Source of the DNA: Actinocorallia populi
GTDB taxonomy: Bacteria; Actinomycetota; Actinomycetes; Streptosporangiales; Streptosporangiaceae
DNA: 64,000 nucleotides
Assembly (NCBI RefSeq): GCF_002995495.1
Contig: NZ_PVZV01000005.1
Coordinates: 496,001-560,000 of the forward strand
Direction: 5' to 3'
Shown: positions 1-64,000 of the stretch, in pieces
Position numbering within the stretch: position 1 is the stretch's first letter
Layout: each line of letters starts with the position of its first letter
Translations under genes and position numbers: made by a program
The notes under the pieces: model-generated
Databases searched by the model: none
Seen by the model: only the letters and a program-made list of their open reading frames with translations
What the model was told of the DNA's origin: nothing

Positions 1-2082
1 CTGCTCGCGCCGACGGTGAACCTGCACCGCTCCCCGCTGGGCGGCCGGCACTTCGAGTGCTTCTCCGAGGACCCCCTGCTCACCGCGAGGATGGCCGCCC
101 CCTTCGTCGAGGGCGTGCAGTCGGCGGGCGTCGCCGTCTGCGTGAAGCACTTCGTGGGCAACGACTCCGAGACCGAGCGGATGAGCTACGACGCGCGGAT
201 AGACGAGCGCACCCTGCGCGAGGTCTACCTCCAGCCGTTCGAGGCGGCGGTGCGCGAGGCGGGCGCCTGGACGGTGATGGCCGCCTACAACGGGGTCAAC
301 GGCCGGACGATGACGGAGAACACCGCCCTGCTCACCGGCCTCCTCAAGGAGGAGTGGGGCTTCGACGGCGTCGTGATCTCGGACTGGACGGCGGCCCGCT
401 CCACCGAGGAGCCCGCGCTGGCCGGCCTCGACCTGGCCATGCCCGGCCCGATCGGCCCGTGGGGCGACGCGCTCGTCGCCGCCGTCGAGGAGGGGCGCGT
501 GCCGCAGGCCCTGATCGACGACAAGGTGCTGCGGATCCTGCGCCTGGCCGCACGGACGGGCGCGCTCGAGGGCGTGGACGCCGTGCCCGCTCCGCCCGTG
601 CCGGACGACGTGCGCTCCCGGCTGCGGGATCTGGCGGTCCGGGGCACGGTCCTGCTGCGCAACGACGGCATCCTCCCGCTCTCGCCGGTGCGCAGGCTGG
701 CGCTCGTCGGCCCCAACGCGGCGCGCTTGGCCGCGCAGGGCGGGGGCAGCGCCAACGTGCGGCCCGAGCACGTCGTCAGCCCGCTGGAAGGCCTGCGACG
801 CGCCCTCGGCGACGACACCGAGATCACGGTGCACCCGGGTGTGTTCCCCCGGGCCAAGCTGGACCCGCTGACCGCGGCGAACGACCCGGAGACCGGCGAG
901 CCCGGAGTCCGGCTCCGCTACCTGGCCGAGGACGGCTCGGTCCACTCCGAGGAGCACAAGGACCCCGCCCTGTGGTGGTTCCCGCTGATCCTCGACGACG
1001 CCGTCGCCGAACTGTCGGTCCAGGCCGTGCTGGAGCTCGGGGCGTCGGGCGACCACCGTCTCTCGGTGCTCGGAGCGGGCGAGTTCACGCTGCTCGTGCC
1101 CGGCCGGGAGCCGATGGCCTGCAGCCTGCTCGTCGAGAACCCCGACATCGGCGAGCTCGCCCTGAATCCTCCCTCGCACACCTTCGTCCTGCCCGCCTCC
1201 GCGGGCTCGCTTCCGGTCGAGATCAGGTGCCGGCCGCAGCGCGACTTCCCCTACCCGGTCGCGCTGCTGGGCCTGGGCTACGCCGAGCCGCGCGGCGATG
1301 ACGCCGCCGAGTTCGCCGCCGCCGTGGAGGCCGCCCGCGCCGCCGACGTGGCGGTGGTGGTCGTCGGCAGCGACGAGTACGCCGAGACCGAGAGCGTCGA
1401 CCGGACCTCGCTCGTGCTCCCCGGCGGTCAGGACGAGCTGGTGCGGGCGGTGTGCGAGGCCAATCCCCGCACCGTGGTCGTCGTGAACGCGGGCGCGCCG
1501 TGGCTGATGCCGTGGGCGGACGAGCCCGCCGCGCTTCTGTGGTCGTGGTTCCCCGGCCAGGAGGGCGGCGACGCCATCGCCGACGTCCTCACGGGTACGG
1601 AGCCGGGCGGGCGCCTGCCCACCACCTTCCCGACCGCCGAAGCCGATGCGCCGGTCCTCTCCACCAAGCCCGAAAAGGGAGTCCTCGACTACGCCGAGGG
1701 AGGCGTCATCGGCTACCGCGCCTACGCGCAGGCCGGGACCGAGCCGCTGTTCCCGTTCGGATACGGCCTGTCCTACACCGCCTGGAAGCACCTGGAGGCC
1801 CGCGCTTCCGGCCGTGTCGTCGAGGTCGAGGTCCGCAACTCCGGCGACCGCGCCGGCCGGGAGGTCGTCCAGGCCTACCTGATCGCTGACGACGAGCCCC
1901 CGCGCCTCGTCGGCTTCGCCGCGGTGCAGGCCGGACCGGGCGAGACGGTGACCGCCCGCATCGAGCTGACCGAACGGGCCCTGTCCCGCTGGACCGACGA
2001 CGGCTGGACGCCCCTGCCCGGCCCGCACCGCCTGCGCCTCGGCCGCTCCGCCGCGGACCTGAGACTGGAGGCGGAGCTGTGA
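1..2082 (+). CDS. Glycoside hydrolase family 3 beta-glycosidase (5' end cut off)
   Basis: The reading frame is open from base 1, so the gene begins outside the window; the GTG at 16 is internal. The visible part starts in the (alpha/beta)8 domain with NLHRSPLGGRHFECFSEDP, a typical GH3 segment. KHFVGND and VVISDW follow; the Asp of SDW is the family's catalytic nucleophile. After the second alpha/beta domain begins (LLRNDGILPL), a segment of roughly 150 residues resembles a PA14-type insertion. The protein ends with the fibronectin-III-like domain (FPFGYGLSYT onwards). No export signal can be judged because the N-terminus is missing. The stop overlaps the next start (GTGA), so it is translationally coupled to a sugar transporter. 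Likely role: release of terminal beta-linked glucose or xylose from plant glycosides. The substrate is unknown. Confidence 0.92.
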   Translation: MLAPTVNLHRSPLGGRHFECFSEDPLLTARMAAPFVEGVQSAGVAVCVKHFVGNDSETERMSYDARIDERTLREVYLQPFEAAVREAGAWTVMAAYNGVNGRTMTENTALLTGLLKEEWGFDGVVISDWTAARSTEEPALAGLDLAMPGPIGPWGDALVAAVEEGRVPQALIDDKVLRILRLAARTGALEGVDAVPAPPVPDDVRSRLRDLAVRGTVLLRNDGILPLSPVRRLALVGPNAARLAAQGGGSANVRPEHVVSPLEGLRRALGDDTEITVHPGVFPRAKLDPLTAANDPETGEPGVRLRYLAEDGSVHSEEHKDPALWWFPLILDDAVAELSVQAVLELGASGDHRLSVLGAGEFTLLVPGREPMACSLLVENPDIGELALNPPSHTFVLPASAGSLPVEIRCRPQRDFPYPVALLGLGYAEPRGDDAAEFAAAVEAARAADVAVVVVGSDEYAETESVDRTSLVLPGGQDELVRAVCEANPRTVVVVNAGAPWLMPWADEPAALLWSWFPGQEGGDAIADVLTGTEPGGRLPTTFPTAEADAPVLSTKPEKGVLDYAEGGVIGYRAYAQAGTEPLFPFGYGLSYTAWKHLEARASGRVVEVEVRNSGDRAGREVVQAYLIADDEPPRLVGFAAVQAGPGETVTARIELTERALSRWTDDGWTPLPGPHRLRLGRSAADLRLEAEL

Positions 2083-3365
2083 TCCCGGAGGTCGGAGCCG
2101 GAACGGAACCACCGCAGGAGCGACGGGAGCCCGCCCCGGTGAGCCGCGGCTTCATCACGCTCTACGTCCTGGCGCTCCTGGGGACGTACCTGGCGGTGAT
2201 GACACCGCTCCTGGTGTCGCTGGCGGTGCACCTCGAGCAGATCGACGAGGCGCGCAAGGAGACCAACCTGGGCCTGGTCATCGGTGTCGGCACGTTCGTG
2301 AACATCGCGGTCGGCCCTGTCATAGGCAGGCTCAGCGACCTGACCACCGGCCGCTGGGGACGGCGGCGCCCCTGGATCGTCGCCGGGATGCCGATCATGG
2401 TCGGCGGCATGCTCGTCATCGCCGGCGCCGGAAGCGTGGGCATGGTGCTGGCCGGATACGCGATCGGCCAGGTCGGCATCTCCTGCATCATGACGGGCCT
2501 GCTGGCCATGCTGCCCGACCAGGTCCCCGAGGCGCAGCGCGGCAAGGTCTCGGGCTTCGCGGGGTTCACCGCGCAGATCGCCGGGGTGATCGGCTTCCAG
2601 GCGGCCAACGTCCTCGACGGCTCGCCGCACCTGATGTTCGGGGTTCCGGCGCTGCTGTGCTGCGTGCTCGTGCTCGTCGCGGTGCTCGTGCTGCCCGATC
2701 CCGTCCCGGAGGCCGCTTCCGCGAAGGCGCGACGTGCCGGTTTCGACCTCCGGGGGATCCTGCGCGGCTTCGTCTTCGACCCGCGCCGCCACCCCGATAT
2801 GGGCTGGACGTGGACGGGGCGTTTCCTCATGCAGTTCAGCCTCATGTTCCTGTCGACGTACCAGCTCTACTTCCTCACCGACCACCTGGACTACGAGCTC
2901 GACGAGGTCACCGGCCTGCTGGCGCTCACCGGAGGTGTCGGGCTGGTGATGACCTCGGGCGGAGCCGTGCTCTCCGGTCTGCTGTCGGACCGGCTGGGCC
3001 GCAGGAAGGCGTTCGTGTACGCCGCGGGCGCCCTGTTCGCGGCGGGTTTCCTGCTCGTCGCGACGGCTCCGTCGTTCCTCCAGGTCTTCCTCGGCTCCCA
3101 GCTCATCCTGCTCGGCGCGGGGGTGTTCGGCGCCGTCGACCTGGCGATCGTCACCGACGTCATACCCGACCGCGACACCCAGGCCGCCCGGTACATGAGC
3201 ATCTTCGGGATCGCCTCGGCCCTGCCGCAGTCGGCGGCCCCCGTCGTCGCTCCGCTGATCCTCGCCCTGGGCGGCGGGGACAACTATCCGTTGCTGTTCA
3301 CCGTCGCCGCTGCGATCGCCATCACGGCGGGCCTGACCGTGCGGCCCATCAAGGGCGTCCGCTGA
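2079..3365 (+). CDS. MFS transporter, probable glycoside/sugar importer
   Basis: A 428-residue integral membrane protein of the major facilitator superfamily. Its soluble N-terminus of about 25 residues is followed by about 12 hydrophobic segments. The loop after helix 2 carries GRLSDLTTGRWGRRRPW, the MFS/GPH-type cytoplasmic motif, and a second copy, SGLLSDRLGRRK, follows the central loop, as expected for a duplicated six-helix unit. The GTG start overlaps the stop of the upstream GH3 gene, and the GH78 rhamnosidase begins about 20 nt downstream, so the three form one operon. The context implies uptake of an oligosaccharide or glycoside for intracellular cleavage. The direction of transport and the ligand are inferred. 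Confidence 0.85.
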   Translation: MIPEVGAGTEPPQERREPAPVSRGFITLYVLALLGTYLAVMTPLLVSLAVHLEQIDEARKETNLGLVIGVGTFVNIAVGPVIGRLSDLTTGRWGRRRPWIVAGMPIMVGGMLVIAGAGSVGMVLAGYAIGQVGISCIMTGLLAMLPDQVPEAQRGKVSGFAGFTAQIAGVIGFQAANVLDGSPHLMFGVPALLCCVLVLVAVLVLPDPVPEAASAKARRAGFDLRGILRGFVFDPRRHPDMGWTWTGRFLMQFSLMFLSTYQLYFLTDHLDYELDEVTGLLALTGGVGLVMTSGGAVLSGLLSDRLGRRKAFVYAAGALFAAGFLLVATAPSFLQVFLGSQLILLGAGVFGAVDLAIVTDVIPDRDTQAARYMSIFGIASALPQSAAPVVAPLILALGGGDNYPLLFTVAAAIAITAGLTVRPIKGVR

Positions 3366-3387
3366 CACCGGAAGGAAGATGATGATC

Positions 3388-6123
3388 ATGAAAGTGGCCG
3401 GATTGAGGTTCGAGCAGGTGCGCGAGCCGTTGGGCGTGGGCACGGCCCGCCCGCGGCTGTCCTGGTACACCGAGACCGACACGCCGGGCTGGGTGCAGAC
3501 CGCCTACGAAGTGGAGGCACGCGGTGAGCGGGTGCGGGTGGAGTCCGCTGATTCGGTGCTGGTGCAGTGGCCGTTCGCGCCGCTGGAATCACGGGAACGC
3601 GTCACGGTCTCGGTCCGGGTGACCGGGCCGCCCGGCGAACCGTCGCCTTGGACGTCGGAGGAGGTCGAAGCGGGCCTGCTGCGGACGGAGGACTGGGAGG
3701 CGGAGTTCGTCGGCCCGGGGGAGGGATCGTTGTTGCGGACGGAGTTCGAATCCGGCCCCGGCTTGGTCTCGGCCCGCCTGTACGCGACGGCGCTCGGAGT
3801 CTACGAGGTCGAGCTGAACGGTGAGCGGATCGGCGACCACGTGCTGGCTCCCGGTTGGACCAGTTACCGGCACCGGTTGCGCTACCAGACCCACGACGTC
3901 ACCGGCCTCGTCCGGGAGGGCGCCAACTGCCTGGGGGCGATGCTCGGTGACGGCTGGTACCGCGGCAGGCTCGGGTTCGAGGGCAAGAACGCCCTGTACG
4001 GCGACCGGCTGGCACTGCTCGCCCAGCTCGAACTCACCTACGACGACGGCACTGTCCGCCGGATCGCCACCACCCCGGCCACCTGGCGGGCCTCATCGGG
4101 GGCGCTGCTGTCCAGCGACCTCTACGACGGCGAGGCCTATGATGCCAGGAAGGAGCAGAAGGGCTGGTCCGAGCCCGGTTTCGACGATTCCGCCTGGTGG
4201 CCCGTCGAACCCGTCGAACATGATCTCGGCACCCTGGTCGCGCCGGCCGGCCCGCCGGTGCGCGTCACCGAGACGCTCGAACCCGTCGCCACCCTCACCT
4301 CACCGTCCGGGAAGACGATCCTGGACTTCGGGCAGAACCTCGTCGGCAAGCTCCGGATCACCGCCACCGGCGAGGCGGGCCAGGCGGTGACACTCCGCCA
4401 CGCCGAGATCCTGCAGGACGGCGAGCTGTGCACCGAGCCGCTGCGCACGGCCGAGGCGACCGACACCTACGTCCTGCGCGGCGGCGGAACCGAGACCTGG
4501 GAGCCTCGCTTCACCTTCCACGGGTTCCGCTACGCGGAGATCACCGGGCCGGTGACCGGGGCCGTGGCCCTGGTGTGCCACTCCGACCTGGAACGCACCG
4601 GCTGGTTCGCCTGCTCCGATCCGCTGGTGGAGCGGCTGCACGAGAACGCCGTCTGGGGGATGCGCGGCAACTTCCTGGACGTGCCCACCGACTGCCCGCA
4701 GCGCGACGAGCGCCTCGGCTGGACCGGCGACCTCCAGGTCTTCGCGCCGACCGCGTCGTTCCTGTACGACAGCGCCGGCTTCCTCCGCTCCTGGCTCGCC
4801 GATCTGGCCGCCGAACAGGGAGCGGACGGCTCCGTACCGTCCATAGTGCCCTCCGTCGCGTACGCCCCGACGGCCGCCGCCTGGGGCGACGCCGCGGTGA
4901 TCGTCCCTTGGACGCTCTACCAGCGGTACGGCGACCTCGGCGTCCTGGAAGCGCAGTTCCCCAGCATGCGCGCATGGGCGGACCATGTGGCGAGCCTCGC
5001 GGGTGAGAATCTGCTGTGGGACTCCGGCTTCCAGTACGGCGACTGGCTGGACCCGACGGCTCCGCCCGGACGGCCCGAGGCGGCCAGGACGTTCCCCGAG
5101 ATCGTGGCGACCGCCTACTTCGCGTACTCCACGGACCTGGTGGCCCGGACCGCGTACCTGATCGGCCGCACAGAGGAGGCCGAGCGCTACGAGGCGCTGG
5201 CGGCGCGGATCCGGCGGGCGTTCCAGGACGAGTACCTCACTCCTGCCGGTCGCCTGCTGTCGGACTCCCAGACCGCCTATGCGCTGGCGCTGCGGTTCGG
5301 CCTGCTGCCGGACGGCGAGCAGCGGCGCCGCGCGGCCAGGCGCCTGGCCGAACTGGTGCGCGGCGGGGGCTACCGGATCGCGACGGGTTTCGTGGGGACT
5401 CCGCTGATCTGCGACGCGCTCGCCGAATCCGGATTCCTGGACTCGGCTTACCGGCTGCTGCTGGAGAAGGAGTGTCCTTCGTGGCTCTCCACGGTCGTCC
5501 GGGGCGCGACGACCATCTGGGAGCGCTGGGACAGCCTCCTTCCGGACGGGCGAGTGAACCCGAGCGGCATGACGTCCTTCAACCACTACGCGTTCGGCGC
5601 GGTCGCCGACTGGCTGCATCGCACCGTCGCAGGGTTGGCCCCGGCCGAGCCAGGCTACCGCCGTCTGCGGATGGCGCCCCGGCCCGGAGGCGGCCTCACC
5701 CGCGCCTCAGCCCGGTTGCGCACCCCCTACGGCCTCGCCGCGTGCTCCTGGACGCTGGACGACGGCAGGCTCTCCGTCGAGATGACGATTCCGGCCAACA
5801 CCTCGGCCGAGGTGAGCCTGCCCGACGGCATCGAGCGGATCGTCGGCTCGGGCGTTCACCGGTGGAACATCCCGTTCTCCGACCTCGCTGCGGAGCTGCA
5901 GCCCCTGACCTTGGACAGTACCTTCGGCGAGGTGGCCGACCGGCACGGCGGGCTGAAGGCCGTCGCCGACGCCATCGTGGCCGCGAAGCCGGAGTTCGCC
6001 GAGTTCGTCGAGGTCGGGATGGGCACCGTGGACCCGAAGACGAAGGTCAGGGACGCCCTGAGCATGATCCCCGACGCGGAGCCGATCCTTCGCGACGTGG
6101 AGGCCGCGCTCGCCGCCCTGTGA
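3388..6123 (+). CDS. Alpha-L-rhamnosidase, GH78, with extra C-terminal helical domain
   Basis: GH78 enzymes remove terminal alpha-L-rhamnose by an inverting mechanism. The 911-residue protein has N-terminal beta-sandwich domains (EVELNGERIGDHVLAPGWTS region, then LYATALGVYEVE). The (alpha/alpha)6 catalytic domain carries the family signature DCPQRDERLGWTGD, and the C-terminal beta domain contains SFNHYAFGAV. No signal peptide is present, so it probably acts in the cytoplasm. I chose the ATG at 3388 (MKVAGLRFEQ) because GGAAGGA lies at a good distance; the ATG at 3379 is too close to it. The last 80 or so residues (from TLDSTFGEVADRHGG) form an added helical tail not needed for GH78 activity. 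Flavonoid, saponin or polysaccharide rhamnosides are all possible substrates. Confidence 0.92.
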   Translation: MKVAGLRFEQVREPLGVGTARPRLSWYTETDTPGWVQTAYEVEARGERVRVESADSVLVQWPFAPLESRERVTVSVRVTGPPGEPSPWTSEEVEAGLLRTEDWEAEFVGPGEGSLLRTEFESGPGLVSARLYATALGVYEVELNGERIGDHVLAPGWTSYRHRLRYQTHDVTGLVREGANCLGAMLGDGWYRGRLGFEGKNALYGDRLALLAQLELTYDDGTVRRIATTPATWRASSGALLSSDLYDGEAYDARKEQKGWSEPGFDDSAWWPVEPVEHDLGTLVAPAGPPVRVTETLEPVATLTSPSGKTILDFGQNLVGKLRITATGEAGQAVTLRHAEILQDGELCTEPLRTAEATDTYVLRGGGTETWEPRFTFHGFRYAEITGPVTGAVALVCHSDLERTGWFACSDPLVERLHENAVWGMRGNFLDVPTDCPQRDERLGWTGDLQVFAPTASFLYDSAGFLRSWLADLAAEQGADGSVPSIVPSVAYAPTAAAWGDAAVIVPWTLYQRYGDLGVLEAQFPSMRAWADHVASLAGENLLWDSGFQYGDWLDPTAPPGRPEAARTFPEIVATAYFAYSTDLVARTAYLIGRTEEAERYEALAARIRRAFQDEYLTPAGRLLSDSQTAYALALRFGLLPDGEQRRRAARRLAELVRGGGYRIATGFVGTPLICDALAESGFLDSAYRLLLEKECPSWLSTVVRGATTIWERWDSLLPDGRVNPSGMTSFNHYAFGAVADWLHRTVAGLAPAEPGYRRLRMAPRPGGGLTRASARLRTPYGLAACSWTLDDGRLSVEMTIPANTSAEVSLPDGIERIVGSGVHRWNIPFSDLAAELQPLTLDSTFGEVADRHGGLKAVADAIVAAKPEFAEFVEVGMGTVDPKTKVRDALSMIPDAEPILRDVEAALAAL

Positions 6124-6124
6124 A

Positions 6125-6168
6125 ACGGCCGCGGGGCCGGGATCCTCCGATCCCGGCCCCGCGGCCGT
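6125..6168. terminator. Bidirectional hairpin terminator
   Basis: Perfect 20-bp arms (6125-6144 and 6149-6168) enclose a CTCC loop. The hairpin lies between the convergent GH78 gene and the Tat-exported hydrolase gene. It has no long T-run, as is common in high-G+C actinomycetes. Confidence 0.85.
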
Positions 6169-6183
6169 CCCTCCACAGGGATC

Positions 6184-7497
6184 TCAGGCGCCCTCCGCCA
6201 GGCGCAGTCCTTCGGAGATCGCGTCGAGCACCGGCTCGGCGGCGGCCGTGGAGCCGGAGACGGTGAAGTGGCTCATCGGCTGCCAGCCGCTGACGCAGAA
6301 GTCCGGAGCCCAGGGACGCACGCCCGACAGGGGGCCGCGGCCGGCGCCCCAGGCGACGAGGTCGCGGACGAGGGCGTGCTCGCCCTCCGGGGAGATCGGG
6401 TATCCGGGCAGAGGGCTGTTCCACGCGTACGGCGGCGGCATGGTGGCCGAGGGGTAGCCGAGCTCCGCCACGAACACGCGTTTGCCGAACGTGGAGTACA
6501 GAGCGTTGGCGGCGTCCTTGAACGTCGCCAGCCGGTCACCATAGTCGTTGCTCGTCGGGTAGAAGGACGTGCCCAGCTCGCTCACGTGGTAGCCCGCCTT
6601 CTTCATGGCGGCCCAGAAGGCGACGGGCAGCGCGGTCGACGCGGCACCGATCGTGCTGGTGTGGCTGCTGAACCGGGCGGTCGGGGAGACCGAGCGGATC
6701 CCGGCTGCGGTGGCCGCGAGCATCCGGCCCATGTGCGGCCACAGGTGGGCCTCCAGCCAGGCGATGCGATCCGGCTCCGGCATCATGATCAGCGTCGTGA
6801 AGTCCATCTGCCCGATCGCCGGGTCGATCGCGTCCGGCGGGCTGTAGCTCCACCGGTCGGTCTGGGTGACCAGGCCGCGGATGGCGACCCCGGCCAAGCC
6901 CAGTTCGATCTCGTTGCCCAGGTTCCACACGCCGACCCTGACCCCGGTGGCCAGGATCTGCCGGGCGACGGCCGCACCGTACCGGTAGAGGATCGGCGTC
7001 ATCTGGTCGACGGTCAGCGACGTCCAGGGGCCGGGCGGGTTGATGCCGGGGTAATCGGAGAAGTCCGGCTCCGGCTGGTAGGAGATGTCACCGTACACGG
7101 CGAACAGGCCGATCTCCGGGTTGAAGGGCTGTCCGAGTGAGCGGGCGAGCCGGGCCCGCTGCAGGCCGCGCACGAGGCCGTGCTGCGCCTCTCCGGACGG
7201 CGCGTCGCGGAGGGTCGCGATGCGGGCGTAGACCTCGGTGGCGCCGTGGGCCTTGAACAGGCGCTGGACCTGCTCGACGGTCCGCGCGGTGCGGGTGCCG
7301 TCGGTGAGCGCCACGCTGCCGAGCACCAGCTCGGTGAACGGGCTGACCGACAGGGCGGAGCGGAATACGCGTCCGCCGGGACCGGCGGCCCCGGCGGGCG
7401 AGGCCGGAAGGCCGAGAGCCAGGCCGGTGGCAGCGGAGGTCGCCAGGAACGTTCTTCTGCCGATGCGCGGGCCGGAAGTCCGGGGGGTGGGTTTCAT
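6184..7497 (-). CDS. Tat-exported clan GH-A-like glycoside hydrolase (endo-galactanase-like)
   Basis: A 437-residue secreted protein. The start at 7497 is preceded by GAGGAAGGAACC and gives a twin-arginine signal peptide with RRTFLATSAATG and a likely cleavage after AGA around residue 36. The mature part looks like a (beta/alpha)8 barrel. GVWNLGNEIE provides an Asn-Glu pair typical of the acid/base position in clan GH-A, and VFVAELGYPS near the end of the barrel would supply the nucleophile Glu. This arrangement resembles GH53 endo-beta-1,4-galactanases, but the overall match is weak and the family is uncertain. It is the last gene of a sugar ABC operon, 34 nt after the binding-protein gene, so it probably releases the sugars that the transporter imports. 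Confidence 0.7.
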   Translation of the reverse strand: MKPTPRTSGPRIGRRTFLATSAATGLALGLPASPAGAAGPGGRVFRSALSVSPFTELVLGSVALTDGTRTARTVEQVQRLFKAHGATEVYARIATLRDAPSGEAQHGLVRGLQRARLARSLGQPFNPEIGLFAVYGDISYQPEPDFSDYPGINPPGPWTSLTVDQMTPILYRYGAAVARQILATGVRVGVWNLGNEIELGLAGVAIRGLVTQTDRWSYSPPDAIDPAIGQMDFTTLIMMPEPDRIAWLEAHLWPHMGRMLAATAAGIRSVSPTARFSSHTSTIGAASTALPVAFWAAMKKAGYHVSELGTSFYPTSNDYGDRLATFKDAANALYSTFGKRVFVAELGYPSATMPPPYAWNSPLPGYPISPEGEHALVRDLVAWGAGRGPLSGVRPWAPDFCVSGWQPMSHFTVSGSTAAAEPVLDAISEGLRLAEGA

Positions 7498-7531
7498 GCT
7501 GGTTCCTTCCTCATGGTGTGGGGTGGTGCCG

Positions 7532-8791
7532 TCAGTCGTTCTTGTAGGCCTCGTCCATCTCGGCGAGGACGTCCCTCGGCTCGGACTCACCCGAGAAGAG
7601 GTCCTGGACGCCGGACAGGTGGGCCTGCTGGACCTTGGGGTTGGGCCAGAGCTGGTCCATGAAGGGCACGGTCCGGCCGGCCTTCTGGTGCTCGAGCAGG
7701 GCCTTGAACGCCGGGTCCGGGGCGAAGGCGTCGTTGGGGATGGCGGGTGCGGAGTTGCTCTTCGCCGCATAGTCGTTGGTGTTCTGCGGCTGGGCGAGGA
7801 AGTCGAGGAACTTCCCGGCGGCCTCGGCGTTCGCGGCCTTGGCGTTGGCGGCGTAGGAGGCGCCGACCGCGCCCGGCATCCTGGTCTCCTGCGCGTCGTC
7901 GGTCGCCGGCAGCGGGAACATGCCGAACTCGGTGCCCTCGGGAGCGGCGTCCTTGATCTGCCCGGCCGTGGCCAGGACCTGGACGGCGGCCACCGCCTCG
8001 CCTTGGCCCACCTGCTTGAGCGCCGTTTCGACGGGAGTGCCGAGCGGGTCCTTGGAGAAGCAGCCGCGCTCGTTCATCTCCAGGTACTGCTCCATGGCCT
8101 TGTGCCAGCCGGAGCCGGCGAAGGTCGCCCTGCCCGCGGCGAGGTCGGCGTCGAAGGTGGAGCCCTCGCCGTGGACGAGCGTGGCGACCAGGGCGTAGTC
8201 GATGAGCTGGGTCACCCAGGGGGTCTGGTTGCCCAGCGCGAAGGCGTACCCGCCCTCGGCCTTGGCCTTGTCGCACAGGTCGAGCACCTGCGACCACGTG
8301 GTGGGCTCCGACACCCCCACTTCCTGGAGCGCCTTCTTGTTGTAGACCGCGCCGATGCCGGTGAAGGTGACGGGCAGGACGTACTGCTTGCCGTCGACCT
8401 GCGTGACCGTCTTGACGCTGTCGGGGATGTTCGCCGTCCAGGACCGGGATGACAGGTCGGCCAGGTATCCGGCCGGTGCCAGCACCTGGATCGAGCCGGC
8501 GTTGCCGTTGCCGGGGAAGGCGTAGAAGACGTCGGGGCCGGTGCCCGCGGAGAGCTGGGTGCGCAGAGTGCTCAGGTAGGGGTCGGTGTCGGCGTAGGTC
8601 GTCTGGACGTCGATGCCGGGGTTGGCCTTCTCGAACGCCGCGACTGCCGCGTCCAGCGAGATCTTCTCGCTGGAGTTCGAGGCGACGCGCAGGACGGAGC
8701 CGTCACCGGACATGCCGCTCGTGTTGCTGCAGGCCGTCAGGGCCATGCCTGTCATGACCGCGCAGAGCGCGCCGAGGAGGGGTCGGTTCAT
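7532..8791 (-). CDS. Sugar ABC transporter substrate-binding lipoprotein
   Basis: A 419-residue extracellular solute-binding protein of the family-1 (MalE-like) type. The N-terminus has a lipoprotein signal with lipobox LTAC, lipidated Cys21. Internal features are FEKANPGIDVQTTYADTDPY, typical of the first lobe, and GVGASYAANAKA later. It would capture a mono- or oligosaccharide outside the membrane and deliver it to the two permeases encoded just upstream in the same operon. No ATPase gene is present, so a shared MsiK-type ATPase elsewhere is expected. The start at 8791 follows GAGAAAGAACCG. Confidence 0.93.
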   Translation of the reverse strand: MNRPLLGALCAVMTGMALTACSNTSGMSGDGSVLRVASNSSEKISLDAAVAAFEKANPGIDVQTTYADTDPYLSTLRTQLSAGTGPDVFYAFPGNGNAGSIQVLAPAGYLADLSSRSWTANIPDSVKTVTQVDGKQYVLPVTFTGIGAVYNKKALQEVGVSEPTTWSQVLDLCDKAKAEGGYAFALGNQTPWVTQLIDYALVATLVHGEGSTFDADLAAGRATFAGSGWHKAMEQYLEMNERGCFSKDPLGTPVETALKQVGQGEAVAAVQVLATAGQIKDAAPEGTEFGMFPLPATDDAQETRMPGAVGASYAANAKAANAEAAGKFLDFLAQPQNTNDYAAKSNSAPAIPNDAFAPDPAFKALLEHQKAGRTVPFMDQLWPNPKVQQAHLSGVQDLFSGESEPRDVLAEMDEAYKND

Positions 8792-8831
8792 ATCGGTTCT
8801 CTTTCTCGGAGTTCACGGGAGGGGGCGCCCG

Positions 8832-9653
8832 TCAGCCCTTGAGCCCACCCGCGAAGCCGCGGATGATCCGCTTCTGCATCAGGAAGTAGGCGACGAGGAT
8901 CGGGATGATGCTGATCACCAGGCCGGCGAAGACCAGGTGCCAGTTCGCGACGTACTGGCCCACGAACTGGAAGACCGCGACGGGGACCGTCTGCTGCGAA
9001 CTGCCCGACAGGTACAGCAGCGGGGTGAGGAAGTCGTTCCAGATGAAGATCGCGTTGAGGACGGCGACCGTCCCGGTGACGGGACGCAGCAGCGGCAGCA
9101 CGACGGAGAAGAAGGCGCGGACCGGGCCGCAACCGTCCACGGCGGCGGCGTCCTCGTACTCGGCCGGGACCGCCCGGAGGAATCCCGTGTACAGGAAGAC
9201 GCTGAAAGGGATCTGAAGGCCGCAGTAGAAGAGCACGAGCGACCACACGGAGCCGAGTAGGCCGAGGTCCCGCATGCTCTGGTAGAGGGGGATCATCCCC
9301 AGTTGCGCCGGCAGTAGCAGGCCGATGGCGAACAGGAGGAAGGCCCAGCGGGGCCAGCGGCCGGTCGCCCGGGCCAGCGGGTAGGCGGCCATCGCCGAGG
9401 CGATGATGATCACCACCACGCTGAGCACGGTGACGGCCATGCTGTTGACCAGGGCCGAGGCCAGTCCGGCGGCGCGCCACGCCTCCGCGTAGTTCGCCAG
9501 GGTGGGGGAGAGGGTCGGCGCCACAGGGGAGGAGGCGTCGTCGGCGCCGCGCACCGAGAGGTTCACCAGGATGTAGATCGGGAAGGCGAAGACGAGCCCT
9601 GCCAGGATCATGACGGCCTCCAGCAGGGCCGTCCGGGCCGTGTAGCGCTTCAT
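8832..9653 (-). CDS. Sugar ABC transporter permease (MalG type)
   Basis: A 273-residue membrane protein of the binding-protein-dependent sugar permease family, with six hydrophobic segments. The EAA loop (EYEDAAAVDGCGPVRAFFSVVLP), which contacts the ATPase, is clear. The start overlaps the stop of the upstream permease gene by 4 nt (ATGA), so the two permeases are translationally coupled. The partners are the 9650-10615 permease and the 7532-8791 binding protein. Confidence 0.93.
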   Translation of the reverse strand: MKRYTARTALLEAVMILAGLVFAFPIYILVNLSVRGADDASSPVAPTLSPTLANYAEAWRAAGLASALVNSMAVTVLSVVVIIIASAMAAYPLARATGRWPRWAFLLFAIGLLLPAQLGMIPLYQSMRDLGLLGSVWSLVLFYCGLQIPFSVFLYTGFLRAVPAEYEDAAAVDGCGPVRAFFSVVLPLLRPVTGTVAVLNAIFIWNDFLTPLLYLSGSSQQTVPVAVFQFVGQYVANWHLVFAGLVISIIPILVAYFLMQKRIIRGFAGGLKG

Positions 9654-10615
9654 GACATGCCCTTCTGCCGCTGGAGCCCGCGGTACTGCCCGGCGGAGAC
9701 GGCGGCGACGACGATGGCCAGGAGCACGGCGAGCGCGGTGCTGTAGGCGTACTCATCGAACTGGAAGGCGTTCTTGTAGATCAGGGTGGAGAGGGTCTCG
9801 GTCGCGTGGCCGGGGCCGCCGCCCGTGGTGACGTAGACCTGGTCGAAGAGCTTGAAGCCGCCGATCATGGACAGCATCAGGTTGATCGTGGTCGCGGGAG
9901 CGAGGAGGGGGCGGGTGATGTGCCAGAAGCGCTGGAAGGAGCCGGCGCCGTCCACTCCCGCCGCCTCGTGCAGTTCGCGGGGCACGCTCTGGAGCCCGGC
10001 CAGGAAGATGACCATGGAGTATCCGGAGAACTGCCAGATGACGACGGCGGCGACCGACCAGAGCGCGAGGTCCGGGTCCCCCAGCCAGTTCTGCGTCAGC
10101 GAGCCGAGGCCCAGCGTCTCCAGGGCGGTGTTGAACGCCCCCTCCGGGGCGTACATGTAGCGCCACAGGTAGGCCGTCACGACCGGGGTCATCACCGCCG
10201 GAGCGAAGAACAGGACGCGCAGGAGGTTGCGGCTCCTGATCCGGGAGTCCACGCCCAGCGCGAGCAGCAGGCCGATGGCGTTCTGCGCCACCGTGATGAC
10301 CACGGTGATCAGCAGCGTCTGCCACAGGGCGTCTCGTGCGGCCGGGTCGTCGAGGACCTTCCTGAAGTTCTCCAGCCCGGTGAACGAGACCTGCGATCCC
10401 AGCCCGGTCCAGTCGGTGAAGGCGTAGCCGGCCCCTCGGAGCGAGGGCGCCAGGACCACGTAGAGGTAGAGCGCCAGAGCCGGGAGAAGGAACCACCACG
10501 AGACCGAACGGAGGGGGCCGTACCTCGTGGTCCGTCTTCTTCGCGGGAAGGGCCGCTCCGGCCCGGGGCGGACCGGCGGCCGCGTTACGGCCGCGGCCTC
10601 GGGAGCGTGTGCCAT
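9650..10615 (-). CDS. Sugar ABC transporter permease (MalF type)
   Basis: A 321-residue permease from the ATG at 10615 (MAHAPEAAAV). The frame extends further upstream, but that part reads through the promoter region and is unlike the family. A proline- and arginine-rich cytoplasmic N-terminus of about 45 residues precedes six membrane segments. The EAA loop lies around ELHEAAGVDGAGSFQRFWHI. It is the first gene of the four-gene operon running to 6184, divergent from the AraC regulator at 10795, and probably controlled from the 10616-10794 region. Confidence 0.92.
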   Translation of the reverse strand: MAHAPEAAAVTRPPVRPGPERPFPRRRRTTRYGPLRSVSWWFLLPALALYLYVVLAPSLRGAGYAFTDWTGLGSQVSFTGLENFRKVLDDPAARDALWQTLLITVVITVAQNAIGLLLALGVDSRIRSRNLLRVLFFAPAVMTPVVTAYLWRYMYAPEGAFNTALETLGLGSLTQNWLGDPDLALWSVAAVVIWQFSGYSMVIFLAGLQSVPRELHEAAGVDGAGSFQRFWHITRPLLAPATTINLMLSMIGGFKLFDQVYVTTGGGPGHATETLSTLIYKNAFQFDEYAYSTALAVLLAIVVAAVSAGQYRGLQRQKGMS

Positions 10616-10738
10616 CGTCAAGATCTCATCCAGAATTGAGTATTGCGATAAATCCTTGGGAGGGCTGATCGAGCACCGCTCCACATGGTGTAGTGAGAGA
10701 TGATCCGCCCAGCGGGCGTCCATCCGGTAGGCCAAAAT

Positions 10739-10794
10739 TAACCGTCGTTAGCATGGAATTAACAAGATGTGCCCTGCCGGGGTAGTGTTCCCGT
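10739..10794 (+). promoter_or_regulatory. Divergent control region with palindrome and leaderless araC-family promoter
   Basis: A small palindrome TAAC-CGTC-GTTA lies at 10739-10750. TTAACA (10759-10764) and TAGTGT (10783-10788) are separated by 18 bp and match a -35/-10 pair. This would place transcription initiation at about the ATG at 10795. No ribosome binding site precedes that ATG, which agrees with a leaderless mRNA. The rest of 10616-10738 is comparatively A+T-rich and should hold the promoter of the divergent sugar ABC operon. Confidence 0.5.
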
Positions 10795-11697
10795 ATGAAT
10801 GCCGCGCCGATTTCGGACTCGAGCGGGCTGGTCTATTTCACCGATGGTTCGCTCGTCTACGCCGGACGGCACGTCCATGAGGACTCCTATCCGGCGCACA
10901 CGCACAGCTTCGTGGAGATCGCCGTGGTCGCCGAGGGCGGAGGAACGCACCTTTCGCAGGCCGGCCGCCGGGATCTGACCGCCGGTGACGTGGTCCTGCT
11001 GCGGCCGGGCGTCTGGCACGAGTACGAGGAGTGTGCGGGCCTGGTCCTCCACAACTGCTGCTTCGGTCCCGGCCTGCTGGGGCGAGAGCTGGCCTGGGCT
11101 CGGGAGGACCCGCTGCTGGGGCACCTGCTGTGGACCGGGCCCTATGCGCTGGACAGGCGGGGCATGCTGACGACCCGTCTCGAGGGAGCCGCTCTGCAGG
11201 AAGGACTCTCGCATCTGGAAGCGCTCGCGGAGCTGCAGGCCAAGCCCGTTCACCTGCACCGGGGCGACGCCGTCGGCCGGCTCGCGCTGCTCTTCGGCTG
11301 CCTGGCCAGGGCGGTGGCCGGGCCGGGAGCCGACGCGCTTGCACCCGCCTCGCCGCCCCACCCCGCCGTCGCCGAGGCGATGCGGCTCATGGAGGGAAGG
11401 CTGGCCCACCGCTGGACCCTGGCGGAGCTGGCCGGAGAGCTTCATCTGGTGCCGGGTTCGCTGGTGCGGTTGTTCAAGTCGGCGGTCGGAGTGCCTCCGA
11501 TGACCTACCTCGCCCGGCAGCGGGCCGAGGCGGCCGCCGCTCTGCTCGTCCGGAGCGACCAGCCGATCGTGCAGATCGGCCAGGCCGTCGGATGGCCTGA
11601 CCCGAACCATTTCGCCCGCCGGTTCAAGGCCCATTTCGGGCTCAGTGCGAGTGTGTACCGCAGACGCTTCTCAGGGGCGCCGCACATTTCACGGTAG
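10795..11697 (+). CDS. AraC-family transcriptional regulator with cupin sensor domain
   Basis: A 300-residue regulator. The N-terminal part is a cupin-like ligand-binding domain (HEDSYPAHTHSFVEIAVV, then GDVVLLRPGVWHEY). Residues about 195-295 form the paired helix-turn-helix DNA-binding domain (WTLAELAGELHLVPGSLVRLFK, then IVQIGQAVGWPDPNHFARRFK). It is transcribed divergently from the sugar ABC operon, and family members usually activate the adjacent operon when a sugar is bound. Translation seems to begin without a Shine-Dalgarno sequence. Confidence 0.9.
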   Translation: MNAAPISDSSGLVYFTDGSLVYAGRHVHEDSYPAHTHSFVEIAVVAEGGGTHLSQAGRRDLTAGDVVLLRPGVWHEYEECAGLVLHNCCFGPGLLGRELAWAREDPLLGHLLWTGPYALDRRGMLTTRLEGAALQEGLSHLEALAELQAKPVHLHRGDAVGRLALLFGCLARAVAGPGADALAPASPPHPAVAEAMRLMEGRLAHRWTLAELAGELHLVPGSLVRLFKSAVGVPPMTYLARQRAEAAAALLVRSDQPIVQIGQAVGWPDPNHFARRFKAHFGLSASVYRRRFSGAPHISR

Positions 11698-12136
11698 TGG
11701 CCGAAGGGCGTGCCGGGTGAAAGCGTCTCCGCTTGCGGAGGCGATACGGCGCGATAGCGGTGTTTTTCTTCGGTCCGAGGCCGGAAACGGTGAAGGGGAG
11801 AAGGGTCCGCCGTCTATCGGCATGGATCGCGGACGGGCGCGGTCCGTGACCCTTTCTTCCTCGAGTGAATTCGTCCGGGGGCGGAGGGCGTCCGGCCTGC
11901 CCGCTCTCTCGTGAGAGTAGAGACGATCCTGGGCGCAGTCAAGGCTAAAACCGAGGCTGACTTGGTTTTAGACTGGTCACGCCGCGGGGCCGGTGGGCCG
12001 CGGATCGACGTTCCGGCGGCCATCGTCCGTCGACGAGCGCGGATCCGCATCTCGACGATCCGGGACGGCCCGGCGGAGCGGATTCCGCCGAGTGCTCCCC
12101 GCGGAAGTTCCGTTGTGGACCCATCAGGAGGACTTG
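11698..12136. other. 439-nt gene-free region with an 8+8 bp palindrome
   Basis: I find no credible coding sequence here. The region ends with the AGGAGG ribosome binding site of the SDR gene (about 12126-12131). A perfect inverted repeat CTAAAACC / GGTTTTAG (11945-11952 and 11964-11971, 11-nt spacer) stands out in G+C-rich DNA and is a candidate operator. A weaker CGGCGGA / TCCGCCG repeat lies at 12071-12077 and 12084-12090. Confidence 0.55.
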
Positions 12137-12907
12137 ATGAAGCGTTATGCCGACCGGCGCGTGCTGGTGACGGGTGCGGCCTCGGGTATCGGCCGCGCGA
12201 TCGTGCTGCGGCTGCTGGCCGAGGGCGGCCGGGTGGTGGCGGTGGACGTCGCCAAGGAGGGTCTGGAGGAGACCGCGCGGCTGGCGACGGAGGCCGGGAA
12301 CGGCGGACGTCTGGTCACCGACGTGATCGACATCTCCGACGAGACCGCGGTGAACGAGGGCGTCGCCACCGCCATCACCGGCCTGGGCGGCCTGGACGTG
12401 CTGGTCAACGCCGCCGGGATGTTGCGCGGCGCGCACACCCACGAGTGCGAGCTGGACCTGTGGAACCGGGTCATCGGGATCAACCTGACCGGCACGTTCC
12501 TGATGACCAGGGCGGCGCTGCCCGCGCTGCTGGAGTCCGGCCGCGGCGTGGTGGTGAACTTCAGCTCCACCTCCGCGCAGTTCGGCCACCCGTACATGGC
12601 GGCCTACTCCGCCAGCAAGGGGGGCATCCTGTCGTTCACCCACTCCATCGCCCAGGAGTACGCCAAGCAGGGCCTGCGGGCGGTGAACATCATGCCCGGC
12701 GGGGTGAGCAGCGGCATCACGAACAACATCGCCTCGCTGGTGCCCGAGGACGTCGACTGGAACCTCTTCCTCAAGCTCAACGCGGTGATCGGCCAGGGCT
12801 TCGGCCGGCCTGAGGACATCGCGGGCGTGGTGGCGATGGTGGGCTCGGACGACGGTGCCTTCATCACCGGCACCGAGATCCGCGTCGACGGCGGCGCCCA
12901 CCAGTGA
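12137..12907 (+). CDS. Short-chain dehydrogenase/reductase (hydroxysteroid-type candidate)
   Basis: A 256-residue classical SDR. The cofactor motif TGAASGIG is at residues 12-19 and NAAG at 91-94. The catalytic set is the Ser of FSSTS, Tyr157 and Lys161 (YSASK). It ends GTEIRVDGGAHQ, as usual for the family. AGGAGG lies 5-6 nt before the ATG. It is monocistronic: a large intergenic region precedes it and a strong terminator follows. Being next to a hydroxysteroid operon suggests a steroid or side-chain alcohol as substrate, but the family alone does not show this. Confidence 0.88.
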   Translation: MKRYADRRVLVTGAASGIGRAIVLRLLAEGGRVVAVDVAKEGLEETARLATEAGNGGRLVTDVIDISDETAVNEGVATAITGLGGLDVLVNAAGMLRGAHTHECELDLWNRVIGINLTGTFLMTRAALPALLESGRGVVVNFSSTSAQFGHPYMAAYSASKGGILSFTHSIAQEYAKQGLRAVNIMPGGVSSGITNNIASLVPEDVDWNLFLKLNAVIGQGFGRPEDIAGVVAMVGSDDGAFITGTEIRVDGGAHQ

Positions 12908-12913
12908 ACGGCG

Positions 12914-12950
12914 CCCGTCCGCTGAAGGCCGGGGGCCTTCAGCGGACGGG
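12914..12950. terminator. Bidirectional hairpin terminator overlapping the tetR 3' end
   Basis: Perfect 17-bp arms (12914-12930 and 12934-12950) with a 3-nt G loop. The hairpin lies between the convergent SDR and TetR genes. The right arm includes the last codons of the TetR gene, whose stop is at 12939-12941. Confidence 0.88.
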
Positions 12951-13541
12951 GGCGGTCAACCCGGCGGTGAGGAAGGCGGTGACGGTCTCGGAGCGGACGG
13001 CGGGCTGGGAGGAGGAGGGGGCTGAGGCGTAGCCGTAGATCTCTAGGAGGAGGGTGAACGTCAGCCGCCAGCGTTCGGAGATATCGCGGACCGACAGCTC
13101 GGGCATCGCCCGGCCGAGCATGACCTCGAACGGCGCCGAACTGAACCAGGGGGAGGAGATCGGCATCCGCCACCGGGGCAGGGCGGTGCAGGCCAGCAGA
13201 TGGCAGAGCATCCGGCCCTTCTCGGTGCGGATCAGCTCCTCGAACGGCTGGACGATCGCCGCCACCAGGTCGGCGACCGAGAACGGCTCGCCCTCCTCGG
13301 GGTGCTCCGACCGGTGGACCACCGGTGCCAGGCGGTCGGCCCAGACCGGGACGAGTTCGCGTTCCAGCAGTGCGGCGATCAGCCCCTCCTTCGACCCGAA
13401 GTGGTAGTGGACCGCTCCCGGGTTCAGCCCGGCCTCGGCGTTGATGGCGCGCACGGAGACCTGCTCGGGGTCCTTGCCCAGGAAGAGCCGCTCGGCGGCG
13501 GCCAGCAGGCGGTCGCGGGTCGAAGAAATCTCATCGGACAT
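12939..13541 (-). CDS. TetR-family transcriptional regulator
   Basis: About 200 residues from the ATG at 13541 (MSDEISSTRD); a TTG at 13568 would add nine residues. The N-terminal helix-turn-helix is TRDRLLAAAERLF through AINAEAGLNPGAVHYHFGSKEGL. The C-terminal part is the variable ligand pocket. It is divergent from the 3-alpha-HSD/OYE/SDR operon. A 35-bp palindrome at 13566-13600 lies between the genes, so it very likely represses that operon and itself in response to a steroid-like ligand (inference). Confidence 0.87.
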   Translation of the reverse strand: MSDEISSTRDRLLAAAERLFLGKDPEQVSVRAINAEAGLNPGAVHYHFGSKEGLIAALLERELVPVWADRLAPVVHRSEHPEEGEPFSVADLVAAIVQPFEELIRTEKGRMLCHLLACTALPRWRMPISSPWFSSAPFEVMLGRAMPELSVRDISERWRLTFTLLLEIYGYASAPSSSQPAVRSETVTAFLTAGLTAPVR

Positions 13542-13565
13542 CTGGTCATTGCACCACACCTTGCG

Positions 13566-13600
13566 CAATCATCGGTCAATCATTGATTGAATGATGATTG
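13566..13600. promoter_or_regulatory. 35-bp palindromic operator for the divergent TetR gene
   Basis: This is symmetric about base 13583. The inner arms TCAATCA (13576-13582) and TGATTGA (13584-13590) are perfect, as are the outer arms CAATCATC (13566-13573) and GATGATTG (13593-13600). Such a long two-step palindrome suggests two cooperative TetR dimers. It lies 25 nt before the TetR start and 44 nt before the operon start. Confidence 0.75.
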
Positions 13601-13643
13601 GCCCCTGGAGGGTCCAGGAGCCGGAGCGAGAGCGAGGTGGGAG

Positions 13644-14471
13644 ATGGCGATCTTCGCCGTCACCGGATCGGCTTCGGGCATGGGCGCCGCGACCGCGGCC
13701 CTGCTCACCGCAGAAGGGCACACCGTGATCGGTGTGGACCTGCGCGACGCGCAGGTGATCGCCGACCTGAGCACGCCGGAGGGCCGCGCCGCGGCGGCCG
13801 AGCAGATCCTCGCGATCAGCGGCGGCACCCTCGACGGCGTCGCGGCGGTGGCGGGCGTCGGGCCGGACATGCCGAGTGCCGCCGGAGTCATGTCGATCAA
13901 CTACTTCGGCACCGTGGCCCTGCTGGAGGCGCTGCGCCCCGCGCTGGCCGCCTCGGGCGCCGGACGCGCCGTCGTGATCGGCTCCAATTCGGCCTCCACC
14001 GTCCCGCTGGTGGACGACGAGCTGGTGGAGCTCGCCCTCGCCGGGGACGAGGCGGCCGCCCGCGAGCACGCCGACGCCGCCCAGGCCGCGATGCCCGCCG
14101 AGATCACCGCGATCGTGCCGTCGATCGGCGCCTACGCCTCCTCCAAACTCGCGATCGCCCGCTGGGTCCGCCGCACCGCCGTCACCCCCGAGTGGGCGCG
14201 CCAGGGCGTGACGCTCAACGTGATCGCGCCCGGCGCGGTCCTCACCCCCCTCATGCTCGGCTCCACCGGCAAGGAGGAGGACCTGAACGCCGACGAGTTC
14301 CCCACCCCGATGCCGCTGGGGATCTTCGGACGCCCCGAGGACATCGCCTTCTGGGTGCACCAGTTCCTCAAGCCCGAGGCCCGCTACACCACCGGAGCCG
14401 TCCTGTACGTCGACGGCGGCACCGACGCGGCCATGCGGACCGACGCCCAGCCCACCCCGATGACCTTCTGA
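13644..14471 (+). CDS. 3-alpha-hydroxysteroid dehydrogenase-like SDR
   Basis: A 275-residue SDR with TGSASGMG at residues 7-14, Ser114, Tyr164 and Lys168. It follows the pattern of Comamonas 3-alpha-HSD/carbonyl reductase. VDLRDAQVIADLSTPEGR matches that enzyme's GIDIRDAEVIADLSTAEGR region as I recall it, and both end with VDGG-x-DA-x-MR. A longer loop before the catalytic Tyr (about residues 122-158) is also characteristic. The expected reaction is NAD-dependent oxidation of 3-alpha-hydroxysteroids to 3-ketosteroids. The ATG at 13644 has GAGGTGGGAG upstream. First gene of a three-gene operon under the TetR palindrome. Confidence 0.85.
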   Translation: MAIFAVTGSASGMGAATAALLTAEGHTVIGVDLRDAQVIADLSTPEGRAAAAEQILAISGGTLDGVAAVAGVGPDMPSAAGVMSINYFGTVALLEALRPALAASGAGRAVVIGSNSASTVPLVDDELVELALAGDEAAAREHADAAQAAMPAEITAIVPSIGAYASSKLAIARWVRRTAVTPEWARQGVTLNVIAPGAVLTPLMLGSTGKEEDLNADEFPTPMPLGIFGRPEDIAFWVHQFLKPEARYTTGAVLYVDGGTDAAMRTDAQPTPMTF

Positions 14472-14486
14472 ACCCCTGGAGGACGC

Positions 14487-15650
14487 ATGCCCACCCCCGA
14501 TGTCTTCGCCCCGGCCCAGCTGGGCCCGGTCACCCTGCGCAACCGCGTCATCAAGGCCGCGACCTTCGAGCACATGGCTCCGGGCGCGCTGGTCAGCGAC
14601 GACCTGATCGAGTTTCACCGCGCCCACGCCGCCGGCGGCGTGGGCATGACCACGGTGGCGTACTGCGCGGTGGCGCCCGAAGGCCGCACCGAGTACGACC
14701 AGATCCTCATGCGGCCCGAGGCCCTGCCGGGGCTGCGCCGCCTGACCGAGGCCGTGCACGCCGAGGGCGCCGCGGTCTCCGCGCAGATCGGCCACGCCGG
14801 GCCGGTCGCCAACGGCAAGTCCAACCGCGTGCCCGCGCTGGCGCCCACCGCCACGTTCAGCCCGCTGTCCATGCAGAAGATCCACCGGGCCACCGCCGCC
14901 GACATCGAGCGCATCACCAAGGCGCACGCCGACGCCGCGCTCCTGGCGATAGAGGCGGGCTTCGACGCGGTCGAGATCCACCTGGGCCACAACTACTTCG
15001 CCAGCTCGTTCCTCAGCCCGAAGGTCAACAAGCGCAAGGACGAATACGGCGGCTCCCTGGCCAACCGCGCCAAGGTCGCCCTCGGCGCGGCCCGCGCCGT
15101 GCGCGAGGCCGTCGGCGACCGCATCGCGATCCTGGCCAAGCTCGGCATGGACGACGGCGTGCCCGGCGGTTTCTGGCTGGACGAGAGCCTCCAGGTCGCC
15201 CAGTGGTTGGAGCGCGACGGAAGCGTGGACGCCCTGGAGCTCACCGCGGGCAGCTCCCTGCTCAACCCGATGTACCTGTTCCGCGGCGAGGCCCCCATCC
15301 GGGAGTTCGCCGAGACCTTCCCCCAGCCGATGAAACTGGGCGTGCAGCTGGTCGGCAAGAAGTTCATCCGCGAGTACCCCTACCAGGAGGCGTTCCTCCT
15401 GGAGAGCGCCCGCCAGTTCCGCGCCGCGCTGAAGCTGCCGCTGGTCCTGCTGGGCGGTATCAGCCAGCGCGCCACCATGGACAAGGCGATGGCCGAGGGC
15501 TTCGAGTTCGTGGCGATGGCCCGCGCCCTGCTGCGCGAGCCCGACCTGCTCAACCGCATGCAGAAGGAGCCGGCCACCCCGTCCCTGTGCATCCACTGCA
15601 ACAAGTGCATGCCGACGATCTTCACCAAGACCCACTGCGTCCTGGCCTGA
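14487..15650 (+). CDS. Old Yellow Enzyme-family flavin oxidoreductase with C-terminal Cys cluster
   Basis: A 387-residue FMN-binding TIM barrel of the NADH:flavin oxidoreductase group. SAQIGHAG, EIHLGHNYFASSFLSPKVN and DEYGGSLANR are the barrel motifs. The C-terminus ends with C-IH-C-NK-C and a further Cys nine residues later, like the 4Fe-4S motif of 2,4-dienoyl-CoA reductase or BaiCD/BaiH enzymes. The flavodoxin-like FAD/NAD domains of those larger proteins are absent. Related enzymes reduce or form double bonds next to a ketone; BaiCD acts on 3-oxo-delta4 bile acids. In this operon it probably acts on ring A or B of a 3-ketosteroid. Confidence 0.85.
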   Translation: MPTPDVFAPAQLGPVTLRNRVIKAATFEHMAPGALVSDDLIEFHRAHAAGGVGMTTVAYCAVAPEGRTEYDQILMRPEALPGLRRLTEAVHAEGAAVSAQIGHAGPVANGKSNRVPALAPTATFSPLSMQKIHRATAADIERITKAHADAALLAIEAGFDAVEIHLGHNYFASSFLSPKVNKRKDEYGGSLANRAKVALGAARAVREAVGDRIAILAKLGMDDGVPGGFWLDESLQVAQWLERDGSVDALELTAGSSLLNPMYLFRGEAPIREFAETFPQPMKLGVQLVGKKFIREYPYQEAFLLESARQFRAALKLPLVLLGGISQRATMDKAMAEGFEFVAMARALLREPDLLNRMQKEPATPSLCIHCNKCMPTIFTKTHCVLA

Positions 15651-15682
15651 GCCGGGAACCCCCCCGAGGAGGAGCAACGAGT

Positions 15683-16441
15683 ATGAGCGGACGACTCGCG
15701 GGCCGGGTGGCCCTGATCAGCGGAGCGGCCTCAGGCATGGGGGCGGCTCACGCGCGCGCCTTCGTCGCCGAGGGCGCCCAGGTCGTACTGGGCGACATCG
15801 CCGACGAACCCGGCCTCAAGCTGGCGGCGGAGCTGGGCGACGCGGCGGCCTACGTCCACCTGGACGTCACCGTCGCCGAAGAGTGGGACGCCGCCGTGAA
15901 GACGGCCGTGGAGCGCTTCGGCAGGCTGAACGTGCTGGTGAACAACGCCGGCATCCTCGACGGCGGCGCGCTGGGCGCCTACACCGAGCAGCAGTGGCGG
16001 CGCATCCTGGACATCAACCTGACGGGCGCGTTCCTCGGCCTGACCGCGGCCCGCGACGCCCTGGCGGCCGCCCGCCCGTCCTCGGTGATCAACGTCTCCT
16101 CCGCGGCGGGCATGGAGGGAGTGGCCGGGATGCACGGCTACACCGCCTCCAAGTGGGGCCTGCGCGGCCTCACCAAGTCCGCGGCCCTGGAGCTGGCCGA
16201 GCACGGCGTGCGGGTGAACTCCCTGCACCCGGGCGCCGTCATGACCCCGATGATCGCCGGAGAGGCCGCCGAGCACGGGGTGACCGAGATCGACCGGAAC
16301 CAGAACTCGCTGAAGCGCCTGGCCGCGCCGGAGGAGATCTCCGCCCTGATGGTCTTCCTCGCCGGCGAGGAGTCCAGCTTCTGCACGGGCTCGGAGTTCA
16401 TCGCCGACGGCGGCCTCACCGCGGGGTCGATCCACATGTAG
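15683..16441 (+). CDS. Hydroxysteroid dehydrogenase-like SDR
   Basis: A 252-residue classical SDR with TGxxxGxG in the variant form SGAASGMG, then NNAG, SSAAG and YTASK. The HLDVTVAEEWDAAV region and overall length resemble bacterial 3-alpha/20-beta-HSD and the mycobacterial FabG3 steroid enzyme. The expected reaction is NAD(H)-dependent oxidation or reduction at a steroid hydroxyl. The ATG at 15683 follows GAGGAGGAGCAAC. Last gene of the three-gene operon, followed by a strong terminator. The position specificity (3, 7, 12, 17 or 20) cannot be told from sequence. Confidence 0.85.
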   Translation: MSGRLAGRVALISGAASGMGAAHARAFVAEGAQVVLGDIADEPGLKLAAELGDAAAYVHLDVTVAEEWDAAVKTAVERFGRLNVLVNNAGILDGGALGAYTEQQWRRILDINLTGAFLGLTAARDALAAARPSSVINVSSAAGMEGVAGMHGYTASKWGLRGLTKSAALELAEHGVRVNSLHPGAVMTPMIAGEAAEHGVTEIDRNQNSLKRLAAPEEISALMVFLAGEESSFCTGSEFIADGGLTAGSIHM

Positions 16442-16455
16442 CGTCCGCCATGGGC

Positions 16456-16494
16456 CGAAGCCACCGCCGGGTCCGGGACCCGGCGGTGGCTTCG
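16456..16494. terminator. Bidirectional hairpin terminator
   Basis: Arms 16456-16472 and 16478-16494 are perfectly complementary around CCGGG. It separates the steroid SDR operon from the convergent Liv transporter operon. Confidence 0.87.
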
Positions 16495-16524
16495 CCGTTG
16501 TGGAGGGGACGAGGGGCCACGGGC

Positions 16525-16908
16525 TCACGACGTGACGTCGGCGGTCTCGTCGGCCTTGGCGAGGGGGAGCAGCGCGGCGGCGAGCTGGTCGGTGCGCTCC
16601 TTGCTGTCGACGAGCTGGCGGAGCAGCCACAGGCGGAGGACCTGGGCGATGGCCGCGGCCAGGTAGAAGCCGACGCCGACGATCGCGACGACGCCGAAGG
16701 CGATCGCGAGGACCTGGCTCGACGCGATGTCGCGCAGATCGCTCTGCGAGAGCGAGGCGCTGTAGGCGACGAATGCGCCGACGACGCCGGCGATCATCAT
16801 CAGGGCGCCGATGACGCGGATCGGACGGTCGGTCTTGGCCGAACCGGTCTTGAGCCCGTGTGCCGCGACGGACTCGTGGAACTCGGTGCGGCGGGTGTCG
16901 TTGGGCAT
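16525..16908 (-). CDS. Small two-helix membrane protein of unknown function
   Basis: A 127-residue protein with two transmembrane segments (about 30-50, IRVIGALMMIAGVVGAFVAY, and 65-90) and a charged C-terminus. I do not recognise the family. It is the last gene of the Liv operon, one base after the livF stop, so it is co-transcribed and may be an accessory of the transporter. Confidence 0.7.
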   Translation of the reverse strand: MPNDTRRTEFHESVAAHGLKTGSAKTDRPIRVIGALMMIAGVVGAFVAYSASLSQSDLRDIASSQVLAIAFGVVAIVGVGFYLAAAIAQVLRLWLLRQLVDSKERTDQLAAALLPLAKADETADVTS

Positions 16909-16909
16909 G

Positions 16910-17623
16910 TCAGCCTCCCAGGTAGGTCGTGGAGAGTTCTTCTTCGATTTCGGCCGGGGGGCCGGTGCGGACGGCGTGCCCGTTCACCATCAGGACGGCC
17001 TGGTCCGCCAGCGGCAGGACGATGCGGGCGAACTGCTCGGCGAGGAGGATCGAGACGCCCTCGGCGGCCAGGCCCGCGACGACCTCGTACATCTCGGAGA
17101 CCACCATGGGGGCGAGCCCCATCGAGAGCTCGTCCAGCAGGAGCACGGCCGGATTCGTCCCCAGCGCTCGGGAGAGGGCCAGCATCTGCTGCTCGCCGCC
17201 CGACAGCGAACCGGCGAGCTGGCTCCGCCGCTCCTTCAGGCGGGGGAACCGCGCGTACGCCACCTCTTCCATGTCGTCGAGGGAGGCGCGCTCCCCGGCG
17301 GAGACCCACAGGTTCTCCCGGACCGTCAGGTTGGCGAACACCCCCCGGCCCTCCGGGATCGAGCACACGCCGAGACCGGCGGCCTCCACGGCCGTGATGC
17401 CGGTGACGTCGCGCCCCGAGAAGCGCAGATGCCCCGCGGTGGGGCGCAGCAGCCCGCTGACGATCTTCATCGTCGTCGTCTTCCCGGCGCCGTTCGGCCC
17501 GAGGAGGGCGACCACCGACCCGGCGGGCACGGTGAGGTCGATGCCGTGGAGGACCTCGATGTCGCCGTACGCCGCGTGGACGCCGCGCAGTTCGACGACC
17601 GGCGGTACTTCGGGAATCGTCAT
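16910..17623 (-). CDS. livF: Branched-chain-type ABC transporter ATP-binding protein LivF
   Basis: A 237-residue ABC ATPase. Walker A is GPNGAGKTT, the signature is LSGGEQQ, and Walker B is LLLDELSMGL. The insertion AGLGVCSIPEGRGVFANLTVRENL is typical of LivF. It pairs with LivG at the cytoplasmic face of the fused permease. The ATG overlaps the livG stop (ATGA). The context is a transporter for a carboxylated or hydrophobic catabolic substrate rather than an amino acid. Confidence 0.93.
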   Translation of the reverse strand: MTIPEVPPVVELRGVHAAYGDIEVLHGIDLTVPAGSVVALLGPNGAGKTTTMKIVSGLLRPTAGHLRFSGRDVTGITAVEAAGLGVCSIPEGRGVFANLTVRENLWVSAGERASLDDMEEVAYARFPRLKERRSQLAGSLSGGEQQMLALSRALGTNPAVLLLDELSMGLAPMVVSEMYEVVAGLAAEGVSILLAEQFARIVLPLADQAVLMVNGHAVRTGPPAEIEEELSTTYLGG

Positions 17624-18351
17624 GCGACGGCCTCCGTTCCGATGTAGGCGGCGATGACCTCGGGGGAGCGCTGCACCTCGGCGGCGGTTCCGGAGGCGAT
17701 GAGCGTCCCGTGGTCGAGGACGTGGATCGTGGAGCAGAGCGACATCACGAGCGGGAGGTCGTGCTCGACCAGGCAGACGGCGATGCCGTCGGCGGCGAGC
17801 TCGCGCAGCAGGTCGGCGAACCGTTCGCTCTCCTGCTCGGTCTGCCCTGATGCGGGCTCGTCGAGCAGCAGGAGCTTCGGCCGCGTCATCAGCGCGCGGG
17901 CCACCTCGACGACCCGCGCGCGGCCCGTCGGGATCTCGGCGACGTTCTCGCCGGCGATGTCCGCGAGACCGGCGAGTTCGAGGACCCGGTCGGTCTCGGC
18001 CTCGACGTCGATCCGGTGCCGCGTGTTCGCGCGCACGATGTCCCCGGCGACCCGGATGTTGTCCCGCACGCTCAGCGACAGGAACAGCTCCAGCCGCTGG
18101 AACGTGCGGGCCATGCCCAGCCGCGCACGGCCGCCGGGCCCGAGGCCGGTGATGTCCCTGCCGTCGAAGACGACACGTCCGGACGCCACCGTCTGCATGC
18201 CCGTGACGCAGTTGAACATGGTCGTCTTGCCCGCGCCGTTGGGGCCGATGAGCCCCGTCACCCGGCCGGGCTCGATGGTGAGGCTGACGTCCCGCAGTGC
18301 GACGTTCCCACCGAACCGGACGCTCACGCCCTGGGTCTCAAGCACCGGCAT
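17620..18351 (-). CDS. livG: Branched-chain-type ABC transporter ATP-binding protein LivG
   Basis: A 243-residue ABC ATPase from the ATG at 18351 (MPVLETQGVSV), chosen because GGAGAGGAG lies at a good distance; a GTG at 18387 lacks this. Walker A is GPNGAGKTT. The usual LSGGQ signature is degenerate (IPTGRARVVEVARALM), while Walker B LLLDEPASG and switch His in VEHD are intact. The gene overlaps the end of livHM by 14 nt. Confidence 0.91.
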   Translation of the reverse strand: MPVLETQGVSVRFGGNVALRDVSLTIEPGRVTGLIGPNGAGKTTMFNCVTGMQTVASGRVVFDGRDITGLGPGGRARLGMARTFQRLELFLSLSVRDNIRVAGDIVRANTRHRIDVEAETDRVLELAGLADIAGENVAEIPTGRARVVEVARALMTRPKLLLLDEPASGQTEQESERFADLLRELAADGIAVCLVEHDLPLVMSLCSTIHVLDHGTLIASGTAAEVQRSPEVIAAYIGTEAVA

Positions 18352-20587
18352 GGGACACTCCTCTCCTGTCTCGCAGGGCGTTGACACCGAGCTGCTCGTC
18401 CAGCCTGTCCGCGAGGCCGGGCGGGTAGTCGGAGTCGATCCCGATCAGCTCGGGAGGCACGGGCCGCGCGGAGCCGCCCGAGACCTTCTCCGGCCGCAGC
18501 GCCGCCCCGATCGACGGCAGGCTCAGCCAGAGCACCAGGCTGAGGAGGACGAACGTCCCGGTCCCCAGGACGTCGAACCAGGCCAGCGCGTAGAGCACGC
18601 ACTGGACAGCGAGGGCGCCGTACCGGATCTCGGGCGCCTTCGCCAGCCGCCGCTGGGCCGCGAAGACGTCGTGGAGGATGCCGCTGGGGTTCTGGGCGAT
18701 CCCGATCCCGGCGAGCCCGGCACCCACCAGGATGATGTGGGAGACGAGCCCGAGGGATTCTTCGAACTGCGGGTGCTCGGTCGCGGTGTCGCTCAGCAGC
18801 GTCACGATCGCCGTCAGCCCCGCGCCGGCGATCAGCCCGCCGAACAGGGCGCCGCTGACGTACCCGATGCCGCCGATGACGGCGAGCATCACCAGCGACA
18901 GGCTCATCGTGAAGACGAAGTGCTCCTTGGTGACGGACCTGAGGCCCATCGACATCAGGATGCCGCCGAGCCCGGCGATCGCGGTCGAGAGCGCGAAGAC
19001 GGTCAGCTTGAGCCGGAGCAGCCGCTGGCCGAGCATCGCCGAGGCCGCGGGGCTGTCCTTCATCGCGGCGAGGCGGCGGCCGTAGCCGCTGTTGCGCAGC
19101 GCCACGAGCCCGACGCCGAGTACCGCGAACAGCACTGCGGTGACCATCAGGAAGACGTCGTCGTCCGCGAGGTCGACGGGCCCGATCGCCAGCCGCGGGA
19201 ACAGCAGGTTGCCGTTCGGGAAGATCGCGAAAGTCTTCCCGAAGAGGGTGTGCTCCTGGATGTCGCGCAGGATCATCGACGAGACGAACACGCCGAAGGC
19301 CAGCGTCGCGAGCGCCAGGTAGAGTCCGCGCAGCCGCAGCGCCGGGACCGCGACGATCGCCCCGGTCACCGCCGCCGCGACGACCCCGGCGACCAGGCCG
19401 CCGACGCTCATCCTGGCGTCCAGGCCCTCTCCCTGGATCCCCGCGTGGAAGGCCACGAGGGTGGCGATGGCCGAGAAGGCCAGCGGTGCGAGGTTCAGCT
19501 CTCCCGCGTACCCGGTGAGCAGGGTCTGCGAGAGCGCGATGACGGCGAAGGCGATGCCGAGCTGCAGCACGCCCACCGACGACGGGTCGATGATCTGGCG
19601 GAAGGCCAGGACGGCGAGGACGAACACGCCGCCCCACACGACCGCGCGGCGGACGGTCGGCACCTCGTAGCGCTCCCGGGAGCGGGTCGCGGTGCCCCGC
19701 AGCCGCTCATGCCTGAGCAGGATCAGGATCGCGAACAGGACGATCATGGCGAGCGACTGGCGCAGGTTGCCGACCCAGGTCCACTCGGACGGCGCGTAGG
19801 CGACGAGGTAGCTGTTCATGAGCCCGAGCACGATCGCCCCGAGGAAGGTGAGCGGGATGCTCTTGAGCCTTCCGAAGAGCGCGGCCGCGAACGCGTCGAC
19901 GACCAGGAGGGTCAGCGCGTTCGCCTCGAGCGGCCCGCCGATGACCGGCGTGATCAGGACGCCCGCCAGGACAGCGAGGGTGGATCCGAGCATCCACGCA
20001 CGGGCCGACACCCGGTCGGGGTCGTGCCCGGCCAGGCTGAGCAGGTCCGGGTCGTCGACGGTCGCCCGCATGAGCACCCCGAGCCGCGACCTGTTGAACA
20101 GCACGCGCAGCCCGACGGCCAGGGCCACCGCGATGACGAGGCAGAGCACCTCGTGGTAGCGCAGCACGACGCCGAGGACGGTGACCGTCCTGTCGACGCC
20201 GAAGAGCATCCCGGGGATGCGGGCCTCCTGCGGATCCCACAGCCACTGCGCCAGCGCGACGAGGCCGAGCATGATCGCGACCGTCACCACGATCCGCGTG
20301 ATCTGCTCGGTGTCGCGCAGCCCGCGCATGATGAGGGCGTGCTGGATCCAGCCCATCGCGGGGCCGAGGACACCCAGGACGACGACGAGGGCGACCCCCG
20401 CGGGAAGGTCCCACGCCACGTCGAGCTGGTAGTAGGTGAACGCGCCGATCATCGCCTGCGCGCCGTGGGCGAAGTTGAAGATCCCCGAGGTGTTGTAGGT
20501 CAGGACCAGGCCGGAGGCGGCGATGGCGTAGACCGCGCCGAGCACCAGGCCCAGTGCGGTGTAGGTGAGGAAGGTGGTCACAGGCAC
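18338..20587 (-). CDS. Fused LivH-LivM branched-chain-type ABC permease
   Basis: A 749-residue protein. Residues about 1-290 are a LivH-type permease (LVLGAVYAIAASGLVLTYNTSGIFNFAHGA is the hallmark, given here in part). Residues about 320-670 are a LivM-type permease with NLAPLAFSAIATLVAF and the EAA-like loop RLAAMKDSPAASAMLG. Usually these are two genes. A cytoplasmic tail of about 40 residues follows the final hydrophobic stretch. The start is a GTG at 20587 with a weak ribosome binding site. Together with LivG, LivF and the 20646-22028 binding protein it makes a complete importer. Confidence 0.91.
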   Translation of the reverse strand: MPVTTFLTYTALGLVLGAVYAIAASGLVLTYNTSGIFNFAHGAQAMIGAFTYYQLDVAWDLPAGVALVVVLGVLGPAMGWIQHALIMRGLRDTEQITRIVVTVAIMLGLVALAQWLWDPQEARIPGMLFGVDRTVTVLGVVLRYHEVLCLVIAVALAVGLRVLFNRSRLGVLMRATVDDPDLLSLAGHDPDRVSARAWMLGSTLAVLAGVLITPVIGGPLEANALTLLVVDAFAAALFGRLKSIPLTFLGAIVLGLMNSYLVAYAPSEWTWVGNLRQSLAMIVLFAILILLRHERLRGTATRSRERYEVPTVRRAVVWGGVFVLAVLAFRQIIDPSSVGVLQLGIAFAVIALSQTLLTGYAGELNLAPLAFSAIATLVAFHAGIQGEGLDARMSVGGLVAGVVAAAVTGAIVAVPALRLRGLYLALATLAFGVFVSSMILRDIQEHTLFGKTFAIFPNGNLLFPRLAIGPVDLADDDVFLMVTAVLFAVLGVGLVALRNSGYGRRLAAMKDSPAASAMLGQRLLRLKLTVFALSTAIAGLGGILMSMGLRSVTKEHFVFTMSLSLVMLAVIGGIGYVSGALFGGLIAGAGLTAIVTLLSDTATEHPQFEESLGLVSHIILVGAGLAGIGIAQNPSGILHDVFAAQRRLAKAPEIRYGALAVQCVLYALAWFDVLGTGTFVLLSLVLWLSLPSIGAALRPEKVSGGSARPVPPELIGIDSDYPPGLADRLDEQLGVNALRDRRGVSHAGA

Positions 20588-20601
20588 ATCCCGATCGTTC
20601 G

Positions 20602-20630
20602 CGGCCCCGGTCCGCAGGGGACCGGGGCCG
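20602..20630 (-). terminator. Intergenic hairpin between binding-protein and permease genes
   Basis: Arms CGGCCCCGGTCC (20602-20613) and its complement (20619-20630) with a 5-nt loop. It lies inside an operon, directly after the binding-protein gene. It is best read as a partial terminator or mRNA stabiliser that gives more binding protein than permease. Confidence 0.65.
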
Positions 20631-20645
20631 ACCGCCGGCAGCGGA

Positions 20646-22028
20646 TCAGTTCTTGAGGAACGCCGTCGACAACCGGTCGTCGTTCAGCTTCACGCCCGAG
20701 AGCTTGGGGTCGAGCTCGACGACCTTGCTCTCGTCGCAGGCGAACTCGCCCTGTGTCTCGGGGGAGACCTGCTTCCAGGTGCCGCCGTTGAGCTGGACGA
20801 CCAGCGCGCACTCGCTCGGCAGGTTGCCGCCCGGGTCGGTCGGGGCGTGGAGGCCGCCGCCCGTCCACTCGTGGACCTCCGACAGCGCCTTGGTCACGCA
20901 GTCGCGGGTGAGGCCGTCGCCGCAGCCCTTCGCCGCGGTCGCCCAGAGCAGGAACGCCGACGCCGCGGACATGCCCAGCGTCGCCGGCTTGCCGCCGTCG
21001 GCGCGCACGAGGTCGAGGTACTGCTTGACCGCGGGGACCTTCTCGGCGTTCTCGAAGGGCTGGAAGTACAGGGCGGTGATCAGCCCGTCGGCCGCACCGG
21101 ACTTGCTGTTCCACTGCGAGGCGACCTCGCTGTACCACTGGGACTCGACGACCTTCGGGGGCTTGGCGCCGACCCGGCCGAGCGCCTCGAACAGGCCCAT
21201 CTGGCTGGGGATGGGGCCGTTGCTCGTCCAGAGGGCGGAGGCGCCGCAGTCCTTGAACTTCTGGGCGAACGGCACGTAGTTCGCCTCGCCGTTCTGGCTC
21301 ATGCTGATGCCGCAGTCCTTGACCTTGACGCCGAGCTGCCCGAGGACCGCGGCGACCTTCGCGCTCGCCGCCTGGACCGGCGGGGAGTCCGAGAGCACCA
21401 TCGTCGGGCTCTCCTTGAACTCGGGGACGAGCTCGAGCGCCTGGGCGAGGCCCGAGGCGTTGTAGCGGTCGACCGGGAACGGAACCGGCTCGAACTTGTC
21501 AGGCCCCATGTTGGCGTTCGGCCCGACGGTGTAGGACGGCACAGTGGGCAGGTCGCAGCCGACCCGGATGGGCTCGGAGGCCTCGTCGTAGGCGAAGCCC
21601 TGCCCGACCAGCATGAAGTCGGACGCGCAGGCCTTCTGCACCACCGAGGCGGCGTTGGTCAGCGCCGCGTCGTAACGCGTTCCGGTGATCTTGCGGCCGA
21701 GGATGCCGCCCTGCTCGTTGCACCATTTGATCATCGCGTCGATCGCGTCGCCGTTCTCCTCGCCCAGGCCGGGAGCGGCGGTGAAGCCGCGGTCGTCGCC
21801 GTAACCGATCTTGATCTCGGTGTCGGTGACGCCCTGTCCGGTGGCGCCCTTGGCGGAACCGGGCCCGCACGGCGACGCCAGGTCGCCGAACGCCGAGGAG
21901 GAGGCGGAGGGGTTCGCGCCGTCCGTCCCGGTGACGGCGTCCCCCGATCTGCTGGAGCCGCATCCGGCGGCGGCCAGAGCGAGGGCGAGAACCGCTCCTC
22001 CGACCTTCGTGGTCCTGCTCAGTCTCAT
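20646..22028 (-). CDS. Liv-type ABC transporter substrate-binding lipoprotein
   Basis: A 460-residue type-I periplasmic-binding-fold protein of the leucine/amide/aromatic-acid binding group. The ATG at 22028 gives a lipoprotein signal with lipobox AAGC (Cys23). VTDTEIKIGYGDDRGF begins the first lobe. Six or so extra Cys residues in the mature part suggest disulfides. Relatives bind amino acids but also aromatic acids and steroid- or bile-acid-like compounds. It starts about 85 nt from a 17-bp palindrome (22114-22130) that also occurs before steroid ring A/B genes. Inference: it may capture a steroid or a steroid-derived acid. Confidence 0.87.
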   Translation of the reverse strand: MRLSRTTKVGGAVLALALAAAGCGSSRSGDAVTGTDGANPSASSSAFGDLASPCGPGSAKGATGQGVTDTEIKIGYGDDRGFTAAPGLGEENGDAIDAMIKWCNEQGGILGRKITGTRYDAALTNAASVVQKACASDFMLVGQGFAYDEASEPIRVGCDLPTVPSYTVGPNANMGPDKFEPVPFPVDRYNASGLAQALELVPEFKESPTMVLSDSPPVQAASAKVAAVLGQLGVKVKDCGISMSQNGEANYVPFAQKFKDCGASALWTSNGPIPSQMGLFEALGRVGAKPPKVVESQWYSEVASQWNSKSGAADGLITALYFQPFENAEKVPAVKQYLDLVRADGGKPATLGMSAASAFLLWATAAKGCGDGLTRDCVTKALSEVHEWTGGGLHAPTDPGGNLPSECALVVQLNGGTWKQVSPETQGEFACDESKVVELDPKLSGVKLNDDRLSTAFLKN

Positions 22029-22113
22029 GACGACCCGCACTCCTTCGATCCGTGTGACCCGCGTTACGTGCAGGGAGAGACTGGGTGTGACCGCCGACAC
22101 ATGTATACGGGTC

Positions 22114-22130
22114 CTCCCGTTCATCGGGAG
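22114..22130. promoter_or_regulatory. 17-bp palindrome A (candidate IclR operator) before the Liv operon
   Basis: CTCCCGTTCATCGGGAG; with the flanking C and G the arms reach 7 bp (22113-22131). It is one of at least seven copies matching YTCCC-N6-C-GGGAR in the ring A/B region. It lies 86 nt upstream of the binding-protein ATG. Confidence 0.75.
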
Positions 22131-22300
22131 GGGCTTATATGCATGACATCGCCCAACCCGGTGCAGTGGTCGTTGTGGCCGAAAGGGCAGGCGGTCGGAG
22201 CCGCCTGTGCCGCGGTGCGTACGGCGGCATCGCGCACAAGGAGACGACCGTGACCTCGGCTGGGGACTGGCCGACGGTCAGAGAACTCTGTGATGTAGGT

Positions 22301-22317
22301 CTCCCAGTGAGCGGGAG
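22301..22317. promoter_or_regulatory. 17-bp palindrome B (candidate IclR operator) before hsaD
   Basis: CTCCCAGTGAGCGGGAG, 71 nt upstream of the hsaD ATG. The 22029-22388 intergenic region is 360 nt, contains sites A and B, and otherwise shows no gene. It serves two divergent promoters. Confidence 0.75.
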
Positions 22318-22388
22318 AGGGGGAGGTCAGGGGCCTTGGTGCGCACCTAGGTTCCGGATAAGCCACCCCGAGGAAGCCGAGGAGCCCC

Positions 22389-23258
22389 ATGACAAGGGAG
22401 CCGACCTACGAATCGACACTGCGCGAGCTCGCCACCGACCAGGGTGTGCTGCGTTACCACGAGGCCGGCGAGGGGCCGCCTCTGCTGTTCCTGCACGGTT
22501 CGGGGCCGGGAGTCACCGGCTGGCGCAATTTCCGCGGCAACCTCGCCCGGTTCGCCGAGCACTTTCGGTGCCTGGTCCTGGAGTTCCCCGGGTTCGGGGT
22601 GAGCGACCCGACCGACCAGCATCCGATGCTCGCCGCCTCCGGCGCCGTCGTCCGGTTCCTCGACGGGCTCGGGCTGACCCAGGTCGACGTGATCGGCAAC
22701 TCGATGGGCGGCATCGTCGGCGCCCAGGTGGCGCTGGCCCACCCCGACCGGGTGCGCCGCCTGGTCACCGTGGGGGGCATCGGGCGCGGCATCTTCAGCC
22801 CGGCTCCCGGCGAGGGCATCAAGCTGCTGATGGAGTTCACCGACGACCCCAGCCGCGAGAAGCTGGTCCGCTGGCTGCACTCCATGGTCTACGACCCCGC
22901 CCTGGTGACCGAGGAGCTGATCGAGGAGCGCTGGACGCAGGCCACCGACCCCGAGACCCTGGCCGCCGCCCGCCGCATGTACGGCAGCGCCGCGATGACG
23001 GCGGCGCTGAAGGCCGCCGAGACGGCCGACACCCCGCCCTACTGGGCGATGCTGCACAAGCTCAGGGCCAGGACCCTGATCACCTGGGGCCGCGACGACC
23101 GGGTCAGCCCCGTCGACATGGCGCTGCTGCCCATGCGCACCATCCGCGACGTCGAGGTGCACGTCTTCCCCGACTGCGGACACTGGGTGATGATCGAGCA
23201 GAAGGACGCCTGGGAGAGCGTCGTACTCGCCTTCCTGACCCGCGAGGACACGGCCTGA
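22389..23258 (+). CDS. hsaD: Meta-cleavage product hydrolase, HsaD-like
   Basis: A 289-residue alpha/beta hydrolase. The nucleophile elbow GNSMGG holds Ser105; Asp237 (WGRDD) and His265 (DCGHW) complete the triad. The oxyanion region is LHGSGPGVTGW, as in BphD/MhpC/HsaD enzymes that hydrolyse a C-C bond after ring cleavage. In steroid degradation HsaD splits 4,9-DSHA into HIP and 2-hydroxyhexa-2,4-dienoate. It is first in an operon with hsaA, hsaC and kshA1, preceded by palindrome B. GAGGAAGCCGAGGAG precedes the ATG. Confidence 0.93.
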   Translation: MTREPTYESTLRELATDQGVLRYHEAGEGPPLLFLHGSGPGVTGWRNFRGNLARFAEHFRCLVLEFPGFGVSDPTDQHPMLAASGAVVRFLDGLGLTQVDVIGNSMGGIVGAQVALAHPDRVRRLVTVGGIGRGIFSPAPGEGIKLLMEFTDDPSREKLVRWLHSMVYDPALVTEELIEERWTQATDPETLAAARRMYGSAAMTAALKAAETADTPPYWAMLHKLRARTLITWGRDDRVSPVDMALLPMRTIRDVEVHVFPDCGHWVMIEQKDAWESVVLAFLTREDTA

Positions 23259-23343
23259 GCACGACCGCGCCCGCACCCGCCTGGAGCGGGCCCACCCCGA
23301 AACCGGCCGCGCGGCCGGAGCGAACCCCACGGGAGACACGAGG

Positions 23344-24528
23344 ATGACCGAAAGCGTCCTGGACAGGATCATGGAGCATGCCGAGGAGATCGCCGCCCTC
23401 GGACCGGTGAACGAGCAGCTGGGCAGGCTGGACGACAAGGCCGCCAAGGTGCTGCGCGACTCCGGCATGATCCGGATGCTGCAGCCGAAGACGCACGGCG
23501 GGCTGGAGACCCATCCCCGCGAGTTCGCCGAGGCGGTCATGGCGATCGCCGCGAAGGACGGCTCCGCCGGCTGGGTCGCCGGGATCGTCGGCGTGCACCC
23601 CTGGGAGATGGCGCTGGCCGACCCGAAGGTGCAGGAGGAGATCTGGGGCGAGGACCAGGACACCTGGATCGCCTCCCCCTACGCCCCGATGGGCGTGGCC
23701 CGCCCCGTCGACGGCGGTTACGTCTTCAACGGCCGCTGGCAGTTCTCGTCCGGCACCGACCACTGCGACTGGATCTTCCTGGGCGGCATGCTCGGCGACA
23801 GGGACGGCAACGTCGCCCAGCCGCCCACCGGCCTGCACCTGATCCTGCCGCGCTCCGACTACGAGATCGTCGAGGGCTCCTGGGAGGTCGCCGGGCTCAA
23901 GGGCACCGGCAGCAAGGACATCATCGTCCGCGACGCCTTCGTCCCCGACTACCGGGCCATCGAGTTCGGCAAGGTCATCGACGGTTCCGCGGTCGCCGCG
24001 TCGGGGCACACCAACCCGCTCTACCACCTGCCGTTCTCCTGCGCCTTCCCGCTGGGCATCACCTCCGCGGTGATCGGCATGGCCGAGGGCGCGCTGGCGC
24101 TGGGCCTGGCCTACCAGCGGGGGCGGACGCAGATCACCGGCACGAAGGTCAAGGACGACCCGTACATGCTCACCGCGATCAGCGAGGCCGCCGAGGAGAT
24201 CGCCACCTCCCGCAGCCGGTTCCTGGACAACGTGTGCCGGACGTACGACAAGGTCGCCGCCGGGAAGCAGATCACCTTCGGCGAGCGCGCCGCCGGCCGG
24301 CGCGTCCAGGTCCGGGCGGCCTGGCGGGCCGCGCACGCGACGACCGAGATCGTCATGCGCTCGGGCGGCAACGCCCTGCGGCTCGACAACCCGATCCAGC
24401 GGGCCTGGCGCGACGTGCACATGGGCCTGGCCCACGCCATCCACGTGCCCGGCCCCGTCTACCACGTCTCCGCGCTGACCGACCTGGACATCGAGCCGCC
24501 GCTGGGACCGCTCCGTTCGATGATCTGA
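23344..24528 (+). CDS. hsaA: 3-HSA flavin-dependent hydroxylase oxygenase subunit, HsaA
   Basis: A 394-residue member of the acyl-CoA-dehydrogenase-fold group D flavin monooxygenases, the same length as Mycobacterium HsaA. Characteristic parts are MIRMLQPKTHGGLETHP near the N-terminus, NGRWQFSSGTDHCDW in the beta domain, and RSGGNALRLDNPIQRAWRD near the C-terminus. With reduced flavin from HsaB it hydroxylates the phenolic ring of 3-HSA to the catechol 3,4-DHSA. No hsaB gene is in the window, so the reductase must be encoded elsewhere. A GC-rich 85-nt gap separates it from hsaD. Confidence 0.93.
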   Translation: MTESVLDRIMEHAEEIAALGPVNEQLGRLDDKAAKVLRDSGMIRMLQPKTHGGLETHPREFAEAVMAIAAKDGSAGWVAGIVGVHPWEMALADPKVQEEIWGEDQDTWIASPYAPMGVARPVDGGYVFNGRWQFSSGTDHCDWIFLGGMLGDRDGNVAQPPTGLHLILPRSDYEIVEGSWEVAGLKGTGSKDIIVRDAFVPDYRAIEFGKVIDGSAVAASGHTNPLYHLPFSCAFPLGITSAVIGMAEGALALGLAYQRGRTQITGTKVKDDPYMLTAISEAAEEIATSRSRFLDNVCRTYDKVAAGKQITFGERAAGRRVQVRAAWRAAHATTEIVMRSGGNALRLDNPIQRAWRDVHMGLAHAIHVPGPVYHVSALTDLDIEPPLGPLRSMI

Positions 24529-24530
24529 AC

Positions 24531-24561
24531 CCCGCTTCCCGCTGGACGGGAGGCGGGTTTT
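24531..24561 (+). terminator. Hairpin with T-tract between hsaA and hsaC; also matches the 17-bp palindrome
   Basis: Arms 24531-24541 and 24547-24557 pair with one G-T mismatch and are followed by TTTT, so it looks like an intrinsic (partial) terminator. The core 24536-24552, TTCCCGCTGGACGGGAG, also fits YTCCC-N6-C-GGGAR. Whether it acts as RNA, as a protein site, or both is open. Confidence 0.6.
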
Positions 24562-24588
24562 CCAGGAGAAGAAGAAAGAGGAGGAGCG

Positions 24589-25509
24589 ATGACGCATATC
24601 AAGGGACTCGGCTACCTGCGGGTCCAGGCGAGCGACCTGGCGCGCTGGCGCGAGCTGGCGCTCGAGGGCCTCGGCTTCGCCGAGGGCTCGGGCCCGGATT
24701 CCGACGGCCTCTACCTGCGCATGGACGAGCGCAGGTACCGGCTCGCGGTCCTGCCCGGGGACGTCGACCGGGTACTGGCCGTCGGCTGGGAGGTACGCGA
24801 CCAGTACGCGTTGGCCGCCGTCCGCGAGGCGGTCGAGAAGGCCGGCGTCGAGGTCACCGCCCTTTCCCCGGCGGAGGCCACCGCCCTGGACGTCGAGCAG
24901 GCCATCGCCTTCAAGGACCCGGCGGGCACCCCCGTGGAGGTGTTCTTCGGCCCGGTCCTGGACCACAGCCCGCTGCGGACGGGCCTCGCCCAGAAGTTCG
25001 TCACGGGCGAGCAGGGCATGGGCCACGTCGTCATCCCCGCCCTGCAGCAGGAGGAGACCCTCGCCTTCTACGCCGAGGTCCTCGGCTTCCTGCCGCGCGG
25101 CGCCATGAAGGTCGCCGAGGTCGCCCCGGGCCACCACGTGCGGGTCCGCTTCCTCGGCGTCAACCGGCGCCACCACAGCCTGGCCGTCTGCCCCGCCCCG
25201 TTCACGGGCGACCCCGGCCTGGTGCACCTGATGGTGGAGGTCGACACCCTGGACGCGGTGGGCCGCGCCCTGGACAACGTGAACAAGCAGGGCTTCTCGC
25301 TCTCGTCCACGCTGGGCCGCCACACCAACGACAAGATGGTGTCCTTCTACGTTCGGGCCCCCGGCGGCTGGGACATCGAGTACGGCTGCGAGGGCATGCT
25401 CGTCGACGAGACGCACTACACGGCCGAGGAGATCACCGCCGACAGCTACTGGGGCCACGACTGGTCCGGCTCCGAACCTCTGGCGGCGTTCACCCCTCCG
25501 GGGGCTTGA
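24589..25509 (+). CDS. hsaC: Extradiol dioxygenase, 3,4-DHSA dioxygenase HsaC
   Basis: A 306-residue type-I (vicinal oxygen chelate) extradiol dioxygenase with two repeated domains. The Fe(II) ligands in the C-terminal domain are His146 (GMGHVV), His213 (GLVHLM) and Glu264 (WDIEYG). His195 and His245 (GRHTND) are the expected active-site helpers. HsaC meta-cleaves the catechol 3,4-DHSA to 4,9-DSHA, the HsaD substrate. The ATG follows GAGGAGGAGCG. It is third in the hsaD-hsaA-hsaC-kshA1 operon. Confidence 0.94.
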   Translation: MTHIKGLGYLRVQASDLARWRELALEGLGFAEGSGPDSDGLYLRMDERRYRLAVLPGDVDRVLAVGWEVRDQYALAAVREAVEKAGVEVTALSPAEATALDVEQAIAFKDPAGTPVEVFFGPVLDHSPLRTGLAQKFVTGEQGMGHVVIPALQQEETLAFYAEVLGFLPRGAMKVAEVAPGHHVRVRFLGVNRRHHSLAVCPAPFTGDPGLVHLMVEVDTLDAVGRALDNVNKQGFSLSSTLGRHTNDKMVSFYVRAPGGWDIEYGCEGMLVDETHYTAEEITADSYWGHDWSGSEPLAAFTPPGA

Positions 25510-25548
25510 CCGCCCTCCGCTCCTCCCACCCCGATCACAGGAGTTCTC

Positions 25549-26727
25549 ATGAACGAGGTACGAACCGAAGGAGACACCGAGGTCCGTGTGATCGAGGCGG
25601 CGGCGCCCCCCGCGCGTTACGCGCGGGGGTGGCACTGCCTCGGCCTGATCGAGCATTTCAACGACGGCAAGCCGCATGCGGTGGAGGCGTTCGGCACCAA
25701 GCTGGTGGTGTTCGCCGACACCAGCGGCAAGCTGAACACCCTCAACGGCTACTGCCCCCACATGGGCGGAGACCTCTCCCAGGGAGAGGTGAAGGGCGAC
25801 GAGGTCGCCTGCCCGTTCCACGACTGGCGCTGGTCGGGTAACGGCCGGTGCGCGAAGATCCCTTACGCCCGGCGTGTGCCGCCGCGGGCCCGCACCAAGT
25901 CGTGGCCGGTGCTGGAGCGCAACGGCCAGCTCTATGTTTGGAACGATCCGCAGGGCAATCCGCCTCCGCCTGAGGTGACGATCCCGGAGATCGAGCAGTT
26001 CGGGTCGCCGGAGTGGACGTCGTTCACGTGGAACCGGTTGTTGATCGAGGGGTCGCACTGCCGGGAGATCGTCGACAACGTCGTGGACATGGCGCACTTC
26101 TTCTACATCCATTACTCGTTCCCGACGTTCTTCAAGAACGTCTTCGAGGGCCACGTCGCCTGGCAGTACATGAACGGCCAGTCCAGGCCCGACGTGAACC
26201 TGGGAACGAACTACGCCGGTGAGAAGACGCACAACGTGTCCGAGGCCGCCTACTACGGCCCGTCCTACATGATCAACCCGATGAAGACGGTCGGGGAGGG
26301 CTACACGATCGAGACGGTCCTCATCAACTGCCACTATCCGGTGTCGCCGACCAGCTTCGTGCTCCAGTGGGGCGTGATGGTCAAGAAGGTCGAGGGCATG
26401 AGCGATCAGGATGCCGAGCAGTTCGCGCTCGACTTCGCCTCGGGTGTGGAGACGGGTTTCCTGCAGGACGTGGAGATCTGGAAGAACAAGGCCAAGATCG
26501 ACAACCCGCTGCTGTGCGAGGAGGACGGCCCGGTCTACCAGCTGCGCCGCTGGTACGAGCAGTTCTACGTGGACGTCGAGGACGTCACGCCGGAGATGGT
26601 CAACCGGTTCGAGTTCGAGATCGACACCGACCGGGCCAGGGAGTTCTGGCTGAAGGAGGTCGAGGAGAACCTCGCCGCCGGCCGGGTCGTCGGCGACGTC
26701 GACCTCAAGGCGCCGATCCGCGCCTGA
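25549..26727 (+). CDS. kshA: 3-ketosteroid 9-alpha-hydroxylase oxygenase KshA (copy 1)
   Basis: A 392-residue Rieske non-haem iron oxygenase. The 2Fe-2S ligands are Cys69, His71, Cys88 and His91 (C-x-H-x16-C-x2-H). The mononuclear iron ligands are His183, His188 and Asp307, in NVVDMAHFFYIH and GFLQDVEIW, as in Mycobacterium KshA. With reductase KshB it hydroxylates C9 of 1,4-androstadiene-3,17-dione-type substrates and causes ring B opening. It is the last gene of the hsa operon. Most of it is nearly identical in DNA to kshA2 at 44786, but the substrate-lobe segment around residues 216-260 differs. Confidence 0.95.
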   Translation: MNEVRTEGDTEVRVIEAAAPPARYARGWHCLGLIEHFNDGKPHAVEAFGTKLVVFADTSGKLNTLNGYCPHMGGDLSQGEVKGDEVACPFHDWRWSGNGRCAKIPYARRVPPRARTKSWPVLERNGQLYVWNDPQGNPPPPEVTIPEIEQFGSPEWTSFTWNRLLIEGSHCREIVDNVVDMAHFFYIHYSFPTFFKNVFEGHVAWQYMNGQSRPDVNLGTNYAGEKTHNVSEAAYYGPSYMINPMKTVGEGYTIETVLINCHYPVSPTSFVLQWGVMVKKVEGMSDQDAEQFALDFASGVETGFLQDVEIWKNKAKIDNPLLCEEDGPVYQLRRWYEQFYVDVEDVTPEMVNRFEFEIDTDRAREFWLKEVEENLAAGRVVGDVDLKAPIRA

Positions 26728-26735
26728 CGACACTG

Positions 26736-26765
26736 AAAGGCCTCCCGGGTGACCGGGAGGCCTTT
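26736..26765. terminator. Intrinsic terminator after kshA1
   Basis: AAAGGCCTCCCGG (26736-26748) pairs with 26753-26765 around GTGA; the T-rich end gives a classic terminator reading rightward, and the A-rich start one reading leftward. Confidence 0.9.
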
Positions 26766-26806
26766 TCGTGTTGACGCGAGCGGGGCGGCCCCTGAGAAGA
26801 CGAGAT

Positions 26807-26844
26807 CCCCGGCCCTGCCGTCCGGCGCGGCGGCAGGGCCGGGG
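26807..26844. terminator. Second hairpin terminator, 3' of kstD
   Basis: Arms 26807-26820 and 26831-26844 (14 bp, perfect), loop 10 nt. It lies 12 nt beyond the kstD stop, between convergent kshA1 and kstD. Confidence 0.8.
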
Positions 26845-26856
26845 CGTTCTTCGCGG

Positions 26857-28527
26857 TCAGTCCGCGGCGGGGTGCGCCGCGGCGTGCCGCATGGCGGTGT
26901 AGGCGAACGCCATCGCGGGACCGATGGTGGCGCCCGCGCCGGCGTACTCGTTGCCCATCACCGAGGCCGAGGCGTTGCCGGTGGCGTAGAGCCCTTCGAT
27001 CGTGCTGCCGTCAGGGCGCAGGACACGGCCGTGCTCGTCGCTGAGGAGGCCGCCCTTGGTGCCGAGGTCGCCCGCCTCGATCCGGATCGCGTAGTACGGT
27101 CCGGGGCCGATCTCGTCGAGGTTGGGGTTGGGCAGCGTCGGGTCGCCGTAGTAGTGGTCGTACCTGCTGTCCCCGCGGCCGAAGTCCTCGTCGCGGCCGT
27201 TGCGCGCGAACACGTTGAACCGGTCGACCGTCGCCTGCAGGGCGTCGGCCGGGACCTTGATCCGCTCGGCGAGCCCGGCCAGGGTGTCGGCCCTGGCGAC
27301 CAGACCCGAGGTGTAGTAGTCCTTCGGGAAGGGCTGGCCGGGCATGATGCCCGCGAACTGGTACCGGGCGCGGGCCTTGGCGTCGAGGATCTCGTAGGCG
27401 GGCACGTGGCCCCCCTCGAGCTGGGCGTGGACGAAGTTGACGTAGGGGGCGGCCTCGTTGGTGAACCGCTCGCCCTTCTGGTTCACGATCACCATGGGGG
27501 GGATGCAGCGCTCGGTCACCAGGGGGAAGATGCTCCCGCTGGGCCGCTTGATGGACGGCATCCACCAGGCGTCGTCCATGAGGTCCAGGGCGGCCCCGGC
27601 CTCCTCGCCGATCCGGATGCCGTCGCCGACGTTGGCGGCGGCGCCCGCGCTGTAGTCGTCCCGGCCCAGCTCGGGAAGGTATCTCTTGCGCATCTCCGGG
27701 TCGTGGTCGAAACCGCCGGTGGCGATCAGGACGCCGTGCCGCGCCCTGACCCTGACCGGCCGCCCGTCGCGTTCGACGACCGCCCCGACGACCCGGCCGT
27801 CCTCCACGACCAGCTCGGTGATCGGCGCTTTCAGCCACAGCGGGATGCCCAGGTCCTTCATCGTCAGGCGCAGCCGGACGGCGAGCGAGGCGCCCAGCGT
27901 CTTCATGTGGCGGCGGCGGAACAGGTTGCTGACCACGCGCCAGGCCGCGACGCGGATCATCCACTTGCCCGACCAGGTGCGCCGGACGAGCATGAGTTTG
28001 CGCCCCTCGGAGCCGGTGAACCACAGGCCCATCGGCGAGGGGAGGCTGGCGGGGAGGAGGTGCTTCTCGTCCTCGCCCAGGAGCTTGGCGTCGATCGGGA
28101 GCGGCTCGATCGTGCGGCCGCGCGGGCGGCCGCCCGGCAGTTCGGGGTGGTAGTCGGAGTAGTCGGGGCACCAGGCGAAGTCCATGTGGCGGCTCACCCG
28201 GTACAGCATCTCCAGCGCCTTGGGGCCCTCCTCGACATAGGCGTCCAAACGGTCGGGGGACACCCGGTCGCCCACGACCTCCTGGAGGTAGCGGCGGACG
28301 TCGGCGGGGTCGTCGCCGCGGCCTATGGCCTTGAGGGTGGGGTTGTTGGGCATCCAGATGCCGCCCCCGGACAGCGCGGTGGAGCCGCCGAAGAACGCGG
28401 CCTTCTCCACTAGCAGCGCCGAGAGCCCGGCGTCGTGGGCGGCGATGGCGCCGGTCATGCCGCCGGCGCCGCTGCCGGCGATGAGAACGTCGACCTCGTG
28501 GTCCCAGGCGGGAGGGCTGGACGTCAT
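26857..28527 (-). CDS. kstD: 3-ketosteroid delta1-dehydrogenase KstD
   Basis: A 556-residue FAD flavoprotein. The dinucleotide motif GSGAGGMTGA starts at residue 18. Tyr126, Tyr362, Tyr528 and Gly532 (NEYAGAGATIGPA) fit the catalytic tyrosines and glycine known from Rhodococcus KstD1 (Tyr119, Tyr318, Tyr487, Gly491, from memory). It introduces the 1(2) double bond in ring A of 3-ketosteroids, the step that with KshAB opens ring B. It lies downstream of an IclR gene (75-nt gap) and is probably co-transcribed with it from palindrome C. It converges with kshA1. Confidence 0.94.
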   Translation of the reverse strand: MTSSPPAWDHEVDVLIAGSGAGGMTGAIAAHDAGLSALLVEKAAFFGGSTALSGGGIWMPNNPTLKAIGRGDDPADVRRYLQEVVGDRVSPDRLDAYVEEGPKALEMLYRVSRHMDFAWCPDYSDYHPELPGGRPRGRTIEPLPIDAKLLGEDEKHLLPASLPSPMGLWFTGSEGRKLMLVRRTWSGKWMIRVAAWRVVSNLFRRRHMKTLGASLAVRLRLTMKDLGIPLWLKAPITELVVEDGRVVGAVVERDGRPVRVRARHGVLIATGGFDHDPEMRKRYLPELGRDDYSAGAAANVGDGIRIGEEAGAALDLMDDAWWMPSIKRPSGSIFPLVTERCIPPMVIVNQKGERFTNEAAPYVNFVHAQLEGGHVPAYEILDAKARARYQFAGIMPGQPFPKDYYTSGLVARADTLAGLAERIKVPADALQATVDRFNVFARNGRDEDFGRGDSRYDHYYGDPTLPNPNLDEIGPGPYYAIRIEAGDLGTKGGLLSDEHGRVLRPDGSTIEGLYATGNASASVMGNEYAGAGATIGPAMAFAYTAMRHAAAHPAAD

Positions 28528-28602
28528 GAGTACTCCTGTAGTGCTGATGTGCGGTTGGTGGCGGGAGCGGCGGCGTCCCGCGGACGCCCGCGCCGCCGGA
28601 GG

Positions 28603-29457
28603 TCAGAACCAGTCGGTCAGGCGGGGCCAGGTGGCCCAGGCGTCCAGCGTTCCGGCGGGCCAGTCGCCCGGTGCGGGGGCGTCGGCGACGCGCGGGGCGG
28701 GTTTGGGGGCGCCCAGCCCGACCGCGCGCCAGATGCGCAGTGCCCCCTGCTGGACGGCGGGCGCCAGCCGGGCGAAGTCGAGCTGGCGGACGGGTCCGCA
28801 CACCGACAGCGCCGCGACCGCCTTGCCCGGCCCGCGCACCGCGGCGGCGACGCACCCGACGCCCCGCATCGCCTCCTCGCGGTCGAACGCCACGCCTCGC
28901 TCCCGGATCCGCCGCAGCTCGCGGACGAACTGGGCGGGATCGGTGATCGTGAAACGCGTGCGCGCCCGCAGCCCGCCGTCGAGCACCTCCTGCACGGCCT
29001 CCGCGTCGGCGTAGGCGAGGATCGCCTTGCCCACCCCGGTGCAGTGCGCGGGCGCGCGCCCGCCGATCCGGGACGGCAGGTCCACGTTCGGCGGGTTCCC
29101 GATCTTCTCCAGGTAGACGATCTCCATGCCGTCGAGCACCGCCAGGTGGACGATCTGCTTGCTGGAGGCGTACAGCTGGCGCATCACGGGCAGCGCCGCG
29201 TCGTGCAGGGTGTCCTGCTGGAGGGCCAGCGATCCCAGCTCCAGCATGCGGATGCCGAGCCGGTAGTCGTTGCCCTCCCGCGAGAGCCAGCGGACCGCGA
29301 CGAGCTGGTCCAGGATGCGGTGCACCGAGGAGCGCGGCAGCCCGGTGCGCTGGACCACCTGGGCCAGGGAGAGCCGGGCGACCCCGTCGAAGGCGTCGAG
29401 GACGTGCACGACCCGCTCGATCATCGACACCGGAGCGCCGTCTGAGCTGTCAGCCAT
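28603..29457 (-). CDS. IclR-family regulator 1 (candidate ring A/B regulator)
   Basis: A 284-residue IclR protein. The N-terminal winged helix-turn-helix spans about residues 12-70 (LSLAQVVQRTGLPRSSVHRIL), followed by the IclR effector domain (CTGVGKAILAY, GVGCVAAAVRGPGKAVAALSVCGP). A proline-rich C-terminal tail ends WATWPRLTDWF and is shared with the second IclR protein at 47339. The ATG at 29457 lies 76 nt from palindrome C. It sits upstream of kstD in the same direction. Inference: it binds the 17-bp palindromes and senses a steroid catabolite. Confidence 0.9.
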   Translation of the reverse strand: MADSSDGAPVSMIERVVHVLDAFDGVARLSLAQVVQRTGLPRSSVHRILDQLVAVRWLSREGNDYRLGIRMLELGSLALQQDTLHDAALPVMRQLYASSKQIVHLAVLDGMEIVYLEKIGNPPNVDLPSRIGGRAPAHCTGVGKAILAYADAEAVQEVLDGGLRARTRFTITDPAQFVRELRRIRERGVAFDREEAMRGVGCVAAAVRGPGKAVAALSVCGPVRQLDFARLAPAVQQGALRIWRAVGLGAPKPAPRVADAPAPGDWPAGTLDAWATWPRLTDWF

Positions 29458-29532
29458 ACGGTTCCGTCCTGCTGAAGGCGATGTGACTTGGAATACATGT
29501 GACCAGACGAAACAGGATGACGACCGGAGAGT

Positions 29533-29549
29533 TTCCCACTGGCCGGGAG
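29533..29549. promoter_or_regulatory. 17-bp palindrome C before the IclR1-kstD operon
   Basis: TTCCCACTGGCCGGGAG, 76 nt upstream of the IclR1 start and 36 nt beyond the stop of the GH1 gene, so it most likely serves IclR1-kstD. Confidence 0.7.
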
Positions 29550-29585
29550 GAATTCTCCCTTCCTTCCCGGCCCTGCCGAGGCGGC

Positions 29586-30845
29586 TCAGAAGGACGCGCC
29601 GTTGCTCCGTGCGATGTCGCCGAGCCAACCGAGACTCGGTTTGGGAGCGCGCTCGAAGGTGACGCGGTCGACCGCGATGAGGCCGAACGTCATGGCATAT
29701 CCGGAATGCCATTCGAAGTTGTCCAGCAGGCTCCAGTGCAGGTAACCGAGGACGTCGACACCCTCCTTGAGGCACTCCGCCAAGCCGCGGAGAGCCGAGG
29801 CCGTGTACTCGATGCGCTGTGCGTCGTCGGCTGTGGCCATGCCGTTCTCGGTGACGAGCACGGGTACCCGCGCCACCCGGGCGGCCAGACGGACCGAGTT
29901 GCCCAGGGCCTGCGGGTACATCTCCCAACCGGTCTGGAATTTGGGGGTCTCCTCGGGGACCGGCACCCGGCCCTCGGGGCCGAGGACTTCGCGGGTATAG
30001 GTCTGCACGCCCACGAAGTCGTCCTCCCGCGACACCAGCAGGAAGTCTTCCAGGGACTTCTCGCGTACCAGGCCGGCGATCCCCTCACCGCCCGGGATCG
30101 TCTGGAAGTCCGGTATCGCGAGGGTCCAGCCGACCTTCGCCGAAGGGTCCACCCGCTTGACGGCGTCGCGGCCCCGGCGGTGCGCCTCCATGAGATGGGT
30201 GATCCCCTCTGCGGAGGTGGCGGGGTTGCCGAGCGTCGCGGTGCGCTCGTCCCCGCCGATCCGGGCGGCGAACGCGCGCACGGCCTCGGGGTCGGGCCGC
30301 TCCACCACCCCCAGCTCTTCGAGGGAGGCCATGGGGATGGTGCCGCCCATGGAGAGCATCGCGCCGAGGTTGGGTTCGTTGAGCGTGCAGTACCACGGGA
30401 CGGCACCTCCCATATGGGTGGCGACGGCCTCGCAGTAGCGCGCGAACCTGCCGGGGGATTCGGGGTTGTTCCAGGCGCCGTCCCGGGCGAGCCATGCGGG
30501 CACGGTGAAGTGGTTGAGCGTGACCACCGGGGTCACTCCGGCCTCGTGGCAGGCCTGGACCACGTGCAGGTAGTGATCCAGCTCGGCACGGGAGAACACG
30601 CCGGGTTCGGGCTCGATCCGGGACCATTCCACGCTGAACCGGTAAGTGTCCAGGCCGGCCTGCGCCAGCAGCGCGATGTCCTCGGCGAAGCGGTGATAGC
30701 TGTCGCAGGCGTCTCCGGAGGGCTCGGTGAACGGTGAGCGGGGCACGTGCTCCATCGCCCAGTGGTCGCTGAGCGTGTTGTTGCCCTCGATCTGGTGTCC
30801 CGCGGTCGAGGCTCCCCAGAGGAAGCCTTCGGGGAAGTTCGTCAT
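29586..30845 (-). CDS. GH1 beta-glucosidase-like glycoside hydrolase
   Basis: A 419-residue GH1 enzyme. FLWGASTAGHQIEGNN is the N-terminal GH1 signature, TLNEP holds the acid/base Glu157, and VTENG the nucleophile Glu333. HWSLLDNFEWHSGY is the usual aglycone-side motif. It is shorter than many GH1 proteins (about 450) because loops are reduced, and no signal peptide is present. It follows the DHA2-type MFS gene in the same direction with a hairpin between them. Its position among kstD, IclR1 and the delta4-dehydrogenase suggests a steroid or triterpenoid glucoside as substrate. This is inference; ordinary glucosides cannot be excluded. Confidence 0.9.
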   Translation of the reverse strand: MTNFPEGFLWGASTAGHQIEGNNTLSDHWAMEHVPRSPFTEPSGDACDSYHRFAEDIALLAQAGLDTYRFSVEWSRIEPEPGVFSRAELDHYLHVVQACHEAGVTPVVTLNHFTVPAWLARDGAWNNPESPGRFARYCEAVATHMGGAVPWYCTLNEPNLGAMLSMGGTIPMASLEELGVVERPDPEAVRAFAARIGGDERTATLGNPATSAEGITHLMEAHRRGRDAVKRVDPSAKVGWTLAIPDFQTIPGGEGIAGLVREKSLEDFLLVSREDDFVGVQTYTREVLGPEGRVPVPEETPKFQTGWEMYPQALGNSVRLAARVARVPVLVTENGMATADDAQRIEYTASALRGLAECLKEGVDVLGYLHWSLLDNFEWHSGYAMTFGLIAVDRVTFERAPKPSLGWLGDIARSNGASF

Positions 30846-30900
30846 GAGTGTCCTGTCTTCTGGATCGGGTTCGATTCCTGCGGGAGGGCTCAGGAGAAGA

Positions 30901-30924
30901 GGCCGGGCGCACTCGCGCCCGGCC
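30901..30924 (-). terminator. Hairpin between MFS and GH1 genes
   Basis: GGCCGGGCGC (30901-30910) pairs with 30915-30924 around ACTC; reading leftward it is followed by TCTTCTCC. It lies just after the MFS stop and would cut, at least partly, transcription into the GH1 gene. Confidence 0.7.
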
Positions 30925-30940
30925 TGGTGCGAGAGCGCGG

Positions 30941-32401
30941 TCAGGCGGCCGCCTGACCGGTCTCGGCTTCGTCGAGGCGCTTCACCTTGGGGATCAGCGC
31001 GATGGAGAGCAGTCCTGCCAGGAAGAAGCCGGCGGCCAGGAGGAAGGCGTTGGTGTATCCGGCGTCGAGGTAGAACTGCGTGCCCTGCATGACCGTGCCG
31101 TTCTGGGAGAGGACGACGAAGATCAGCTGGGTCACCAGGGACAGGAGGACGCCCTGGAGCATGCCCTGCATGCCGTTGGCGCGGGCCTGCTCGGCGGGGG
31201 AGACCACCTCGATGACCAGGACGGGGACGAGGGCGGCGATCAGGCCGATGCCGACCGCGCTCAGCATGCCGACGACCATCAGCTGCGTCACGGTGTGGTG
31301 GAACTGCGAGAGGAGCGCGTGCCCGGCGGCGGAGGACAGCGCTCCGGCGGCCAGCAGGATCCGGGTGTCGAAGCGCCGGGCGAGGGCGCCGGCCGTCACG
31401 GCCACCACGATGATCAGGACGCTCGCGGGGGCGCCGATGAGGGCGACCTTGGTGGCGGTGAAGCCCAGGCCGTCGGAGACGGTGGGGATCTTCGGCATCA
31501 GGCCGAGGAGCTGGTTGACCGTCCCGGCGGCGAAGGCCGTCCCGGCCAGCAGCGAGGTGGTGAGGAACACCGTCCAGACGGGGCGGCGCGCCAGCATCGA
31601 CAGCTCGTACAGCGGGTGGGGGCTCCTGCTCTCGGCGATCACGAAGAGGACGAGGGCCAGGAGGCCGCCGCCGACGAACGCCAGGGTCCGGCCGCCGGTC
31701 CAACCCCACTCGGTGCCCTTGCCGATGCCGTAGAGAACCGCGGTGAGGCCGCCGCCCAAGAGCAGGCCGCCGAGCCAGTCGACGGGCGTGCGCTCACCGC
31801 GGACGGGGCTCTCGGGCACGAAGGCCAGCAGGAGGACCAGGCTCAGCGCGGTGGCCGCCACCAGGAACCACAGCACCCCGCGGAACCCGAAGCCGTCCAG
31901 GAGCCAGCCGGACAGGAACGGGCCGCCGAGCGCCACCAGACCGACCCCGCCGCCGATGAACCCGCTGGCCGGCCCGACGAGGCGGGGAGGGAACACGTCG
32001 CGGGCGATGGCGTAGACGAGCGCCACGATGGGGGCGTAGAAGCCGGCCACCGCCCGGCCGACGAGGAGCATCGGGTAGTCCGCGGCGAGCGCGGCGACCA
32101 GGTCGCCGACGAGGCCGAGCACGGTGAGGGCCACCATGACGCGCTTCTTGCCGTACAGGTCGGCCGCCTTCAGCACGAAGGGCGTGATGAAGCTGCCGAC
32201 CAGTGCCGTGACCAGGGTGAACCAGGCTATCTGCGTGGTCTGGAAGTGCACGGCTATCTCGGCCTGGGCGTTGCCCGCCAGCAGGCCGATGACCGACAGG
32301 AGCTGGGCCGACCACAGGAGCGAGACCAGGATCAGGGCCGTACGCGCGCCGAAGCCGGAACCGCCCGCCCCGCGTCGAGGGGAGGTCGCGGTAGGGGTCA
32401 T
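30941..32401 (-). CDS. MFS transporter, DHA2-like
   Basis: A 486-residue protein with about 14 hydrophobic segments, as in the DHA2 drug:H+ antiporter group. ADLYGKKRV is the loop 2-3 motif and GRAVAGFYAPIVALVYAIARD fits the helix 4-5 region. It is divergent from the delta4-dehydrogenase gene and shares its 253-nt intergenic region, including palindrome D. Exporting or importing a steroid or a steroid glycoside is plausible; the direction cannot be read from the sequence. GAGGAG precedes the ATG. Confidence 0.88.
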   Translation of the reverse strand: MTPTATSPRRGAGGSGFGARTALILVSLLWSAQLLSVIGLLAGNAQAEIAVHFQTTQIAWFTLVTALVGSFITPFVLKAADLYGKKRVMVALTVLGLVGDLVAALAADYPMLLVGRAVAGFYAPIVALVYAIARDVFPPRLVGPASGFIGGGVGLVALGGPFLSGWLLDGFGFRGVLWFLVAATALSLVLLLAFVPESPVRGERTPVDWLGGLLLGGGLTAVLYGIGKGTEWGWTGGRTLAFVGGGLLALVLFVIAESRSPHPLYELSMLARRPVWTVFLTTSLLAGTAFAAGTVNQLLGLMPKIPTVSDGLGFTATKVALIGAPASVLIIVVAVTAGALARRFDTRILLAAGALSSAAGHALLSQFHHTVTQLMVVGMLSAVGIGLIAALVPVLVIEVVSPAEQARANGMQGMLQGVLLSLVTQLIFVVLSQNGTVMQGTQFYLDAGYTNAFLLAAGFFLAGLLSIALIPKVKRLDEAETGQAAA

Positions 32402-32534
32402 GGGGGAGTCTCCTCGGGTGGGGGGTCTGTGACCGGGGACACTAATCCTTAAAACCGAGTAAAGCTAGGCTTTTGGTGGATGCTTTTCTCCGTGTGCTCG
32501 CACGGGCGTTCCGCATGGCCTCCTGGAACTGAAT

Positions 32535-32551
32535 CTCCCGCCCACCGGGAA
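32535..32551. promoter_or_regulatory. 17-bp palindrome D between MFS and delta4-dehydrogenase genes
   Basis: CTCCCGCCCACCGGGAA, 103 nt upstream of the 32655 start and 133 nt upstream of the MFS start. The same region holds a TTAAAACCGAG segment at about 32450-32460 that resembles one half of the palindrome at 11945. Confidence 0.68.
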
Positions 32552-32654
32552 ATCGGGGTTTCGGGGAAGCGCGCCTCTTCCTACGCTGACCGCGCTGACG
32601 CCCCGGGGGCGCGGCAGCGCGGACGGAGAGAACGGCCATCGAGGAGAGACGCCC

Positions 32655-34151
32655 ATGACGAACGACCACGCCGAGATCCCGTCATCCGGTTCCAGGAGCT
32701 CCGTCGAGCCGGTTCTCCTGTCCTCGGTGGAGCGGTTCGACCACGAGACCGACGTCCTGGTCATCGGGTTCGGAGGCGCCGGCGCGGCCGCCGCCTACGA
32801 GGCCGCGGCCGCCGGAGCCGACGTGCTCGTGCTGGAGCGGTTCTCCGGGCCGGGCGGGTCCACTGCCCAGTCCGGCGGAGAGGTGTATCTGGGCGGCGGT
32901 ACCCGGGTGCAGAAGGCGTGCGGGTTCGACGACACCCCTGAGGACATGTACGCCTATCTGCACGCTGCGCTCGGCCCTCACGTGGATGAGGAGAAGTTGC
33001 GGCTCTACTGCGAGGAGAGTGTGGAGCATTTCGAGTGGTTCCGCGCCCGCGGGGTTCCTTTCCAGGAGTCGCTGTACGAAGAGCCGGGTTGGATGGCGCC
33101 GACGAAGGACGGGCTGATGTGGCTGGGCGAGAACGCCTGGCCCTACAACACCTTGGCCCGTCCGATCCCGCGAGGTCACCGTCCGCCCGTGGAGGGCTTC
33201 GCGGGCGGTCTGCTCATGGAGAGGCTGGCCGCTGCCGCGGTCGAGGCCGGGGCGCGGGCCCACACCGACACCCGGGCGTCCGCGTTGGTGGTCGACGCTT
33301 CAGGACGTGTGGTGGGTGTGGTGGCCAGGCGGTTCGGTGAGGAGGTGCGCTATCGGGTGCGTAAGGCGGTCGTCCTCACCACGGGGGGTTTCGTCGATGA
33401 TGAGGAGATGGTCGTCGACCACGCGCCGCTGCTGATCGGGCACGGGAAGGTCAGTGACGGTGGTGACGACGGCAGCGGGATCCGCATGGCCTGCGCGCTG
33501 GGTGCCGCTACCCGGCGTATGGCGGCTGTGGAGGCGGCGCTGATCGTGATGCCGGAGGCGGCCTGCCGAGGGATGCTGGTCAACGCGCTCGGGCAGCGTT
33601 TCATCAACGAGGACGTCTACCCCGGCCTGTTCAGCCATGCCGCGCTGCACCAGCCCTCACCCTGGTGGGTGATCCTCGACGAGGAGGGCTTCGCGGCCTA
33701 CTCCGAACGGAACCCGACGGCCATGCCGCCGGACCACGTCGCAGAGACCCTGACCGAACTCGAGGCGGAACTGGGCATCCCGACGGGTGCGCTGGAGACC
33801 ACCGTCGCGACGTACAACCGGCACGCGGCGTTGGGGGAGGATCCGCTCTTCCACAAGAACCGTAAGTGGCTGCGCGAGCTGAAGGCGCCTTTCGCCGCCA
33901 TCGACCCGCGCATTCTGGCCAGGCTGGCGGAGAACCGCCGGGAGGCCACCGGGATCTCCGGCTTCACTCTCGGGGGCCTGCACACCACGGTGGACGGCGA
34001 GGTGCTGCACACGACCGGCCGCCCGATCCCGGGCCTGTACGCCGCGGGCCGCGCCTCGTCTGGCATGCACGGCGAGGGTTATGTCAGCGGTACGTCGATC
34101 GGCGACGGGACGTTCTTCGGCCGCCGGGCCGGACGCGCCGCCGCCCGCTAG
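32655..34151 (+). CDS. 3-ketosteroid delta4-(5alpha)-dehydrogenase-like flavoprotein
   Basis: A 498-residue FAD flavoprotein of the KstD/fumarate-reductase group, with IGFGGAGAAAAYEAAAAG at about 37-54. It lacks the YxGxGxxxGPA motif of KstD. Instead it has YVSGTSIGDGTFFGRRAG with Tyr476 and Ser478, plus Tyr322 (EDVYPG). These line up with Tyr466, Ser468 and Tyr319 of the Rhodococcus delta4-(5alpha) enzyme (numbers from memory). The expected reaction is formation of the 4(5) double bond in saturated 3-ketosteroids, feeding KstD. Palindrome D precedes it. The flavoprotein family is clear; delta4 specificity is inference. Confidence 0.85.
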   Translation: MTNDHAEIPSSGSRSSVEPVLLSSVERFDHETDVLVIGFGGAGAAAAYEAAAAGADVLVLERFSGPGGSTAQSGGEVYLGGGTRVQKACGFDDTPEDMYAYLHAALGPHVDEEKLRLYCEESVEHFEWFRARGVPFQESLYEEPGWMAPTKDGLMWLGENAWPYNTLARPIPRGHRPPVEGFAGGLLMERLAAAAVEAGARAHTDTRASALVVDASGRVVGVVARRFGEEVRYRVRKAVVLTTGGFVDDEEMVVDHAPLLIGHGKVSDGGDDGSGIRMACALGAATRRMAAVEAALIVMPEAACRGMLVNALGQRFINEDVYPGLFSHAALHQPSPWWVILDEEGFAAYSERNPTAMPPDHVAETLTELEAELGIPTGALETTVATYNRHAALGEDPLFHKNRKWLRELKAPFAAIDPRILARLAENRREATGISGFTLGGLHTTVDGEVLHTTGRPIPGLYAAGRASSGMHGEGYVSGTSIGDGTFFGRRAGRAAAR

Positions 34152-34202
34152 CCGCGCGAGGGTCGGCCGGAAGGCAGCGGGCGCCTGGAGCGGACGCTCC
34201 GG

Positions 34203-34829
34203 TCACCGCCCGGATTCCGGCTCCCGGTCGGGAGCGGCCTGGCAGAGGAGGTTGAAGGTCTCGACGATCGCCGCCATGTCGATGGACGGGTCCATCAGCC
34301 ACTGGATCTGCAGGCCGTCGGAGATGGCGAGGAGCAGGCGGGCCATGTGCTCGGCGTTCGCGTCGGCGCGGATCTCGCCGTTCTCCCGGCCGCTCTCCAG
34401 GCCCTTCTGGATCGTCAGGGCCAGGTCGCGGTACCGGTCGCTGAAGAACCCGTGCGCGTGGTGGGCGGGCTCGGTGGCCGCCGCTGACAGCGCCACGAAC
34501 AGCTTCACCAGGCCGGGCTGCTCCATGTTGTGCCTGACGGTGCGCACCACGGCCTCACCCGGGCTGCGGACCTCGGTCTCCTCCTTCACCGTCCGGCTCT
34601 CGGTGTCCAGCACGTCGCGCCGCTCGATCACCGCGAGCAGCAGCTCCTCCCGGGAACCGAAGTAGTGCAGGAGGCCGGGCAGGGAGAGTCCCACACGATC
34701 GGCGATCTCCTGAAGGGAGGAGCCGCGGTCTCCGTGCTGGGAGAAGACCTCCAGGGCCGCGTCGAGGATCTGCTCCCGCCGCTGTATCCCCTTGCGGTAG
34801 GGGCCACGGGGCTTGCGCTGGGTGGTCAC
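34203..34829 (-). CDS. TetR-family transcriptional regulator
   Basis: A 208-residue protein with an N-terminal helix-turn-helix (RREQILDAALEVF ... IADRVGLSLPGLLHYFGSREEL) and a ligand-binding C-terminal domain. It has a GTG start at 34829. It is divergent from the NTF2-fold gene at 34969, with palindrome E between them. Its own operator is not obvious. A small GGAGCG/CGCTCC hairpin (34187-34200) separates it from the convergent delta4-dehydrogenase gene. Confidence 0.88.
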   Translation of the reverse strand: MTTQRKPRGPYRKGIQRREQILDAALEVFSQHGDRGSSLQEIADRVGLSLPGLLHYFGSREELLLAVIERRDVLDTESRTVKEETEVRSPGEAVVRTVRHNMEQPGLVKLFVALSAAATEPAHHAHGFFSDRYRDLALTIQKGLESGRENGEIRADANAEHMARLLLAISDGLQIQWLMDPSIDMAAIVETFNLLCQAAPDREPESGR

Positions 34830-34908
34830 CCCCGCAACCTACTCCAGGGACGCGATGACCTGGAAACAGAGACCGATCAGCCGGTGTCCGTACTCCCGCA
34901 AGCGTCGC

Positions 34909-34925
34909 CTCCCGATCAGCGGGAG
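34909..34925. promoter_or_regulatory. 17-bp palindrome E before the ketosteroid-isomerase-fold gene
   Basis: CTCCCGATCAGCGGGAG, identical in all 17 bases to palindrome F at 44623. It lies 43 nt upstream of the 34969 ATG. Confidence 0.78.
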
Positions 34926-34968
34926 CGCCTCTCGTCGCGGCCGGAGAAGTGTAGGGAAGCTCACACTC

Positions 34969-35475
34969 ATGAGTCGGACATGGACCAACGAAGAGCTGGA
35001 AGACGCGTTCCACCTGCACGCCGGTACGGTCACGGCCGCGGCCGAGTCGGGGGACTGGGAGCCGTTCGTGCAACTGTTTCTGCCGGACGCCACCTACGTC
35101 GACCCGATGGTGGGCGAGATGAGGGGCCACGAGCAGATCCGGCCCTGGGTCATGAGCACGCTGAGCCCCTTCCCCGGCTCCGCCATGCACTACCCCGAGG
35201 CCTGGCACCTCGTGGACGTGGAGCGCGGCAGGGTCGTCTGCGAGCTGCGCAACGTCATGCGCGACCCCGGCGACGGCAGCTCCTTCGAGGAGAACAACAT
35301 CACCATCCTGGACTACGCGGGCGACGGCCGGTTCCGGTGCGAGCGGGACGTCTACGACCCGGCCGCCATGATCAAGATGATCGAGTCCTGGGGTCGCCGC
35401 TCCTTCGAGCTCGGCACCCTCGACGAGGACGAGCTGGCCTGGTTCGGCGCGGCCTACCCGCACATCCTGAAGTGA
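34969..35475 (+). CDS. NTF2-fold protein, ketosteroid-isomerase-like
   Basis: A 168-residue protein of the SnoaL/NTF2-like fold. LFLPDATYVDPMVGEMRG resembles the active-site segment of ketosteroid isomerase (DDATVEDPVG), and Asp45 would occupy the position of the catalytic base Asp38. The protein is longer than isomerase (about 125-130 residues) at the C-terminus. Control by a ring A/B palindrome supports a role in steroid catabolism, possibly delta5-to-delta4 isomerisation or a hydratase step. The ATG at 34969 has only a weak ribosome binding site (GTAGGGAAG). Confidence 0.8.
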   Translation: MSRTWTNEELEDAFHLHAGTVTAAAESGDWEPFVQLFLPDATYVDPMVGEMRGHEQIRPWVMSTLSPFPGSAMHYPEAWHLVDVERGRVVCELRNVMRDPGDGSSFEENNITILDYAGDGRFRCERDVYDPAAMIKMIESWGRRSFELGTLDEDELAWFGAAYPHILK

Positions 35476-35572
35476 CCTGCCCCGCGTCCGGGGCGTGAGC
35501 GCATCCGCCGACGACGACATCGCCGGGCGCGGGGGTCCCATCTCCTGGAACGCCGTCACCTCGGGAAGTGAG

Positions 35573-35612
35573 GCCCGTCCCGGTCGCGTACGAGTACGCG
35601 ACCGGGACGGGC
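35573..35612. terminator. Long hairpin terminator
   Basis: Perfect 19-bp arms (35573-35591, 35594-35612) with a nominal 2-nt loop. It lies between the NTF2-fold gene and the convergent SGNH remnant. Confidence 0.85.
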
Positions 35613-35643
35613 TCCGCGTCATCCGTCCCGGCCGGAACGGGTG

Positions 35644-35928
35644 TCATGCGCCGAGTGCGTCCTCGATGAGGTCCGCGACCGCGACCATGCCGTCGGCGTT
35701 GGGGTGGGCGGGGGAGGCCGCGGTGCTCTTGCAGGCTTCGTGTCCGGTGCTCGCCTGGAAGGGGTCGACGCCGACGGCGCCGTCGGCCTCGGCCCGGCTC
35801 TTGATCATCTGGTTGAGGCTCTGCTGCTTGGCGGCCGGCCAGGGGACGTCGCCGGGGGCGAAGGGCAGGGCGGGCCAGCACCCTCCCGAGTCGGGTACGA
35901 GGGGTCGCGCACTTCTGAGGGTGTTTAT
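35644..35928 (-). pseudogene. Remnant of an SGNH/GDSL hydrolase with lost start and internal deletion
   Basis: The minus-strand frame ending at 35644 encodes 94 residues. The end reads FQASTGHEACKS, then HPNADGMVAVADLI, the C-terminal block of secreted SGNH lipases or esterases that holds the catalytic His. The GDS block with the catalytic Ser and the middle of the protein are missing. At the 5' end GGAGG (35936-35940) is followed after 7 nt by ATA at 35926-35928, in frame, then NTLRSARPLV, which looks like the start of an export signal. The simplest reading is a gene that lost its ATG and most of its centre. It was probably co-transcribed with the GH106-like gene 37 nt upstream. Confidence 0.7.
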
Positions 35929-35965
35929 GGGGATTCCTCCTGGAAATGGGGGTGTGTTCCTGGAA

Positions 35966-38842
35966 TCAGTCCTGGATGGGCGCTTCTCGGTAGGGGAGGA
36001 GCCGGACGGGACCGATCAGGCCGTAGCGTTGGCGGGGTTGCTGTGCCTGGAGGGGGAGGTCCGGGGTCACCCGGAGCCGGTTCCGCAGCGTGGTCGCCAC
36101 GCGGATCGTGATGGTGTTCGTCCCGGGTTCGAGGTGGCCGGCGAGGTCGACGCGCCGGGTCACCTGGTCGGACGGGGGCAGTGCGCGTCCGTTGACGCTG
36201 ATCTGGAAGGTGTCGGTGACCTCGCCGAGTTCGAGGTAGGCGCCGTCCAGGTCGCCGAGCGTCACCGTCGTGCTGTAGGTGCCGATCCCGGAGGAGTCGG
36301 CCAGCTCGGGGATGTCCGACCACGGCTTCAGCGATGGCAGGTCGAGTTCGTGCCGCACGGTTTCGCGCCGCCCGTCTGCTCCTCGCCGCCAATCGTCGAC
36401 GGTGAGCTTCCAGGAGTCGAGCCGCTGTTCGGGCGCGACCTCGGGAAGGGCGATTTGAGCCGTCGTCCCGTCGTTCAGCCGAGCCGTGTAGGTACCGCCG
36501 GTGGTCGCGCGGAGGTGCAGGCCGTCGTTCGCGACGACCTCGCCGCCGTCCACAGAGATCACGTGGCGGCCTTCGCCGCCGCCGAGCGCGATGACGGTCG
36601 AGGCGCCCGGTGCGAGAGAGACCGGCACCACGGTTCGCGCCTTCTCGGTCCGGTACCGTCCGAGCGGCGAGATCTTCCCGGTCCACGCGTCCAGCGAGAA
36701 CGGCCTGCCTTCGCCTTCGAGCGACACCTCGGCGGAGACCGCCGCGGAGGTCGGGTTGTACAGGTAGTAGAGGTTCCCGCCGTTCACCGCGCGCCGCACG
36801 GTCAGCAGGCCGGGAGCAGAGGACTCCGCGGAGGACCGGACCCCCAGGGCCGCGAGTGAGGATCCCAGTTCGCCCGGGGCGGAGACCCGGCGGACCGAGG
36901 GTTGCGCGAGCAGGCGCTGCATGAGCCGCCCGAGCTCCGCGTCCTGGTCGGCCGCGCGGTGGGCTCCCGGAGTGCGGGCCGGAGGTTCGCCGACGACGAC
37001 GATGGGCAGTCCCCGGCGGGCGTGGGACAGGAGGGTTCGGGCGGTGTCCAGCCCGAGGGTCGGCTGCCGGTCGAGGACCAGCGCCCGGTAGGCGGGGCCG
37101 TCCGGCGCCAGGCGGCGTCCGCGCACGGACGTGCCGGCGAGCTGGTCGGGGCCGGTGAAGTCGAGGGTGAATCCGGGCACGCCTTCCGGTTCGCGGACGT
37201 CCGAGCCGTGGCTCTGCCGGTAGACGGCCAGGTCCACCGAGGGGCGGCCCTGCCGGAGGACGTACTGCATCCGCGCCGTCCAGCCGGTGACCTCGTCGGT
37301 GTCGTCCCAGGTCGGCTGGCGCGGCCCCCAGGCCTCGGAGAAGCCGTTGCCGCCCTGCATGGTGAAAGGGGAGAAACCCGGCCAGGGGATGCCCAGGGCG
37401 TTCTCGGTGGGCACGCCGTGGAAGACGACCTGGTTGACGTCGTGCGCGAAGGCCGTGTTGAAGTGCCGGAGCATCTGCGGCCAGGTCTGGGCGTAGGCGC
37501 TGTTGAAGACGGCGCAGCACTCCAGCGAGTAGACGTCCTTGCCGGACAGGTGCACCGCTCCGTCCGCGACCCACCGGAACGGTTCGTCCACGTGCCCGTC
37601 GTGGAAGCCGAGCGACTCGGTCTCGGGCACGTCGACGGCGGCGTCGACGCGCGGCGTGTCGATGGTGGTGCCGTAGGGCTGGGCGCGGAACCGGAGGCCC
37701 AGCGAGTTCGCCCACTTCTTCAGCGGCTTGACGTGCCGGTCGACGTACAGGTCGGTGAGGGTGCGGTAGTAGTCGTCGCGGACGCGGGCGCCGCTGCCGT
37801 CGGTGAACTCGAAGTCCGGAGTGTCCGTCGGCTTCGCCGAGGTGTACTGGCGGTGGATCTTGTCGATGAACAGGACCGGCAGGTTCTCGCGCAGGGAGTA
37901 TCCGCGCAGGTCACGGAAGCGGTCGGGCAGGTTGGCGGTCCAGTGCTGTGCCGAGTCCAGCTCCAGGGAGTCCTCGAACAGGTCGCCGCCCGTGCTCCTG
38001 AGGAGTTCGCGCAGCTTCGGCGACAGGACGTGCGCGTCCAGGTGGCCGGTGGCGGCCCGGGCGCCCGAGGCGCCGAAGTGGTCCACCACGTAGGCGGGCC
38101 GTCCCGAGACGGACTGCCCGGAGACCGGTGCCTGGCCGGTGCCGCGCCGCCAGTGGCCGAGCAGCAGCCACTGCCCTCCGGCCGGCGCGGTCCAGGAGAC
38201 CCGGCCGTCGCGGACCTTCGCGGTGAGGTCGACCAGGGAGTCCTTGTCCAGCTTCACGGGCTTGGCCGTGGTGCAGCCGTCAGGGCATCGTGCCGCCTGG
38301 ACGGTGACGAGCGTCTGCTCGGTCACTCCCTCCCTGGGCGCCGGGGCCGCCGGTACGGGGCCGTCGTAAGCGCTCCCGCCCTCGACGACCGCTCTGCCGT
38401 AGGCGAGTTCCTGCGCGGCCTGCGGACTGTCGGGCGTGAGGCCGGGGACGACCAGGGGCCAGGACGGACCGACGGTGAGGTCGACGTCGAGGCCGTGCTT
38501 CCGGCCCGCGGCGGCGGCTTTCTCCAGCCGGTCGGTGAACTCGGGACCGCCCCAGCCGTACTTCGCGGGGTCGGTGGTGAACATGCACTGGATCTCCACG
38601 GAGCCGAAGCCCCGATCCGCGATCTGCTTCATCTCCGTGTCGATGGAGGCGGGGTCGACCTGGCCGCACGGCCACCAGTACCGGGTCTTCGGCCTGGCTT
38701 CGGAAGGCGGTGCGGCGAACAGGCGGGCGAACGTGGGACCGAAGGGGGAGGGGGCGGCCGAGGCGGCTGAGGGCACCGAGAGCAGGGTCGCGGTGAGGGT
38801 CAGCGCTGCGAGACCGCCCCACCTGCGGGGGGTGGGGAACAT
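35966..38842 (-). CDS. Secreted GH106-like alpha-L-rhamnosidase
   Basis: A 958-residue protein with a Sec signal peptide (MFPTPRRWGG to ASAAP). TRYWWPCGQVDPASIDTEMKQI and GFGSVEIQCMF match the N-terminal barrel pattern of GH106 rhamnosidases, followed by the long catalytic region and C-terminal beta-sandwich domains (LELGEVTDTFQISVNGRALPP). Start 38842 has AGGAGCCTC upstream. It would release rhamnose outside the cell from pectic polymers or glycosides. A perfect 14-bp LacI-type palindrome lies 67 nt upstream. Together with the GH78 gene this gives two different rhamnosidases in one window. Confidence 0.82.
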   Translation of the reverse strand: MFPTPRRWGGLAALTLTATLLSVPSAASAAPSPFGPTFARLFAAPPSEARPKTRYWWPCGQVDPASIDTEMKQIADRGFGSVEIQCMFTTDPAKYGWGGPEFTDRLEKAAAAGRKHGLDVDLTVGPSWPLVVPGLTPDSPQAAQELAYGRAVVEGGSAYDGPVPAAPAPREGVTEQTLVTVQAARCPDGCTTAKPVKLDKDSLVDLTAKVRDGRVSWTAPAGGQWLLLGHWRRGTGQAPVSGQSVSGRPAYVVDHFGASGARAATGHLDAHVLSPKLRELLRSTGGDLFEDSLELDSAQHWTANLPDRFRDLRGYSLRENLPVLFIDKIHRQYTSAKPTDTPDFEFTDGSGARVRDDYYRTLTDLYVDRHVKPLKKWANSLGLRFRAQPYGTTIDTPRVDAAVDVPETESLGFHDGHVDEPFRWVADGAVHLSGKDVYSLECCAVFNSAYAQTWPQMLRHFNTAFAHDVNQVVFHGVPTENALGIPWPGFSPFTMQGGNGFSEAWGPRQPTWDDTDEVTGWTARMQYVLRQGRPSVDLAVYRQSHGSDVREPEGVPGFTLDFTGPDQLAGTSVRGRRLAPDGPAYRALVLDRQPTLGLDTARTLLSHARRGLPIVVVGEPPARTPGAHRAADQDAELGRLMQRLLAQPSVRRVSAPGELGSSLAALGVRSSAESSAPGLLTVRRAVNGGNLYYLYNPTSAAVSAEVSLEGEGRPFSLDAWTGKISPLGRYRTEKARTVVPVSLAPGASTVIALGGGEGRHVISVDGGEVVANDGLHLRATTGGTYTARLNDGTTAQIALPEVAPEQRLDSWKLTVDDWRRGADGRRETVRHELDLPSLKPWSDIPELADSSGIGTYSTTVTLGDLDGAYLELGEVTDTFQISVNGRALPPSDQVTRRVDLAGHLEPGTNTITIRVATTLRNRLRVTPDLPLQAQQPRQRYGLIGPVRLLPYREAPIQD

Positions 38843-38909
38843 GAGGCTCCTGAGAACGTCGAGTGGGGGGGATGCGGCGGGGACGGCCGCGGTGTGCTCG
38901 GCAGGAGTG

Positions 38910-38923
38910 TTAAAACGTTTTAA
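38910..38923. promoter_or_regulatory. LacI-type palindromic operator before the GH106-like gene
   Basis: TTAAAACGTTTTAA is a perfect 14-bp palindrome centred on CG, the usual form of LacI/GalR operators. It is conspicuously A+T-rich here. No lacI gene is in the window, so its regulator is elsewhere. Confidence 0.72.
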
Positions 38924-39035
38924 TCTCTGCGTCCAAGCTGGACGATAAATGTGATCCGGAACACCCGTCAAGTGAAAACAGAGATGTACTCGGTTTTTGG
39001 GTCCCCCGGCGAGGGGGAGCGGGGCTCTGGTCTTC

Positions 39036-39506
39036 TCACGTCGGGAACGAGGCGCGGAGGGACCGGGCGAAGCGGCCGAGGAGGCCGCCCAGCCGGTCGA
39101 CGTCGTCTTCGGGCCAGTCCTTCAGCAGTTCGCCGAGCATCTCGACGCTCGTCCTGTCGATCAGTTCGGCGGTGCGGTGGCCCTCGCCGGTCAGGACGAT
39201 GGAGACGGCCCTCAGGTCGTCCGGTTCGGCCGCGCGCTCGACGAGGCCGGCGCGCGTCATGCGTGCCAGCACCTTGCTGACGTTGGAGGCACTGGTGCGC
39301 GTCGCCTGCGCCAGGTGGGAGGGGCGGGCGGCACCTCCCGTGCGCCGCAGTTCGAGCAGCAGGGTCATCGACGCGGCGTCGGCGTCGACCCCCGCGCGCT
39401 CGAGGATGAGATCGGCCATGCCCACGGCCGTCCACCTGCCGATGATCAGGCTGAAGGCCTCGAGCACCCGGCCGAGGTTCTGATCCTGGTCCTTCTCCGA
39501 AGTCAT
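39036..39506 (-). CDS. MarR-family transcriptional regulator
   Basis: A 156-residue winged-helix regulator. PSHLAQATRTSASNVSKVLARMTRAGLVER forms the recognition helices and DLRAVSIVLTGEGHR the wing. It is divergent from the SMP-30-SDR-P450 operon. A palindrome at 39570-39586 lies 64 nt from its start and is a likely binding site. MarR proteins typically respond to aromatic or hydrophobic acids. Confidence 0.88.
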   Translation of the reverse strand: MTSEKDQDQNLGRVLEAFSLIIGRWTAVGMADLILERAGVDADAASMTLLLELRRTGGAARPSHLAQATRTSASNVSKVLARMTRAGLVERAAEPDDLRAVSIVLTGEGHRTAELIDRTSVEMLGELLKDWPEDDVDRLGGLLGRFARSLRASFPT

Positions 39507-39569
39507 CTGCGCCGAGTTCTTCCCTTGGGCCGGTCCGCGTGCTTATGCTGTCGCACCGACATTGTTTCC

Positions 39570-39586
39570 CATGGACAGTATCCATG
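39570..39586. promoter_or_regulatory. Palindrome, candidate MarR operator
   Basis: CATGGA-CAGTA-TCCATG, perfect 6-bp arms, 5-nt spacer. It lies between the MarR gene and the divergent SMP-30 operon. The rest of 39507-39804 shows no gene. Confidence 0.6.
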
Positions 39587-39780
39587 ACCGGGCGCCGGGG
39601 ACGCGCCTCGGAAACGAGATGTCGTACACGGGCGCGCCGCCTCGTGGGCTTCATGCCCGCGCCGGGCCGCCGCCCGCCGGTCACCCTCCGCCCGGTGCGC
39701 TCGCCTCCACGGCGTCCGCCGGTTCCCGCCCGCCCTCACCTCCGGCGATCACGCTCGGGAAGACGGCCGGGCACTGACCG

Positions 39781-39794
39781 AACAAGCATTTGAT
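39781..39794. promoter_or_regulatory. KstR2-like 14-mer before the SMP-30 operon
   Basis: AACAAGCATTTGAT fits AnCAARnnYTTGnT at every fixed position and ends 10 nt before the ATG at 39805, next to its ribosome binding site. The same pattern precedes the HIP genes at 50761, 54084 and 60847. Confidence 0.7.
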
Positions 39795-39804
39795 GAGGAG
39801 CTCC

Positions 39805-40701
39805 ATGGAGACGTTCACCGCCGAGCGCCTGGCGCAGGGATTCAGCTGGACCGAGTGCCCCCGCTGGCACGCCGGCCGCTTCCACTTCTCCGACATGTAC
39901 AACCGCCGCATCATCGCCCTGAGCGAGACCGGCGAGGCCGAGACCATCATCGACCTCACCGACCGGGAGGCCCTGGACGGAGCCGAGATCATCACGGTCG
40001 GCACGGGGTACCTCCCGGACGGCCGCCTTCTGGTGAACTCCATGTTCGAGAAGGTCGTGCTGGTGGTCGACGACGGCAAGGCCGAGGTCTACGCGGACCT
40101 GCGCGGCCTGGCGGCCGGACCGATCAACGACATGGTCGTCACCGCCTCGGGGCGCGCCTATGTCACGCAGCTGGGCTTCGACCTGTGGAAGGGCGAGGAC
40201 CCCGCGCCTTCCCCGATCATCATCGTCGAGCCGGGCGGCGAGGCCCGCATCGCGGCGGGGACCGAGCACCTCATGGGCGCCAACGGCATCGCAGTGAGCG
40301 AGGACGGCTCCACCCTGGTCACCGCGGAGGCGTTCGCCGACAAGGTCTCGGCCTTCGACATCGGCGCGGACGGCGAGCTGACGGGCTACCGGCTCTTCGC
40401 ACAGCTCGACGAACTGCCCGACGGGCTGTGCCTGGACGCCGAGGGCGCCGCCTGGGTCGCCTTCCCGATCAGCGGCAGGGTGACCCGGTTCGCCGACGGC
40501 GGGGAGGTCCTCGCCCAGGTGAGCATCCCCCAGGCCGAGGCGGGCTCCACCACCGCGTGCGGGCTGGGCGGCGAGGACCGGAGGACCCTGTACGTGGCCT
40601 GCGGGTTCGAGGTCCAGGACTACGAGAAGTCCCGGCAGGGCGGCCAGGGTTCGATCTGGCGGGCCCGCGTGAGCGTCTCCGGCGGCGAGACGCGGCCCTG
40701 A
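39805..40701 (+). CDS. SMP-30/gluconolactonase-family lactonase
   Basis: A 298-residue six-bladed beta-propeller protein. FSWTECPRWHAGRFHFSDM holds the first metal-ligand Glu, PINDMVV the Asn-Asp pair and NGIAVSEDGSTLVTAEA the later metal Asn, as in SMP-30 lactonases. LDELPDGLCLDAEGAAWVAF completes the pattern. The ATG at 39805 follows GAGGAG; the TTG at 39790 lies inside the operator. It heads an operon with an SDR and a P450. A lactone from a steroid ring is a possible substrate; sugar lactones are the family's usual ones. Confidence 0.88.
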   Translation: METFTAERLAQGFSWTECPRWHAGRFHFSDMYNRRIIALSETGEAETIIDLTDREALDGAEIITVGTGYLPDGRLLVNSMFEKVVLVVDDGKAEVYADLRGLAAGPINDMVVTASGRAYVTQLGFDLWKGEDPAPSPIIIVEPGGEARIAAGTEHLMGANGIAVSEDGSTLVTAEAFADKVSAFDIGADGELTGYRLFAQLDELPDGLCLDAEGAAWVAFPISGRVTRFADGGEVLAQVSIPQAEAGSTTACGLGGEDRRTLYVACGFEVQDYEKSRQGGQGSIWRARVSVSGGETRP

Positions 40702-40745
40702 CCTCAGCTCCGGCACCCCACTCCGAAACCCCAAGAGGAGCCATC

Positions 40746-41627
40746 ATGCTCGACTTCACCGGTCGCGTCGTCATCGTGACCGGCGCGGGCCGCGGCATCG
40801 GCCGCGCCTACGCCCACCTGCTCGGCGCACGCGGAGCCTCGGTCGTCGTCAACGACCTCGGCGGCGACACCGACGGACGCAACCCCTCGGACGGTCCGGC
40901 CTCCGCCGTCGCCGCCGAGATCGAGGCGGCCGGCGGGACCGCCGTCGCCAACGCCGGCTCCGTCGCCGACCCCAAGGACGTCGAGGCGCTCGTCGCCCTG
41001 GCCGTCGAGCGGTTCGGCCGGATCGACGCCGTCATCAACAACGCCGGGAACTACCGTCTCGGCAAGTTCGAGGAGCTGGAGCCCGAGGTCTACCAGTCCT
41101 TCCTCGACGTGCACTACCACGGCAGCCTGCTGCTGTCCCGGGCCGCCTGGCCGCACCTGGCGGCCTCCGGGAGCGGGCGCGTCGTCAACACCGTCTCGGC
41201 CGCGCTGACCGGCCAGCCCGACATGGTGCACTACGGCTCGGCCAAGGGCGCCGTCTACGGGCTGACCCGCGCCCTCGCGGTCGCCGGCGCCGCGCACGGG
41301 ATCAAGGTCAACGCCGTCGCCCCCGGAGCCGGCACCCGGATGATGGACGTCGCGGCCCCTGCCCTGCCGCCCGGCACCGCCGAGTACATGCAGGAGCAGA
41401 TGCCGCCGGAGATGGTCGCGCCGGTCGGCGCCTACCTGGCCCACGCCGACTGCGCGATCACCGGCGAGGTCCTCAACGCGGCGGGCGGCTACGTCTCGCG
41501 CATGGTCATGGTCGGCACCCCCGGCATCCACGACCCGGAGCTGTCCCCCGAGACCGTCGCCGCGCGCATCGACGAGATCACCGACACCGCGAACGCGCAG
41601 CCCGCCGAACTCGCCTTCCCGTCCTGA
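40746..41627 (+). CDS. SDR, MFE-2/17-beta-HSD4-like
   Basis: A 293-residue SDR. TGAGRGIG, VVVNDLGGDTDGR, NNAGNY and YGSAKG resemble the hydroxyacyl-CoA dehydrogenase part of multifunctional enzyme type 2 and bacterial Hsd4A. The catalytic Tyr and Lys are in HYGSAKG. The long C-terminal extension (after GGYVSRM) is also typical of that group. The probable substrate is a 3-hydroxyacyl-CoA or a 17-beta-hydroxysteroid. Second in the operon, 44 nt after the lactonase gene. Confidence 0.87.
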   Translation: MLDFTGRVVIVTGAGRGIGRAYAHLLGARGASVVVNDLGGDTDGRNPSDGPASAVAAEIEAAGGTAVANAGSVADPKDVEALVALAVERFGRIDAVINNAGNYRLGKFEELEPEVYQSFLDVHYHGSLLLSRAAWPHLAASGSGRVVNTVSAALTGQPDMVHYGSAKGAVYGLTRALAVAGAAHGIKVNAVAPGAGTRMMDVAAPALPPGTAEYMQEQMPPEMVAPVGAYLAHADCAITGEVLNAAGGYVSRMVMVGTPGIHDPELSPETVAARIDEITDTANAQPAELAFPS

Positions 41628-41659
41628 CCGGGACCTCAGAGAGAGACACCACGAGACCC

Positions 41660-42868
41660 ATGAAAGCCGATTACCCCTTCGGGCCGGTCAGCGCGGCGGA
41701 AGCGCAGGAGATCATGCGCGCGATCCGCGACGACCGGCCGATGACCAAGGTGACCTTCGCGGTCGGCGGCGACGCCTGGCTGGTCCACCGCCACGAGGCG
41801 TGCAGGGAGCTGCTGGAGAACCGCACCTTCGTCCGCAAGCCCTTCGTGGACGGCAGGCCTGTCCCCTACGCGTTCGAGTTCCCCGAGTTCCTCACCAAGA
41901 CGTTCCAGTTCATGGACCCGCCGGACCACACCCGGATGCGCCGTCTGATCGCCAAGGCCTTCACCGCGCGCAGGGTGGAGAAGCTGCGCGAGTCCACCAC
42001 GGTGCTCGCCAACGAGCTCATCGACCGGATGACCGCGGACGGCGCGAAGAGCGCCAACCTCGTCGACGCCTACATGCTGCCGCTGCCCATCGGCGTCATC
42101 GGGGACCTGCTCGGCGTGCCCGAGGAGGGCCGGGCCAACTTCGTGGAGTGGAGCCACGCCCTGCTGGCGACCACCGGCCTGGAAGAGGCCAAGGTCATGG
42201 AGCACACCACGGCGCTCTACATCTACCTGTCGGAACTGATGGCGGCTCGGCGTGCCGAGCCGCAGGACGACCTGCTGAGCGCGCTTGCGGCGGCCAAGGA
42301 GGCCGACGACCGGCTGACCGACGGCGAGATCCTCGAGATCGCCATGCTCCTGGTGGCGGGCGGCTTCGACAACACCGCCAACTTCATCGGCCAGGGCACC
42401 CTGTCGCTGCTGCTCTCCCCCGGGCAGCGGGCCGTGCTCACCGAGGACATCGACGGCAGGATCGGGTCCGCGGTCGACGAGATCCTGCGGCACAGCTCCA
42501 TGGAGATGGGGAGGCAGATCACCGCGCGGGCCGGTCTGGTGCCGTTCGTGGCGGGTGAGGACACCGAGATCGCCGGCCTTCCCGTCAAGAAGGGCGAGGC
42601 CGTCATGGTGGACATCGAGTCGGCCAACCACGACGACAGGGCCTTCGACGGGCCCGATGAGTTCGACCTGCGCCGCACCCGCAACCAGCACCTCACCTTC
42701 AGCCACGGGCTGCACCGGTGCGTGGGCGCCTCCCTGGCGCAGATGGAGCTGCAGGTCGGGATCGGCACCCTGTTCAAGCGGCTGCCGGGCCTCGCCCTGG
42801 CCGGCGACCCCGTCTACCTGCAGGGCGTGCTCACCGGGGGGATGCTGGACCTCCCGGTCAGCTGGTGA
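41660..42868 (+). CDS. Cytochrome P450
   Basis: A 402-residue soluble bacterial P450. The haem-binding loop is FSHGLHRCVG with the Cys thiolate at 354. The ExxR pair is Glu274/Arg277. The I-helix motif is AGGFDNT (233-239), with Thr239 in the oxygen-activating position. It needs ferredoxin and reductase partners that are not in the operon. A KstR2-like site at the operon head suggests hydroxylation of a steroid or a HIP-type intermediate. The CYP family cannot be assigned without comparison. Confidence 0.92.
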   Translation: MKADYPFGPVSAAEAQEIMRAIRDDRPMTKVTFAVGGDAWLVHRHEACRELLENRTFVRKPFVDGRPVPYAFEFPEFLTKTFQFMDPPDHTRMRRLIAKAFTARRVEKLRESTTVLANELIDRMTADGAKSANLVDAYMLPLPIGVIGDLLGVPEEGRANFVEWSHALLATTGLEEAKVMEHTTALYIYLSELMAARRAEPQDDLLSALAAAKEADDRLTDGEILEIAMLLVAGGFDNTANFIGQGTLSLLLSPGQRAVLTEDIDGRIGSAVDEILRHSSMEMGRQITARAGLVPFVAGEDTEIAGLPVKKGEAVMVDIESANHDDRAFDGPDEFDLRRTRNQHLTFSHGLHRCVGASLAQMELQVGIGTLFKRLPGLALAGDPVYLQGVLTGGMLDLPVSW

Positions 42869-42901
42869 CCGGCTGACCCCGGAACCGGCCGTACGCGGCG
42901 A

Positions 42902-42931
42902 GGGCCGTCCGCTCGATCGAGCGGACGGCCC
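42902..42931. terminator. Hairpin terminator after the P450 gene
   Basis: Perfect 14-bp arms (42902-42915 and 42918-42931) around AT. Confidence 0.82.
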
Positions 42932-42948
42932 CGTCGTTTCCCCCGGCG

Positions 42949-42981
42949 GTTTCCGGCCGCACTCCGTGCGCGGCCGGAAAC
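42949..42981. terminator. Second hairpin, 3' of the convergent SDR gene
   Basis: GTTTCCGGCCGC (42949-42960) pairs with 42970-42981; 9-nt loop. Reading leftward it lies just after the SDR stop at 42986. Confidence 0.8.
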
Positions 42982-42985
42982 ACGG

Positions 42986-43867
42986 TCAGGAGGCGGGTTC
43001 GGCGAGCACCGGGAAGACCTCCCGGGGATCCGCCGGCGCGCTCCGGGCGTCGAGGTGCTCGGCGCGCGAGCGCAGCGCCGCGGCGCCGCGCTCGTCGTCC
43101 GAGAAGACCCAGAACTCGCCGGCCGCGATCTGGGCGACCATGTGCTCGGCGGCCTCCACCGGGTCGAGCCCGGAGGCGACGTTGGCCTCCTGCATCCAGG
43201 AGAAGAAGCGGTCGGCGAGCGGGTCGCCGCTCGGCGCAGCGGCCTGCGCGTCGAGGAAGATCCGGCTGCGCACCGAGTGCGGCAGCACGGCGCAGACCTG
43301 GATCGGCGCCCCGGTGAGGCTGATCTCCTGGTGCAGGCACTCGGTCAGGGCCAGCACGGCGTGCTTGGTGACGATGTAGGGGGTCTGGAGCGGCACGGTC
43401 CGCACACCGCCGACCGAGGACAGGTTCGCCACGACGGCCGGGCGCCCCGCCTCGATCATGCGCGGGATGAACGAGCGCACGCAGTGGAACACCCCGTCGA
43501 TGTTGATGCCCGTCACCTGCCGCCACCTGGTGACGGGGATCTCCCACAACCAGCCGGAGCTCTCGACGCCCGCGTTGTTGACGAGAAGGTCCACGCCGCC
43601 GTACGTGTCGAAGACGTGCGCGGCCATCCTGTCGACGGCGTCCGCGTCGGTGACGTCGACCTCGTACGGCTCCGCGAGGCCGCCGCCCGCCCGAATGGCA
43701 CCGGCGACGGCCTCGGCGCGGGCGCCGTCGACGTCCGCGACGACGACCCGCATGCCCAGAGCGGCCAGATGGCGGACGAATCCCTCCCCGATGCCCGCGG
43801 CCCCGCCGGTCACCAGCGCGGTCCCTCCCGCGAACCGCTCGGCTGCGCTCGTCACATGCCCTCCCAT
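42986..43867 (-). CDS. Short-chain dehydrogenase/reductase
   Basis: A 293-residue classical SDR from the ATG at 43867 (MGGHVTSAAERF); a TTG at 43891 overlapping the upstream stop is an alternative. TGGAAGIG, NNAGVESSG, NLSSVGG and YIVTKHA (catalytic Tyr/Lys) are present. The C-terminal part is longer than the minimal SDR and carries an acidic helix. It is downstream of and probably co-transcribed with the NTF2-fold gene at 43888-44415. The context suggests a steroid or side-chain alcohol, unproven. Confidence 0.87.
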   Translation of the reverse strand: MGGHVTSAAERFAGGTALVTGGAAGIGEGFVRHLAALGMRVVVADVDGARAEAVAGAIRAGGGLAEPYEVDVTDADAVDRMAAHVFDTYGGVDLLVNNAGVESSGWLWEIPVTRWRQVTGINIDGVFHCVRSFIPRMIEAGRPAVVANLSSVGGVRTVPLQTPYIVTKHAVLALTECLHQEISLTGAPIQVCAVLPHSVRSRIFLDAQAAAPSGDPLADRFFSWMQEANVASGLDPVEAAEHMVAQIAAGEFWVFSDDERGAAALRSRAEHLDARSAPADPREVFPVLAEPAS

Positions 43868-43887
43868 GGTCTTCTCGGAATCCCGGT

Positions 43888-44415
43888 TCAAGCCGATCCC
43901 GCATTCCCGTTGGCGGTCGTCCCGCTGACCGGGCGGCCGGCGAGAACGGTCTCACCGCCCTCGGGGAAGCGCGGGAGGGCGTCCATGAAGTCGATGACGA
44001 CCTCGAGCGAGCGGAGGACGGGACGGCGGGGGCCGGCCACCACGCTTCCCGAGACGATCCCCGAGGTGAGGTTCTTCGGCGCCCCGTTCACGTTCTTCGT
44101 CACGAACATGTACGAGGAGAAGCGCGTCTCCCCGTCTTCGACGCCGGTGATGTGGACGTTGGTCGCGAAGTGCCGGATCGGGAAGGGGCTGACCATGCGG
44201 TGGCTGGACTGCCACGAGACCACCGCGTCGGCGCCGGTCAGCTCGCAGCGGATGCTCTCCTCGTAGGGGGCGTCGCCGGTGTCGCTGCGGGAGGAGAAGC
44301 GCACCTCCTCGTGCAGCAGCTCGCGCAGCGTGGCGAAGTCGCCCTGGTCGTAGGCGAACCACCAGAGCGAGACCAGTTCGGTGACGTCGGCGACCGGGAT
44401 GGCTGGGGTGGGCAC
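43888..44415 (-). CDS. SnoaL/NTF2-fold protein
   Basis: A 175-residue protein with the cone-shaped NTF2/SnoaL fold (LVSLWWFAYDQGDFATLRELLHEEVRF, given in part, and HFATNVHI later). The start is GTG at 44415, placed by GGGAG at 7-nt distance. Unlike the 34969 protein it lacks the DP segment of ketosteroid isomerases, so its chemistry is unclear. A degenerate copy of the 17-bp palindrome lies 77 nt upstream. Confidence 0.8.
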   Translation of the reverse strand: MPTPAIPVADVTELVSLWWFAYDQGDFATLRELLHEEVRFSSRSDTGDAPYEESIRCELTGADAVVSWQSSHRMVSPFPIRHFATNVHITGVEDGETRFSSYMFVTKNVNGAPKNLTSGIVSGSVVAGPRRPVLRSLEVVIDFMDALPRFPEGGETVLAGRPVSGTTANGNAGSA

Positions 44416-44491
44416 GAGGCATCTCCCATCGTGGTGCGGGGAACGGACCCGGCCACGGTAGGAAGGGCCGTCACCCGTCCAGAAGAGGGTT

Positions 44492-44508
44492 TCCCGGTCA
44501 TCGGCCGC
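44492..44508. promoter_or_regulatory. Degenerate copy of the 17-bp palindrome (site G)
   Basis: TTCCCGGTCATCGGCCG has a good left half and spacer (GGTCATC against GTTCATC in site A) but only three of five right-arm bases. It is correctly placed for the leftward NTF2-SDR pair. Confidence 0.4.
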
Positions 44509-44622
44509 AATGGGAGGACGGTTCTGTATGTGCAGGTAGGCCGACCGAAAGAACGCTCTCCGCTGATGATCCATCACCTTTCGTGGTGGTCGATCTCCGG
44601 CCGAGGGGCGGCTCACTCCTCC

Positions 44623-44639
44623 CTCCCGATCAGCGGGAG
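44623..44639. promoter_or_regulatory. 17-bp palindrome F before kshA2
   Basis: CTCCCGATCAGCGGGAG, the same 17 bases as site E, 146 nt upstream of the kshA2 start. The 44416-44785 region (370 nt) has sites F and G and no visible gene. Confidence 0.76.
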
Positions 44640-44785
44640 ACCTCATGGTGAGAGCCTCGTCCGCCGCCTTAGCTTCGAAGCGGAGGGAGACCTGCCTCAC
44701 ATTCGCCCGGCGGCCCGCCGTCTGCGTCCCCGGCATATGCCGGGCCGCCCCGGACCGACATCGAATCCCGACTCTGGAGCTTTTC

Positions 44786-45964
44786 GTGACCACCCCACAG
44801 ACCGCCGGCGGCGACGGAGTCCGTGTGATCGAGGCGGCGGCGCCTCCCGCGCGTTACGCGCGGGGGTGGCACTGCCTCGGCCTGATCGAGCATTTCAACG
44901 ACGGCAAGCCGCATGCGGTGGAGGCGTTCGGCACCAAGCTGGTGGTGTTCGCCGACACCAGCGGCAAGCTGAACATCCTCAACGGCTACTGCCCCCACAT
45001 GGGCGGAGACCTCTCCCAGGGAGAAGTGAAGGGAGACGAGGTCGCCTGCCCGTTCCACGACTGGCGCTGGTCGGGTAACGGCCGGTGCGCGAAGATCCCT
45101 TACGCCCGGCGTGTGCCGCCGCGGGCGCGCACCAAGTCGTGGCCGGTGCTGGAGCGCAACGGCCAGCTCTACGTCTGGCACGACCCGCAGGGCAACCCGC
45201 CTCCACCTGAGGTGACGATCCCGGAGATCGAGCAGTTCGGGTCGCCGGAGTGGACGTCGTTCACCTGGAACCGGATGCTGATCGAGGACTCCCACTGCCG
45301 GGAGATCGTCGACAACGTCGTGGACATGGCCCACTTCTTCTACATCCACTACTCGTTCCCGACGTTCTTCAAGAACGTCTTCGAGGGCCACGTCGCCTGG
45401 CAGTACATGAACGGCCAGTCCCGGCCCGACGTGGATCTGGGGACCGGCACCTCCGACGACAAGATGAGCATCTCCGAGGCCGCCTACTACGGCCCGTCCT
45501 ACATGATCAACCCGCTGAAGAGCGTCATCGGGGACCAGACGAGGGAGAGCATCCTCATCAACTGCCACTACCCGGTGTCGCCGACCAGCTTCGTGCTCCA
45601 GTGGGGCGTGATGGTCAAGAAGATCGACGGCATGACCGACGAGGCCGCCGAGCAGTACTGCGCCGCGGTCACCAAGGCGGTGGGGACGGGCTTCCTGCAG
45701 GACGTGGAGATCTGGAAGAACAAGACCAAGATCGACAACCCGCTGCTGTGCGAGGAGGACGGCCCGGTCTACCAGCTGCGCCGCTGGTACGAGCAGTTCT
45801 ACGTCGACGTCGAGGACGTCACTCCCGAGATGACCAACCGGTTCGAGTTCGAGATCGACACCGACCGGGCCAGGGAGTACTGGCAGAAGGAGGCCGAGGA
45901 GAACCTGGCCGAAGGACGTGTGATCACGGTGACGGCACCCGCGCAGGCCGGAGCCGGCAACTGA
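44786..45964 (+). CDS. kshA: 3-ketosteroid 9-alpha-hydroxylase oxygenase KshA (copy 2)
   Basis: A 392-residue Rieske oxygenase from a GTG at 44786 (GGAG at 44775-44778). The ligands match copy 1: Cys69, His71, Cys88, His91, His183, His188 and the Asp of GFLQDVEIW. Residues 12 to about 215 are almost the same as in KshA1, also at DNA level, whereas the segment after DVDLGT (GTSDDKMSIS, then LKSVIGDQTRES) and the C-terminus differ. Copy 2 is directly upstream of the small Cys-rich gene and kshB, so it forms a complete 9-alpha-hydroxylase operon. Different steroid substrates (side chain, CoA thioester) for the two copies are likely. Confidence 0.95.
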   Translation: MTTPQTAGGDGVRVIEAAAPPARYARGWHCLGLIEHFNDGKPHAVEAFGTKLVVFADTSGKLNILNGYCPHMGGDLSQGEVKGDEVACPFHDWRWSGNGRCAKIPYARRVPPRARTKSWPVLERNGQLYVWHDPQGNPPPPEVTIPEIEQFGSPEWTSFTWNRMLIEDSHCREIVDNVVDMAHFFYIHYSFPTFFKNVFEGHVAWQYMNGQSRPDVDLGTGTSDDKMSISEAAYYGPSYMINPLKSVIGDQTRESILINCHYPVSPTSFVLQWGVMVKKIDGMTDEAAEQYCAAVTKAVGTGFLQDVEIWKNKTKIDNPLLCEEDGPVYQLRRWYEQFYVDVEDVTPEMTNRFEFEIDTDRAREYWQKEAEENLAEGRVITVTAPAQAGAGN

Positions 45965-45970
45965 GCGCGC

Positions 45971-45991
45971 CCGGGGGCGCAACGCCCCCGG
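45971..45991 (+). other. Hairpin in the kshA2-to-kshB leader
   Basis: CCGGGGGCG (45971-45979) pairs with 45983-45991 around CAA. It follows the kshA2 stop within the operon and could reduce read-through or protect the mRNA end. Confidence 0.55.
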
Positions 45992-46026
45992 CCCGCCTTT
46001 CGAAGATCTGAGTCGAGGAGATATCC

Positions 46027-46266
46027 GTGTACCCGGTGTCCTGCCACCGCTGTGGGACCTGCGTCCTGGTGAAGAAGAACAGTCTCGCTCACACCGAGAT
46101 CCAGTGGACCACCGAAACGGACCGGTGCGCGGAACTGGGAAAGACCGTCCGGCCGGACGTCCTGCACAGCGTCACGCCGACCTGCGAGGCGCTGCGCGAC
46201 AGCGTCGAGGCGTCCGTGCGCGGCGGGCTGCTTCCGGTTCCGGACGCCGAGGAGCGAGTCCTTTGA
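46027..46266 (+). CDS. Small Cys-rich protein between kshA and kshB (possible metal or Fe-S binder)
   Basis: A 79-residue protein, GTG start at 46027 with GAGGAG 6 nt upstream. Five cysteines: Cys6, Cys9 and Cys12 in SCHRCGTC, then Cys34 and Cys53. The spacing could bind zinc or an iron-sulfur cluster but fits no standard ferredoxin. Its stop overlaps the kshB start (TTGA), so it is made at the same level as the reductase. I do not recognise the family; an assembly or electron-transfer accessory of the 9-alpha-hydroxylase is a reasonable guess. Confidence 0.75.
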   Translation: MYPVSCHRCGTCVLVKKNSLAHTEIQWTTETDRCAELGKTVRPDVLHSVTPTCEALRDSVEASVRGGLLPVPDAEERVL

Positions 46267-47303
46267 GTGAGACCAGCGCCTGCACGCTGACGGTCCTCGA
46301 CGTCGTCGAGGAGACCGCGGACGCCCGATCACTGATCCTGGGCGTACCCGAGGAACTGGGGGACCGGTTCGACTACCGGCCCGGCCAGTTCCTCACCCTG
46401 CGCATCCCCGGAGCCGAGGGACGGGGGAGTGCCCGCTGCTACTCGCTGGCCAGCGCGCCCGGCGTCGACCCCGACCTGAAGGTCACGGTCAAACGGGTGG
46501 ACGGCGGCGTGGGATCCAACTGGATCTGCGACAACATCCGCCCCGGGCAGGCGATCGAGGTCCTGCCCCCGGCCGGGGTGTTCACGCCCGAGCGGCTGAA
46601 CGGCGACCTGCTGCTCTTCGCGGGCGGCAGCGGCATCACGCCGGTGATCTCGATCGTCAAGGCGGTGCTCGCCCAGCCGGAGGGCACGGCCGTGCTGTGC
46701 TACGCCAACCGCGACGAGTCCTCGGTGATCTTCTCGGCCGAGCTGCGCGAGCTGGTGGCCCGCGCCCCGGGCCGGCTCCAGGTGATCCACCTGCTGGAGA
46801 GCGTCCAGGGCCTGCCGACCGTGGACACCCTGACCGCCCTCGCCGCGCCCTTCGCCGGACGCGACGCGGCGTTCGTCTGCGGTCCGGCCCCGTTCATGGA
46901 GGCCGTCACCGAGGCGCTCCGCCGGGCCGGGATGCCCAAGCAGAAAATCGTCCTGGAGAGGTTCCACTCCCTGAGCGGCGACCCGTTCGCCGAACGGGAA
47001 CCGGTGCCCGAGACCGGCGACGACACCGGGACGGCACGGCTCTCGGTGACGCTGAACGGCAACGTGCACGAGTTCCGCTGGCCCGCCGAGACCAAGCTGC
47101 TGGACCTGCTGCTGGCCCGGGGGCTCAAGGCCCCCTACTCCTGCGGGGAGGGCAACTGCGCCGCGTGCTCCTGCCGGGTCGTCAGTGGAGAGGTCAAGAT
47201 GCTGGTCAACGACATCCTCGAGGAGGAGGACCTGGAGGAGGGCTGGGTACTGGGCTGCCAGAGCGTCCCGATCACCGACGAGGTCGAGATCAGCTTCGAC
47301 TGA
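46263..47303 (+). CDS. kshB: 3-ketosteroid 9-alpha-hydroxylase reductase KshB
   Basis: A 346-residue flavin reductase. The FAD domain has RCYSLASAP, the NAD domain GGSGITPV and CGPAPFM. The C-terminal plant-type 2Fe-2S domain carries Cys294, Cys299, Cys302 and Cys332 (C-x4-C-x2-C-x29-C). This domain order (FAD, NAD, Fe-S) is that of KshB. It passes electrons from NADH to KshA. The start is the TTG at 46263 overlapping the previous stop, with GAGGAG before it. No second kshB is in the window, so it probably serves both KshA copies. Confidence 0.94.
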   Translation: MSETSACTLTVLDVVEETADARSLILGVPEELGDRFDYRPGQFLTLRIPGAEGRGSARCYSLASAPGVDPDLKVTVKRVDGGVGSNWICDNIRPGQAIEVLPPAGVFTPERLNGDLLLFAGGSGITPVISIVKAVLAQPEGTAVLCYANRDESSVIFSAELRELVARAPGRLQVIHLLESVQGLPTVDTLTALAAPFAGRDAAFVCGPAPFMEAVTEALRRAGMPKQKIVLERFHSLSGDPFAEREPVPETGDDTGTARLSVTLNGNVHEFRWPAETKLLDLLLARGLKAPYSCGEGNCAACSCRVVSGEVKMLVNDILEEEDLEEGWVLGCQSVPITDEVEISFD

Positions 47304-47336
47304 CCGGACCGCCTGCGCGCGGGCACGGCGGTCCGG
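47304..47336. terminator. Hairpin terminator after kshB
   Basis: CCGGACCGCC (47304-47313) pairs with 47327-47336; 13-nt loop. It lies between convergent kshB and the second IclR gene. Confidence 0.75.
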
Positions 47337-47338
47337 CC

Positions 47339-48187
47339 TCAGAGCCAGTCGGTCATCCTGGGCCACGTGGCCCAGGAGTCGAGCGTCCCGGTCGGCCAGT
47401 CGCCGGCCGGGGCTCCCTCGGAGTCCGGAAGCGACAGGGACGGGCGGGCGTGCGTGGCGGACCAGATCCGCAGCGCCGCCTGCTGGACGGCGGGAGAGAG
47501 CCGGGTGAAGTCGAGTTGCCGGGCCGGCCCGCACACCGACAGGGCCGCCACGGCCGGGCCCGGGCCGCGGACCGCCGCGGCGACGCACGCGATGCCGCGC
47601 ACCGCCTCCTCGCGCTCGAACGCCACGCCGTGCTCGCGCACCCGCTGCAGCTCGCGGACGAACTGGGCGGGATCGGTGATCGTGAACCGGGTCCGCGCCT
47701 TGAGCCCGCCCCTGACGACCTCCCGGACGGCGTCGTCGTCGGCGTAGGCCAGGATCGCCTTGCCCACCGCGGTGCAGTAGGCCGGGGCGCGTCCGCCGAC
47801 CCGCGCGGGCGTCTCGTTCTCCATGGGTCCCTCGATCCGCTCCAGGTAGACGACCTCGGCGCCGTCCAGCACGGCGAGGCGCACGCCGTGGCGGCCCGAG
47901 GCGCTCAGCCTGCGCATGAGGGGCAGCGCGGCCTCGCGGAGCGCGTTCTGCTGCAGGGCGAGGGAGCCGAGTTCGAGCATCCGCAGGCCGAGCTGGTAGT
48001 CCCTGCCCTCCCGGGAGAGCCAGCGGACGGCCACGAGCCGCTCGAGGATGCGGTGCACCGAGGAGCGGGGCAGGCCGCTGCGGCGGACCACCTGGGAGAG
48101 GGACAGGGGGGCGGAGCCGTCGAAGGTGTCGAGGACGCGGACGACCCGGTCGATCATCGAGGTCGGAGCGGGATCGTCGCCTTCCAT
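47339..48187 (-). CDS. IclR-family regulator 2
   Basis: A 282-residue IclR protein closely similar to IclR1 along its length: LSLSQVVRRSGLPRSSVHRILE in the helix-turn-helix, CTAVGKAILAY and GIACVAAAVRGPGPAVAALS in the effector domain, and the same kind of tail ending WATWPRMTDWL. Palindrome H is just 7 nt from its start, which points to autoregulation. It is divergent from an HsaA-like gene. The two paralogues may recognise the same palindromes with different effectors. Confidence 0.9.
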   Translation of the reverse strand: MEGDDPAPTSMIDRVVRVLDTFDGSAPLSLSQVVRRSGLPRSSVHRILERLVAVRWLSREGRDYQLGLRMLELGSLALQQNALREAALPLMRRLSASGRHGVRLAVLDGAEVVYLERIEGPMENETPARVGGRAPAYCTAVGKAILAYADDDAVREVVRGGLKARTRFTITDPAQFVRELQRVREHGVAFEREEAVRGIACVAAAVRGPGPAVAALSVCGPARQLDFTRLSPAVQQAALRIWSATHARPSLSLPDSEGAPAGDWPTGTLDSWATWPRMTDWL

Positions 48188-48193
48188 GCTTTC

Positions 48194-48210
48194 TTCCTAC
48201 TCAACGGGAG
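48194..48210. promoter_or_regulatory. 17-bp palindrome H between IclR2 and hsaA-like genes
   Basis: TTCCTACTCAACGGGAG has a perfect right arm and a left arm with two changes. It lies 7 nt from the IclR2 ATG and 60 nt from the 48271 start. Confidence 0.6.
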
Positions 48211-48270
48211 ACTCTTCGGTGAGAATTGTGGCCTAGCATACACAGACCGCATCAACAGGAAGGAAAGGCC

Positions 48271-49440
48271 ATGACAAGCGAGGGGATGCGCGAGGCCGTG
48301 GCTGGAATTCTTCCCGATCTGCGGGAGAGGGCGCCTCGGGCGGATCGCGACCGTGCCATTCCGCGCGTGTCCATCGAGGAGCTCGCTTCGGCGGGAGTGT
48401 TCCGGATGCTGGCGCCACGGCGGCACGGCGGCGCGGAGGCCGGGATGATCCCGTTCTTCGAGGTGGTCCGCGACATCTCGTCGGCCTGCGGGTCGACCGG
48501 CTGGCTGACGAGCTGGTTCGGGGTGCACACGTGGCATCTCGCCCTCTTCCCCGCCAGGGCGCAGGAGGACGTGTGGGGCTCGGGGCCGGACGCCCTCCTG
48601 ACGGCTGCCTACGCGGCGACCGGTCACATCGTCGAGGTCCCGGGCGGATACCGCATCCAGGGCCGGTGGAGCTGGGCGGTCGGGTGCGAGCACGCGGACT
48701 GGGCGCTGCTGGGGGGCATGCTCTCGGCCTCGGACGGCTCCCCCGCCGACCTCGTGACCTTCCTCGTTCCCATGAAGGACCTGCGGATAGAGCACAACTG
48801 GGACACCGTCGGGTTGCGTGCGACGGCCAGCCACGACCTCGTCGCCACCGACGTCTTCGTACCCGCCCACCGGGCGCTGAGCTTCGCGCCCTGCCTGCGG
48901 TGCAGCGCCCCGGGACAGGAGGTGAACCCGGGTCCGCTCTACCGGCTGCCGCTCCCGTCGATGTTCGCCGCCGCGACCGCCGTGCCCGTCATCGGCATGG
49001 CGGAGGGGGCGTACGCCATGCTGGTGGGGTGGCTGCGTTCCCGTCTCGGCATGGCCTGGGCGGGACTCGCGACGATCAGCGACGACTTCAACAGCGCCCG
49101 TCTGGCCGCGGCGGGCGCTGATCTCGACGCCTCGTGGCTGCAGCTCCTGCGTGACATGCGCGAGCTCGTCCGGCACACCGAGGCCGACGAGCCCATCCCG
49201 GCGGCGTTGCGCAGAAGGGTCCGGCGCGACCAGGTGGTGGCGACGCAGCGTGCCGCCGCGGCGGTGGACCAGCTGTTCGAGCACTCCGGCGGCGAGGTCG
49301 TCCGGACGGGCAACCCCATCGAGCAGGCGTGGCGCAACATCCACACCACCCAGGCCTACGCCCTCAACGACCTCGACCGCACCCTGGCCATGTACGGCGC
49401 GGGGGAGCTGGCGGTCGAGACCCACCCGCCCATGGTGTGA
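48271..49440 (+). CDS. HsaA-like flavin-dependent monooxygenase (paralogue)
   Basis: A 389-residue acyl-CoA-dehydrogenase-fold monooxygenase. It shares with HsaA the blocks VFRMLAPRRHGGAEAG, GCEHADWALLGGML and GGEVVRTGNPIEQAWRNIH, but differs in the region facing the substrate (TSWFGVHTWHLALF against AGIVGVHPWEMALA). It stands alone behind palindrome H, divergent from IclR2. It may hydroxylate a differently substituted phenolic secosteroid, for example one with a side chain or extra hydroxyl. AGGAAAGG precedes the ATG. Confidence 0.88.
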   Translation: MTSEGMREAVAGILPDLRERAPRADRDRAIPRVSIEELASAGVFRMLAPRRHGGAEAGMIPFFEVVRDISSACGSTGWLTSWFGVHTWHLALFPARAQEDVWGSGPDALLTAAYAATGHIVEVPGGYRIQGRWSWAVGCEHADWALLGGMLSASDGSPADLVTFLVPMKDLRIEHNWDTVGLRATASHDLVATDVFVPAHRALSFAPCLRCSAPGQEVNPGPLYRLPLPSMFAAATAVPVIGMAEGAYAMLVGWLRSRLGMAWAGLATISDDFNSARLAAAGADLDASWLQLLRDMRELVRHTEADEPIPAALRRRVRRDQVVATQRAAAAVDQLFEHSGGEVVRTGNPIEQAWRNIHTTQAYALNDLDRTLAMYGAGELAVETHPPMV

Positions 49441-49473
49441 GTCCCGCGCCGCCGGCTCCCCCGGTGTCCTCTC

Positions 49474-50694
49474 TCAGGACAGGCGCTCGAGGATGAGCGC
49501 CATGCCCTGGCCGCCCGCGGCGCACATGGTGACCGCGCCGAGCCGCCCGTCGCGGTGCCGCAGGCCGTTGACGAGCGTGGTGGTCAGACGGGCGCCCGTC
49601 ATGCCGAAGGGGTGGCCGAGGGCGATCGCGCCGCCGTGGACGTTGACCCGGTCGAGGTCCAGGCCGAGGTCGTCGCAGGCGGGCAGCACCTGGGCGGCGA
49701 ACGCCTCGTTGATCTCGACGAGGTCGAGGTCGCGGGCGGTCAGTCCCGCGTGCTCCAGGGCGCGTCCCATGGCCTCGGTCGGGCCCAGCCCCATGATCTC
49801 CGGGGACAGCGCGGAGACGCCGGTGGCGAGGATCCTCGCCAGAGGCGTCAGGCCGAGGTCGCGGGCGCGCACGTCCGACATGACGACCAGGGCCGCCGCG
49901 CCGTCGTTCAGCGGGCAGCAGTTCGCCGCCGTGACGGTGCCGTCGGGCCGGAAGACGGGCTTGAGGGACGACACCGATTCGACGGTCACCCCGGCGCGCG
50001 GGCAGTCGTCGCGGTCGACGACGCTGCCGTCGGGCAGCGTGACCGGGGTGATGTCGAGGTCGAAGAAGCCGTCGGCGAGCGCCTTCTCGGCCAGGTTCTG
50101 GCTCCGGACGCCGAACTCGTCCTGCCGCTGACGGCTCACCTTCTTCAGCTGCGCGACGTTCTCGGCCGTCTGGCCCATGGCGATGTAGGGGTCGGGCAGT
50201 TCGCCTGCCGTGCGCGGGTCCGTCCAGGGGGCGGTTCCGGCGACGGTCCTGGCCTGCGACCTGGCCTCGGCCTCGGTGTAGCGCGGGTTGCGGGTGTTCT
50301 CCATCCCGTCCGACTTGCCGAAGCCGTAACGCGAGACGCACTCCACCCCGGCCGAGACGAAGACGTGGCCCTCGCCGGCCTTGATGGCGTGCAGCGCCAT
50401 CCGCGTGGTCTGGACGCTGGAGGCGCAGTAGCGCTGCACCACGGTGCCGGGGACGTTGTCGAGGCCCACGCCGATGGCGGCCTGCCGGGCGAGGTTGTAT
50501 CCCTGCTCCCCGGCGGGCTGCGCGCAGCCCACCATGATGTCGTCGAGGGAAGCGGGGTCGAGCGCGGGGACCTGCTCGAGCGCGGCGGTGACCATCTGGA
50601 CCAGCAGGTCGTCGGCGCGCATGTCCTTCAGCGAGCCCTTGTACGCCCGGCCGATGGGGGAGCGGGCCATCGCCACGATGACTGCCTCGGGCAT
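49474..50694 (-). CDS. Acetyl-CoA acyltransferase (thiolase)
   Basis: A 406-residue thiolase. Cys90 (QRYCASSVQ) is the acylated Cys, GHPFGMTGAR holds the catalytic His, and CAAGGQGMA the second Cys. VEINEAFAAQ is the conserved NEAF block. The start is ATG 50694 after GGAGG. It cleaves 3-ketoacyl-CoA in the steroid side chain (FadA5 type) or in ring C/D breakdown. It is divergent from echA20 across a KstR2-like site. A second thiolase, nearer to FadA6 by context, is at 62942. Confidence 0.92.
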   Translation of the reverse strand: MPEAVIVAMARSPIGRAYKGSLKDMRADDLLVQMVTAALEQVPALDPASLDDIMVGCAQPAGEQGYNLARQAAIGVGLDNVPGTVVQRYCASSVQTTRMALHAIKAGEGHVFVSAGVECVSRYGFGKSDGMENTRNPRYTEAEARSQARTVAGTAPWTDPRTAGELPDPYIAMGQTAENVAQLKKVSRQRQDEFGVRSQNLAEKALADGFFDLDITPVTLPDGSVVDRDDCPRAGVTVESVSSLKPVFRPDGTVTAANCCPLNDGAAALVVMSDVRARDLGLTPLARILATGVSALSPEIMGLGPTEAMGRALEHAGLTARDLDLVEINEAFAAQVLPACDDLGLDLDRVNVHGGAIALGHPFGMTGARLTTTLVNGLRHRDGRLGAVTMCAAGGQGMALILERLS

Positions 50695-50760
50695 GTCTAC
50701 CTCCAGAACGATGCGGCGCACCGGTCTTCTTCCAGGGCGCCGGGTGGTGTTACGCTACCT

Positions 50761-50774
50761 AACAAACATTTGGT
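50761..50774. promoter_or_regulatory. KstR2-like 14-mer between thiolase and echA20
   Basis: AACAAACATTTGGT fits AnCAARnnYTTGnT fully; it is inside a longer symmetric stretch with CTACC at 50755-50759 and GGTAG at 50772-50776. Confidence 0.75.
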
Positions 50775-50821
50775 AGACAACTTCCGGACGCATGCCGGAA
50801 CGCAGGAGAGAAGGGCAGAGC

Positions 50822-51580
50822 ATGGGCATCACCTCCGTCACAGAGGACGGGATCCACGTCGTCACGATGGACTTCCCGCCGGTCAATGCACTGCCCGTCG
50901 CGGGATGGAAGGACCTGGCCGAGGCCGTCACCGAAGCCGGCCGGGCGGAGGGCGTCCGCGTCGTGGTGCTCCGGGCCGAAGGGCGCGGTTTCAATGCCGG
51001 AGTCGACATCAAGGAGCTCCAGCAGAAGCCCGGCTTCGACGCGCTCCTCGAGGTGAACCGCGGCTGTTACGCGGCCTTCAAGGCGATCTACGAGTGCGCC
51101 GTCCCGGTCGTCGCCGCGGTGCAGGGCTTCTGCCTCGGCGGCGGAGTCGGCCTCGTCGGAAACTCCGACACCATCGTGGCGAGCGAGGACGCCTACTTCG
51201 GGGTGCCTGAAGTCGACCGGGGTGCTCTGGGCGCGGCGACTCACCTTTCCCGCATGGTGCCCCAGCACCTGCTGCGCACGCTCTACTACACCGGCCGCAC
51301 CATCCCCGCCCGGCAGCTGGTGGGCTACGGCTCCGTCCTCGAGGTGGTGCCGCGGGAGCAGCTCGATGAGGCGGCCCTGACCGTGGCGCGCGAGATCGCC
51401 GCCAAGGACACCGCGGTGGTCCGCGCGGCCAAGGAGGCGCTCAACGGCATCGACCCGGTCGACGTCAACCGCTCGTACCGCTTCGAGCAGGGCTTCACCT
51501 TCGAACTGAGCCTCTCCGGCGTCGCCGACCGGCACCGCGACGCGTTCGTCGCCACGGGCAAGCCGCTGGCCGCGGGCTGA
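50822..51580 (+). CDS. echA20: Enoyl-CoA hydratase-family ring-opening hydrolase, EchA20-like
   Basis: A 252-residue crotonase-fold protein. FNAGVDIKEL is the first oxyanion-hole segment and GFCLGGGVGLVGNSD the second, followed by FGVPEVDRGALGAATHLSR, a block typical of EchA20. EchA20 hydrolyses ring D of the HIP-derived CoA intermediate HIEC-CoA. The length is close to Mycobacterium EchA20 (about 247). The ATG at 50822 follows GGAGAGAAGGGC. The KstR2-like site is 47 nt upstream and an SDR gene follows after 15 nt. Confidence 0.85.
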   Translation: MGITSVTEDGIHVVTMDFPPVNALPVAGWKDLAEAVTEAGRAEGVRVVVLRAEGRGFNAGVDIKELQQKPGFDALLEVNRGCYAAFKAIYECAVPVVAAVQGFCLGGGVGLVGNSDTIVASEDAYFGVPEVDRGALGAATHLSRMVPQHLLRTLYYTGRTIPARQLVGYGSVLEVVPREQLDEAALTVAREIAAKDTAVVRAAKEALNGIDPVDVNRSYRFEQGFTFELSLSGVADRHRDAFVATGKPLAAG

Positions 51581-51595
51581 GCGGGGGATCGCGAA

Positions 51596-52390
51596 ATGGC
51601 ACTGGAGATCGATCTGTCGGGCCGCGTCGTCCTGGTGACGGGAGGCGCGCGCGGGGTCGGAGCGGGGATCGTGCGGACCTTCCAGGAGGCCGGGGCTGTC
51701 GTCGAGATCTGCGGTCGTACGTCGCCCGGACCGGAGGGGGACGGCCCCGCGCCCAGGTTCAGCCAGGTGGACGTGCGGGAGGAGGAGCAGGTCCGGCGCT
51801 GGGTGAACGAGGTCGCCCAGCGGCACGGCCGCATCGACGTGGCGGTGAACAACGCCGGGGGAGGACCCTTCACCGGATTCGCCTCCGCCTCGCCGCGCTT
51901 CCACCGGAGGATCACCGATCTCAACTTCCTCTCGGCGGTGTTCGTCTCCCAGTTCGTCTTCCCGGTCATGAACGCCCGGGAGGAGGGCGGCTCCGTCGTG
52001 AACATCACATCGATCAGCGCCCGCCGTCCCAGCCCCGGGACGGCGGTGTACGGCGCGGCCAAGGCGGCCCTGGAGAGCCTCACCAGGAGCCTGGCCGTCG
52101 AGTGGGCGCCGCGGGTGAGGGTCAATGCCGTCAGTTGCGGCCTTGTGGAGACCGAGGGGTCCGCCGACCACTACGGCGGCCCCGAGCAGCAGGCGAGGGT
52201 GGCCGCGACCATCCCGCGCGGAGTGTTCGCCCGACCGGAGGAGGTCGGAGCCGCCTGCGTCCTGCTCGCCTCGCCGCTCGCCTCGCACATCAGCGGCACC
52301 GTGCTCAACGTGGACGGCGGCGGTGAGTGGCCCGCGTTCCTGCAGCACGCGCCGGGCACCGAGAAACTGCCGGGACAGGCCCCCGTGTGA
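51596..52390 (+). CDS. SDR of the HIP regulon (Rv3548c/Rv3549c type)
   Basis: A 264-residue SDR with TGGARGVG, NNAGGGPFTGF, SISARRPSPG and YGAAKAA. It directly follows echA20, as do SDR genes beside echA20 in Mycobacterium (Rv3548c, Rv3549c). The start is ATG 51596, 15 nt after the previous stop. The exact step is unknown. Confidence 0.85.
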   Translation: MALEIDLSGRVVLVTGGARGVGAGIVRTFQEAGAVVEICGRTSPGPEGDGPAPRFSQVDVREEEQVRRWVNEVAQRHGRIDVAVNNAGGGPFTGFASASPRFHRRITDLNFLSAVFVSQFVFPVMNAREEGGSVVNITSISARRPSPGTAVYGAAKAALESLTRSLAVEWAPRVRVNAVSCGLVETEGSADHYGGPEQQARVAATIPRGVFARPEEVGAACVLLASPLASHISGTVLNVDGGGEWPAFLQHAPGTEKLPGQAPV

Positions 52391-52394
52391 TGGT

Positions 52395-52428
52395 CCGTGC
52401 GGCCGCGCCCCGATGCGCGGCCGCACGG
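52395..52428. terminator. Bidirectional hairpin terminator
   Basis: CCGTGCGGCCGCGC (52395-52408) pairs with 52415-52428; 6-nt loop. It lies between convergent SDR and fadD3. Confidence 0.87.
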
Positions 52429-52430
52429 CC

Positions 52431-54068
52431 TCAGCCCTCCGACGGCCGCGCACCCAGCTCCGCCTTGAGGATCTTGCCGCTCGCGTTACGCGGTAGCGCT
52501 TCCACAAAGAAGACTTCGCGGGGCACCTTGAAGTTCGCCAGCCGGTTCCTGCAGTGGGCTATGACGGCGCGGGGATCGGGCGCGGCACCGGGCCGGGGGA
52601 CGACGTAGGCCATCGCGACCGCACCGAGCCGCGTGTCCGGCCCGGCCACGACGGCGGCCTCGGAGACGTCCGGATGGGACGTCAGGGCGCCCTCCACCTC
52701 GGCGGGGTAGACGTTGAACCCGCCCACGGTGAACATCTCCTTGAGCCGGCCCGTGAGCTTCAGGCAGCCGTGCTCGTCGAGGCGGCCGATGTCGCCGGTG
52801 TGGAACCAGCCGTCCTCGTCGATCGCGGCGCGGGTGGCCTCCTCGTCCTCGAAGTAGCCGAGCATCACGTTGCGGCTCCGTACGAGGATCTCCCCGTCCG
52901 CTCCGACGGGAACCTCCGAGCCGTCGGCGATGTCGACGAGACGGAGCTCGACGCCGTCGACCGCCGGTCCGGTCGTCTCCTCCACATGCGCGGGATCTTC
53001 ATCGGGCCGGGAACGGCTCACCATGACGCATTCGGTGAGTCCGTACGCCTGGGCCACCTCGGCGAATCCGAGTTCCTCGCGCATCCTGTGGAACAGCGCA
53101 TCGGGCACCGTGGCCGCCCCGGCGGTGGCGAAACGCAGCGAGGAGAGGTCGTGATCGTCCAGGCGCGGGTGGTCGAGGAGCGTGGTGAAGATGGTGGGGG
53201 CGCCCGGGAGAACGGAGATGCGCTCGTTCTGGACGAGTTCCAGGAGCCGGTCGGCGTCGAAGGCGGCAACGGGGTAGATCGTCGAGCCCGAGCCCAGCGC
53301 GGCGAGGAAACCCGCCTTGTAGCCGAAGCTGTGGAAGAACGGGTTGACCAGCGCGTACCTGTCCTGCGGGGTCAGTTTCGCGCCGGAGGCCCAGATCCGT
53401 GCCACGTCGACCGTCTGGCGGTGGGCGCTCATGACGCCCTTGGGGAGGCCGGTCGTGCCGGAGGTGAAGAGGATGTCGCACACGTCGTCGGGCCGCACCT
53501 TCTCGGCGGCGGCCCTGGCGGCCTCGGCGGAGACCTCCTCGGCCCGGGCCAGGAAGGCCTCCCAGCTGATCGCTCCCTCCGGCGTGCTCCTCCAGGGCTC
53601 ACCGGCGGGGGGAACATCCACCACGGCGCCGAGGTGGGGCAGGCCGGGTACGGGACCGGTGGACTCCCCGCCTTCGTGTTCGGCCGCCGCGGCCCGTAGC
53701 ATGCCGAGGAAGTCATTGCCGAGGAAGCCGTTCGAGGTGATCAGTACGCAGGCGCGGGATCTCGCCAGGATGGCGGCCGCCTCGTGCCCGCGGTACCGGG
53801 TGTTGAGCGGCACGACGGAGGCGCCGGCCGACAGTGCGCCCAGCAGGGCGACGACGAACTCCGCCCGGTTCGGCATCCAGATCGCCACGCGGTCTCCGGG
53901 GCTCAGGCCGAGGGCCAGGTGGGAGCGCGCGACCCGCTCGGCGAGTTCCGCGAGCTCCCGGTAGTCCAACCGGACGTCCCCGTCGACGACGGCGGGGCGG
54001 GAGCCGAACCGCAGGGCGGCACCGCGCAGCAGGGCCGGGACGGTCGTTCCGGGTTCGAAGGTGTGCAT
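52431..54068 (-). CDS. fadD3: HIP-CoA ligase FadD3-like acyl-CoA synthetase
   Basis: A 545-residue ANL-family enzyme. The AMP/phosphate loop is TSGTTGLPKG, the YGLTE block is present, GWFHTGDIG is the A8 region and the C-terminal Lys is in NASGKILK. FadD3 activates the propionate side of HIP, the C/D ring product left by HsaD, to HIP-CoA, which is also the effector of KstR2. Here it is divergent from the kstR2-like gene with a KstR2-like box 16 nt upstream, supporting the assignment. Confidence 0.88.
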   Translation of the reverse strand: MHTFEPGTTVPALLRGAALRFGSRPAVVDGDVRLDYRELAELAERVARSHLALGLSPGDRVAIWMPNRAEFVVALLGALSAGASVVPLNTRYRGHEAAAILARSRACVLITSNGFLGNDFLGMLRAAAAEHEGGESTGPVPGLPHLGAVVDVPPAGEPWRSTPEGAISWEAFLARAEEVSAEAARAAAEKVRPDDVCDILFTSGTTGLPKGVMSAHRQTVDVARIWASGAKLTPQDRYALVNPFFHSFGYKAGFLAALGSGSTIYPVAAFDADRLLELVQNERISVLPGAPTIFTTLLDHPRLDDHDLSSLRFATAGAATVPDALFHRMREELGFAEVAQAYGLTECVMVSRSRPDEDPAHVEETTGPAVDGVELRLVDIADGSEVPVGADGEILVRSRNVMLGYFEDEEATRAAIDEDGWFHTGDIGRLDEHGCLKLTGRLKEMFTVGGFNVYPAEVEGALTSHPDVSEAAVVAGPDTRLGAVAMAYVVPRPGAAPDPRAVIAHCRNRLANFKVPREVFFVEALPRNASGKILKAELGARPSEG

Positions 54069-54083
54069 GATCTTCCTTCTTTG

Positions 54084-54097
54084 ACCAAATGTTTGTT
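54084..54097. promoter_or_regulatory. KstR2-like 14-mer between fadD3 and kstR2
   Basis: ACCAAATGTTTGTT fits AnCAARnnYTTGnT fully. It sits between the divergent starts of fadD3 (54068) and the TetR gene (54159), so it can serve repression and autoregulation. Confidence 0.78.
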
Positions 54098-54158
54098 TGG
54101 TATGATGGCCGGACGGTCGTGCGTCCGGTACGGCCCTTCGGCGGAGAGGGAGGCCCTC

Positions 54159-54785
54159 ATGGGGGTGGCGAGGTCGCGTGGAACGGCCGCGAAGGACGAG
54201 GCGGCCGACGCCAGGCGCAACCGGCGCGAACATCTCCTGGAGGCCGCGGTCGAGCTCTTCGCGACCAAGGGCTACGCCGCGACGACGATGCGCGACATTG
54301 CCGACGCGTCGGGCATCCTGGCGGGAAGCATCTACCACCACTTCGCCTCCAAGGAGGCGATGCTCGACGAGATCCTCCGCGGGTTCCTCGTTCGCCTCCA
54401 CGAACGCTTCGCCGCCGCCGAGAAGGCCGGCGACGATCCGCGCAAGACGCTCAGCCAACTGGTCAGGATCTCCTTCCTCAGCATCCACGAGTCCCCGCAC
54501 GCGGTCGCGGTGTATCAGAACGAGACCGGCAGCGACGTCCTTCGCAAGGAGGCGTTCGCCTACGTCGGCGACTACGGCAACCGCATCGAGCAGGTCTGGC
54601 TCCGCGTGCTGACCGCGGGACAGATGTCCGGGATGGTCCGGCCGGACTTCGACGTGAAGGTGGGCTACCTCTTCATCCGCGACGCCATCTGGTCCGCGGT
54701 GCGCTGGTACCGGCCCGGAGGCCAGATGAGTCCGGAGAGCCTCGCCGAGCAGTACCTCGGCCTGCTCTACAAGGGCCTGGACTGA
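54159..54785 (+). CDS. kstR2: TetR-family regulator, KstR2-like
   Basis: A 208-residue TetR protein. The helix-turn-helix is REHLLEAAVELFATKGY ... IADASGILAGSIYHHFASKEAM, close to mycobacterial KstR2. The start at 54159 follows GAGGGAGG; earlier in-frame ATGs at 54102 and 54105 overlap the operator. KstR2 represses the HIP genes and is released by HIP-CoA. Its surroundings (fadD3, ipdAB, echA20, fadE genes) are those of KstR2, and four matching boxes are in the window. Confidence 0.87.
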   Translation: MGVARSRGTAAKDEAADARRNRREHLLEAAVELFATKGYAATTMRDIADASGILAGSIYHHFASKEAMLDEILRGFLVRLHERFAAAEKAGDDPRKTLSQLVRISFLSIHESPHAVAVYQNETGSDVLRKEAFAYVGDYGNRIEQVWLRVLTAGQMSGMVRPDFDVKVGYLFIRDAIWSAVRWYRPGGQMSPESLAEQYLGLLYKGLD

Positions 54786-54815
54786 GAGGCGGCCGCCTGA
54801 GGGGCGGCCGCTCTC
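54784..54815. terminator. Bidirectional hairpin terminator
   Basis: GCGGCCGCC (54789-54797) pairs with 54803-54811, and GAGA/TCTC flanks extend it after a bulge. It lies between convergent kstR2 and ipdB. Confidence 0.8.
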
Positions 54816-54829
54816 AGGCGGCGCCTCGC

Positions 54830-55585
54830 TCAGGCCGGGACTTCTCGGGAACGCAGGGACTTCGGGTCGATGACCTCGCGGATCAGCCGCAGTTCCTCGG
54901 AGGTCGGCGTACGGGTCTCCACGGCGTCCGTCCCGTCCAGGTCGAAGCCGGTGCTGCGCTGCACCTCCTCGACGGTGACGCCGGGATGCACGGACCTGAT
55001 CCGCAGCCGGCCGTCGGGCCCGTAGTCCAGGACGGCCAGGTCGGTGATGACGACTCCGAGGTCGTGGAACCGCAGGGCCGCGCCCCCGTTCGCCCGCGCC
55101 CGGTCGTTGCCGACGCCCGAGACGACGTCGACCTTCTCGACGAAGACCCTGCTCGAGTGCCGGGAGACCCAGTAGTTCGTCCGGTGGTTCACGGTGTTGC
55201 CCGGCGCGCCGCGGACGCCGATCAGCTGCCGCTTCGGCTGCCGCCAGTCGCCGATGCAGGAGATGTTCTGGTTGCCGTACCGGTCGAGCTGGCTCGCCCC
55301 CATCATGCTCCGGCGGCGGCCGGACTGCAGGATGTCGAAGATGCTGCTGAACGGGGCCCAGGCCTCGACCACCCCTCCGTCGGCGGCGGTCTTGCCCAGC
55401 GGCGCGGGTTCGCTCATGAAGAACGCCTCGCCGTCGGACAGCACGAGGTCGGGGGAGTGGGTCAGCCGCGCCAGACGGGCGCTGAGCGCCGGGACGGTCC
55501 CCACCGCGTGCGCCAGCACCTCCCCGGCGTTGCGCCAGGAGTCGGAGGCGGCGACGACGCAGACTTCTGCTCGGGTGAACTCCAT
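54830..55585 (-). CDS. ipdB: COCHEA-CoA hydrolase beta subunit IpdB
   Basis: A 251-residue protein of the class I CoA-transferase beta type. The family's catalytic Glu is replaced in this group, which works as a hydrolase. SGRRRSMMGASQLDRYGNQNIS and RGAPGNTVNHRTNYWV are typical IpdB segments. With IpdA it opens ring C of COCHEA-CoA. It follows ipdA by 2 nt. Confidence 0.9.
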   Translation of the reverse strand: MEFTRAEVCVVAASDSWRNAGEVLAHAVGTVPALSARLARLTHSPDLVLSDGEAFFMSEPAPLGKTAADGGVVEAWAPFSSIFDILQSGRRRSMMGASQLDRYGNQNISCIGDWRQPKRQLIGVRGAPGNTVNHRTNYWVSRHSSRVFVEKVDVVSGVGNDRARANGGAALRFHDLGVVITDLAVLDYGPDGRLRIRSVHPGVTVEEVQRSTGFDLDGTDAVETRTPTSEELRLIREVIDPKSLRSREVPA

Positions 55586-55587
55586 GG

Positions 55588-56457
55588 TCAGGCACTCCTC
55601 GTTCCGGTGCTGGCGAAGTCGGCGACGGCGGCCTGGTACCCGCTCTCGTCCCCTCGCAGGTAGGCCTCCTCGAAGCGGCTCCAGGACTCGGGGTCCTTGG
55701 CGGCGGCTGCGTACTCCCGCTGGAACGCCTCATCGCGGTCGTAGTCGGGGACGCAGGAGGTGAAATGGGCGCCGTGAGGCGTCTCGATCACACCGTCGAC
55801 GTACATCCGCCGGATGAGGAGGGATTGGAAGGGCGCCTCGCGCAGCCGCTCGGTCGGGACGATCTCCTCGCAGCTGAGGTAGCAGCGGTCGGCGGCCATG
55901 GAGTACAGGTCGTCGAAGTACGGGTCGGGGCCGAGGTACTGGCCGTTGCCCGCGGCGTCGGCGCGGTTGAGGTGGATCAGCGCGACGTCCATGCGCAGCG
56001 CCGGCATCGCCACGTACTCCTCCCCGTCGTCGTAAGGGGAGGTGACGGTGCGAAGCCCGGGGTTCATGGTGAGGACGTCGGAGGCGAGGCCCGCCCGCGT
56101 GGGCAGGAACGACAGCCGCTGGGCCGCCGCCTTCAGGCCCGCCACGAACATGCCTTCGTCGTACTCCGCGATCTCCACCGAGCCGCTCTCCCTGGCCGCC
56201 CGGAAGTGGGGGTCCAGCGGGATGCTGTCCAGCGAGACGAAGCCGTAGGCCACCTTGCGCACCTTCCCCGCGGCGCAGAGCAGCCCGACGTCGGGCCCGC
56301 CCAGGCTCACGACCGTCAGGTCGGTGACGTCGGTGCGCAGCAGCGCGCGGACGAGCGCCATGGGCTTGCGCCGGGAACCCCAGCCGCCTATGCCCACGGT
56401 CATCCCCGACTCGATCGTGGAGGCGAACTCCTCCACGGACATCGTCTTGTCACTCAA
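55588..56457 (-). CDS. ipdA: COCHEA-CoA hydrolase alpha subunit IpdA
   Basis: A 289-residue class I CoA-transferase-like alpha subunit. The start is set to the TTG at 56457, in front of SDKTMSVEEF, because GAGAGGAG lies about 8 nt upstream; the ATG at 56547 adds 30 residues without a ribosome binding site. GMTVGIGGWGSRRKPMALVRALL holds the CoA-binding glycine-rich loop, and AEYDEGMFVAGLKAAAQRLSF follows. It forms a heterotetramer with IpdB. A poorly conserved KstR2-like site is 109 nt upstream. Confidence 0.9.
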   Translation of the reverse strand: MSDKTMSVEEFASTIESGMTVGIGGWGSRRKPMALVRALLRTDVTDLTVVSLGGPDVGLLCAAGKVRKVAYGFVSLDSIPLDPHFRAARESGSVEIAEYDEGMFVAGLKAAAQRLSFLPTRAGLASDVLTMNPGLRTVTSPYDDGEEYVAMPALRMDVALIHLNRADAAGNGQYLGPDPYFDDLYSMAADRCYLSCEEIVPTERLREAPFQSLLIRRMYVDGVIETPHGAHFTSCVPDYDRDEAFQREYAAAAKDPESWSRFEEAYLRGDESGYQAAVADFASTGTRSA

Positions 56458-56565
56458 CGAGGTGACTCCTCTCCCCGGCACGGGATCCGCGCCGGACACG
56501 GAAGCGTTGCCGACGAACGGCTTGATTGCGAAAAAACGCTCCGGCATCCTGAACCGACAGTATGC

Positions 56566-56583
56566 ACCAAACGGTCATTTGTT
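56566..56583. promoter_or_regulatory. Degenerate KstR2-like site before ipdAB
   Basis: ACCAAACGGTCATTTGTT has two outward half-sites (ACCAAA and TTTGTT) but a wrong inner half. In 14-mer form only the right half fits. Confidence 0.4.
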
Positions 56584-56607
56584 TGAAGAAGGGCGGGGTG
56601 GTGCACC

Positions 56608-57738
56608 TCAGCCCCTGTCGGTGGCGAGGCCCAGGTGCTCGAAGTACCTGCGGCGGTGCTCATGCGGCTGCCCGAACAACTGCGACATCGCGTGGGCCCG
56701 CTTGAACAGCAGTTGCGCGTCGTGCTCCCAGGTGATGGCGATGCCGCCGTGCAGCTGGACCGTCTCCCCGGCCACCGTGTTGAGCGCGTCGGAGCACCAC
56801 GCCTTCGCCGTGGCCGCCCGTTCCCGCAGGTCCGGGGCGCCCTGGGCGGCGGACCAGGCCGCGGCCCAGGAGAGGGTCCGTGAGGTCTCGACGTGGACCA
56901 GCATGTCGGCCATCCGGTGCTTGAGCGCCTGGAAGGAGCCGATCTGGCGGCCGAACTGCACGCGCTCCCCGGAGTACCGGACCGTCATGTCGAGTCCGCG
57001 CTGCGCGGCGCCCACCTGGAGCGCGGTGACGGCGACGGCCGCCACGTCGTGGAGCTCGCCGAGCAGGTCACCGGCGTCCGCCGTGAGAGGCCGCGCGGGC
57101 GCGGAGTCGAGATCGACGCGGGCGAACCGCAGGGTGACGTCCAGAGCGGGAGTGGACTGCCGCCGCACCCCGGCCGAGGCGGGATCGACCTCGTACAGCC
57201 CGACCGTGCCGGCGTCGTTCCGGGCGACGACGAGCAGGACGTCGGCGGTGGCCCCGTCGAGCACCAGGTGGGCCGAGCCGGTCAGCACCGGATCGCCGCC
57301 CCCGGGGTGCGAGGCGTGGACGTCGGAGCGGTCGCGGTGCCAGCCTCCGTCGGCCGACGCCCAGGCGAGCGCGGCCGACGTCGTGCCTTCCGCGATGCCG
57401 GGGAGCAGGCGCGCGCAGGCTTCGGTGTTCCCGGAGCGCAGGAGGGCCTGCGCTCCGAGCACGGCGGAGCCGAGCAGCGGGGACGGCACCAGGGCGTATC
57501 CGAGCTGCTCGAGGACGACGTGCGTCTCGAAGAGCGTGAAGCCCGCGCCGCCGTACTCCTCGGGGATGGCGAGCGCCGCCGCCCCGATCTGCTCGCAGAG
57601 GGTCGACCACAGCCCGGGATCGTGGCCGAGCCCGCTCCGCGCGGCCTCGCGCACGGAGGCGCTGTCGGCGCGCCGGTCGAGCAGGGCGCGGACGGTGGCG
57701 GCGAGTTCGGTCTGCTCATCGCTCAGGGCGAAGAACAC
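56608..57738 (-). CDS. Acyl-CoA dehydrogenase, FadE33-like by position
   Basis: A 376-residue acyl-CoA dehydrogenase-fold protein, GTG start at 57738 with GAGGAGG upstream. IPEEYGGAGFTLFE, QFGRQIGSFQALKH and VAGETVQLHGGIAITWEHD are family blocks. The usual catalytic Glu region is not clear, as in subunits of alpha2beta2 steroid-type dehydrogenases. It ends a four-gene run (echA-fadE-fadE-fadE) whose order matches Mycobacterium fadE31-fadE32-fadE33. Confidence 0.83.
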   Translation of the reverse strand: MFFALSDEQTELAATVRALLDRRADSASVREAARSGLGHDPGLWSTLCEQIGAAALAIPEEYGGAGFTLFETHVVLEQLGYALVPSPLLGSAVLGAQALLRSGNTEACARLLPGIAEGTTSAALAWASADGGWHRDRSDVHASHPGGGDPVLTGSAHLVLDGATADVLLVVARNDAGTVGLYEVDPASAGVRRQSTPALDVTLRFARVDLDSAPARPLTADAGDLLGELHDVAAVAVTALQVGAAQRGLDMTVRYSGERVQFGRQIGSFQALKHRMADMLVHVETSRTLSWAAAWSAAQGAPDLRERAATAKAWCSDALNTVAGETVQLHGGIAITWEHDAQLLFKRAHAMSQLFGQPHEHRRRYFEHLGLATDRG

Positions 57739-57747
57739 ATGCCCTCC

Positions 57748-58746
57748 TCATGCGGTCGTGGCGGTGATGGCGGCGAGCACCCTGCCGCGGTGGAAGGCAG
57801 GGGTGCCCCAGGCCGTGACCAGGGCTCGGATCTTGTTGATCCACAGGCCGAGGTCGTACTCCTCGGTGTAGCCGATCGCCCCGTGCGTCTGGAGCGCGAT
57901 GCGGGAGGCGAGGTAGGCGGCCTCGGCGGAGGCGACCTTGGCGGCCGAGACGTCGCGGGGGGCGTCGGCGCTCCCGGTGGCGAGCGAGACGGCGGCGCCG
58001 TAGACCAGCGGGCGGGCGAAGTCGAGGGCGACCCTGACGTCGGCGAGCATGTGCTTGAGCGCCTGGTACTCGCCGATGACCCGGCCGAACTGCCGGCGGG
58101 TCCCGGCGTACTCCACGGAGGTGGCCAGCGCCCGTTCTCCGGCGCCGAGCAGCTGCGCGGAGCAGGCCAGCGCGGCGGTGTCCAGCGCCTCCGCCACGAC
58201 GGCGGCGTCGAGCCGGACGAGCTCCTCTCCGGGCAGGACTTCGAACAGCCTCCGCGATCGGTCTACGGACACCCGCAGCTCACCCGCCGCCGCGGTGGAC
58301 AGCGCCGCTCCGTCGAGGCGGAGCACCACCTGGGCGGCGTCGGCGTCGAGGGCGAACGGTGTCGCCGGGGGAGCCGCGACGGTGACGATCGCCGCCCCGT
58401 CCGCCAGGCCCTCCAGCGCGGGCAGGGCAGGTGCCGCGTCACCTGCCGCGGCGAGCAGCGCCGGGGCGAGGACCACCGACTCGACGTACGGGCCGGGCAC
58501 GAGGTGGCGGCCCAGCGCCTCGAAGGCGACCACCACGTCGACGGGTCCGGCGGAGAGGCCGCCGTGCTCCTCGGGGACGCGCAGCGCGGTCACGCCGACC
58601 TCCGCCAGCCGCCGCCACAGGTCGAGCCCGCCGGAGAGGTCGCCCTCGGCCCAGCTCCGCGAGACGGAGGGGACCTCCGCCTTGCCCAGCAGGTCGTCGA
58701 GCGCCTCGGCGAAGCCGCGGTGCTCGTCGGTCAGAGCGAATCTCAT
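57748..58746 (-). CDS. Acyl-CoA dehydrogenase, FadE32-like by position
   Basis: A 332-residue protein, shorter than typical ACADs (about 380) as FadE32 is. VPEEHGGLSAG, QFGRVIGEYQALKHMLADV and LQTHGAIGYTEEYDL are recognisable. The ATG overlaps the stop of the upstream fadE (ATGA), suggesting that the two subunits are made in equal amounts as a heteromeric enzyme. Confidence 0.83.
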   Translation of the reverse strand: MRFALTDEHRGFAEALDDLLGKAEVPSVSRSWAEGDLSGGLDLWRRLAEVGVTALRVPEEHGGLSAGPVDVVVAFEALGRHLVPGPYVESVVLAPALLAAAGDAAPALPALEGLADGAAIVTVAAPPATPFALDADAAQVVLRLDGAALSTAAAGELRVSVDRSRRLFEVLPGEELVRLDAAVVAEALDTAALACSAQLLGAGERALATSVEYAGTRRQFGRVIGEYQALKHMLADVRVALDFARPLVYGAAVSLATGSADAPRDVSAAKVASAEAAYLASRIALQTHGAIGYTEEYDLGLWINKIRALVTAWGTPAFHRGRVLAAITATTA

Positions 58747-59909
58747 CGCTTCCCCCTCGGCAGGCCCAGCAGGCGCTCGGCCACGATGTTGCGCTGGATC
58801 TCGTTCGTTCCGGCGTAGATGGGCCCGGAGAGGGCGAACAGGTAGCCGTCCATCCAGGCGCCGCCGGCCGCCGCGCCCTCGTCGCGCAGCTCGGCCTCCG
58901 GGCCGAGCAGGTCGAGCGCCGTCTCGTGCAGCCGCACGTCGAGCTCCGACCAGAAGATCTTGTTGACGCTGCCGTCGGCCCCGATGTCGCCGCCGCCGGT
59001 GAGCCGGGCGACGGTGCCGAAGGTGTAGAGGCGGTAGGCCTGCGCGGCGATCCAGGCGTCGGCGACGCGCTCGCCCAGCGAGGCGGGGGCCTCCTGGCCG
59101 CGCTCCTTCCACAGCGCGGCCAGCCGGTCCGCCGCCGCGCAGAAGCGGCCGGGGGAGCGCAGGGACAGGCCGCGCTCGTTCCCGGCGGTGCTCATCGCGA
59201 CACGCCAGCCGTCGCCGGGCGTGCCGAGGACGTCGGCGTCGGGCACGAAGACGTCCTCGAAGAAGATCTCCGCGAAGCCGGGGTGCCCGTCGAGCTTGCC
59301 GATCGGGCGGACCGTGATCCCCTCGGCGTCCAGCGGGAACAGGAAGTAGGTCAGGCCCCGGTGCCGCTCCTGCGAGGGGTCGGACCGGAAGAGCCCGAAG
59401 CCGCGGTGCGCGAACGCGGCGCGGGAGCTCCAGGTCTTCTGGCCGTTCAGGACCCAGCCGCCCCGGGCGTCGTCGCGGACCGCGGTGCTGCGCAGCGCCG
59501 CGAGGTCGCTCCCGGCCTCGGGCTCGGACCAGGCCTGCGCCCAGACCTCGGTGCCGTCGGCCATGGGGCGCAGGTAGAGCTCCTTCTGCTCGGCGGTCCC
59601 GTACTCGAAGATGATCGGGGCGAGCAGGGAGATCCCGTTCTGGGCGACCCGCGAGGGCGCGCCCGCGCGGTAGTACTCCTCCTCGAACAGGACCCACTCC
59701 AGGAGGGAGGCGTCCCGCCCGCCGTAGGCGGCGGGCCAGGAGACGACGGACCAGCCGCCGTCCGCGAGGGTCCGCTCCCACTCGCGGTGCGCGGTGAAGC
59801 CCTCAGGGGTGTCCATGTTCGGCAGGGGCTCGGCGGGCACGTGCTCGCGCAGCCAGGCCCGCGCCTCCTCCTGGAAGGCGCGTTCGCGTTCGTCGAGGTC
59901 GAGGTTCAT
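58743..59909 (-). CDS. Acyl-CoA dehydrogenase, FadE31-like by position
   Basis: A 388-residue ACAD. WAQAWSEPEAGSDLAALRS is the flavin/substrate segment, NGQKTWSSRA follows, and IYAGTNEIQRNIVAERLLGL is the C-terminal signature. Full length, unlike its two partners. It overlaps the preceding hydratase stop by 4 nt. Probably acts in oxidation of the carbon chain left after rings C and D open. Confidence 0.85.
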   Translation of the reverse strand: MNLDLDERERAFQEEARAWLREHVPAEPLPNMDTPEGFTAHREWERTLADGGWSVVSWPAAYGGRDASLLEWVLFEEEYYRAGAPSRVAQNGISLLAPIIFEYGTAEQKELYLRPMADGTEVWAQAWSEPEAGSDLAALRSTAVRDDARGGWVLNGQKTWSSRAAFAHRGFGLFRSDPSQERHRGLTYFLFPLDAEGITVRPIGKLDGHPGFAEIFFEDVFVPDADVLGTPGDGWRVAMSTAGNERGLSLRSPGRFCAAADRLAALWKERGQEAPASLGERVADAWIAAQAYRLYTFGTVARLTGGGDIGADGSVNKIFWSELDVRLHETALDLLGPEAELRDEGAAAGGAWMDGYLFALSGPIYAGTNEIQRNIVAERLLGLPRGKR

Positions 59910-60784
59910 CGGGCTTCCTCGGCGCGCTTGTTCGCCTTCGCCATGCCGCGGGCGTCCAGGCCCGCCAGCGAGTCGGCGCTCACCTCGGCGTTGTGGGCGT
60001 GCGCGGCGTGGTGCAGCCCGAAGACCGAGTCCATGCCGGAACGCATGCCCTGGAGGTCCTCGGCCTGGTTGATCGCCTTCTTCGTCAGCGCGAGGCCGAA
60101 GCTCGGCATGTCGCTGATGCGCTCGGCGAGCTCCACGACCTCCGCCTCCAGCCGCTCCCGCGGCACCACGTGGTTGACCATGCCGAGCTCGTGGGCGCGC
60201 TGCGCGCTGAAGCGGCCGCCGGTGTAGAGGAACTCCTTGGCCGCGCGCGGGTTCATCACCCACGGGTGGGCGAAGAACTCCACTCCGGGGATGCCCATGC
60301 GGACGACGGGGTCGGAGAAGAAGGCGTCCTCGGACGCGACGATGAAGTCGCACGACCAGGCGAGCATCAGGCCGCCCGCGATGCAGGCGCCCTGGACCAT
60401 GGCGATCATCGGCTTGGGGATCTCCCGCCAGCGGCGGCACATGCCCAGGTAGACCTCGGCCTCGCGGGCGATCCTGCGGTCGACGCCCTGCTTGCGGGTG
60501 TGGTCCCACCAGATGACGGCCTTGCGCTCGAACGACTCGTCGACGTCGCGGCCGGGGGTGCCGATGTCGTGCCCGGCGCAGAAGTGCTCGCCGTTCCCGG
60601 CGAGCACGATGACCTTGACGTCGTCGTCGTCGACGGCGCGGACGAACGCGGCGTCGAGCGCGTAGGTGACCTTGGAGTTCTGCGCGTTGCGGTACTCCGG
60701 CCGGTTCAGCGTCACGAAGGCGATCGGGCCGCGGCGCTCGTAGAGGACTACCTGCTCCTCGGACGCCGGCTGTTCACTGCTCAT
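59906..60784 (-). CDS. Enoyl-CoA hydratase/isomerase-family protein
   Basis: A 292-residue crotonase-fold protein. FCAGHDIG is the first oxyanion block and GACIAGGLMLAWSCDFIVA the second. A longer C-terminus than EchA20 (LQGMRSGMDSVFGLHHAAHAHN). It is first in the leftward fadE operon and divergent from fadE30 across a KstR2-like box. It probably hydrates an enoyl-CoA made by one of the FadE proteins. Confidence 0.88.
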   Translation of the reverse strand: MSSEQPASEEQVVLYERRGPIAFVTLNRPEYRNAQNSKVTYALDAAFVRAVDDDDVKVIVLAGNGEHFCAGHDIGTPGRDVDESFERKAVIWWDHTRKQGVDRRIAREAEVYLGMCRRWREIPKPMIAMVQGACIAGGLMLAWSCDFIVASEDAFFSDPVVRMGIPGVEFFAHPWVMNPRAAKEFLYTGGRFSAQRAHELGMVNHVVPRERLEAEVVELAERISDMPSFGLALTKKAINQAEDLQGMRSGMDSVFGLHHAAHAHNAEVSADSLAGLDARGMAKANKRAEEAR

Positions 60785-60846
60785 CGAATCTCGTCTCCCT
60801 CTGAGCGGTCATGGGGGTTGCGTGCCGCCCCGTAGAACGTATACCA

Positions 60847-60860
60847 AACAAATGTTTGAT
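60847..60860. promoter_or_regulatory. KstR2-like 14-mer between the hydratase and fadE30
   Basis: AACAAATGTTTGAT fits AnCAARnnYTTGnT fully. It controls both divergent operons by position. Confidence 0.77.
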
Positions 60861-60931
60861 TTAGTATGGTCGCTTCCGCCTTCGGCCGCCACCCCCGCGG
60901 CCGAACGGAACCAGGAGACGGAGAGGCGCGC

Positions 60932-62116
60932 GTGGACCTGACGTACTCGGCGGCGGACGAACGATTCCGCGAGGAGGTGCGGGACTGGCTGGAGACCCAC
61001 CTGACCGGCGACTTCGCCGGTCTGCGCGGCCTCGGCGGCCCCGGGCGCGAGCACGAGGCGTTCGAGGAGCGGCTCGCGTGGGACCGCCACCTCGGCGCCC
61101 ACGGCTGGACCTGCCTCGGCTGGCCGGCCGAGCACGGTGGACGCGATCTGGACCTGCTGCGCCAGATCGTCTTCCACGAGGAGTACGCCCGCGCTAACGC
61201 CCCGGCCAGAGTGAACCACCTGGGCGAGGAGCTGCTGGGGCCGACCCTGATCGCGCTGGGCACTGAGGAGCAGAAGACGCGCTTCCTGCCGGCCATCGCC
61301 GCCGTCGAGGAGCTGTGGTGCCAGGGCTACTCCGAGCCCGGCGCGGGCTCCGACCTGGCCTCGGTGTCGACCCGCGCGCGGCTCGAGGGAGACGAGTGGG
61401 TCGTCGACGGTCAGAAGACGTGGACGTCACTGGCCCAGTACGCCGACTGGTGCTTCGTCGTGGCGCGCACCGTTCCCGGCTCCAAGCGCCATGCCGGGCT
61501 GTCGTACCTGCTCGTCCCGATGCGCCGGAAGGGCGTCGTGATCAGGCCGATCCTCCAGCTCACCGGAACCTCCGACTTCAACGAGGTCTACTTCGACGGG
61601 GCCCGCACCGAGGCATCCCTCGTCGTGGGAGAGCCCGGTGACGGCTGGAAGGTCGCCATGGCCACCCTGGGCTTCGAGCGCGGCATCTCCACCATCGGGC
61701 AGCAGGCGGCCTTCGCCCGCGAACTCGAAGCGATCACCGGGCTCGCCCGCCGCAACGGCACGATCGACGACCCGCTGATCCAGGACCGCATCGCGCACGC
61801 CCGAATGGGCCTGGACCTGCTTCGGCTGCACGCGCTGCGCACCCTGGCCGGGCGGGGCCCGGAATCGCAGGGCCCCGCCCAGGCGTCGGTGTCGAAGCTG
61901 GTCTGGGCGACTTGGCACCGCTCGCTCGGCGAACTGGCCATGCAGGTCGCGGGCGCGGGATCACTGCTCGTCGAGGGCGCGCCGTACGAGCTCGACGAGT
62001 TCCAGCGCCTGTTCCTCTACACCCGTGCCGACACGATCTACGGCGGCTCCAACGAGATCCAGCGCAACATCCTCGCCGAGCGCGTGCTCGGCCTTCCCAG
62101 AGAGGCGAGGCCTTGA
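60932..62116 (+). CDS. fadE30: HIP-CoA dehydrogenase FadE30-like
   Basis: A 394-residue ACAD. I chose the GTG at 60932 because GGAGACGGAGAGG precedes it and the upstream in-frame part overlaps the operator. CQGYSEPGAGSDLASVST, DGQKTWTSLAQYADW and IYGGSNEIQRNILAERVLGLPR are the family blocks. FadE30 desaturates HIP-CoA, the first oxidation after FadD3. The stop overlaps the TTG of the following SDR. Confidence 0.87.
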   Translation: MDLTYSAADERFREEVRDWLETHLTGDFAGLRGLGGPGREHEAFEERLAWDRHLGAHGWTCLGWPAEHGGRDLDLLRQIVFHEEYARANAPARVNHLGEELLGPTLIALGTEEQKTRFLPAIAAVEELWCQGYSEPGAGSDLASVSTRARLEGDEWVVDGQKTWTSLAQYADWCFVVARTVPGSKRHAGLSYLLVPMRRKGVVIRPILQLTGTSDFNEVYFDGARTEASLVVGEPGDGWKVAMATLGFERGISTIGQQAAFARELEAITGLARRNGTIDDPLIQDRIAHARMGLDLLRLHALRTLAGRGPESQGPAQASVSKLVWATWHRSLGELAMQVAGAGSLLVEGAPYELDEFQRLFLYTRADTIYGGSNEIQRNILAERVLGLPREARP

Positions 62117-62928
62117 CCCACTTTGAGACCCCTCCCAAAACCGAGCAGCCGGCACCCGACTACGTGCCCGGACACGGACTGCTGGAAGGCCGCACCGTCG
62201 TGGTCACCGCCGCGGCGGGAGCCGGTATCGGCTCGGCCGCCGTCCGGCGCTGCCTCGAGGAGGGCGCCCGCGCGGTCGTCCTCGGCGACACCCACGAGCG
62301 GCGGCTGGAGGAGGCCGTCCGCGCGCTCGGCGACGAGTTCGGCGCCGACCGGGTCACCGCCGTACCGTGTGATGTGACCGAAGAGACGCAGATCACAGCG
62401 CTGCTGGACGCGGCGGAGCCGTTCGGCGGCGTCGACGTGATGATCAACAACGCCGGTCTCGGCGGCACCGTCTCCCTGCTGGAGATGACCGACGAGCAGT
62501 GGCAGAAGGTCCTGGACATCACCCTCACCGGGACCTTCCGCTGCGTCCGGGCCGCGGGAAGGCGCATGGTCGAGGCGGGCCGCAAGGGCGTGATCGTCAA
62601 CAACGCCTCGGTCGTCGGCTGGCGCGCCCAGGAGGGCCAGGCCCACTACGCGGCGGCCAAGGCCGGGGTCATGGCCCTGACCAGGTCCGCCGCGATGGAC
62701 CTCGCCCCGCACGGCATCCGGGTCAACGCCGTCTCGCCGAGCCTGGCCATGCACCCGTTCCTGGAGAAGGTCACCACCCCGGAGTTCCTCGCCGAGCTGA
62801 AGACCAGAGAAGCGTTCGGCAGAGCGGCGCAGCCCTGGGAGATCGCCAACGTCATGGTGTTCCTCGCCAGCGGCTACTCCTCCTACCTCACGGGCGAGGT
62901 CGTGTCCGTGAGCAGCCAGCACCCCTGA
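62113..62928 (+). CDS. ipdF: SDR, IpdF-like
   Basis: A 271-residue SDR starting at TTG 62113, overlapping the fadE30 stop (TTGA). VTAAAGAGIGSAA is an unusual cofactor loop with an extra Ala compared with TGxxxGxG. NNAGLGGTVSLLEMT, NNASVVGWRAQEGQ and HYAAAKAG hold the catalytic residues. It has the gene order fadE30-SDR-thiolase, as with IpdF and FadA6 in Actinobacteria. IpdF oxidises the 5-hydroxyl of a HIP-CoA intermediate. Confidence 0.83.
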   Translation: MTHFETPPKTEQPAPDYVPGHGLLEGRTVVVTAAAGAGIGSAAVRRCLEEGARAVVLGDTHERRLEEAVRALGDEFGADRVTAVPCDVTEETQITALLDAAEPFGGVDVMINNAGLGGTVSLLEMTDEQWQKVLDITLTGTFRCVRAAGRRMVEAGRKGVIVNNASVVGWRAQEGQAHYAAAKAGVMALTRSAAMDLAPHGIRVNAVSPSLAMHPFLEKVTTPEFLAELKTREAFGRAAQPWEIANVMVFLASGYSSYLTGEVVSVSSQHP

Positions 62929-62941
62929 CAGGAGAATCCCC

Positions 62942-64000
62942 ATGGCCGAGGCCTACATCATCGACGCGGTCAGAACACCCGTCGGCCGCCGCGGCGGCGC
63001 CCTCGCCGCCGTCCACTCCGCCGATCTCGGCGCCCACGTGCTGTCCGCCCTGATGGACCGCAGCGGAGTCGACCCGGGCCGGGTCGACGACGTGATCTTG
63101 GGTTGCAACGACACCGTCGGTTCGCAGGCCGGGGACATCGCCCGCACCGCCTGGCTGGCCGCGGGCCTGCCCGACCACGTGCCCGGCGTGACCATCGACC
63201 GGCAGTGCGGCTCCAGCCAGCAGGCCGTGCACTTCGCCGCGCAGGGCGTCATGTCGGGCACGGCGGACCTCATCGTGGCGGGCGGCGTACAGAACATGTC
63301 CGCCATCCCTATTTCCACCTCGATGACCGTCGGCGAGCAGTTCGGCTTCACCACCCCCTTCGCCGAGTCCGAAGGATGGACCGCCCGGTACGGGGACCAG
63401 GAGGTCTCCCAGTTCCGCTCCGCCGAGATGATCGCGGAGAAGTGGGGGATCACCCGCGAGGCGATGGAGGCGTACGCGCTGCAGAGCCACCGCCGTGCCG
63501 TCGCCGCGACCGACGAGGGCCGCTTCACCAGGGAGATCGCCCCGCTCAGGGGCCTCTCCGCCGATGAGGGGCCGCGCCGCGACACCAGCCTGGAGAAGAT
63601 GGCCGGACTCAGGACCCTCCAGGAGGGCGGCCGGCTCACCGCCGCCGTCGCCAGCCAGATCAGCGACGCCGCGTCGGCGCTCCTGATCGCCTCAGAACGC
63701 GCCGTTGCCGAGCTCGGCCTCACCCCCAGGGCCCGGATCCACCACATCTCGGTGCTGGCCGACGACCCGATCTGGATGCTGACCGGGCCGATCCCCGCCA
63801 CCAGGCGCGCCCTGGAGCGGACCGGCATGTCGATCGAAGACATCGACCTCTTCGAGGTCAACGAGGCATTCGCGTCGGTCGTGCTCGCCTGGCTCGAGGA
63901 GACCGGCGCCGACCCGGAGCGGGTCAACGTCAACGGCGGGGCCATCGCCCTCGGCCACCCGATCGGTGCCACCGGCACCCGGTTGATGACGAGCATGCTG
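62942..64000 (+). CDS. fadA6: Thiolase FadA6-like (3' end outside window)
   Basis: The frame is open to the last base, giving 353 residues. Cys89 (DRQCGSSQQA) is the nucleophile; FEVNEAFA and NGGAIALGHPIGATG hold the later conserved residues; the C-terminal Cys block lies beyond the window. ATG 62942 follows AGGAG. It is third in the fadE30 operon, the place of fadA6, which cleaves a ring-derived 3-keto-CoA in the HIP pathway. Confidence 0.88.
   Translation, partial: MAEAYIIDAVRTPVGRRGGALAAVHSADLGAHVLSALMDRSGVDPGRVDDVILGCNDTVGSQAGDIARTAWLAAGLPDHVPGVTIDRQCGSSQQAVHFAAQGVMSGTADLIVAGGVQNMSAIPISTSMTVGEQFGFTTPFAESEGWTARYGDQEVSQFRSAEMIAEKWGITREAMEAYALQSHRRAVAATDEGRFTREIAPLRGLSADEGPRRDTSLEKMAGLRTLQEGGRLTAAVASQISDAASALLIASERAVAELGLTPRARIHHISVLADDPIWMLTGPIPATRRALERTGMSIEDIDLFEVNEAFASVVLAWLEETGADPERVNVNGGAIALGHPIGATGTRLMTSML

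Follow-up and report, generated by a model that had tools for sequence, protein, structure and literature searches.

The genes for opening steroid rings A and B that lie in a 64,000-nt stretch of the Actinocorallia populi genome (contig NZ_PVZV01000005.1, positions 496,001 to 560,000; hereafter the window, with its own numbering) raise the question of how their expression is controlled. KstR and KstR2 act on the same kinds of steroid ring-degradation genes; unlike the IclR regulators considered here, they are TetR repressors with TNNAACGTGTTNNA or AAGCAAGNNCTTGCTT as operators, according to the accessible part of PMC8228715. A preliminary description of the window had reported a 17-bp palindrome before every ring A/B transcription unit and had proposed IclR control, distinct from that by KstR. 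Sequence comparison places this palindrome ahead of ring A/B genes in many actinobacteria; the most likely answer is that an IclR-type regulator docks there to switch the genes on, taking the place of KstR, the repressor familiar from cholesterol degradation.

The palindrome, YTCCC-N7-GGGAR, is a real feature of the window, with eight exact matches (starting at 22114, 22301, 24536, 29533, 32535, 34909, 44623 and 48311) against a mean of 0.83 over 100 shuffles; no shuffle gave as many as eight. Seven of the copies listed previously were exact and the one at 48194 carries one mismatch, while the exact copy at 48311..48327 (+) had been overlooked. This perfect palindrome is located inside the hsaA2 coding sequence (ATG at 48271) and is probably incidental. 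The copy at 24536..24552 (+), between hsaA1 and hsaC1, is part of a hairpin with a run of T after it, in line with its earlier description as terminator-like, and is probably not an operator. Neither of these two has a −10 box at the usual distance. The other six exact matches and the 48194 copy are good operator candidates. As had been stated, the 34909 and 44623 copies are identical at all 17 positions, and a degenerate copy reported at 44492 was found at 44491-44507.

At the left end of this series, CTCCCGATGAACGGGAG (22114..22130, −) lies 85 nt upstream of a gene for a LivK-like periplasmic binding protein (20646..22028, −; start at 22028), with a possible but weakly matching −10 for the Liv operon, CAGTCT (22078..22083, −), 30 nt away. 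The LivK orthologue in loci L059 and L060 also has a site upstream, but no −10 at 28-31 nt. On the plus strand, CTCCCAGTGAGCGGGAG (22301..22317, +) is found 71 nt before hsaD1 and is followed 30 nt later by the −10 TAGGTT (22348..22353, +). The hsaD1-hsaA1-hsaC1-kshA1 genes encode an HsaD-like hydrolase (22389..23258, +) and an HsaA-like oxygenase (23344..24528, +), both below the curated cut-offs, an HsaC-like extradiol dioxygenase (24589..25509, +; scoring higher than the 2,3-dihydroxybiphenyl dioxygenase model requires and lower than the HsaC cut-off) and a KshA-like Rieske oxygenase (25549..26727, +; matched by a distant model only). Further on, CTCCCGGCCAGTGGGAA (29533..29549, −) is situated 75 nt upstream of the genes for the candidate regulator IclR1 (28603..29457, −) and a KstD-like 3-ketosteroid dehydrogenase (26857..28527, −). 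No clear −10 was seen at 28-31 nt from this site; the orthologous iclR genes in L059 and L060 have a site upstream as well.

Between 32401 and 32655, CTCCCGCCCACCGGGAA (32535..32551, +) precedes the gene for a PRK07121-type FAD dehydrogenase (32655..34151, +), with the −10 TACGCT (32582..32587, +) 30 nt after it; a divergent gene for an MFS transporter (30941..32401, −; below curated cut-offs) starts at 32401. Sites are also present upstream of the FAD dehydrogenase orthologue in L059 and L060. The two identical copies, CTCCCGATCAGCGGGAG, precede a SnoaL-like gene (34909..34925, +; gene at 34969..35475, +), with GAAGCT as a weak −10 30 nt downstream, and kshA2-kshB (44623..44639, +), with TAGCTT (44670..44675, +) as the −10 at the same distance. 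The latter genes encode a KshA-like Rieske oxygenase (44786..45964, +; GTG at 44786; distant model only) and a KshB-like reductase (46104..47303, +; PaaE-type model, below the curated cut-off), and kshA or kshB is preceded by a site in L059, L060, L063-L065 and, with G as the first base, L061. The degenerate operator CGGCCGATGACCGGGAA (44491..44507, −) stands before a short gene without a Pfam match (43952-44422), with the −10 TACCGT (44455-44460) 30 nt away. Finally, TTCCTACTCAACGGGAG (48194..48210, +) separates the gene for a second candidate regulator, IclR2 (47339..48187, −; 71% identical to IclR1), from hsaA2 (48271..49440, +; above the curated cut-off). TAGCAT follows it at 23 nt and TACACA at 28 nt, and hsaA2 in L061 has a similar site upstream. 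At the common distance, a good −10 is missing from the iclR1 and 48194 sites, and the 22114 and 34909 sites have a weak one. The claim that the palindrome precedes every ring A/B unit is slightly overstated, since no good site was found directly upstream of the P450, SDR or thiolase genes.

IclR1 and IclR2 both score above the Pfam gathering scores for HTH_IclR and IclR_C. A third paralogue, IclR3, is encoded on another contig, divergently from hsaA3-hsaD3-hsaC3-kstD3-kshA3-kshB3, and the divergent region contains TTCCCGGTTACCGGGAA with TAACGT 30 nt on, a spacing as in the window. All three regulator genes are near their presumed targets and have a site in their own promoter region (29533, 48194 and the IclR3 divergent region, respectively).

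Across the genome, matches cluster at the steroid genes: the window, at 0.78% of the genome, holds eight of the 63 (24536 and 48311 counted; binomial P 3e-8). Outside the cluster the loose pattern is near background, since the 63 matches compare with 54 for the mirror control, and we reject the idea that all genome matches are operators. The tighter YTCCCG-N5-CGGGAR gave 18 matches (control, 13), distributed as six in the window (four operator candidates plus 24536 and 48311), one at IclR3, three outside matches that were examined and look incidental (L190 is coding; L191 and L192 lie just past stop codons) and eight elsewhere. The consensus YTCCCRNTSANYGGGAR, built from sites of other loci, had four matches in the genome, all four in the window, and none for the control; the sites at 29533, 32535 and on contig-15 do not match it.

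Conservation in relatives, a check proposed earlier, was also observed, with sites kept beside IclR homologues and ring A/B genes. We analysed 80 IclR-homologue loci, the best 80 of 308 relatives, near-identical species included. Perfect sites numbered 81, in 47 of these loci, versus 2 for the mirror control, and were absent from the other 33. Only a spacer of 7 stood out in this set, the next highest count being 16 sites at spacer 11. A TANNNT −10 starting 28-31 nt past the site was present at 50 of 108 distinct gene-facing ends, against 3 elsewhere across 10-59 nt; with near-duplicates removed the figures were 24 of 69 and 3, and for an additional 69 ends facing no mapped gene they were 15 and 1. 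With the −10 at this distance, the site centre would fall near −50 and the −35/−10 region would stay free, a geometry that favours an activator. Combining site score and −10, we obtained 198 composites in 79 of 83 records versus 5 on reversed sequence, a result that includes training data: the 30 sites behind the matrix came from L059-L138, L056 and L057, and the window was left out. No composite was found in L062, L122, L123 and L138, and the records without a site include Thermomonospora echinospora, whose IclR is 72% identical. In many mycobacterial sites, the promoter-near half was better kept than the far half. Comparison of recognition helices revealed PRSS-x-HR in 68 of the 80 loci, while the pattern failed to match in 12. 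PRST or PKST stands in its place in several further IclR proteins from the family sample. This helix motif is no proof of specificity, as PRST proteins (L176-L178) also adjoin such sites. IclR structures are present in the PDB.

Twenty mycobacterial-type hsaC loci, hand-picked as a contrast from about 48 lower-identity hsaC matches (46-49% identical, all of family f6), had no composites, no perfect sites and 37 operators matching TNNAACNNGTTNNA, a relaxed form of the published KstR consensus (mirror control, 1). Of 20 IclR-type loci, 16 had composites, 45 in all, and the set also held 13 perfect sites and 3 KstR-like sites. Five of them were already among the 80 (L160, L161, L165, L166 and L168 equal L095, L068, L129, L077 and L094); of the remaining 15, 11 had composites. 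KstR-like sites were absent from the window, which thus does not look like a KstR regulon, and from L056, L057 and L058, and the best 80 of 308 IclR loci held 2 (control, 4). These results support the earlier view that control here differs from that by KstR. Low hsaC identity alone is no proof of KstR control, since two low-identity loci, the A. populi one on contig-15 (45%) and G182 (47%), carry the palindrome.

A site plus −10 was found in 20 of 23 hsaC loci with an IclR gene in the stretch versus 3 of 26 without (49 loci; P 9e-8); when the 20 contrast loci were left out, this became 20 of 23 versus 3 of 6 (P 0.08; with the score requirement tightened to 12, P 0.005). L172 and L187 have an IclR gene and no composite, and L176 has a perfect site with the −10 missing. 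In a class sample of 394 genomes, scored on the best six candidates per genome, the association was weak: the refined motif occurred in 11 of 22 IclR-positive and 67 of 372 IclR-negative genomes (P 0.001). A hand count put the mirror control at 4 of the 22 and 52 of the 372, so that the motif alone is not diagnostic.

Taken together, we consider it probable, on comparative grounds, that IclR-family regulators (IclR1 and IclR2, with IclR3 at a second steroid locus) use the palindrome as their operator and activate from near −50. The same proteins might instead repress, or act in both ways, until a steroid ligand releases them, like KstR. The 48194 site is only 7 nt from the iclR2 start, and for kshA1 and kshA2 of Rhodococcus ruber repressors other than KstR have been proposed and a palindrome near the promoters noted (PMC8228715, in the part available); as a site near −50 that leaves −35 and −10 free would be unusual for simple blocking, we regard repression as rather unlikely. 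A different protein binding the palindrome, with IclR as a mere neighbour, appears less probable still. Candidates would be the TetR (34203-34829) or MarR (39036-39506) proteins of the window, or a TetR protein like SRTF1 or KstR3: SRTF1 recognises a palindrome of 22 bp ahead of kstD in N. simplex (accessible part of PMC7062782), and the part of PMC7593942 available to us mentions KstR3 orthologues and leaves open the factor for Lcin1, the motif discussed below. Against this, tblastn with the two window regulators found a TetR relative in 1 of 47 perfect-site loci (L124, 35%) and a MarR relative in none, and neither in the 20 IclR-type hsaC loci. Moreover, IclR3, on its other contig, has a site in its own divergent promoter, and the IclR-type hsaC loci L164, L174 and L184, with no IclR gene in the stretch, lack palindrome sites (L174 has two KstR-like operators); three others without such a gene (L180, L183 and L189) do have composites.

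For 24536, 48311 and the examined outside matches L190, L191 and L192, a terminator, a chance match in coding sequence or an effect of base composition in a GC-rich genome is a likely explanation. For the group as a whole this reading is refuted, and we give it hardly any weight, in view of the spacer-7 specificity, the 81 sites versus 2 in the mirror control, the fixed −10 distance and the matching positions in other species.

The motif itself is not new. It was predicted in 2020 as Lcin1 in Nocardioides simplex VKM Ac-2033D, where footprinting located it upstream of lithocholate-induced operons for cholate-type ring degradation. Its consensus, TCCCGGT[C/G]ACCGGGA, is the core of our palindrome; the 30 training sites share this core, and sites stand before hsa, ksh and kstD genes. 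The factor was left unsettled between KR76_18060 and KR76_18605, the Lcin1 cluster also contains KstR sites and, unlike here, no promoter spacing is given (PMC7593942, in the part available); the word IclR does not occur in the text of that paper. SRTF2 of N. simplex is an IclR-family protein, too; it adjoins a kstD gene and is induced by sterols; the accessible part of PMC7062782 reports binding of SRTF1 upstream of SRTF2 and no operator for SRTF2 itself. Judged by eye, YTCCC-N7-GGGAR fits neither IclR class given in the available part of PMC8222616 (GKTYCRYW3-4RYGRAMC and TGRAACAN1-2TGTTYCA), differing in spacing and outer letters. The closest site listed there (Table 1) is that of GenR, which controls gentisate genes in Corynebacterium glutamicum: ATTCC-N7(5)-GGAAT has the same 5-N7-5 layout, with ATTCC rather than YTCCC as half-site. 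The literature searched, to which most subscription papers did not belong and which was seen in part, yielded no IclR operator for steroid genes. As far as these searches show, what is new here is that co-occurrence links the motif to IclR, together with its spacing from the promoter, how widely it is found and how it contrasts with KstR.

In the mechanism that we propose, an IclR dimer or tetramer would bind YTCCC-N7-GGGAR with its centre near −50, directly before the −35 region. There it would recruit or steady RNA polymerase at a promoter with TANNNT as its −10, 28-31 nt past the site. The effector is likely a steroid or an early ring-degradation intermediate, and the regulon would comprise Liv import, ring A/B opening (kstD, kshAB, hsaA, hsaC and hsaD), the extra FAD dehydrogenase and the iclR genes themselves. 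The accessible part of a review describes knowledge of the regulation of bile-acid and non-sterol steroid degradation as limited (PMC8399759), and kshA1 and kshA2 of R. ruber must have regulators other than KstR (PMC8228715, in the part available). As it names the regulator family, the precise operator and a constant promoter spacing, the hypothesis can be tested at once, and its components are possible parts for steroid biosensors and for strains producing steroid drug intermediates. More broadly, there is perhaps an even chance that actinobacteria govern the same hsa, ksh and kst ring-opening chemistry through either of two interchangeable systems. One is the TetR repressor KstR; the other would be a widespread activator of the IclR type with its YTCCC-N7-GGGAR operator near −50. 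The IclR system would have been duplicated along with the operons it controls, of which A. populi has at least three clusters, giving every class of steroid a sensor of its own.

In the window, we found eight exact matches to the 17-bp palindrome YTCCC-N7-GGGAR against 0.83 expected (0 of 100 shuffles reached eight), and a ninth copy, at 48194, with one mismatch, so that the recurrence reported in the preliminary description stands. The copy at 24536-24552, already described there as terminator-like, is one of two that we set aside: within an operon, in the gap separating hsaA1 from hsaC1, it is part of a hairpin with a T run, and attenuation at this point is possible. The other, at 48311, lies inside hsaA2. 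According to NCBIfam and Pfam, hsaD-, hsaA-, hsaC- and kshA-like genes form a single operon (22389-26727), a kstD-like gene lies behind IclR1, and the window further encodes an MFS transporter, a PRK07121-type FAD dehydrogenase, a SnoaL-like protein, kshA2-kshB, IclR2 (71% identical to IclR1), hsaA2 and a LivK-like binding protein. HsaD, HsaA1 and HsaC1 do not reach the curated cut-offs set for the Hsa models and are therefore divergent members. Genes for a GH1 beta-glucosidase (29586-30845) and a GH106 alpha-L-rhamnosidase (35966-38971) inside the steroid cluster hint that saponin-like plant steroid glycosides serve as substrates.

Across the whole 8.25-Mb genome the loose pattern matched 63 times versus 54 for its mirror image, and thus says little by itself; its concentration in the window, which holds 8 of the 63 matches in 0.78% of the genome (P 3e-8), is far from chance. 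The tight form, YTCCCG-N5-CGGGAR, gave 18 matches (13 for the control), six of them in the window. A consensus built from other loci had four genome matches, all in the window, and none in the control; it did not pick up 29533, 32535 or a contig-15 site. On contig 6, a hairpin-like copy lies just past the stop codon of a kshA paralogue (L192:8749-9909) that shares 89% identity with the window kshA1.

The same genome has two paralogous loci. On contig 15, a third IclR gene (52%) and the series hsaA-hsaD-hsaC-kstD point away from each other, and the region between them contains TTCCCGGTTACCGGGAA, with TAACGT 30 nt on; kshA (70% identity to kshA1) and kshB (55%) come after kstD. Contig 8 (L058) holds one more cluster for steroid ring degradation, in which a fourth IclR (45%) precedes relatives of hsaD, kstD, kshB, hsaA and hsaC. 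Its variant site, ATCCCGCTCAACGGGAT, has A/T ends (ATCCC...GGGAT) and a -10 at 30 nt.

A scan of species genomes with an alignment of four IclR proteins returned 308 relatives, the best 80 of which were retained (Actinomadura, Thermomonospora, Streptomyces, Microtetraspora, Mycobacteriaceae, Nocardia, Rhodococcus and Jongsikchunia). Of these best 80 loci, 47 contained 81 sites in all, versus 2 for the mirror control and maxima of 28 for half-site permutations and 16 for other spacers. Downstream genes, named by tblastn with proteins of the window and two further loci (L056, L057), were hsaA, kstD, kshA, FAD dehydrogenase, BVMO, OYE, LivK and iclR. As in the window, Actinomadura loci L059, L060, L061, L063, L064 and L065 have a site before kshA or kshB, L059 and L060 before the FAD gene, iclR1 and LivK, and L061 before hsaA2. 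Several mycobacterial sites (L085:5914, L091:5982, L118:5782 and similar) keep the promoter-near half CGGGAA and have CGTCC or TGACC as the far half, as if one half-site mattered more.

Many sites also stand at a set distance from a candidate -10 hexamer. Among 108 different site ends that face a gene, TANNNT begins 28 nt past the site in 4, 29 nt in 18, 30 nt in 19 and 31 nt in 9, and elsewhere within 10-59 nt in only 3; once near-duplicates were dropped, the counts were 24 of 69 ends at 28-31 nt and 3 matches elsewhere. Window sites 22301, 32535, 44623 and 44491 have TANNNT at 30 nt, 22114 and 34909 have weaker hexamers likewise at 30 nt, and 29533 and 48194 fit poorly. If the hexamer occupies -12 to -7, the site centre would fall between roughly -49 and -52, immediately before -35, a position that would suit an activator. 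Composites (a matrix match plus TANNNT at 28-31 nt) numbered 198 in 79 of 83 records versus 5 on reversed sequences, the matrix being trained on sites from these same loci, window excluded.

Of 394 genomes sampled from the class, 54 gave an hsaC homologue. Among 49 hsaC-bearing loci, composites were present in 20 and absent from 3 with an IclR gene, and present in 3 and absent from 23 without one (P 9e-8). This includes a hand-picked contrast set of 20 lower-identity hsaC loci (family f6); without it the counts are 20/3 and 3/3 (P 0.08), and raising the score to 12 makes them 19/4 and 1/5 (P 0.005). L172 and L187 have IclR and no composite, and L176 has a perfect site with the -10 absent. L180, one of three loci with a composite and no IclR gene in the stretch, has one elsewhere on its contig, at a distance of about 35 kb. 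L164, L174 and L184 carry higher-identity hsaC, with neither an IclR gene in the stretch nor sites. In L174, whose hsaC cluster is of the putatively IclR-controlled type, we found two KstR-like operators, and a regulator swap is possible.

The contrast set had 37 KstR-like operators, at least one per locus (mirror control 1), and no composites or perfect palindromes. Of the 20 other-type hsaC loci, 16 had composites (45 in all) and 2 had KstR-like operators (3 in all); perfect palindromes numbered 13. The best 80 of 308 IclR loci had 2 KstR-like operators versus 4 for the control, and none was found in the window, L056, L057 or L058, in line with the suggestion that control here is distinct from KstR.

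The palindrome is already known in silico: PMC7593942 gives Lcin1, TCCCGGT[C/G]ACCGGGA, which footprinting predicted for cluster E of Nocardioides simplex, a cluster induced by lithocholate, and leaves its binding factor open. SRTF2 is a sterol-induced IclR protein adjoining kstD (PMC7062782); in R. ruber the promoters of kshA1 and kshA2 have a palindrome close by, and repressors other than KstR were proposed there (PMC8228715); and the GenR site is ATTCC-N7(5)-GGAAT (PMC8222616). We add the IclR assignment, promoter spacing, breadth and KstR contrast, for which we found no earlier statement in a literature search that covered few subscription papers. By sequence comparison, the hypothesis that IclR proteins would control the ring A/B degradation genes is well supported.
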